Virus record (IMG/VR): IMGVR_UViG_3300036850_000005
Location: 1 to 23,122 of that record
DNA: 23,122 nucleotides
From: a virus
Direction: 5' to 3' (one strand)
The notes under the pieces are model-generated. The model did not search any database. It saw only the letters and a program-made list of their open reading frames with translations, and had not been told where the DNA came from. Position numbers and translations under genes: made by a program. Shown one piece after another: positions 1-23,122 of this stretch (position 1 is its first letter; each line of letters begins with the position of its first letter).

Positions 1-266
1 AGCAGTTTATTGATTACATGAAGACTACTTATGGTCGGACTGTAGAATTTACTGATGGTCTGGAGTTTAATCCGTCTAGGTCTCTTGGGCGTTCTTTTAA
101 CATTGGTCTTCCGGTAGAGTCTGATGAAGGAACTAGTAGTCCTGTACAGGTACACGATCCTGTATTAAGACAACTTAACGAGATGACTTTTGGCGAGTCC
201 GAAGTTAAGGAAGAGGAACCTAAGACTAGTGTATCTAGTACTACTAAGAAGACTACAAGTAAGTAG
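1..266 (+). CDS. C-terminal end of a virion protein (partial, runs off the left edge)
   Basis: The reading frame is open from the left edge (first complete codon at base 3) to the TAG at 264-266, so the ATG at 18 is probably an internal Met rather than the start. The visible 87 residues end in an acidic then Ser/Thr/Lys-rich tail, typical of a disordered C-terminus. It stands directly upstream of head-to-tail connector genes, so a capsid, scaffold or similar head protein is likely. No motif identifies which one. The next gene starts 13 nt later behind an AGGAG ribosome binding site. Confidence 0.6.
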   Translation, partial: QFIDYMKTTYGRTVEFTDGLEFNPSRSLGRSFNIGLPVESDEGTSSPVQVHDPVLRQLNEMTFGESEVKEEEPKTSVSSTTKKTTSK

Positions 267-279
267 ATAGGAGTTTGAG

Positions 280-471
280 GTGCCATCAATCTCTGATATT
301 GCTAGAGCTAACATGCTAGCTGATAGAGCATTAGTGGAGCCTCAAACATTGTCTAATGTGGATTTAATGGTTCTTGTCTTAGCAGACGGTGCACAAGTTC
401 TTGTCCCAAAAACTGATGCTACCGCTGCCGTCCACTTGTGGCGGTATCTTAAAACAGTGAGGGATTCATGA
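280..471 (+). CDS. Small hypothetical protein in the head/neck gene block
   Basis: A 63-aa protein starting at GTG 280, about 6 nt after an AGGAG at 269-273. Its stop overlaps the next start in an ATGA at 468-471, so the two are probably translationally coupled. I do not recognise a family. It has an N-terminal helix-like segment rich in Ala, Leu and Asp and no membrane span. Its position between a virion protein and the adaptor suggests a head or connector accessory role, which is inference only. Confidence 0.65.
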   Translation: MPSISDIARANMLADRALVEPQTLSNVDLMVLVLADGAQVLVPKTDATAAVHLWRYLKTVRDS

Positions 472-923
472 TTCATATTCCAAATACTGGTGATATTAAC
501 CAGTGGATCTCTGAAAAATTCTCTGTGTTAGCAGAGATTGTACAGGATTATGACCCTTATTTGGAGTTAAGGTGGATTCCCCCGGATCAAAGAACTCGCG
601 ACGACAAGAAACCTTATGTAGTGGTAGATACCAGGACGAATACTCCCGTTATTTATGCGAGTGATTTAGATATCCCAGAGCAGATTTTAGCTAGTATCAT
701 TGAAGGGGATAATAAAAACGGGAGTATTCTCCAAAAATTAGAGGCACAAGAGACTGCTGCCAAACTCTTCCAGATGAAAGAATTCCTTAATAGAATAGAA
801 GAGGCTCACGATATCGCGGAATACTTAGTTAAGTCACCTCTTAACTGGGTTACATTTAACGGGAAGAAACTAGATGATCAGCGCCGAGTCATAGGTACAG
901 CTAAAGAAAAGAAGCACCTATGA
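468..923 (+). CDS. Hypothetical protein upstream of the tail adaptor
   Basis: A 151-aa soluble, charged protein. The first ~60 residues look like a compact alpha/beta fold (segments LELRWIPPD and YVVVDTRTN). The C-terminal half is mostly helical with a Lys-rich end. It is coupled at both ends by ATGA overlaps (468-471 and 920-923), so it belongs to the structural operon. Its slot between head and adaptor genes is where podophages keep small head-completion or connector proteins, but nothing in the sequence proves this. Confidence 0.7.
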   Translation: MIHIPNTGDINQWISEKFSVLAEIVQDYDPYLELRWIPPDQRTRDDKKPYVVVDTRTNTPVIYASDLDIPEQILASIIEGDNKNGSILQKLEAQETAAKLFQMKEFLNRIEEAHDIAEYLVKSPLNWVTFNGKKLDDQRRVIGTAKEKKHL

Positions 924-1573
924 ACGTAGTACAGATGCAGACTTATCTTAAGAGACAGTTCGGTGATGAGTCTGGGGTACAGGTAACTGATGAAGACATT
1001 GTTCGCTGGATTAATGCTGCTCAGAAACAGATAGTTCTTCAGAACGAATCTCTTCTAGAAGTAACTTCTACAACTAGTTCTATTATAGGTACACAGTCAT
1101 ACGATCTTCCTGTCGATCTGTTGAAATTGCGTGGTATTCAGTATAGAAATTCTACTACACAACCATATTATAGGTTAAAAGGGTACTCTCTAGCTGAGTT
1201 TAATGAAAAAGTAGACGGGTGGGATAACTCTCAGGAACCTGGGGATCCTTTTTGTTATACTATCTATAACAGTAAAATTCTTGTATTTCCTATTCCAGCC
1301 ACAGTTGTTACTGCTGCTTTTAAAATTTACTATAACAGAACTCCAGTAGATGTAGTTACAGGTACAGACGTTCCGGAACTACCTGTACTATATCACGATA
1401 CTATTGTAAAATACTGTTTACAACAAGCGTATGAGTTAGACGAAGACTGGGATGCAGTAGGTAATAAAGCACAGGAGTTTGATAAAGATATCAATCTTCT
1501 TCGTGGTAAAGATGAGTGGAAAGTACAGGAATTTTATCCCAGTATTACAGTACTGAATGATGATGCTTGGTGA
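920..1573 (+). CDS. Head-to-tail adaptor, T7 gp11-like (tail tubular protein A type)
   Basis: A 217-aa protein with the pattern of podophage adaptor proteins. An N-terminal helical part carries DEDIVRWINAAQKQIV (about residues 24-39). A beta-rich middle has the typical YDLPVDLLKLRGIQYR segment (about 61-76) followed by a tyrosine-rich stretch. A helical C-terminus has YHDTIVKYCLQQAYELD (about 158-174). Adaptors of this family form a ring between portal and tail nozzle. The next gene, encoding a nozzle-like protein, begins 6 nt downstream behind GAGG, which supports the call. The family match is from recognisable sequence style, not a search. Confidence 0.7.
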   Translation: MNVVQMQTYLKRQFGDESGVQVTDEDIVRWINAAQKQIVLQNESLLEVTSTTSSIIGTQSYDLPVDLLKLRGIQYRNSTTQPYYRLKGYSLAEFNEKVDGWDNSQEPGDPFCYTIYNSKILVFPIPATVVTAAFKIYYNRTPVDVVTGTDVPELPVLYHDTIVKYCLQQAYELDEDWDAVGNKAQEFDKDINLLRGKDEWKVQEFYPSITVLNDDAW

Positions 1574-1579
1574 GGTCTC

Positions 1580-3745
1580 ATGTCTGGTGGTCAGGCTTTA
1601 AGATTAGGCCCCTTTGTCGGTGGCCTTAATACTGCAAGTGATCCGACTGCTATTGCAGATGCGGAGCTTGTAGAGCTGACCAATTTTGAATTAGATATTG
1701 ATGGATCTCTTATCTCCAGGACACCACTCCAGGAGCAGCAAGGACATATTGACTGGGGCGAAAGAATCGTTTGTATTGGTACTGGTATCTTTGGTACTGA
1801 TCATTACGTTATTGGATCTAATATTACTGGTGTCTATCATTATTTAAATGGTTCTTGGACTCTTATTACAAATACTTTCCAAGCATCGGTAGCTATACAG
1901 TATGCTAATACTGTATATCTAGTTCCTAAGCCTGGATCTGGTAATGGCGGTAAGTGGGATCCTGTCGGGGGATTTACTGCGGTTGCAGCTATACCTAAGG
2001 GTCAGGCTGCTGTAATACACAAAGAAAGATTGTTTATTTGTCCTGGTGTTGATTCTACTACTAACACTAGTAGACTTAGTTTTTCTGATCCAGGAAACTT
2101 TGACGTCTGGGGAGCTAGTAACTTTATCGATGTTGGTCAGGGTGATGGTACTAAGCTTATTGATTTAACAGTGTTTCAGGATAATGTATTACTGTTTAAG
2201 AATCAAACTACTTATGTACTATCTTATGACGTTAGGCCGACAGATGCTGTAGTGAGAAAAATTTCTAATACTATTGGTGTAACTAAGCAGTTTTGTGTTG
2301 TTAACTATGAAAATCAAGTATATGTGTTCCATGACGGCTGGGTGTATGAAGTACTAAATTATGATTTTAATAGATTGAATACTAAGGTACCCTTTGTTAG
2401 AGATGAGACTGCTCCTTCTGCATTTGCCTCTGAAAACATTTTTCTTTCTCTCCTAGATGATAGACTTATCTGTAGATTTTATAAGAAAGTCTATGTCTAC
2501 GGTATGCGTACTAGGACATGGTCTGAATGGTCCTCTGCATCAGATGATTTACAATTCTTTGGACCCATTACTACTATTAGACCCCCGACAGGGAAACAGT
2601 ATTATGCTGGATCAGCTCTCAGCGCTAACCGTGGTGTAATAAAGTTTGTCAATATACATAGTAGTTTAGATAGAGAACGTGCCTTTAATACAGCTATTAC
2701 TGCTTCAGACGACTTTAATGAAGTAGTAGTTAATAGTTGGGGAAATTCAGACCAGGGGGTTGCTTGGCTTACTAATGGGGGAGCTGCCTCAGATTATGAC
2801 AAAACAGGTACTGAAGGTACACATACTCATACTAGTGTAAACGTTGCTAGGTCTGCATGGTTGGATCTTAATATAAAAGATACTCAGAATAGAGTATTTG
2901 TCAAGACAAGTGCACTTGCTACAGGTGCTGCTGTAATTGTTGACTTGATTGCTAGGGATGATCAAGTAGGAGATAATTTCTACTTTGTCAGATTATCGTT
3001 TAATACAGATCAGACTATTACTATTTCTCTTATCAAGAGAATAGCCGGAGTGCAGACTACTTTAGTATCTACAGCTTCTGGGATAACCCACGTAGCTAAT
3101 ACCAAGTATGGTATTAGATTTAGGGTCCATGGATCACAGTTACAGGCAAGAATCTGGTTAGCGTCTAATCCTGAACCTATTACATGGCAAGTTGTAGCTA
3201 CAGATACTGTTCTTACAGCTGTAGGAGATGTCAGAATTAGAACTCTCCTTAGTGCTGGCAATACTAATACTCTACCTTTCACTTTCTCATTTGATGATTT
3301 TGAAGTAATAGATTTAGCACTAACTAACTATAATATTCAATGCTCTACAAAGACAAAAAACTTTGACATGGCTATCTCTCATCAGTTTAAGAGACTGTGG
3401 TGGTGGGGCGTTGATGTATCAACCCCTAATGATATTATTGGGACAGCTAGTCCTATTATTCTTTCTTTCAGTGTTACTTGGGATCAACTGGCGACTGTTT
3501 CGTGGGATGACTTAAACACATGGGACCAACCACTAACAGAGCCACAGACTGCTGTTACCACTATTATAGGCCAGGGCGGTCTGTCGAGAAGATTCGCTAA
3601 GTTCAACAAATCTCTTAGATACAGACAGATTAACTTTAAAACACAGATGTCTACTGACGGTTCTACTACAGATGGACCTGTACGGTTATTTACTATGACT
3701 ATTATTACAGAGTCCAAGGCCACAGTTCCTAAGCAGGTGAACTAA
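1580..3745 (+). CDS. Tail nozzle-like protein (tail tubular protein B type) with lectin-like insertion
   Basis: A 721-aa protein. The N-terminus (residues 6-45) has the opening seen in podophage nozzle proteins: a GPFVGGLNT segment, then ELTNFELDIDGSL. Residues to about 370 are beta-rich with repeating W/Y/G strands, consistent with a propeller. Residues about 374-580 look like a concanavalin/laminin-G jelly roll, starting near DDFNEVVVNSWG and ending at FSFDDFEVID; such domains bind sugars in many actinobacterial proteins. The C-terminus (FDMAISHQFKRLWWWG) returns to the nozzle pattern. It follows the adaptor gene and overlaps the next start by one base (TAATG at 3743-3747). It probably forms the tail tube end and may carry receptor binding. 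Confidence 0.7.
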   Translation: MSGGQALRLGPFVGGLNTASDPTAIADAELVELTNFELDIDGSLISRTPLQEQQGHIDWGERIVCIGTGIFGTDHYVIGSNITGVYHYLNGSWTLITNTFQASVAIQYANTVYLVPKPGSGNGGKWDPVGGFTAVAAIPKGQAAVIHKERLFICPGVDSTTNTSRLSFSDPGNFDVWGASNFIDVGQGDGTKLIDLTVFQDNVLLFKNQTTYVLSYDVRPTDAVVRKISNTIGVTKQFCVVNYENQVYVFHDGWVYEVLNYDFNRLNTKVPFVRDETAPSAFASENIFLSLLDDRLICRFYKKVYVYGMRTRTWSEWSSASDDLQFFGPITTIRPPTGKQYYAGSALSANRGVIKFVNIHSSLDRERAFNTAITASDDFNEVVVNSWGNSDQGVAWLTNGGAASDYDKTGTEGTHTHTSVNVARSAWLDLNIKDTQNRVFVKTSALATGAAVIVDLIARDDQVGDNFYFVRLSFNTDQTITISLIKRIAGVQTTLVSTASGITHVANTKYGIRFRVHGSQLQARIWLASNPEPITWQVVATDTVLTAVGDVRIRTLLSAGNTNTLPFTFSFDDFEVIDLALTNYNIQCSTKTKNFDMAISHQFKRLWWWGVDVSTPNDIIGTASPIILSFSVTWDQLATVSWDDLNTWDQPLTEPQTAVTTIIGQGGLSRRFAKFNKSLRYRQINFKTQMSTDGSTTDGPVRLFTMTIITESKATVPKQVN

Positions 3746-3966
3746 TGCCTTATACATCACGAAGTCAGCAGAATGTGTCTCCTTATGCTGTAGGTAATAA
3801 GATATATGGAGGTGGCAGATCTTTTCCTACCTCTGGCCCTGTCGACAAGATGGGTTATAGAGAACGGGATGCTACAGCTAGGGCTAGACGAGACGCTATA
3901 CTAAGACGTATGAAGGCAAATATGAACGGTAAATATGCTTCTGCTGATTCTCAAAGGGTGGTATAA
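3745..3966 (+). CDS. Small basic structural-block protein
   Basis: A 73-aa protein rich in Arg, Gly, Ser and Tyr, with an Arg-rich middle (RERDATARARRDAILRR, about residues 39-55). It has no membrane span or recognised domain. Its start overlaps the preceding stop (TAATG) and its stop directly abuts the next start (TAAATG), so it sits inside a coupled structural operon. The basic nature would suit DNA contact or virion packing; this is inference. Confidence 0.65.
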   Translation: MPYTSRSQQNVSPYAVGNKIYGGGRSFPTSGPVDKMGYRERDATARARRDAILRRMKANMNGKYASADSQRVV

Positions 3967-4566
3967 ATGCCTGGTTTATCCAAGTCTGGTGGAAGTTTAA
4001 AAAAGAGTACACCTACTAAGAGTTTATCTAAAGCAGCAGGTTCTAAATTGAGCAAATCGACTGCTGTACAATATGCGTCTAAGCCTAAAGTTGGAGCTAA
4101 CTCCTCCGGTCAATACGGCGGTGTGCCTTCTGTACCTACTGCGACAGCTGGTCCTATTGATATTGAAGGATACTTAGGCGGAGATAGTTCTTATCAGCAG
4201 CAATTAAGACAGTTAGCTAAAGCATTAGCAGATTTTGGTGCTGACGCTACTCGTCGACAGGGAACGTTAGAGAGTGATTATGGAGTCTCCAAGAAAGCTC
4301 TAGGTGATCAGAGATTACTTGACTTAGACAATCTTGAAGATGACTACGGCTCTAGAGGATTACTCAGGTCTGGATTATACGGTAAGGCTGTAGGAGACTA
4401 TGAAACTGAATACGGTAATAGGGTTACTGATTTAGACCGTAGGCAGCAACAAGCTATGGACGCTCTTAATCAAGAACGTTCACAGTTTGGTAATCAGAAT
4501 ACTTTACAGCAACAAGCTGCACGGGAAGCTGCTATTAGACGTCGCGCTGAACAGTACGGGATGTAA
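3967..4566 (+). CDS. Coiled-coil virion protein
   Basis: A 199-aa protein. Residues 1-60 are Ser/Lys/Gly-rich and probably disordered. From about residue 60 to the end it is helical, with many Gln, Asp, Arg and Leu residues. The segment DDYGSRGLLRSGLYGKA (about 120-136) is a style I associate with actinophage minor structural proteins. The next gene encodes a longer protein of the same Gln-rich helical character, so the pair may be internal or tail-channel proteins that leave the capsid with the DNA. Exact role unknown. Confidence 0.7.
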   Translation: MPGLSKSGGSLKKSTPTKSLSKAAGSKLSKSTAVQYASKPKVGANSSGQYGGVPSVPTATAGPIDIEGYLGGDSSYQQQLRQLAKALADFGADATRRQGTLESDYGVSKKALGDQRLLDLDNLEDDYGSRGLLRSGLYGKAVGDYETEYGNRVTDLDRRQQQAMDALNQERSQFGNQNTLQQQAAREAAIRRRAEQYGM

Positions 4567-4568
4567 TT

Positions 4569-5858
4569 ATGGGATTCTGGGATTGGCTTATTGGGGAACC
4601 TGAGCAGATCTCAGGAACTCCGCATGCAACTCGTAGAGATATCTATAAAGGCCAGAAGAAACCCTATTCTGGTGGTATGGGTATTGGTGATGTAGGTAAA
4701 TTTGTTTCTGATGCTTGGAACACCAGAAATCCACAGGGAAACTATAGACTTACTGGCGGGTCTTTACAGAGAACTAGAGCTGTACCTGAACTACCTTGGA
4801 TGAATTCACAAGCTGACTCGGGTCCTACTACAGCAGATATTCTAGCTCAACTACAGGCTTTGCAAGATCCTAGTAGATATATGTCAGATGAAGGATCTTT
4901 AGTTAGACAAGCGCGTGCCATGGCAGCGGCACAGTATGACCCTGCTATTGCTCAACTAGAATCCCAGATGGGTTCTGCTAGAAGTAGAGCATCGAGAAAC
5001 CAAGCTGAACTAGGTAAGATGTTCTCTGCTTTATCCACTGACTTACAGGGTGATATTCCAGAGATTCAACAGATGTATGCTCAGGACAAGGCAGATTCTC
5101 AGCAAACGTATGATCAGTTACAGCAACAGATTACTAATCAATATAATACTTCTGCTACTGAACAAGAAGATATGATGAAAAGGTTGAATATTCAAGCGGC
5201 AGCTCCAGATATTCTACCTCAACAACAGCGTGATCGTGATTACTTTACTACCCTTGCTGCCCGAGATGCTGGTATCGAGCAGCAAGCTTTAGGCCAGGAA
5301 GAAAGAGGAGCAGTTAACTATACGCAGCAAGGTTCTCAAATTGCTAGATCAGAAGGTACTCAGCGGCAAGCTGATGTTATGGCACAATTATCTGATTTGT
5401 TAGCTAACTACGAGAGCCAAATTGGTGCACAAAGGATTGCTAAGAATCAGTCTTACTTAGGAAGTCTTGCTGAATTAGAAAATAATCAAAAGAGTAGTGC
5501 AGCAGATGCAGCTCAAAGAGATTTTCAAAATTATATTGCTATGATTCAGCTTGGCAGAGATCTCAGGAAAGATGAAACTGGAGGTAAAGTAACCTCTGTC
5601 AAGTCTCCTGCTGATGTAGCCGGTAGAGCATTGGGGATGGGATTACCCCAGCGTAGTGCTCAAACTGTACAAGATACTTTCATGTCTGCTATTAGTTCAG
5701 ATCCTCAGATTTTATCTGGTACTAGTGTATTCGGTACTTCTGTACCTAAAGAAGCTATGGCTCAACGTGTAGTAGAAGCTGGGCGTAAACAGGGCTTAAG
5801 TAGAGCAGAGCTTAACGCATTACAAACTATTGCTCTCGAATATTTCGGGAGAAGGTAA
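4569..5858 (+). CDS. Gln-rich coiled-coil virion protein, possible internal/ejection protein
   Basis: A 429-aa protein starting with MGFWDWLIGEPEQ, followed by a Gly/Arg-rich linker and then long helices from about residue 95 to 350 rich in Gln, Ala, Ser and Asp. Its stop and the start of the 1241-aa gene overlap in TAATG at 5856-5860. In podophages the genes between the tail nozzle and the transglycosylase encode internal core or ejection proteins, and size and composition fit that place. No catalytic motif is visible. Function is inferred from position only. Confidence 0.7.
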   Translation: MGFWDWLIGEPEQISGTPHATRRDIYKGQKKPYSGGMGIGDVGKFVSDAWNTRNPQGNYRLTGGSLQRTRAVPELPWMNSQADSGPTTADILAQLQALQDPSRYMSDEGSLVRQARAMAAAQYDPAIAQLESQMGSARSRASRNQAELGKMFSALSTDLQGDIPEIQQMYAQDKADSQQTYDQLQQQITNQYNTSATEQEDMMKRLNIQAAAPDILPQQQRDRDYFTTLAARDAGIEQQALGQEERGAVNYTQQGSQIARSEGTQRQADVMAQLSDLLANYESQIGAQRIAKNQSYLGSLAELENNQKSSAADAAQRDFQNYIAMIQLGRDLRKDETGGKVTSVKSPADVAGRALGMGLPQRSAQTVQDTFMSAISSDPQILSGTSVFGTSVPKEAMAQRVVEAGRKQGLSRAELNALQTIALEYFGRR

Positions 5859-8800
5859 TGCCTAACAAACCTGCACCTAGTCCATTTAGTACTTTAGTAG
5901 ATTACTTCGGTAAGCCAGCATCAGGTCCTAGTTCTACTGATGTGGCTAAATTTATTCTGCTTAATGCAGCTACAGATAAACCACTAGGTCCGGGAATGTT
6001 AGACAACGGAGGTAATGAGCCTTCGTTAATGGGTAGGATCTTTGATGTCTTGTCCAGACCAAACTATGCAGTAGCAGAGTTTGTTAGGTCTATGGGAGAC
6101 CCTGAAGCTACATGGGAGGCTTTCCAAGGTAAGAGAAAGACTACATTCTCTGATGTATTGAGAGAAAGAACAAACATAAAGAACCCTGCTGTTAGAGCAA
6201 CTGCGGGGCTAGTGCTGGATATAGGGTTAGATCCAACTACCTATATTCCTGGTGCAGCTATTGCTAAGGGAGCTTCTAAAGTAGCAAGTGCTGTTAGAGG
6301 CACCAGTAAAGCAGTAGACGCTAGTAAGTTAGTGGCTAAAGATAAAACAATAGCACAAAAGCTATTAGACCAAGGTGAGCCTGTTTATCCTGAAGCATTT
6401 GGATTAAAGTTTGGACCTAGTGTTGAGATCCCCCAAGTACTCAAACGCCATGAGCAAGCTACAGAATTTAATTTTAGAGGAGACACTCTTAACCCTAGAG
6501 CTACACCGACAGGAAGTATCCCTAAATTAGGAGATACCCTTCCTGGACAGCTAGAACTCCCTTTGGAGAATATTCCTAAGGACATTCCTAGAGTTACACC
6601 TGAGTCCCTTCCTGTCGGCCAAGTAGAAAATTTGGGTTCTGTTACAAAAGGTCAGATTCCATTTAAGTTTCCTGACTTTACTCTAAAGGGTGCTAGGTCA
6701 TCTGTTGCTGTAGATAAAGCAGAACAGATTGTACAGAAGGCTGTTAGTGGGGATCCTGAGGCTTTATTAAGGGTGCTACCTAGACCTCAAGATGTTAAAA
6801 TTGGGGTTCGGGAACAAAAAGCAGCTGCGGAACTAGTAGCTAACTGGGATAACACTAAGGCAACTGCTAAGCTTAACCAGTTGTATCCTGAATCTATTAA
6901 TGCTAAGCAGCAAGTTAAGCTTTATTATAGAGCTATTGAAGCTGCAAAAAAGAGATTTAAGGCTCCGGATATTCCTGCTAATAAGGGCAGAGTTTCTTCA
7001 GATGCTTATAAGATTTATCTTGCTGCTGAGAAGGCTTTAGAAGCTAAGGGTCTTATTCCTCGTATCGGTACAGGGGAGAATGTTAGACTCTCTGAAGTAA
7101 TTCAGCAGGTTGGTGGACACAAAAATGCTCAACAAGTATTAGATGAGTTTGGTAATGAGATAAAACAAGGCGGATCTACTTGGCAGGCTATCGAAGCTCT
7201 AAGGGCTAGGGGAGCTATCGATGAGACCAAGTCTGTCAAACTTATTGCCGAGAAGATTCAAGAAGCTCATGTAGTTACTAAATCTAGCAATTTACTATCT
7301 GATGGATTTATTGATCAGTTCGATAGAGTTATAAAAAAACTAGGTAGTGCTACAGCCCGGTCGGCGGGACTTAGTCCTGCAAGTATCCAGGCGACTGATA
7401 AGCTTATTGATTTCGCTCTTAAAACTGGTAAATCTCCTGCCCAGATTGTTATTGAGCAAAAAGCTAAGATGCTTGATGATATCGTAGCCAAAGGTAAGGC
7501 TAATCCTAAAGTTAATACAGCGGTGACACGGGCTCTAGAAGCTGACTTAGGTACACTACCTAGGTGGGCTCAAACAGATAATAAAGCTGTAGAGTTTCTC
7601 ATGGGACGTGTAGCTACTTGGTGGGGACAAAGTGATCTAAGGCCACTGTCACTAAATGCTATTGGCTCTAGTTCAGCTACTGCGACAGCTAGGGGAGTAG
7701 CCTTAGATAAACTATTTCAGGGAGTAGCTCAGGACCAGAGATTTGAAGCTCTAAGATTAGCACAAGGTATTGGTACTCCTAGTACGCCAGAGACCCAACA
7801 ATTAGCTACTCAAATCGTTAGACTCATGGATAACATGGCTGGACAAGTATCTGGTCAATCTGTAGTTCTCCGTTCAGGTATTCATATGGATATGCTGAAT
7901 AAGTGGATGAATCATTATAAAGTAGGGTTTAATTTTACTAATAAAACAGCCAAAAACATATTAGGTGAAGTATTAGATTTCTCTAAGGGTACAGATTGGC
8001 TCAAAAGCTGGAAAACATTTGATGTCAAGATGGATCCTAAGATCTTTGTGTTCAAGTTACAACAGGCTATGGAACAGGCTACCAGGGAAAAAGCCCTATT
8101 CGATGAAATTGGAGAAAGATTCGGGGCTAAGACAGTCGGTAATGGATACAGACATAAGATCGAGGGGTACCCCTATCTAGACGGATACTACTTTACAGAT
8201 GATATTACTAAGCAGTTACCTAGAGTCGTCAGAGACTGGACAATTCCTGGTTGGACTCCTTCAAGTCCAGTAGTGAAACTATACGATAGAGTTCTCTCTA
8301 TGTGGAAGACTGGTGTCACTATTTATAGACCAGCTCACCACATTAGAAACATGGTTGGGGATATATACTTAGGCTGGATGGACGGGGTTAATTCACTTAA
8401 GCCATACACCTTGGCGGCTAAAGTTCAACGATCCATGCGTGGTGCTTATGATACGTTAGAGAATGTAGATAACTTAGTACAGTTAGGTATTATGGGAAAG
8501 AGTTTTAGGACTCCTCTCCCTGGAGAGATTCTGTTTAAAAATAAGAGTGGGGTGCAGTTTACTGCTGAACAAATTGGTGCTGTAGCTCATCAAAAAGGTC
8601 TTTTAGAGCATGTTAATACTTTAGAGGATATTATTGATCTGGGAGAAAGATCTAAGTTTAAGCCTTTAGGTGGTAGGGCTCAGAAAGTAGCTCGAAAGGC
8701 TTCAGAATTAGAAGCACATAATACTCGACTCGCACATTTTATCGATAAAGTTATGAAAAGTCGAGGCAGCAATTTAGACGAAATCTTTGAACAAGCAGCA

Positions 8801-9583
8801 CGGAGGGCGAGAAAGTGGCACCCAACAGGGTTGGATCTTACTCCATTTGAAAAGAATGTACTTCGCAGAATTATTCCTTTCTATTCCTGGATGCGCAAGA
8901 GCCTCCCATTACTTATCGAGGGCCTTGTTATGAATCCTGGAAAAACTGTTATCCCTGCTAAGATATACGATGCTATACAGGAATCTCAGGGTATAGAAAC
9001 ACCAGGAAGAGCAGATCCCTTCCCTGTCGACCAAATGTTTCCTGAGTGGATTAGAGCACAAGGATTAGGACCTATCTCTGGGCCGACAGGAATGTTAGGC
9101 GGGGTCTCTGATCAGATGCCTCCTGGTTATGTTATGGGTGGTGTAGGACTTAATCCTTTAACTGATCTTATATCTCAGATTGAGTCTCCAGGAAAAACTA
9201 TCACAAGCTCTTTGACCCCTGCAATTGGTATCCCTATCGAGCTAATGACTGGTAGGAAACTATTTACCGGAGAGCCTATCTCAGGACCTGAGGCTAGACC
9301 AGGTGCTATGGAACAGTATATCGGAGAGCAGATTCCTGGTTATTCTGTTTTCCAAGGTATCACTGGTGTAACTCCTTTTGGTACTGAAACTAGAAGGTCT
9401 GCAAAGAGTAGTGACGCAGGCATGGAATCTCTGATAAACTTTCTTACAGGTGCAGGAATTAAAGGTACTGGACCGTATATTAAACAAGGACAGTACGAAA
9501 AAGCTGCTCCATTGAAAGCTCAAAGAGCTAGCGATAGGGAAGCTTTTCTTAAGCATTTGAGAGAGCAGATGGGGGAGGGCTAA
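5858..9583 (+). CDS. Large internal virion (ejection-type) protein
   Basis: A 1241-aa protein, the largest in the window. Residues 1-150 are compact and Gly/Ala-rich. A Pro-rich linker follows (about 180-270), then long helical stretches. Around residues 800-850 there is a WKTGVTIYRPAHHIRNMVGD segment. Around 985-1035 an FYSWMRKSLPLLIEG segment follows a Lys/Arg-rich helix. Both are familiar from very large phage proteins thought to be carried in the capsid, including large polyvalent proteins. The C-terminal 200 residues are Gly/Pro-rich. The transglycosylase gene that follows starts right after its stop (TAAATG, 9581-9586), as in T7-like internal core blocks. No enzymatic motif was recognised. 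Confidence 0.65.
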   Translation: MPNKPAPSPFSTLVDYFGKPASGPSSTDVAKFILLNAATDKPLGPGMLDNGGNEPSLMGRIFDVLSRPNYAVAEFVRSMGDPEATWEAFQGKRKTTFSDVLRERTNIKNPAVRATAGLVLDIGLDPTTYIPGAAIAKGASKVASAVRGTSKAVDASKLVAKDKTIAQKLLDQGEPVYPEAFGLKFGPSVEIPQVLKRHEQATEFNFRGDTLNPRATPTGSIPKLGDTLPGQLELPLENIPKDIPRVTPESLPVGQVENLGSVTKGQIPFKFPDFTLKGARSSVAVDKAEQIVQKAVSGDPEALLRVLPRPQDVKIGVREQKAAAELVANWDNTKATAKLNQLYPESINAKQQVKLYYRAIEAAKKRFKAPDIPANKGRVSSDAYKIYLAAEKALEAKGLIPRIGTGENVRLSEVIQQVGGHKNAQQVLDEFGNEIKQGGSTWQAIEALRARGAIDETKSVKLIAEKIQEAHVVTKSSNLLSDGFIDQFDRVIKKLGSATARSAGLSPASIQATDKLIDFALKTGKSPAQIVIEQKAKMLDDIVAKGKANPKVNTAVTRALEADLGTLPRWAQTDNKAVEFLMGRVATWWGQSDLRPLSLNAIGSSSATATARGVALDKLFQGVAQDQRFEALRLAQGIGTPSTPETQQLATQIVRLMDNMAGQVSGQSVVLRSGIHMDMLNKWMNHYKVGFNFTNKTAKNILGEVLDFSKGTDWLKSWKTFDVKMDPKIFVFKLQQAMEQATREKALFDEIGERFGAKTVGNGYRHKIEGYPYLDGYYFTDDITKQLPRVVRDWTIPGWTPSSPVVKLYDRVLSMWKTGVTIYRPAHHIRNMVGDIYLGWMDGVNSLKPYTLAAKVQRSMRGAYDTLENVDNLVQLGIMGKSFRTPLPGEILFKNKSGVQFTAEQIGAVAHQKGLLEHVNTLEDIIDLGERSKFKPLGGRAQKVARKASELEAHNTRLAHFIDKVMKSRGSNLDEIFEQAARRARKWHPTGLDLTPFEKNVLRRIIPFYSWMRKSLPLLIEGLVMNPGKTVIPAKIYDAIQESQGIETPGRADPFPVDQMFPEWIRAQGLGPISGPTGMLGGVSDQMPPGYVMGGVGLNPLTDLISQIESPGKTITSSLTPAIGIPIELMTGRKLFTGEPISGPEARPGAMEQYIGEQIPGYSVFQGITGVTPFGTETRRSAKSSDAGMESLINFLTGAGIKGTGPYIKQGQYEKAAPLKAQRASDREAFLKHLREQMGEG

Positions 9584-10408
9584 ATGGCTATCCTCAGACC
9601 TATGTTAACACCTACAGTAGGTATTCCCCAGACTGTAGCAGCATCCAGACGCCCTAAGAATATGAGCCAAAGAGAATTCTATACTCTTGGTTCTCAGCAG
9701 AATAGAACTGCAGCCCCACAACAGCCGCCCGACCAAAATTACCAAGTACCTCAGACACAACAGGATCAACAGTTTGAACAAGATCCTATTAGTGGAGATT
9801 ATATCCAAGAGCAGCTAGCAAGATTTAATAACCGTACTGCTCCACCTATGCTAGAACCAGGGGCTAGAGTTAAATCTGCTAATGCTGAATTAGTGCAACC
9901 ATCTAGTTTTCAGGTTTATTATGAACAACTAAATACTATTGGAGATATTGCAGATAATCAATTAGGGGCAGCTAGTGCTAGAGCCGCCTTTCAAAGAGCT
10001 CAATCAGCTCAACAATTGCCGCTAGGATATGGTGGAACTACATCTACAGGTAGTGGAAAGAGTCTACAAAAGGGCGGCAACGCCTACGGTAATGCTATCC
10101 CATCTAATCCTGCTGCTAATTTTAAATATGCTCAAAATATTGCGGGACAGTTTGGTTGGAATGCTCAGGAATTACAGGCTTGGTATACACTGGGTATGAA
10201 AGAGTCTGGATGGAGAAACACAGCTCAAAATCCAACTAGTACAGCTTTTGGTATTGGACAGTTCTTAGACTCTACATGGAAAGGTGTGGGTATGTCTAAG
10301 ACTTCTGATCCTCAGCAGCAAGTTTTGGCTATGGCTAAGTATATTAAGAATAGGTACGGCTCTCCTTCCAAAGCATTAGCATTCCATATCTCTCATAACT
10401 GGTACTGA
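9584..10408 (+). CDS. Virion-associated lytic transglycosylase (SLT domain)
   Basis: A 274-aa protein. Residues 1-170 are Gln/Pro/Ser-rich and low complexity, probably a disordered virion-anchoring region. Residues about 180-274 are a goose-lysozyme/SLT-type domain. The likely catalytic Glu207 lies in GMKESGW, followed by the AFGIGQFLDSTW block (221-232) that forms the conserved G-x-x-Q-F motif. The domain ends with the short helix KALAFHISHNWY. Such enzymes cut the glycan strand of peptidoglycan during genome entry. Its place after the large internal protein suggests a particle-borne enzyme rather than the endolysin. Confidence 0.85.
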   Translation: MAILRPMLTPTVGIPQTVAASRRPKNMSQREFYTLGSQQNRTAAPQQPPDQNYQVPQTQQDQQFEQDPISGDYIQEQLARFNNRTAPPMLEPGARVKSANAELVQPSSFQVYYEQLNTIGDIADNQLGAASARAAFQRAQSAQQLPLGYGGTTSTGSGKSLQKGGNAYGNAIPSNPAANFKYAQNIAGQFGWNAQELQAWYTLGMKESGWRNTAQNPTSTAFGIGQFLDSTWKGVGMSKTSDPQQQVLAMAKYIKNRYGSPSKALAFHISHNWY

Positions 10409-10420
10409 TAGGGGAGTAGG

Positions 10421-10807
10421 GTGGATAAGAGAGTATACTTGCTAGCAAACCCCTTTCAGGTATTTATGATGGTAGCTTGTATACTTAGTGGTTTATCCGG
10501 GTTATTTGCTCCTAGTGAATCTTCTGCTGCTATACAAAGACTACTCCCCAAAGCTGTAGAGTTAGGGTGGTATTTAGGATTAATTATAGGAGGTGTAATT
10601 GGATTATATGGTCTGGTAAAGAATTTACTTGTAGAACGTATAGGCATGACTATATTAACAAGTATTAGTTTTGGGTATCTACTAGTCCTCATAAATGTAT
10701 CTCCACGATTACTTACTTTTTCATTATTTATTATTTTGTTTTTCTCTTTAGCCTGCCTAATAAGAATTATTCAAGTAAATAGGTTGCTGAAAAGAGAAGC
10801 AAAATGA
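10421..10807 (+). CDS. Membrane protein with about four helices, lysis block
   Basis: A 128-aa protein starting at GTG 10421 behind GGGGAG. Predicted membrane segments lie near residues 11-29, 48-66, 74-92 and 95-115, and the tail is basic (NRLLKREAK). It begins the lysis block, and its stop overlaps the next start in ATGA (10804-10807). It could be a holin, antiholin or other membrane lysis protein. Four helices is more than in most small holins, so I leave the role open. Confidence 0.7.
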   Translation: MDKRVYLLANPFQVFMMVACILSGLSGLFAPSESSAAIQRLLPKAVELGWYLGLIIGGVIGLYGLVKNLLVERIGMTILTSISFGYLLVLINVSPRLLTFSLFIILFFSLACLIRIIQVNRLLKREAK

Positions 10808-11154
10808 AATTAGAGACTATAGTAACACTCTTAGGTATTGCTACAGCTTTATTAGTTCTGGTACAAGGGTATGATTGGTGGAAGAAAAGACAAAATAAGT
10901 CTTCTACAGATGTAGTGAGTTCTGCTATGCAACTGTTAACGCCTTATCAAGTCGAGGTCGACAGGTTGAGAGCCAGTCTAGGGAAGGCTAATGACCAGAT
11001 TCTTGATCTCACAGTAAAGCTTAACAACGCAGAAACTAGAGCGGATAATTTGAATAACCAGCTTGTAGACGCTCAGACTGAGGTAGGGTATCTTCGGACC
11101 CAGGTTAAAGTATTATCCCAACAACTAAGGAATAATCCTAATGAAACTAGTTGA
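10804..11154 (+). CDS. Membrane-anchored coiled-coil protein, lysis block
   Basis: A 116-aa protein with one N-terminal membrane helix (about residues 4-21), a short WWKKR basic stop and a long heptad-type coiled coil (about 52-110: regularly spaced Leu/Val/Ile with Asn, Gln, Asp). With a cytoplasmic or external coil this topology resembles i-spanin-like or antiholin-like partners of holins. It overlaps the 77-aa holin by 14 nt, and coupling suggests they are made together. Spanins are not expected in hosts without an outer membrane, although mycolate hosts have an outer layer, so the role is uncertain. Confidence 0.65.
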   Translation: MKLETIVTLLGIATALLVLVQGYDWWKKRQNKSSTDVVSSAMQLLTPYQVEVDRLRASLGKANDQILDLTVKLNNAETRADNLNNQLVDAQTEVGYLRTQVKVLSQQLRNNPNETS

Positions 11155-11374
11155 GATTAAGGTATGGGCTTCTTCTTTAGGGACCCTCTTAGCTAGTATT
11201 ATCCTAGCTGTACTCAATGCTGTATTAGCAGGTAACACTATTTTAGGAAGTCTGCCTCCTATTCTTCAAACTCTGATTCTTGTTATCATACCTCCTGTGA
11301 TTGCTTTTCTGTCGGGTTATGCCAAGAGATCCGGTACTTCTAACGTCAGTGATAAATACTTGGATGTAGAATAA
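11141..11374 (+). CDS. Holin (two membrane helices)
   Basis: A 77-aa protein with two strongly hydrophobic segments, about residues 10-30 and 39-61, joined by a short AGNTILGS-type turn. It has a charged C-terminal tail (KRSGTSNVSDKYLDVE). Size, topology and position immediately before the endolysin match class II holins, which open the cytoplasmic membrane so the lysin can reach the cell wall. Its stop overlaps the endolysin start in TAATG at 11372-11376. Confidence 0.7.
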   Translation: MKLVEIKVWASSLGTLLASIILAVLNAVLAGNTILGSLPPILQTLILVIIPPVIAFLSGYAKRSGTSNVSDKYLDVE

Positions 11375-12300
11375 TGGTTTTATTTGGGTTAGATATATCT
11401 CATCATCAGAGTTTCAGTCTTAATTTAGTTCAATGCAAAAAAGAAGGGGTTAGTTATATATTTATCAAGTCGACAGAAGGGTCGTCGTTCATCGATCCTG
11501 CATTTGCAGCAAATCTAGCAGAAGCTAAACAAGCAGGATTGCTAGTAGCTGCATATCACTATGTTAAGTCTAATGCTACCGCCTTAGCTCAAGTACAGAA
11601 TGTAGCAAGGGTCGTCCCTAAGGATGTTCCAGTTATCCCAGATGTAGAGGCTAACTCTGGGGGAGTAGCCCTACTCCGCAGTTTTGTAGGAGAACTTCAG
11701 CATGCTGGTTATCATGTACCGCTGACGTACCTCCCCAGGTGGTATTGGCAACAGATCGGGTCACCTGATCTTACAGGGTTACCAGCTCTTTGGAGTTCTA
11801 GATATCCAGATAATGTAGTAGGTACCATGCATGATGAATATGCAGACGTTCCTGCTACTTATTGGAATGGATACGGAAATTTAAGTATAGCTGTTCTTCA
11901 GTTTACTAGTTCTGCTCGTGTGGCAGGGTATCAACCTCTAGATGCTAATGCTTTCAGAGGCACTATAGAAGACATGAAAGTATTGTTAGGAGTAAAGACC
12001 GTGGCATTAAAAGATGAATTTTGGACAGTTACAGACTATGATAACAACAAAACCCTCCCTGTCGATGCACTGACTATGCTAGGTAACTTATATCAAATGC
12101 AGTTTTATGGATCTAAGACTGCTCCATGGAATGCTCCTTCTGAGGTAGCTATGCTGAAGGATTTAGTAGCTAGAGAAGCCGTACAAATCGATGAAGCAGT
12201 ATTAGCGCAGAAAATGCATGATCTAGGTATCGGGGGAGTGACAGTAGAACAAATTAAATCTTTACTCAATGAGCTTACTCTCAAAGCAATAGGCTCTTGA
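11374..12300 (+). CDS. Endolysin, GH25 muramidase
   Basis: A 308-aa protein. The N-terminal ~200 residues are a glycoside hydrolase family 25 (Cpl-1/Cellosyl type) domain: GLDISHHQ with Asp7, VIPDVEAN with the catalytic pair Asp90 and Glu92, AVLQFTSS (173-180) and a closing Asp190-Ala-Asn-Ala-Phe. It cuts the N-acetylmuramic acid to N-acetylglucosamine bond of peptidoglycan. Residues ~205-308 are a separate helical tail, ending in a segment of the GVTVEQIKSLL type common at actinophage lysin ends and likely used for wall binding or oligomerisation. There is no signal peptide, so it should need the upstream holin. Confidence 0.9.
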   Translation: MVLFGLDISHHQSFSLNLVQCKKEGVSYIFIKSTEGSSFIDPAFAANLAEAKQAGLLVAAYHYVKSNATALAQVQNVARVVPKDVPVIPDVEANSGGVALLRSFVGELQHAGYHVPLTYLPRWYWQQIGSPDLTGLPALWSSRYPDNVVGTMHDEYADVPATYWNGYGNLSIAVLQFTSSARVAGYQPLDANAFRGTIEDMKVLLGVKTVALKDEFWTVTDYDNNKTLPVDALTMLGNLYQMQFYGSKTAPWNAPSEVAMLKDLVAREAVQIDEAVLAQKMHDLGIGGVTVEQIKSLLNELTLKAIGS

Positions 12301-12331
12301 CAGAATCATAGATTTATGATAACGTCGCTAG

Positions 12332-12703
12332 ATGGATATTAATGTAGAAAGTATCTATGTCTGGTCTAAAAACAGCAAGTGTAGGAATGAAGGTGTCTTC
12401 CAAGAACACTTGACTAAAAAATATTGCACTGACTGTCCTGTTATCAGTCAGTGCAATATTTATGGAATTGTTCACCACGAGCGTGGTATCTGGGGAGGAA
12501 CTAATGAAGCAGAAAGACTAAGGGTGGATTCTTTCTTTGTAGACTTGTTTACGCAATTATATCGGGAGGCTGGTCTCCTAGAGAATCGTTCAACTGACCC
12601 TTTAGAATCGTTAGGGCAGCTGGTGGCACTACGACAGGGAGGTATCTTCCCCACCGACGAGATTGATCACGAGAAGGATCCCAAGTTAAACCAATCTGCT
12701 TGA
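12332..12703 (+). CDS. WhiB-like (Wbl) iron-sulfur regulator
   Basis: A 123-aa protein. The four cluster-binding cysteines are Cys17, Cys32, Cys35 and Cys41 (C-x14-C-x2-C-x5-C). They are followed by the Wbl turn GIWGG (52-56) and EAERLR. Wbl proteins are actinobacterial transcription factors that bind the primary sigma factor. Phage copies exist; WhiBTM4 of mycobacteriophage TM4 inhibits host WhiB2. The C-terminal ~50 residues lack the usual basic AT-hook-like end. No good ribosome binding site precedes the ATG, and only a weak 6-bp hairpin (12305-12320) separates it from the lysin gene. Codons 30-44 lie inside a 17-bp inverted repeat that also acts as a terminator on the other strand. Its last 155 nt overlap the convergent 150-aa gene. 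Confidence 0.88.
   Translation: MDINVESIYVWSKNSKCRNEGVFQEHLTKKYCTDCPVISQCNIYGIVHHERGIWGGTNEAERLRVDSFFVDLFTQLYREAGLLENRSTDPLESLGQLVALRQGGIFPTDEIDHEKDPKLNQSA
12416..12461 (-). terminator. Intrinsic terminator of the leftward operon, inside the Wbl gene
   Basis: A perfect 17-bp inverted repeat (arms 12419-12435 and 12445-12461) surrounds a 9-nt loop. Read on the - strand, the second arm runs into six T residues (complement of the A run 12416-12421), giving the stem plus U-tract of a Rho-independent terminator. It lies ~90 nt past the stop (12549) of the last leftward gene. Read on the + strand the stem lacks a following T run, so it should stop only leftward transcription. The same bases encode the KKYCTDC...QCNIYG region of the Wbl protein. 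Confidence 0.85.
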
Positions 12704-13001
12704 GTGTTCCTTTAGCACATTCTATAGAACAATGAGAGATGCTGGTAACATTCCATCGATATGCGAATGTGCCACCACAGAACTTGCACTGTTTTTCTTT
12801 AAATTTATAGCCTTGAGTATCAAAATAGATAATAGCGGACTCAGCCTCGCGCATCTTATCTAATGTCGTCTCAGCAGGTAGTTCTACTGGGATAGAACTA
12901 AACTCCTCTGCTGAGCCCCCCATTAGCTCAAATACTTTAGCTGCTTCTTCTAAGGCACGTTTGGCCTTAGTTTCTTCGCTGAGTTTTCCGCGTCCCATCA
13001 T
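12549..13001 (-). CDS. Zinc-knuckle protein, last gene of the leftward operon
   Basis: A 150-aa protein (148 aa if the second of two tandem ATGs is used, which is better spaced from AAGGA). A helical N-terminal half is followed by a likely zinc site, Cys72-x2-Cys75 ... Cys91-x3-Cys95. After it come WDPS and RWGR and a Pro-rich PVVVPPAAL, a style I associate with conserved actinophage proteins of unknown function. Treble-clef-like DNA or RNA binding is plausible. The 3' end overlaps the convergent Wbl gene by 155 nt, and both reading frames look conserved in style. The preceding 35-aa gene ends inside its ATGATGG start. Confidence 0.75.
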   Translation of the reverse strand: MMGRGKLSEETKAKRALEEAAKVFELMGGSAEEFSSIPVELPAETTLDKMREAESAIIYFDTQGYKFKEKQCKFCGGTFAYRWNVTSISHCSIECAKGTLKQIGLTWDPSRDQSRRWGRYLPVVVPPAALTILKGQLNDSLGDQPPDIIA

Positions 13002-13105
13002 TTATCCTTAGTAATTATTTTGTGCTGACAATCACAGTGTGTCTTGTGTTTTTTAATACCTAGGCACTCTGCATGGTTCTTCTCTGTGCAAGGCTTACAG
13101 ATCAT
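12998..13105 (-). CDS. 35-aa Cys/His-rich microprotein
   Basis: A short gene starting at the ATG 13105-13103, whose first A is the last base of the preceding stop (TAATG). It ends at a TGA (13000-12998) overlapping the two ATGs of the 150-aa gene. The product begins MICKPCTEKNHAEC and has Cys3, Cys6, Cys14, Cys24 and Cys26 plus His11, His20, His23 and His28. Five cysteines in 35 residues and perfect junctions on both sides argue for a real coupled gene encoding a small metal-binding protein. I do not recognise a family. Confidence 0.65.
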   Translation of the reverse strand: MICKPCTEKNHAECLGIKKHKTHCDCQHKIITKDK

Positions 13106-13329
13106 TATGACCTGCTAAACGAAATATCTTCATTATACTCCATCATTCGTTCTGGGGTATTTTTTATTTTATCACATCTCATATATTGCCCATTTTTATT
13201 AGAACAGTGAGTACACCAAACATTCCAAATGTTCGGATCTTCTTCGTCCTGTTTAATAACAGGGTAGTGGTGGATAATAATAACACCATATCCTATGATT
13301 TTAGGTTTATTATCGTCCGGTACTTCCAT
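13105..13329 (-). CDS. Small CxxC protein
   Basis: A 74-aa protein with an Ile/His-rich stretch (GVIIIHHYPV, about residues 15-24) and a probable zinc site, Cys39-x2-Cys42 with Cys52 nearby (WCTHC, MRC). It starts 20 nt inside the 3' end of the dUTPase gene, and its stop is shared with the start of the 35-aa microprotein. Function is unknown. It belongs to the group of Cys-rich short proteins scattered through this operon. Confidence 0.65.
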   Translation of the reverse strand: MEVPDDNKPKIIGYGVIIIHHYPVIKQDEEDPNIWNVWCTHCSNKNGQYMRCDKIKNTPERMMEYNEDISFSRS

Positions 13330-13753
13330 GACCTTTTCCCCCTCTGTCGGTCGGAGTCAATTCTGGTACCCACTCAAAAGATGGCCGAAAGTAGGGAATT
13401 ATAGCAAGCTGTGCTATTCTTTCCCCTATGTTAAATTCCTGACCTTTGGGACCATGGTTGATAATATTAGCATAAATTTCACCACGATATCCTGTATCTA
13501 TTACCCCTGCTAGGACATCAATACCCATTATCTTAGCTAGTCCAGAACGGGGGAGTATCAGACCCATACAATTAGTAGGGAGTTCGATAGCTATGCCGGT
13601 CGGTATAGCTTCCCACTTGTTCCCGAAAGCAGGAAGCCAAAATGGGACACACGCTATCAAATCAAAACAAGAGTCTTCCTTGAATTGATAGGTAAGTCTT
13701 TCTTGTAGGTTAATACCGTACTCTTTAAGGTTGCGTACTGCTTTAATCTTCAT
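13310..13753 (-). CDS. dut: dUTP diphosphatase
   Basis: A 147-aa trimeric-type dUTPase with all five family motifs: DLIA (from Asp31), PRSGLA (68-73), GVIDTGYRGEI (83-93) with the catalytic Asp86, GERIAQL (110-116) and the C-terminal P-loop-like RGGKGHGSTG (137-146). It converts dUTP to dUMP and pyrophosphate, lowering uracil in phage DNA and supplying the dTMP pathway. The same operon encodes a uracil-DNA glycosylase and a DNA polymerase, so uracil control appears to be an organised function here. Its start overlaps the end of a 53-aa gene. Confidence 0.95.
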   Translation of the reverse strand: MKIKAVRNLKEYGINLQERLTYQFKEDSCFDLIACVPFWLPAFGNKWEAIPTGIAIELPTNCMGLILPRSGLAKIMGIDVLAGVIDTGYRGEIYANIINHGPKGQEFNIGERIAQLAIIPYFRPSFEWVPELTPTDRGGKGHGSTGR

Positions 13754-13904
13754 TAGTTAATCTTTCTAATTGTACTCTTGATACTAATTTATTAACTCTA
13801 TTAGCCAGGTCTGGGTCTAGTACAACTAATTCTAATCTTTTCTCTATCTGTCTTGTTAGTTCTGCTTGTCTTTCTTCTCTAAGTCTTCTCGACAGGTAGC
13901 TCAT
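13743..13904 (-). CDS. 53-aa charged helical protein upstream of dut
   Basis: A short gene from ATG 13904 to TAA 13743, ending 11 nt inside the dUTPase gene. The product starts MSYLSRRLREERQAEL and is rich in Arg, Glu and Leu with heptad-like spacing, so it is probably one or two helices. It fills the only gap between the 72-aa gene and dut, starts 12 nt after the former's stop and has an AAGG upstream. Codons 3-6 contain one copy of the dispersed CCTGTCGR motif. No family recognised. Confidence 0.6.
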   Translation of the reverse strand: MSYLSRRLREERQAELTRQIEKRLELVVLDPDLANRVNKLVSRVQLERLTNED

Positions 13905-13916
13905 AGAATGTTTACC

Positions 13917-14135
13917 TTAAATTGATTTTATTACTGGTCCGCGCCATAATGGAGGGTTAGAGGGATGATGTAGGTAATAGTGAATACTAAGTACGTCTAT
14001 TGCTGATTGAGAACCTATAGAAGAAGCATTAACTCTACAACATTCGTAGCCTGTATATTGGCAGATAAACCATATCTCATTTTGTATTGTCACTACACAC
14101 TCTTCAAATGGTTTGCGCTCTCTTGAGTTCTTCAC
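13917..14135 (-). CDS. 72-aa hypothetical protein
   Basis: Starts at GTG 14135 because an in-frame TAG lies two codons upstream; the ribosome binding site is weak. The product has three cysteines in the middle (one in WFICQY, a pair in GYECCR) and ends in a Pro/Trp segment. It follows a 122-nt non-coding stretch with a strong hairpin. Compact size and tight spacing to the next gene (12 nt) support it as real, but no function can be assigned. Confidence 0.5.
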   Translation of the reverse strand: MKNSRERKPFEECVVTIQNEIWFICQYTGYECCRVNASSIGSQSAIDVLSIHYYLHHPSNPPLWRGPVIKSI

Positions 14136-14150
14136 GCTCTATACGACGCG

Positions 14151-14219
14151 AGTCACTCGACCCTATGACGTGATCCTGGGGTGCAGGTCATCTACTGCAC
14201 CGGTCCAGGTCGGGGGACT
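14151..14219. other. Structured non-coding element between two leftward genes
   Basis: The 122 nt from 14136 to 14257 hold no plausible gene on the - strand: every frame is interrupted within a few codons. Instead there is a long imperfect fold. A 12-bp stem formed by 14175-14186 and 14195-14209 has an 8-nt loop and a 3-nt bulge at 14202-14204. Outer pairings CGA/TCG and AGTC/GACT reach 14151-14219. Neither strand has a T run after the stem, so it is not a standard terminator. It may be an mRNA processing or stability element. I could not fit it to a tRNA. Confidence 0.45.
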
Positions 14220-14257
14220 ACTACTTAACATAAGATAGGTTATCGAACATCGAGTTA

Positions 14258-14584
14258 TCAGGGCCTAGTTTCGTCACCGTGACGTAATGGGTCATGAGGA
14301 AGACCCTTCCGGCTAAGATCTACTGCATAGCACATGTCACACTTACCGCTATGGATATCGAAAGTACCCAAACACTTCACACTATGCCAAAAATCTTGCG
14401 AGCTAAACATCCCCCTAGATGCCAGTTCTCTGTGTATAGATTCAACCAAAACCCGTTCTACAAAAGTAGAATTAAGTAATGCAGTTACTCTCCCATTTGG
14501 TGTTTGTACTACCGATGACATCTGTATTGCATGGTATATAGCAGACCTAATAGCAGATTGTTCTTGGTTATAAGATAAGTTCAT
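14258..14584 (-). CDS. 108-aa hypothetical protein with CxxC
   Basis: Starts at ATG 14584, one base after the stop of the RuvC-like gene. The N-terminal ~60 residues look helical (SYNQEQSAIRSAIYHAIQM, then VERVLVESIHREL). The C-terminus carries Cys71, Cys82 and Cys85 with His78 (KCLGTF, then KCDMC), a possible zinc site. No catalytic motif recognised. The Cys pattern groups it with the other small metal-binding-like proteins of the operon. Confidence 0.65.
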   Translation of the reverse strand: MNLSYNQEQSAIRSAIYHAIQMSSVVQTPNGRVTALLNSTFVERVLVESIHRELASRGMFSSQDFWHSVKCLGTFDIHSGKCDMCYAVDLSRKGLPHDPLRHGDETRP

Positions 14585-14585
14585 T

Positions 14586-15020
14586 TCAACTATCCAATAC
14601 TCTCGCTCTAATTAATCCTCTTCTATGTAATTCCCAGTAGCCGATGAGATAAGAAGCTTGCCAATCTGGCATGTGTTTAGTCTTATCTACTTTCATGCCA
14701 GACCACAGAGCCGCAACCATCTTAACGTTCGGGGGTATCTCTACTACTTCTATCTTGTGTCTTCTGGCATATCCTTTAATATCCCCTATTCGTTGAGCTG
14801 TCAGGAGCTTGTCCCCCGTATGGGAAATGCCCGGTCTAGGTCTGTATGACTCTATAATGAATAGCTCTACTGTATCGGGAGTCTTCTCTATCTTTTCGTC
14901 AAACTCCTTTTCTGTAAGACTCTCCATAGCTTCCGGTGTACACTGCTCATCCCACAGCGTCCTACCTGTCGATCGTTTACTAGCACTCCCTCCTGGATCC
15001 CAGCTTATATATTTAATCAT
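14586..15020 (-). CDS. RuvC-like (RNase H-fold) nuclease or Holliday junction resolvase
   Basis: A 144-aa protein with an RNase H-like pattern: first strand KYISWDPGGSAS with Asp8, a central strand ending LFIIESYR with Glu57, the middle segment EVVEIPPNVK, and a final helix MPDWQASYLIGYWELHRRG with Asp119. These three acidic residues fit the metal-binding site of RuvC-type nucleases. Such phage enzymes resolve branched DNA before packaging. The family is deduced from motif layout; a different RNase H-fold nuclease is possible. Its start overlaps the stop of the exoribonuclease gene by 4 nt. Confidence 0.65.
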   Translation of the reverse strand: MIKYISWDPGGSASKRSTGRTLWDEQCTPEAMESLTEKEFDEKIEKTPDTVELFIIESYRPRPGISHTGDKLLTAQRIGDIKGYARRHKIEVVEIPPNVKMVAALWSGMKVDKTKHMPDWQASYLIGYWELHRRGLIRARVLDS

Positions 15021-15496
15021 GGATTAGTATACTCCAGTAATTCAAGGAATACTCTGTGATTCCAGTGTGCATCTGCTAAAGCATGATGTTCTTGTGCATT
15101 AGGAATACTGAGACTTTCTGTAGTAACTCCTATATGGTACATAAACTGTCTGATGTCTAAACACAACATAGGCCAGCTTTCCGGTTTATCTATCATCTTA
15201 CCGTATAAGCTACACATCAATACCCAGTCGTAATCTGCATAGTACCCCCAGAATTCAGGTCTCTCCCCCACAAACTCTAAGATCTCATCTGCAATCTGTT
15301 TTCTAGATAATTGGTTTTTCCCGTTTAGATGTGGTTTAACATTAGCTAATACCCAATCATTAGCTAATGACCAATCAACCCCCTCAAACTCTGCATAGTA
15401 TGCCTCGCTATCTTCTCTCACTACCCCAACAGAGATAGGGATAATAGGATGCTCTGCCCCATTCTCGATAAACTCAAAGTCAAAGAATATTCTCAT
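15017..15496 (-). CDS. 3'-5' exoribonuclease, Rv2179c-like (DEDDh)
   Basis: A 159-aa protein with DEDDh exonuclease motifs: FDFEFIE with Asp6 and Glu8, YYADYDWVL with Asp90 (or Asp88), and the C-terminal His137 ... Asp142 in EHHALADAHW. The opening MRIFFDFEFIENG, followed by PISVGVV, closely follows the mycobacterial Rv2179c family, which degrades 3' RNA overhangs. In a phage it may process phage or host RNA or recycle nucleotides. It is coupled to the upstream gene by an ATGA overlap at 15493-15496. Confidence 0.85.
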   Translation of the reverse strand: MRIFFDFEFIENGAEHPIIPISVGVVREDSEAYYAEFEGVDWSLANDWVLANVKPHLNGKNQLSRKQIADEILEFVGERPEFWGYYADYDWVLMCSLYGKMIDKPESWPMLCLDIRQFMYHIGVTTESLSIPNAQEHHALADAHWNHRVFLELLEYTNP

Positions 15497-15861
15497 CTTC
15501 TATTATCTTTCCTTAGCCGACAGGCAACCAGTGGCTCATCGATATATTCGCTTAGTCGTAAAGGTACTCCAAATATTTTAGCGTCTCTGTACATATGCCT
15601 ATCTGGTGACGCTACCCAGTTAAGAGGTATCAGCACATACAACTCAGCATCGAATTTAGCGTACTTCCAGGAATCTATTGTATGAAGAATATCTTTTGAT
15701 TGTTGTAGTGTTAACCAATCGGGTATATATTCACGTACAAGATTGTCATTATCCCAATCTATGGGATCAGTGCTAAATCCAGAATGAAGATTAATCTTAT
15801 GCCGAATATCTCTAATCCTAGGAATTCCTTCGTTCGTCGGATAAATAGGAGGCTCAGTCAT
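15493..15861 (-). CDS. 122-aa hypothetical protein
   Basis: A soluble protein rich in Asp, Arg, Ile and Pro (IYPTNEGIPRIRDIRHK at the N-terminus, LYVLIPLNWVASPDRH in the middle, Arg-rich end). No recognisable domain, membrane span or metal site. It overlaps neighbours by 4 nt at both ends, so it is expressed as part of the DNA-metabolism operon. Function unknown. Confidence 0.7.
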   Translation of the reverse strand: MTEPPIYPTNEGIPRIRDIRHKINLHSGFSTDPIDWDNDNLVREYIPDWLTLQQSKDILHTIDSWKYAKFDAELYVLIPLNWVASPDRHMYRDAKIFGVPLRLSEYIDEPLVACRLRKDNRR

Positions 15862-16169
15862 ATTAACTCGATCTTCAAGTTAGGGTTACCATGCTTCTTA
15901 CGAAGATAAGTCTCTAGATTCTTCCTGTAGGAATCTCTTTCCCTCTCCATAGCGTCAGCAAGCTCTTTAAAATACTCTTCTTCGGTAATAATACCCTTGT
16001 CTATGAGGAGCTTAGCGATAACTCCACAGTTAGCCAGAGCAGTGTTAATACCTGTACGAATATGTTTTAGATCTCCCTCAGCATTATCGTATTGTATCAT
16101 ATATCCGACGCCAGCCATCATAGCGTGTTGTGCTGCTAACAAGCGTGCCCGCTCTTCTTCAAGACTCAT
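15858..16169 (-). CDS. 103-aa helical protein of unknown function
   Basis: Almost wholly helical, with Glu/Arg/Ala at the N-terminus and a Lys-rich C-terminal helix. The segment GIITEEEYFKELADAMERERD (about residues 59-79) resembles helical pairs of small phage proteins without a known role. The ATG directly follows the TAA of the 52-aa zinc-finger gene (TAAATG), and the stop overlaps the next start, so it is co-translated with both. Confidence 0.7.
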   Translation of the reverse strand: MSLEEERARLLAAQHAMMAGVGYMIQYDNAEGDLKHIRTGINTALANCGVIAKLLIDKGIITEEEYFKELADAMERERDSYRKNLETYLRKKHGNPNLKIELI

Positions 16170-16328
16170 TTAAACCCACCAATTCTTATCGCACTCAGTA
16201 CACCACGAATGTTTTCTTTTTCCTGCATCAATTAATTCTGACTTAATAAAACTTCTACTATATAATCCTTCAGGATAATGGTGTTTACAATTTCTCTGTA
16301 TCCGCCATTTTCTGAATATCCGAAACAT
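16170..16328 (-). CDS. 52-aa zinc-finger-like microprotein
   Basis: A short gene from ATG 16328 to TAA 16172-16170, directly abutting the next ATG. The product has a basic N-terminus (MFRIFRKWRIQR), then Cys14-x2-His17 and, 26 residues later, Cys43-x2-Cys46 (NCKHH and WCTEC), ending KNWWV. The Cys-His/Cys-Cys arrangement suggests a single zinc knuckle. Its first 44 nt overlap the end of the gene at 16285-16491. The clean junction downstream and codon-like composition support it. Confidence 0.6.
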   Translation of the reverse strand: MFRIFRKWRIQRNCKHHYPEGLYSRSFIKSELIDAGKRKHSWCTECDKNWWV

Positions 16329-16491
16329 CTAATAATTCCTCGTATTGTTTCTTAATGGAATTTGATTGTTTTCGGGTCTCTATCTCCAAGTGAGTTAGTG
16401 CGTCTAACCATCCCTGTCGGTACATCATCAGGAGTAATCTCAAAGTTTGTATTTCTTTTGAGTCCAATTGAACGCTCTCGGAGGTATTCAT
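16285..16491 (-). CDS. 68-aa helical protein overlapping the RHH gene
   Basis: The likely start is ATG 16491, behind GAGGA with 4-nt spacing; a TTG 15 nt upstream is less likely. The product is helical (LRLLLMMYRQGWLDALTHLE, then KKQYEELLDV) and has no known domain. It overlaps the 3' end of the ribbon-helix-helix gene by ~140 nt in another frame, and the 52-aa gene by 44 nt. A good ribosome binding site and amphipathic helices argue that it is real, but the long same-strand overlap lowers confidence. Confidence 0.5.
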   Translation of the reverse strand: MNTSESVQLDSKEIQTLRLLLMMYRQGWLDALTHLEIETRKQSNSIKKQYEELLDVSDIQKMADTEKL

Positions 16492-16633
16492 TAATTCCTC
16501 GCTCAAGTATTTGTCTGATAGATTCAGCCCTACTTATTGCTCCAGAATATTTATGGTAATCATCAATTAACTTATCCATGTCTCCGGATATAATTAGAGA
16601 TGTTTTGACCGTATCTGTTCTACGCTGCCGCAC
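16352..16633 (-). CDS. Ribbon-helix-helix DNA-binding protein
   Basis: A 93-aa protein starting at GTG 16633, 14 nt inside the end of the polymerase gene. Residues about 9-50 show a short beta strand (VKTSLIIS) followed by two helices (DMDKLIDDYHKYS and SRAESIRQILERGINEYL), the layout of CopG/Arc-type repressors. These bind DNA as dimers with the strand in the major groove. The last ~40 residues are polar and probably flexible. It is the only clear small DNA-binding regulator on this strand, so it is one candidate for recognising the dispersed motif, without direct evidence. Confidence 0.7.
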   Translation of the reverse strand: MRQRRTDTVKTSLIISGDMDKLIDDYHKYSGAISRAESIRQILERGINEYLRERSIGLKRNTNFEITPDDVPTGMVRRTNSLGDRDPKTIKFH

Positions 16634-18356
16634 GAGGAATCCATTTCTCTTTAGTCCCCCACTTATTAATATCGACCTTAAATTTTACACCAAAATCAGG
16701 CTGAACATCTTCAAGCTCCTTCTTGATTTCTGGAAGATATTCATCCTCTTTACCATTTTCAATTTCAAACACTAAGTCATCATGAACTTGGAGATTGAGG
16801 AGACATTCTTTTGTAATAAGACCAGCATCTCTAACCCTGATACTCCCCCGTTTGACAATCTCAAAAGCTCCACCTTGAATAGCAGAGTTATCAGCTAGCC
16901 AATATTCGCTAGGAAATTGGAAGTGCCTACGTCTTCCTGACCAGTATCTAACAAACCCCTGTTGAGCTGCTCTAGCCTCTGCTAACCTACTAAACTTTAA
17001 AAATCCTGGATACTTATTAAAGTAATTATCTAGCATTGCTTTCGCTGCTTGATTACTGACACCAAATACATGAGAAACCCTATCTATTCTACCTCCATAA
17101 GAAATAGTGTAGTTGAAAGTCTTTGTAGGATCTCGTGGCATTCCAAGTTCAGCGGACATCTCATTGAAGATATCTCGAGATTCATCATTAAATACTGCTA
17201 TAAGACCCTTCTCCCCTGCATAAGCAGCTTTTAGTCTGAATTCGAGTTGGGAAAAGTCTGCATCCCACAGAGTATAGCCGTCTCTAGGGATAAAAGCTCT
17301 TTTAAGCTTACCGTTCCAGTCTTTATCTGAAGTTTTTGGAATCTGGTGCAATATGCTTGCTGAAAGACGGCCCGTTTTTGTTCCATGTTGCTTAAAATTT
17401 GTTCGGAATCGTCCGTCATGACTTAACTTCTCTAAGTATGGATTATAATTAGAGCCTGTAGTTTTAGACCATCCTCGATAGGTCATGATTAACTTAGCCC
17501 TATGATCACCATTACGCTCTAATAGTTCATCATAAATTTTCATATTCTCTTTATTAAAAGAATATTTACCTCTCTTACCTCTTTTTCCTACAGGAGGAAG
17601 CTTTAAATCTTCTAGAAGAAACTTACCTAATTGATCTGGAGACCCTGGATTAAAACCAAGTTCTTTTTTAATTTCAGCCATGATCTTAAGACCACGGTCT
17701 AGTTCTTGCTCACAAAAAGATTGATTAATAAGAATACCTGTATCTTCCATATCCATCAGAAGCTTACAGAATTCCTGTTCAAAGTCCCACAGTTCTCCAT
17801 CAAATCCCTGACTAACAAAATCAGAATACAGCTTATAAAATAAATCTTCAGTAATAAATGCATCATTAGCACCATATGGCCGAATCACATCGACAGGGAT
17901 GTAATCCCATCCGAATGCTTTAATAATCTGATCCTGAAGTTCCGAGTTTCTCTTAGGCTCTCCTCCAAACTGCCTACTCAGATAATCCAGTTCTTTACTG
18001 AAGTAATTCTCATCATTCATATGAGCCATCAACATAGTACAATAAAACTTTTGTACCTTGCTAGGATCTACGCCAAGATTTCTCAGTGCCCTCAAATCAT
18101 GTTTAGCATGATGCATAATCAAGCACGGGTGATTCTGAATAACCTGAACTAACTCTGGGAGCCATTCAATAGGTAAGTTATTCCCTAATCTATGACTAAA
18201 TGCAAAATAATCGCCTTGTCCCCCAGCACTAGTAGACACACCCCAGGTATCGCTGAAGGGATGGTTAATCCTACCCTCAGTGTCTATAGTAAGATATTTA
18301 GACTCGCGAGCCTGTTTGACGTATTTATCAAACTCATCCTTGGTTAGATAACTCAT
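16620..18356 (-). CDS. polA: DNA polymerase, family A, with 3'-5' exonuclease domain
   Basis: 578 aa from the ATG at 18356, chosen because AGGA lies 6 nt upstream and the ATG overlaps the previous gene's stop (ATGA). The proofreading domain has Asp25/Glu27 (TIDTEG), HHAKHD (82-87) and Tyr161-x3-Asp165. There is no 5'-3' nuclease domain. Polymerase motif A is DADFSQLEFR (catalytic Asp367), motif B runs R408-x3-K412-x3-Y416-x3-Y420, and motif C is VHDDL (catalytic Asp526). Tyr416 occupies the place of E. coli Phe762, as in T7 polymerase. Motif C reads HDD instead of HDE. It is the likely phage replicase, next to the primase-helicase. Confidence 0.95.
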   Translation of the reverse strand: MSYLTKDEFDKYVKQARESKYLTIDTEGRINHPFSDTWGVSTSAGGQGDYFAFSHRLGNNLPIEWLPELVQVIQNHPCLIMHHAKHDLRALRNLGVDPSKVQKFYCTMLMAHMNDENYFSKELDYLSRQFGGEPKRNSELQDQIIKAFGWDYIPVDVIRPYGANDAFITEDLFYKLYSDFVSQGFDGELWDFEQEFCKLLMDMEDTGILINQSFCEQELDRGLKIMAEIKKELGFNPGSPDQLGKFLLEDLKLPPVGKRGKRGKYSFNKENMKIYDELLERNGDHRAKLIMTYRGWSKTTGSNYNPYLEKLSHDGRFRTNFKQHGTKTGRLSASILHQIPKTSDKDWNGKLKRAFIPRDGYTLWDADFSQLEFRLKAAYAGEKGLIAVFNDESRDIFNEMSAELGMPRDPTKTFNYTISYGGRIDRVSHVFGVSNQAAKAMLDNYFNKYPGFLKFSRLAEARAAQQGFVRYWSGRRRHFQFPSEYWLADNSAIQGGAFEIVKRGSIRVRDAGLITKECLLNLQVHDDLVFEIENGKEDEYLPEIKKELEDVQPDFGVKFKVDINKWGTKEKWIPRAAA

Positions 18357-18526
18357 ATTTGATCCTGCGAACAAAGACTACTATGCCACTCTACGTGTTT
18401 TTCAAGATAATCTGTTAGTACTAAGCTAAAACACTGCTTACAAGTATACACATTAGCTACAAAACCTTTTTTGTCCATTAAGTCGTAATCGGCCCTATTA
18501 TTGAAATAATTTTGAAGATTTATCAT
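18353..18526 (-). CDS. 57-aa C2H2-like zinc-finger protein
   Basis: A short gene between the primase-helicase and the polymerase. Its ATG overlaps the primase stop (ATGA at 18523-18526), and its TGA (18355-18353) overlaps the polymerase ATG. The product has a near-classical zinc finger, Cys29-x2-Cys32-x11-His44-x3-His48, preceded by a polar stretch (NNRADYDLMDKKG). Perfect coupling on both sides makes it convincing. Its position between two replication enzymes suggests DNA binding or replisome assembly, which is inference. Confidence 0.75.
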   Translation of the reverse strand: MINLQNYFNNRADYDLMDKKGFVANVYTCKQCFSLVLTDYLEKHVEWHSSLCSQDQI

Positions 18527-20265
18527 AATTCAAATCCTACGCCTGAGGTAAAGATCTGTTGGTCTTTGTCCTGACTAACTTGACCGTTGAATACTTGGAA
18601 GTCTAGATTCTGTGTTCTCTGTACATAGAAAGTCTCGAATTTTTTAGCCATGCGAAGCTTAATATTACTAACTTCAATAGGCCCACCAGGTTTAGTAGGC
18701 CATAAACAAATACCAGTGGTAACAGCTGCTCCAATATACTGAGAACCAAATAGATCCTCTAGTTTCTTGGGCGCTTTATTACCTACTTGTGGTTTACGAT
18801 TATGATGAATGAACCAAACAAAAGCCCCAAATCCTCCCCGTAAAACCCGATGTACGTAGTCAAGAGCTTCGAGAATAACTTTCTCTGAATTAATGTCGTC
18901 ACCAATTCCAACACCAAAAGAGTCGAAAATAATACCATCAGGCATAAACTCCTCTACTACTGCCGCAAGCTCTGCTTGTGCAGCTTTATTTCCTAATCTG
19001 ATTCCATAGCCCAATGGAAGAACTAAGAAGTTTTCTCGGAGTAAGTCTTTGTCACTATTGAACTGCATATTATCTACTAAATAGTGTAGTTCCTCATGTG
19101 GCATCTCCATTGAGACAAACAGAATCCGCATAGGTTTTGGTATAGGCCACTGTAAAAATGGACTTCCAGTAGCTAGTTTCTCAGCAAATCTAAGAGAAAC
19201 CTGAGATTTACCCACATCTGGCGGACCAGAGAGAATAGCCAACCCTTTACGGTGAATGAGTCCTTCAATAACCCACTCTAATTTAATCTCTGTATTAATA
19301 AACTCATCGTAGTTATAGACTACGAGTCTTTTCTCTACTTCAGTTTCTTTACCTACTGCATCGACAGGGTGCTTAGATCTACAGTAGTTAATAATACCAA
19401 GTAGTCTAGCTTTTTGGTCTTTGCGATCTTTATACTTTCCCCACCTATTATCAGCATTGAGAAGTAAAGCTAAAGTTTCAGCATTGGTCATACTGAGTTC
19501 CATACATATATGACCAAGTTTAGCTAAAGCATCCGATCGGTGACCCTTCTCTATTTTCGGGGTCATGAAAAACTTGAAGTCTTCCATTCTATCGGCAAAC
19601 GAATACTTAGCTATGACTTCAAGAGGAGCTGGGACATGATTAATATCGGATGTCTTTAAGAGTTTGACCGGTACAGCTGGAAGCTCATTAAAACTTCGTA
19701 TAGCTGTAGGGCGTAGGTCCCACCTAAACGTTGTGACTGTCAGACCTGACTCATGGTGCCGTGTACCAGGTGGCCTGAGCACCCTGTTGGCGTTCCAACA
19801 TCCTAAATCTGCATTCAAATGATAAGCAAGTCTACCGGTTATATCTTCAACTATATTGATATCTTCTACGAAATGATCTAATTTCCAATACCAGTGTTCA
19901 TGTTTATCTGTGGAGCTTTGTATCTTGATGGCGGGCTCAGGAATATCTGAGACATTAGCTGGGTCATTCCCGTCGAACTCAACCCAAACAACATTTGTTC
20001 CCTTGAAGCTGTCCTTCTCAGCATCTTTATCTGAACTGTAGAGAGCGGGCCCAAAGTAAACCTCATGACTTTGTGTCTTGGTTTGGATATGGGATATAAG
20101 TTGTTCTTTTTCTGTCGGCCAGTGAAAAAAGTATTGCTCGAACACTGGATTATCTGGATCTGGATTTTTTGTAGGGCTATAGGCGTAGCCAGTCTCTTCT
20201 CCATACATAAAGTCCAGGAATAATCCTAGATCTTGCATTGGATCTAGACTGATTACACTCCCCAC
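18523..20265 (-). CDS. Bifunctional primase-helicase (AEP primase plus RecA-fold helicase)
   Basis: A 580-aa protein starting at GTG 20265 behind AAGGAG. The N-terminal ~200 residues show archaeo-eukaryotic primase features: a WVEFDGND acidic motif (Glu96, Asp98), the SSTDKHEHWYW block (117-127) and RVLRPPGTRHH (161-171). A helical middle (~215-300) follows. The C-terminal half is a RecA-fold ATPase with Walker A GPPDVGKS (347-354), Walker B GIIFDS (444-449) and FIHHNR (485-490), as in RepA/DnaB-like phage helicases. It should unwind DNA and make primers for the adjacent family A polymerase. Walker A has Asp where Gly is more common. Confidence 0.9.
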   Translation of the reverse strand: MGSVISLDPMQDLGLFLDFMYGEETGYAYSPTKNPDPDNPVFEQYFFHWPTEKEQLISHIQTKTQSHEVYFGPALYSSDKDAEKDSFKGTNVVWVEFDGNDPANVSDIPEPAIKIQSSTDKHEHWYWKLDHFVEDINIVEDITGRLAYHLNADLGCWNANRVLRPPGTRHHESGLTVTTFRWDLRPTAIRSFNELPAVPVKLLKTSDINHVPAPLEVIAKYSFADRMEDFKFFMTPKIEKGHRSDALAKLGHICMELSMTNAETLALLLNADNRWGKYKDRKDQKARLLGIINYCRSKHPVDAVGKETEVEKRLVVYNYDEFINTEIKLEWVIEGLIHRKGLAILSGPPDVGKSQVSLRFAEKLATGSPFLQWPIPKPMRILFVSMEMPHEELHYLVDNMQFNSDKDLLRENFLVLPLGYGIRLGNKAAQAELAAVVEEFMPDGIIFDSFGVGIGDDINSEKVILEALDYVHRVLRGGFGAFVWFIHHNRKPQVGNKAPKKLEDLFGSQYIGAAVTTGICLWPTKPGGPIEVSNIKLRMAKKFETFYVQRTQNLDFQVFNGQVSQDKDQQIFTSGVGFEL

Positions 20266-20430
20266 CTACTTCTCCTTTGGACACTCTGGTGCATGACGAA
20301 TAGTAGTGGATCTAGTAAGCATATCCACAGATACATACACAGTACCGCCCATATTTATGGGTTTATTACAATTATCACAATCTATATCATTAGATACAGG
20401 TAGTCGAGAGTTAAATCTAATAGTATCCAC
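20266..20430 (-). CDS. 54-aa zinc-ribbon-like protein
   Basis: The open frame extends upstream into tRNA-Arg, so the true start must lie after the tRNA. GTG 20430 begins two bases past the tRNA 3' end and would use AGGGAC, part of the tRNA acceptor strand, as ribosome binding site. The product has Cys18-x2-Cys21 (CDNCNKPI), a beta-rich middle and His46 ... Cys50 near the end, a zinc-ribbon layout seen in small actinophage proteins. The stop TAG directly abuts the primase GTG. Confidence 0.6.
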   Translation of the reverse strand: MDTIRFNSRLPVSNDIDCDNCNKPINMGGTVYVSVDMLTRSTTIRHAPECPKEK

Positions 20431-20431
20431 G

Positions 20432-20504
20432 TGTCCCTGACAGGATTCGAACCTGCAACCTAAAGGGTAGAAACCTTTTGCTCTGTCCATTGAGCTACAG
20501 GGAC
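20432..20504 (-). tRNA. tRNA-Arg, anticodon TCT
   Basis: A full 73-nt cloverleaf: 7-bp acceptor (GTCCCTG/CAGGGAC), D stem GCTC/GAGC, anticodon stem AAAGG/CCTTT with loop TTTCTAC giving anticodon TCT, 5-nt variable loop, and T arm GCAGG-TTCGAAT-CCTGT. The discriminator base is A; CCA is not encoded (CGT follows). It reads AGA, an arginine codon used often in this genome but usually rare in G+C-rich actinobacteria. It lies 10 nt after the glycosylase stop within the leftward operon. Confidence 0.95.
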
Positions 20505-20514
20505 TGTGTTTAAT

Positions 20515-21105
20515 CTATGCCGCTTTTTTTGCATCTAAATAAGCCTTTAGCTTAGTATATCCTTCTCTTACGATAATCTTACGGAGAGGGTTGTAGCCGA
20601 TAACAGCAGGGTGGTATAGCGGTACAAATTTACCCTTGATTAATTCTCCGTGGTGACTGTATACATTCTCAACATTAGGAAATACTAAATGAATTGCAGT
20701 ACGACCACACAAGCCAATAACTATTGGTTCAACAATCTCTATTTCTTCTAAAATATATTCTCTACTAGCTTCAATTTCCTCTTCGGTAGGAGGAAATCTC
20801 GGAGGCAAACCAGGACCCTGTGAAACAGGTGCAGGCTGGTACTTGATAGAATTAGTTTGAAAAACATCGTCACTATCTATACGAACATCTGTAAGGATGT
20901 TGTCTAAAATAACTCCCGCACGACCTACAAACGGAATACCTTTAGCATTCTCCATCTTTCCTGGAGCTTCACCAATAAGCATCACACTCGGCTTTAGAGG
21001 GCCTGCACCAGGTACAAATTTTCTTCCAATATCACGTAAATGCTGAAACCTCTCATCAACTACATATGCGTCATACAGAGCCTTAAGATCTTCCATCTTA
21101 CCCAT
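20515..21105 (-). CDS. Uracil-DNA glycosylase, family 4-like, lacking Fe-S cysteines
   Basis: 196 aa from ATG 21105, chosen because AAGGGAG lies 4 nt upstream; an upstream in-frame ATG at 21132 sits against the tRNA and lacks such a site. Motif A is GEAPGKMENAKGIPFVGRAG (45-64) and motif B is HPAVIGYNP (165-173), as in family 4 glycosylases, which remove uracil from DNA. Those enzymes normally hold a 4Fe-4S cluster on four cysteines. Here only Cys133 is present, and expected cysteines are replaced, for example Tyr89 in TNSIKYQP and Ser114 in EEIEASREYI. With dUTPase it indicates active uracil exclusion from phage DNA. Confidence 0.85.
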   Translation of the reverse strand: MGKMEDLKALYDAYVVDERFQHLRDIGRKFVPGAGPLKPSVMLIGEAPGKMENAKGIPFVGRAGVILDNILTDVRIDSDDVFQTNSIKYQPAPVSQGPGLPPRFPPTEEEIEASREYILEEIEIVEPIVIGLCGRTAIHLVFPNVENVYSHHGELIKGKFVPLYHPAVIGYNPLRKIIVREGYTKLKAYLDAKKAA

Positions 21106-21134
21106 TATACTCCCTTTTATCTCCCGCCTCATAT

Positions 21135-21212
21135 TGGTACCCTAGAGGGGATTTGAACCCCTAACTACTTCATTTTAAGTGAAGTCCCTCTGCCAAATTG
21201 GGGTACTAGGGC
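21135..21212 (-). tRNA. tRNA-Leu, anticodon TAA, short variable loop
   Basis: A 78-nt gene including an encoded CCA (21137-21135). Acceptor GCCCTAG/CTAGGGT (one G-T pair), 3-bp D stem CCC/GGG, anticodon stem CTTCA/TGAAG with loop CTTAAAA giving anticodon TAA, variable loop TAGTT, and T arm AGGGG-TTCAAAT-CCCCT. It reads TTA, a codon common in this phage and rare in many actinobacteria. Bacterial leucine tRNAs normally have a long variable arm; this one has only five bases. An inverted CCTGTCG motif pair lies 4 nt upstream of its 5' end. Confidence 0.92.
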
Positions 21213-21216
21213 TTAG

Positions 21217-21251
21217 GTCGACAGGTAGTCTCCCTCCTACTACCTGTCGAC
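21217..21251. promoter_or_regulatory. Inverted pair of the dispersed CCTGTCGAC motif
   Basis: Arms 21217-21229 and 21239-21251 are perfect 13-base inverted copies around a 9-nt spacer. Each arm contains the dispersed motif (TACCTGTCGAC). It lies in the short gap between a 69-aa gene and tRNA-Leu. There is no T run on either side, so it is unlikely to be an intrinsic terminator. It could be a dimer operator, or a hairpin guiding tRNA processing if transcribed. Confidence 0.7.
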
Positions 21252-21262
21252 TGTGGGCAGAA

Positions 21263-21472
21263 CTAATCTGTGATCTCTTCTCCGTTCTCATCTACTTCAT
21301 ACTTAGTAACATCGAACCAACGTTCCGGTGCGAATGTAGCTTCAGGAGATCCCTGGAAATCACCAATGGTGAGATGTCCATCAGCAATAGTCCAAGAGCT
21401 AGACTTGAAATCACTAGTCTTGAGATGAGTAGAATTAAGATCATTACCTGTATGCACAACTCTGACGGGCAC
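21263..21472 (-). CDS. 69-aa hypothetical protein
   Basis: Starts at GTG 21472, 7 nt after an AGAGG. The product is beta-rich and acidic at the end (HLKTSDFKSSSWTIADGHL, then APERWFDVTKYEVDENGEE), with no Cys and no membrane span. The style suggests a small single-domain fold. I do not recognise the family. It stands alone between the structured non-coding region and the paired motif. Confidence 0.65.
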   Translation of the reverse strand: MPVRVVHTGNDLNSTHLKTSDFKSSSWTIADGHLTIGDFQGSPEATFAPERWFDVTKYEVDENGEEITD

Positions 21473-21513
21473 TGATTAACCTCTCTATTATTATTTTCTT
21501 ATTTGGAGGTAGC

Positions 21514-21705
21514 TCCCAGCCATCTCCTGATAGTCCCACGATTTAGCTTTCGGGCCTCTGGGGGTTCGACCCTACTAACATGGTTGTCCTCTACAGACTA
21601 TCGTCCCACCTAAATCTATTTAGTTAGTGCTGGACCTAACCGGAACCTGGCAAGAACTAACTAGGCCCAGCATCCCAACCATCTCCTAGCAGTCAGTCTA
21701 GGAGA
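21514..21705. other. Structured non-coding region with crossing inverted repeats
   Basis: The 236 nt between 21473 and 21708 hold no gene of reasonable length. Direct repeats TCCCAGCCATCTCCT (21514-21528) and TCCCAACCATCTCCT (21673-21687) differ at one base and exactly bound a 144-nt core. The core has two sets of crossing inverted repeats. Set one: 21529-21535 with 21596-21602, and 21540-21546 with 21610-21616. Set two: 21621-21628 with 21656-21663, and 21628-21633 with 21667-21672. An 8-bp hairpin (21682-21689/21698-21705) follows the upstream gene's stop by 3 nt. A structured RNA is plausible; the transcribed strand is probably -. Confidence 0.5.
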
Positions 21706-21708
21706 AGT

Positions 21709-22215
21709 TTAGAGACCCATACTAGTAGCAGCGGCGTTGTTAGCCTCGTTCTGCTCGTCATACAGACGCTGGCACAGTGCATTAGTCACGTTGATAAACT
21801 TCTTGCCAGCGTTCGCTGTATTTTCTTTACCTTCAGTCTCGGTAAGAGTAATATAAGCATACTTACCGATAAGTTCGGAAAACTTAACGGTAGCCAACTC
21901 TTGCTGAGACAAATCAAAGCCTTCACGGAGACGCTTACGGAACCACTTAGTGGTTTGCTTCTCTTCGGCAGTGTAGTCTTCCCACTTCTCACGCTCGGGG
22001 AATAGACCGTAGTATTCCTGCCTCTTCTGTCCGTGGTATTCGTTAGCAGGCTCATCAATAGCCCACGTAATAACACACTGAAGAGTACCGTCTTTGTGTG
22101 TCTTCTGGATACAATCCAGACACACAGCCTTATAGGTGCCCGGTTGAATCCAGAAAGGGTCATCGTTAATTTCGAGTTGATCGTTGATATCCAGGTTACC
22201 AAAAATAGATGTCAT
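21709..22215 (-). CDS. Candidate single-stranded DNA-binding protein
   Basis: 168 aa from ATG 22215, which has AGGAG 8 nt upstream. The open frame continues upstream into a repeat-rich spacer and the ATPase gene, so that extension is not counted. The product starts MTSIFGNLDINDQ, is beta-rich with a DPFWIQPGTYKAVCLDCIQK strand region, and ends in an Asn/Ala-rich flexible tail. This opening and the place after a Sak4-like ATPase match phage proteins of the DUF669-like type proposed to bind ssDNA. Assignment is by style and context only. Confidence 0.55.
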   Translation of the reverse strand: MTSIFGNLDINDQLEINDDPFWIQPGTYKAVCLDCIQKTHKDGTLQCVITWAIDEPANEYHGQKRQEYYGLFPEREKWEDYTAEEKQTTKWFRKRLREGFDLSQQELATVKFSELIGKYAYITLTETEGKENTANAGKKFINVTNALCQRLYDEQNEANNAAATSMGL

Positions 22216-22265
22216 GTTATTAGCTCCTGTGTTATCAGTTATTTGTTTTGAGTTATTAGTTATTA
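22216..22265 (-). repeat. Heptad repeats of TAATAAC in the spacer before the SSB-like gene
   Basis: Read on the - strand, this 50-nt spacer holds five ATAAC units, mostly in 7-base register (TAATAAC, TAATAAC, TCAAAAC, AAATAAC, TGATAAC, then the AGGAG ribosome site and TAATAAC). It covers the ATPase stop and ends directly before the next ATG. It may be a slipped A/T-rich leader that keeps the ribosome site unstructured, or a protein-binding array. No further evidence for either. Confidence 0.45.
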
Positions 22266-23027
22266 GCTGTTCACGTACTTCGCTAGCAGTTTCGGTACCT
22301 CTGTTGTCAGATATGTTTTCTCTTCGATTGTCGGTATCTGTGTCCCCGCTGTCTCCTGTAGTGTCGGGTTGAACTGGATCTTGCGCTCTAGTTTTTGTCC
22401 TTCTTTTAACAGCCATCCTATGAGATTCGCTTCCTGTGCAATTAGTCTATAACATGCCTCCGGTCCGGCTGGCCGAATAGCAAACCTCTTCTTCTCCTTA
22501 TCTTTATCGTTAGGATCTCTGATATGTGCAAGATAAAATACATGCATATCAGATTCCTTGATTACTTTAATCGTATCTTTCAATGAAGACTCTACCATTC
22601 GGTAGTGTCCCCACGCTTCAATAGAAGGATGAAGTTGTTCCTTAGGTAACGGTCTCTCCGCTACGACTACACGAAGCATGTCATCAATAGCTCGCGAAGC
22701 TGTATCTATTACCAGAGTATCATGACTAGCATAAGGCTCATATCCTTCTTGATGAGCCTGTACTATTAGTCTAAGCTGCGCAAAACTATCGAAAGTCTCA
22801 AATCTAGTACGTTCTGCTATCTCAGGATACTTAAGAACAGTAGACCAACCTGAATCTGTAGTAACCCAGATCGGACTAAGTCCAAGTTCTTGACAAATCT
22901 GAGCGGTAAGGTCTGTCTTCCCTACCTTGGGATCACTATAGAAATAGGCACGGATGAGTTTCCTTACATCAGCCATAGTACGAGAACCGCCCATAGCCAT
23001 CAGTTGTTCTAGTTGATTCTCATCCAT
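22263..23027 (-). CDS. Sak4-like RecA-fold ATPase (recombination)
   Basis: A 254-aa protein with Walker A SDPKVGKT (31-38) and Walker B TLVIDTAS (about 104-111), followed by the helix-rich part and IKESDMHVFYLAHIRD (about 155-170), the core RecA-like strands of AAA_24/Sak4 proteins. Such phage proteins act in single-strand annealing and recombination-dependent replication, usually next to an ssDNA-binding protein, and here that candidate follows directly. The ATG overlaps the end of the upstream ORF by 8 nt. The ribosome binding site is weak. Confidence 0.8.
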   Translation of the reverse strand: MDENQLEQLMAMGGSRTMADVRKLIRAYFYSDPKVGKTDLTAQICQELGLSPIWVTTDSGWSTVLKYPEIAERTRFETFDSFAQLRLIVQAHQEGYEPYASHDTLVIDTASRAIDDMLRVVVAERPLPKEQLHPSIEAWGHYRMVESSLKDTIKVIKESDMHVFYLAHIRDPNDKDKEKKRFAIRPAGPEACYRLIAQEANLIGWLLKEGQKLERKIQFNPTLQETAGTQIPTIEEKTYLTTEVPKLLAKYVNS

Positions 23028-23121
23028 GGCGTTGTTCCATCAGACTAAAGGCCCTATCGAACGCATTATCTATACTAGTCTCTGAGAATGATTCAAAGAC
23101 ACGTATCCCCAAATGGTTCAT
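23020..23121 (-). CDS. Small or partial ORF at the right edge
   Basis: An in-frame stretch from an ATG at 23121 to a TGA at 23022-23020, 33 residues (starts MNHLGIRVFESFSE), overlapping the ATPase start by 8 nt. The ATG is one base from the window edge, so it may be an internal Met of a longer gene. The overlap fits the coupling seen elsewhere in the operon. No function can be assigned. Confidence 0.45.
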   Translation of the reverse strand: MNHLGIRVFESFSETSIDNAFDRAFSLMEQRHG

Positions 23122-23122
23122 C

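Follow-up and report, generated by a model that had tools for sequence, protein, structure and literature searches.

The primase of phage T7 is of the TOPRIM/zinc type. The stoperators of Cluster A mycobacteriophages are dispersed, asymmetric short sites with a TGTC core, and their consensus diverges among relatives. T7 gene 4 primase recognizes 5'-(G/T)2GTC-3', and T7 has about 26 strong primase sites, which lie at intervals of roughly 1-6 kb after merging (PMC12839067). RepB' of RSF1010 makes base-specific contacts to its site, with seven bases contacted in ssiA (PMC4434180). According to the available part of a study of the NrS-1 PrimPol (NrSPol), that enzyme has the sites GTG(G/A) and TTTGGTTA, and ORF904 of pRN1 has the site GTG; like the protein considered below, both are AEP primases that carry helix-bundle domains and recognize defined sequences, but the long NrS-1 site was proposed to mark a specific place where replication starts (PMC8718748). 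Family-wide enrichment at genome scale or drift of the site is not described in that part of the paper.

The window analyzed here is the whole of record IMGVR_UViG_3300036850_000005 (positions 1-23,122), itself a 23,122-base fragment, and it showed no DNA match to deposited phages. It contains 20 copies of CCTGTCG, 9 on the plus and 11 on the minus strand (Table 1). A sequence-only reading had already recognized the dispersed motif, an observation that we confirm, but had counted 19 copies (9 and 10); the copy overlooked was most likely that at 12632-12638 (CCTGTCGTA). Over the full set, the purine said to follow every core (19/19) is present in 19 of 20, T at -2 in 16 of 20 (15/19 before), and a pyrimidine at +2 in 16 of 20 (16/19 before). 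The six near copies, TCTGTCG, are present, and all keep the purine. The motif was also said to cover both arms of the phage genome; because the record is a fragment, "both arms" means only what it shows, and relatives with more complete genomes have 45-48 kb.

The abundance of the word is not accounted for by composition or codon usage. Dinucleotide shuffles of the window gave a mean of 1.14 copies and at most 5, and the codon-preserving shuffle that had been proposed as a check did not reproduce the count (mean 5.0, maximum 11 in 1000, versus 20 observed; 3 of the 20 sites fall in none of the CDSs used and do not vary in this null). After codon correction, CCTGTCG ranks top among all 8192 strand-merged 7-mers (z 13.2). 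Words were judged by rank and not by z alone, because z values of 6-9 were also seen for unrelated words in GC-rich genomes (HippoPololi), and controls reached 7.8.

Table 1. Motif copies, hairpin and proposed reader in the window. G001 to G006 are relatives; CCTGTAG is their version of the motif at the position concerned.
Feature	Coordinates	Strand	Remarks
CCTGTCG	1109..1115	+	in tail gene 920-1573; orthologous position CCTGTAG in G002, G003
CCTGTCG	1961..1967	+	orthologous position CCTGTAG in G001, G004
CCTGTCG	2586..2592	-	orthologous position CCTGTAG in G001, G002
CCTGTCG	3838..3844	+	
CCTGTCG	4255..4261	-	aligned position not conserved in relatives shown
CCTGTCG	6507..6513	-	
CCTGTCG	6611..6617	+	CCTGTAG in G002, G005
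CCTGTCG	9023..9029	+	CCTGTAG in G003, G005, G006
CCTGTCG	9084..9090	-	CCTGTAG in G002
CCTGTCG	10959..10965	-	
CCTGTCG	12058..12064	+	
CCTGTCG	12632..12638	-	sole copy with T, not purine, after core
CCTGTCG	13890..13896	-	outside CDSs used
CCTGTCG	14965..14971	+	CCTGTAG in G002, G004, G005
CCTGTCG	15518..15524	-	
CCTGTCG	16413..16419	+	
CCTGTCG	17891..17897	-	in polA; CCTGTAG in G002, G004
AEP primase + helix-bundle region + RepA/DnaB-like helicase, 580 aa	18523..20265	-	proposed motif reader; PHROG 3123 and AAA_25
CCTGTCG	19362..19368	-	in primase-helicase gene; CCTGTAG in G001, G003
Perfect 13-bp inverted repeat, 9-nt loop	21217..21251		two divergent CCTGTCG copies; adjoins tRNA-Leu
CCTGTCG	21219..21225	-	left hairpin arm
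CCTGTCG	21243..21249	+	right hairpin arm

As the sequence-only reading had it, the copies occur in structural and replication genes and on both strands. Seventeen of the 20 are coding, 10 along the direction of the gene and 7 opposed to it, an arrangement that bears on whether they could be stoperators, at which a phage repressor blocks transcription elongation. The window motif resembles the Cluster A sites in its many short, asymmetric, dispersed copies, in a consensus that diverges among relatives and in the TGTC core, held in common by chance or otherwise; the sites are nevertheless mostly within genes and not mainly intergenic, ignore the direction of transcription, and keep their orientation where gene direction switches (in Arthrobacter phage Jasmine, 33 of 47 are on the plus strand, evenly dense in both transcription arms). 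Neither an integrase nor a repressor was recognized in the window, a fragment, and the proteins common to the motif-bearing genomes, this fragment among them, include no recognized repressor-like family; the motif is tied instead to a primase, as shown below. In the available part of the Jasmine paper, Galaxy is named as the sole integrase-encoding phage of its set (PMC5513430). Stoperators are thus improbable, and the doubt that had been voiced over this analogy was justified.

The primase in question is the product of 18523-20265, a member of a PHROG labelled "unknown function". In the AlphaFold model of the protein, the N-terminus is similar to S-2L PrimPol (Z 19.2) and to RepB' (Z 17.0), and the C-terminus to RSF1010 RepA (Z 24.0); as modelled, the protein resembles a fusion of the RSF1010 RepB' primase and RepA helicase. 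A search for the PrimPol in plasmids found none.

Relatives that were found through the polymerase of the window phage and have the primase-helicase each carry their own version of a CTGTNN(R)-type motif: CCTGTAGR in most, CTGTGGG in Jasmine, and also CTGTCGC, CTGTAGC and CTGTAAAG. In Jasmine, a laboratory phage whose host is Arthrobacter sp. ATCC 21022, the primase-helicase is gp39; Shocker and Pikmin encode homologues as well. Enrichment beyond codon-preserving shuffles was observed in all 26 motif-bearing genomes or contigs with a primase-helicase match that were tested (z 5.6-21.6). A 7-mer containing TGTGG tops the codon-corrected list in 7 of 8 otherwise unrelated siphoviruses that have only the replication module in common, and 7-mers containing TGTNG, which make up 2.3% of all, supplied the top word in 0 of 15 control contigs. 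The one weak exception is the primase-bearing HippoPololi, where GGTGTGG is in slight excess (z 5.6) and is not the top 7-mer. The available parts of the descriptions of Jasmine (PMC5513430) and of Microbacterium phages (PMC7302621) do not mention a dispersed motif.

The motif is replaced site by site between relatives. At positions orthologous to a window CCTGTCG, 109 comparisons with relatives of the CCTGTAG type yielded an exact CCTGTAG 28 times (mean after shuffling 6.5, maximum 11 in 200), CCTGTCG never and CCTGTTG once (expected 6.0). Because the differently spelled version of a relative often sits at the same positions, these results suggest that the enzyme and dozens of sites changed together.

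A signal imposed by the host (a host Chi, a restriction-methylation site or the site of a host nucleoid protein) would likewise be dispersed on both strands and independent of orientation, as the motif is in most genomes. However, in Gordon, an unrelated Arthrobacter phage of Jasmine's host, CTGTGGG occurs 3 times against 3.7 expected, which argues against a host-wide effect for the one host tried, and the TGTGG class recurs in primase-sharing phages of Gordonia, Microbacterium, Pseudomonas and Brevundimonas. We consider such a signal very improbable.

A profile of the AEP and helix-bundle domains matched all motif-bearing genomes whose contig covers that part, and gave no match in G011, G014 or Pseudoalteromonas phage H40/1. 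G011 and G014 retain homologues of PolA, Sak4, the exonuclease and the Snf2-type helicase, and lack both the primase of the window type and the TGTNG motif; the primase of G011 is of the PF09250 type instead, and no primase was found in the G014 contig, a fragment. In structural genes, too, these two are unlike the motif-bearing podoviruses, which counts against the primase reading. The link between motif and primase is a correlation, and related phages do not count as independent cases. No dispersed motif stands out in H40/1, which has a PF09250-type primase, and therefore not every AEP phage has one.

The same genomes bear on whether the sites serve another protein of the module (Snf2-type helicase, Sak4, RecB/Cas4-like exonuclease, PolA or uracil-DNA glycosylase), for instance as a phage Chi-like signal. 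Most genomes with the motif encode such proteins alongside the primase, and dispersed Chi-like signals are known in bacteria, but G011 and G014 have homologues of all of them without the motif and differ in the AEP component, which is of another type in the former and was not found in the latter. Similarly, H40/1 encodes a Sak4 homologue, and its annotation includes a cas4-like nuclease and a helicase, yet it has no such motif. This explanation is unlikely, if less so than the others considered here. As to the other readers that had been listed, the RHH-like protein (16352-16633) has a homologue in one relative only, and WhiB (Wbl) and the Cys-rich protein were not found in several motif-bearing genomes, siphoviruses included; their distribution makes them less likely binders.

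In most genomes, neighboring sites on a strand lie about 1-3 kb apart, and their spacing is more regular than random (Stouffer -5.5, 43 strand sets). Even spacing over the whole genome would also suit a genome-coating protein that bridges or packages DNA, and Jasmine encodes Lsr2-like proteins; the annotations of DS1, ctEqG8 and Shocker, on the other hand, include no Lsr2-like gene, and no tested structural gene family is common to the motif-bearing podoviruses and siphoviruses, so that we give this idea very little weight. Most genomes lack the strand bias that a fixed direction of the fork should produce, and the Jasmine genus is the only group in which it is clear; this counts against the primase reading. 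Jasmine and Casserole show a constant plus-strand excess with no switch. As an origin signal, a switch of orientation along the genome was not seen in 18 genomes save for a nominal p of 0.013 in Shocker. Codon shuffles mostly reproduced the plus-strand excess in Emalyn and Lebethron, which we left out of the evidence.

The phage thus encodes a primase-helicase and has many sites on both strands at Okazaki-like spacing, and the motif follows the primase between genomes. The look of a dispersed recognition site had been judged correctly, and the evidence favors primase sites, listed at first as an alternative. We conclude that the AEP primase-helicase encoded by the phage itself probably recognizes the CCTGTCG(R) copies as priming sites. 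The hexameric helicase half would travel along the lagging-strand template, and the primase half, comprising the catalytic AEP and helix-bundle domains, would read the motif exposed there in single-stranded form and begin a primer at or beside it. A usable site would be needed every 1-3 kb per strand, wherever genes lie, and as the specificity of the primase drifts (CTGTAG, CTGTCG, CTGTGG, CTGTAAAG) the sites would be rewritten in step. The hairpin at 21217-21251 is a possible ssi-like origin element, a role that we infer. No positional equivalent of this perfect pair was recognized in relatives, and as a general feature hairpin pairs found no backing, divergent pairs showing no clear excess over convergent ones.

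The window phage is like T7 in having a primase fused to a hexameric helicase and a short sequence scattered genome-wide. Unlike the T7 enzyme, with its different primase type and short core, it has an AEP primase and a motif of 7-8 bases; no word of the genome is more over-represented than this motif, and close relatives spell it differently. The modelled protein combines the RepB' and RepA folds of RSF1010, but RSF1010 carries a single ssi on each strand and replicates in leading-strand mode, whereas the window family has tens of sites per genome. Most known primase sites are shorter than 7-8 bases, and known AEP sites center on GTG, which is absent from CTGTCG and CTGTAG; both points count against the primase reading.

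Taken beyond this phage, the results make it reasonably likely that the AEP primase-helicases of the whole PHROG 3123 clade, which occur in podo- and siphoviruses unrelated to one another, dictate a priming code of 7-8 bases across the genome. Between close relatives this code would drift, with tens of sites rewritten as the enzyme changes. If so, the word most over-represented in a phage genome after codon correction would directly reveal the specificity of its primase, and a phage protein family labelled unknown would gain a function together with a prediction of the sequence that it recognizes, for many genomes at once. The choice of primase start sites would become testable with matched pairs of enzyme and template, and in the family one could follow, as a natural record, how a replication enzyme and the tens of sites that it reads shift specificity together.

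The 23,122-base window has 20 copies of CCTGTCG (9 on the + strand and 11 on the −), against 1.14 by dinucleotide shuffle. Codon-preserving shuffles, in which the proteins and per-gene codon use were fixed and the 3 non-coding sites were held constant and included in the mean, gave a mean of 5.0 and a maximum of 11 (n=1000), bearing out the enrichment noticed in the sequence-only reading. After codon correction CCTGTCG ranked first of all 8192 strand-merged 7-mers (z 13.2), and the one-base variants CCTGTAG (8 vs 8.5), CCTGTGG (1 vs 2.2) and CCTGTTG (5 vs 6.6) were not enriched. The constrained flanks noticed at first sight also held, with T at −2 in 16/20, a purine after the core in 19/20 and then a pyrimidine in 16/20, as did the purine in 6/6 TCTGTCG near copies. 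Seventeen of the 20 sites are coding, 10 in the direction of the gene and 7 opposite, and site orientation does not switch where gene direction does. The stoperators of Cluster A mycobacteriophages, repressor sites to which the motif had been compared, are a poor fit to sites that lie mostly in coding sequence and are indifferent to gene direction.

DNA comparison of the window with deposited phages gave no match. The polymerase protein led to relatives in IMG/VR and to deposited ones: Jasmine and Casserole from Arthrobacter, DS1 from Cellulosimicrobium, Shocker from Microbacterium, and the phage ctEqG8. Several of the relatives are fragments, as is the window itself. The over-represented words of the relatives follow a common plan that is spelled differently: mostly CCTGTAG (in relative G001, 65 copies over 47 kb with 5.8 expected), CTGTGGG in Jasmine and Casserole (47 and 45, with about 3.2 expected), CTGTCGC in DS1 (47 vs 7.5), CTGTAGC in relatives G008 and G015, and CTGTAAAG in Shocker (45 vs 0.13). 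Each count exceeded 100/100 codon-preserving shuffles, a test that used motifs chosen from those very genomes; the evidence free of that bias therefore lies in the 7-mer rank test, the comparisons with siphoviruses and controls, and the test at orthologous positions. CDS maps for these shuffles, the ranking and the control contigs were made by greedy ORF choice. Two more words are strongly over-represented in Shocker, CCTGTCG (48 vs a codon-corrected 18) and TTAGGGTA (15 vs 0.09), which may point to two classes of recognition or to a switch in the recent past, and DS1 has a second enriched word, of the GATAGCCT/AGGCTATT family.

In a gene table of 30 genomes, the near-universal families of motif-bearing genomes were uracil-DNA glycosylase, PolA, primase-helicase, Sak4, a RecB/Cas4-like exonuclease and a Snf2-type helicase. 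Two polymerase relatives, G011 and G014, have a PolA ~41% identical to that of the window and also encode counterparts of the glycosylase, Sak4, the exonuclease and the helicase, yet lack the TGTNG motif. A profile covering only the AEP domain and helix bundle of the window primase-helicase matched every motif-bearing genome but G013, where the contig is truncated at this point, and had no match in G011, G014 or Pseudoalteromonas phage H40/1. G011 encodes a primase of Pfam Prim-Pol (PF09250) type joined to an AAA helicase half, and the G014 contig, a 30.7-kb fragment, yielded no primase. The enriched words of these two include GGGGTGG/GGGTGGA and a GCCGGC family, and the PF09250-type primase may recognise GGGGTGG. 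Host identity is disfavoured as the cause on the evidence of one host: Arthrobacter phage Gordon, which shares Jasmine's host, has 3 copies of CTGTGGG (3.7 expected).

Siphoviruses whose structural genes are unrelated carry distant primase-helicase homologues (about 22–26% identity), allowing an out-of-family test. The top codon-corrected 7-mer was GGTGTGG in Emalyn, Triscuit and Lebethron, TGTGGCC in Pikmin, and CCTGTGG in ctuI7215, the Desulfofustis phage and Strzyga; HippoPololi was the exception despite its primase of the same family, with a weak GGTGTGG excess (z 5.6) and another 7-mer on top. Of all 7-mers 2.3% contain TGTNG, and in none of 15 control contigs did such a word come out on top.

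The window protein (580 residues) belongs to PHROG 3123, labelled unknown function, and has an AAA_25 helicase half. An AlphaFold model of residues 1–310 (mean pLDDT 85) matched S-2L phage PrimPol (Z 19.2, rmsd 2.4, 174 residues) and RSF1010 RepB' (Z 17.0, rmsd 2.8, 169 residues), and the C-terminal half of the full model matched RSF1010 RepA (Z 24.0, rmsd 2.8, 231 residues). The modelled protein therefore looks like a fusion of the two RSF1010 replication enzymes, a layout paralleling T7 gene 4. Conserved columns hold AEP-type residues around F97-D98 and H124, to which family membership would assign a catalytic role.

A primase depends on recognition sequences that recur along the lagging strand, regardless of which genes lie there. 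Per-strand spacing of the sites is ~1–3 kb in most genomes and more even than chance (Stouffer z −5.5, 43 strand sets); in T7 about 26 such sites are thought to be used, at intervals of roughly 1–6 kb (PMC12839067). Homologous AEPs recognise GTG(G/A), TTTGGTTA or GTG (PMC8718748), and RepB' touches seven bases in ssiA (PMC4434180). The primase is most likely the reader of the motif and the copies its priming sites, on a correlative case in which related genomes do not count as independent.

In Jasmine the motif occurs 33 times on the + strand and 14 on the − (3.4 and 4.0 in codon shuffles), the + copies running 5, 5, 6, 6, 6 and 5 per genome sixth through both transcription arms, as expected if forks there travel mostly in one direction. 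Across the whole genomes of Casserole and Jasmine the + strand density is twice that of the −, whatever the gene direction, which suggests one-way fork movement.

Coordinates of window features
Feature	Position	Strand	Observation
Putative GH25 gene, endolysin-like position	11374-12300		No match in compared relatives
WhiB-like gene	12332-12703		Overlaps next gene by ~155 bases on opposite strands, where the two gene arms meet; same overlap in G001; in Jasmine an opposed gene overlaps the WhiB gene
Cys-rich protein gene	12549-13001		
Primase-helicase gene	18523-20265	−	
tRNA-Leu	21135-21212		Adjoins hairpin
Hairpin	21217-21251		Perfect 13-bp inverted repeat, 9-nt loop, two divergent motif copies; by resemblance to ssi-type/origin hairpins, might be an ssi-like origin element; no positional equivalent recognised in relatives

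Orthologous seven-base positions were taken through codon alignments for window sites in genes common to ten CCTGTAG-type relatives, giving 109 comparisons. Exact CCTGTAG stood at 28 of these, supplied by 9 different window sites, against a mean of 6.5 and at most 11 after shuffling of synonymous codons in the relatives; CCTGTCG was found at none (2.4 expected) and CCTGTTG at one (6.0 expected). Many sites have therefore been held in place with one base altered genome-wide, and such a change is what a specificity shift in a trans-acting reader predicts.
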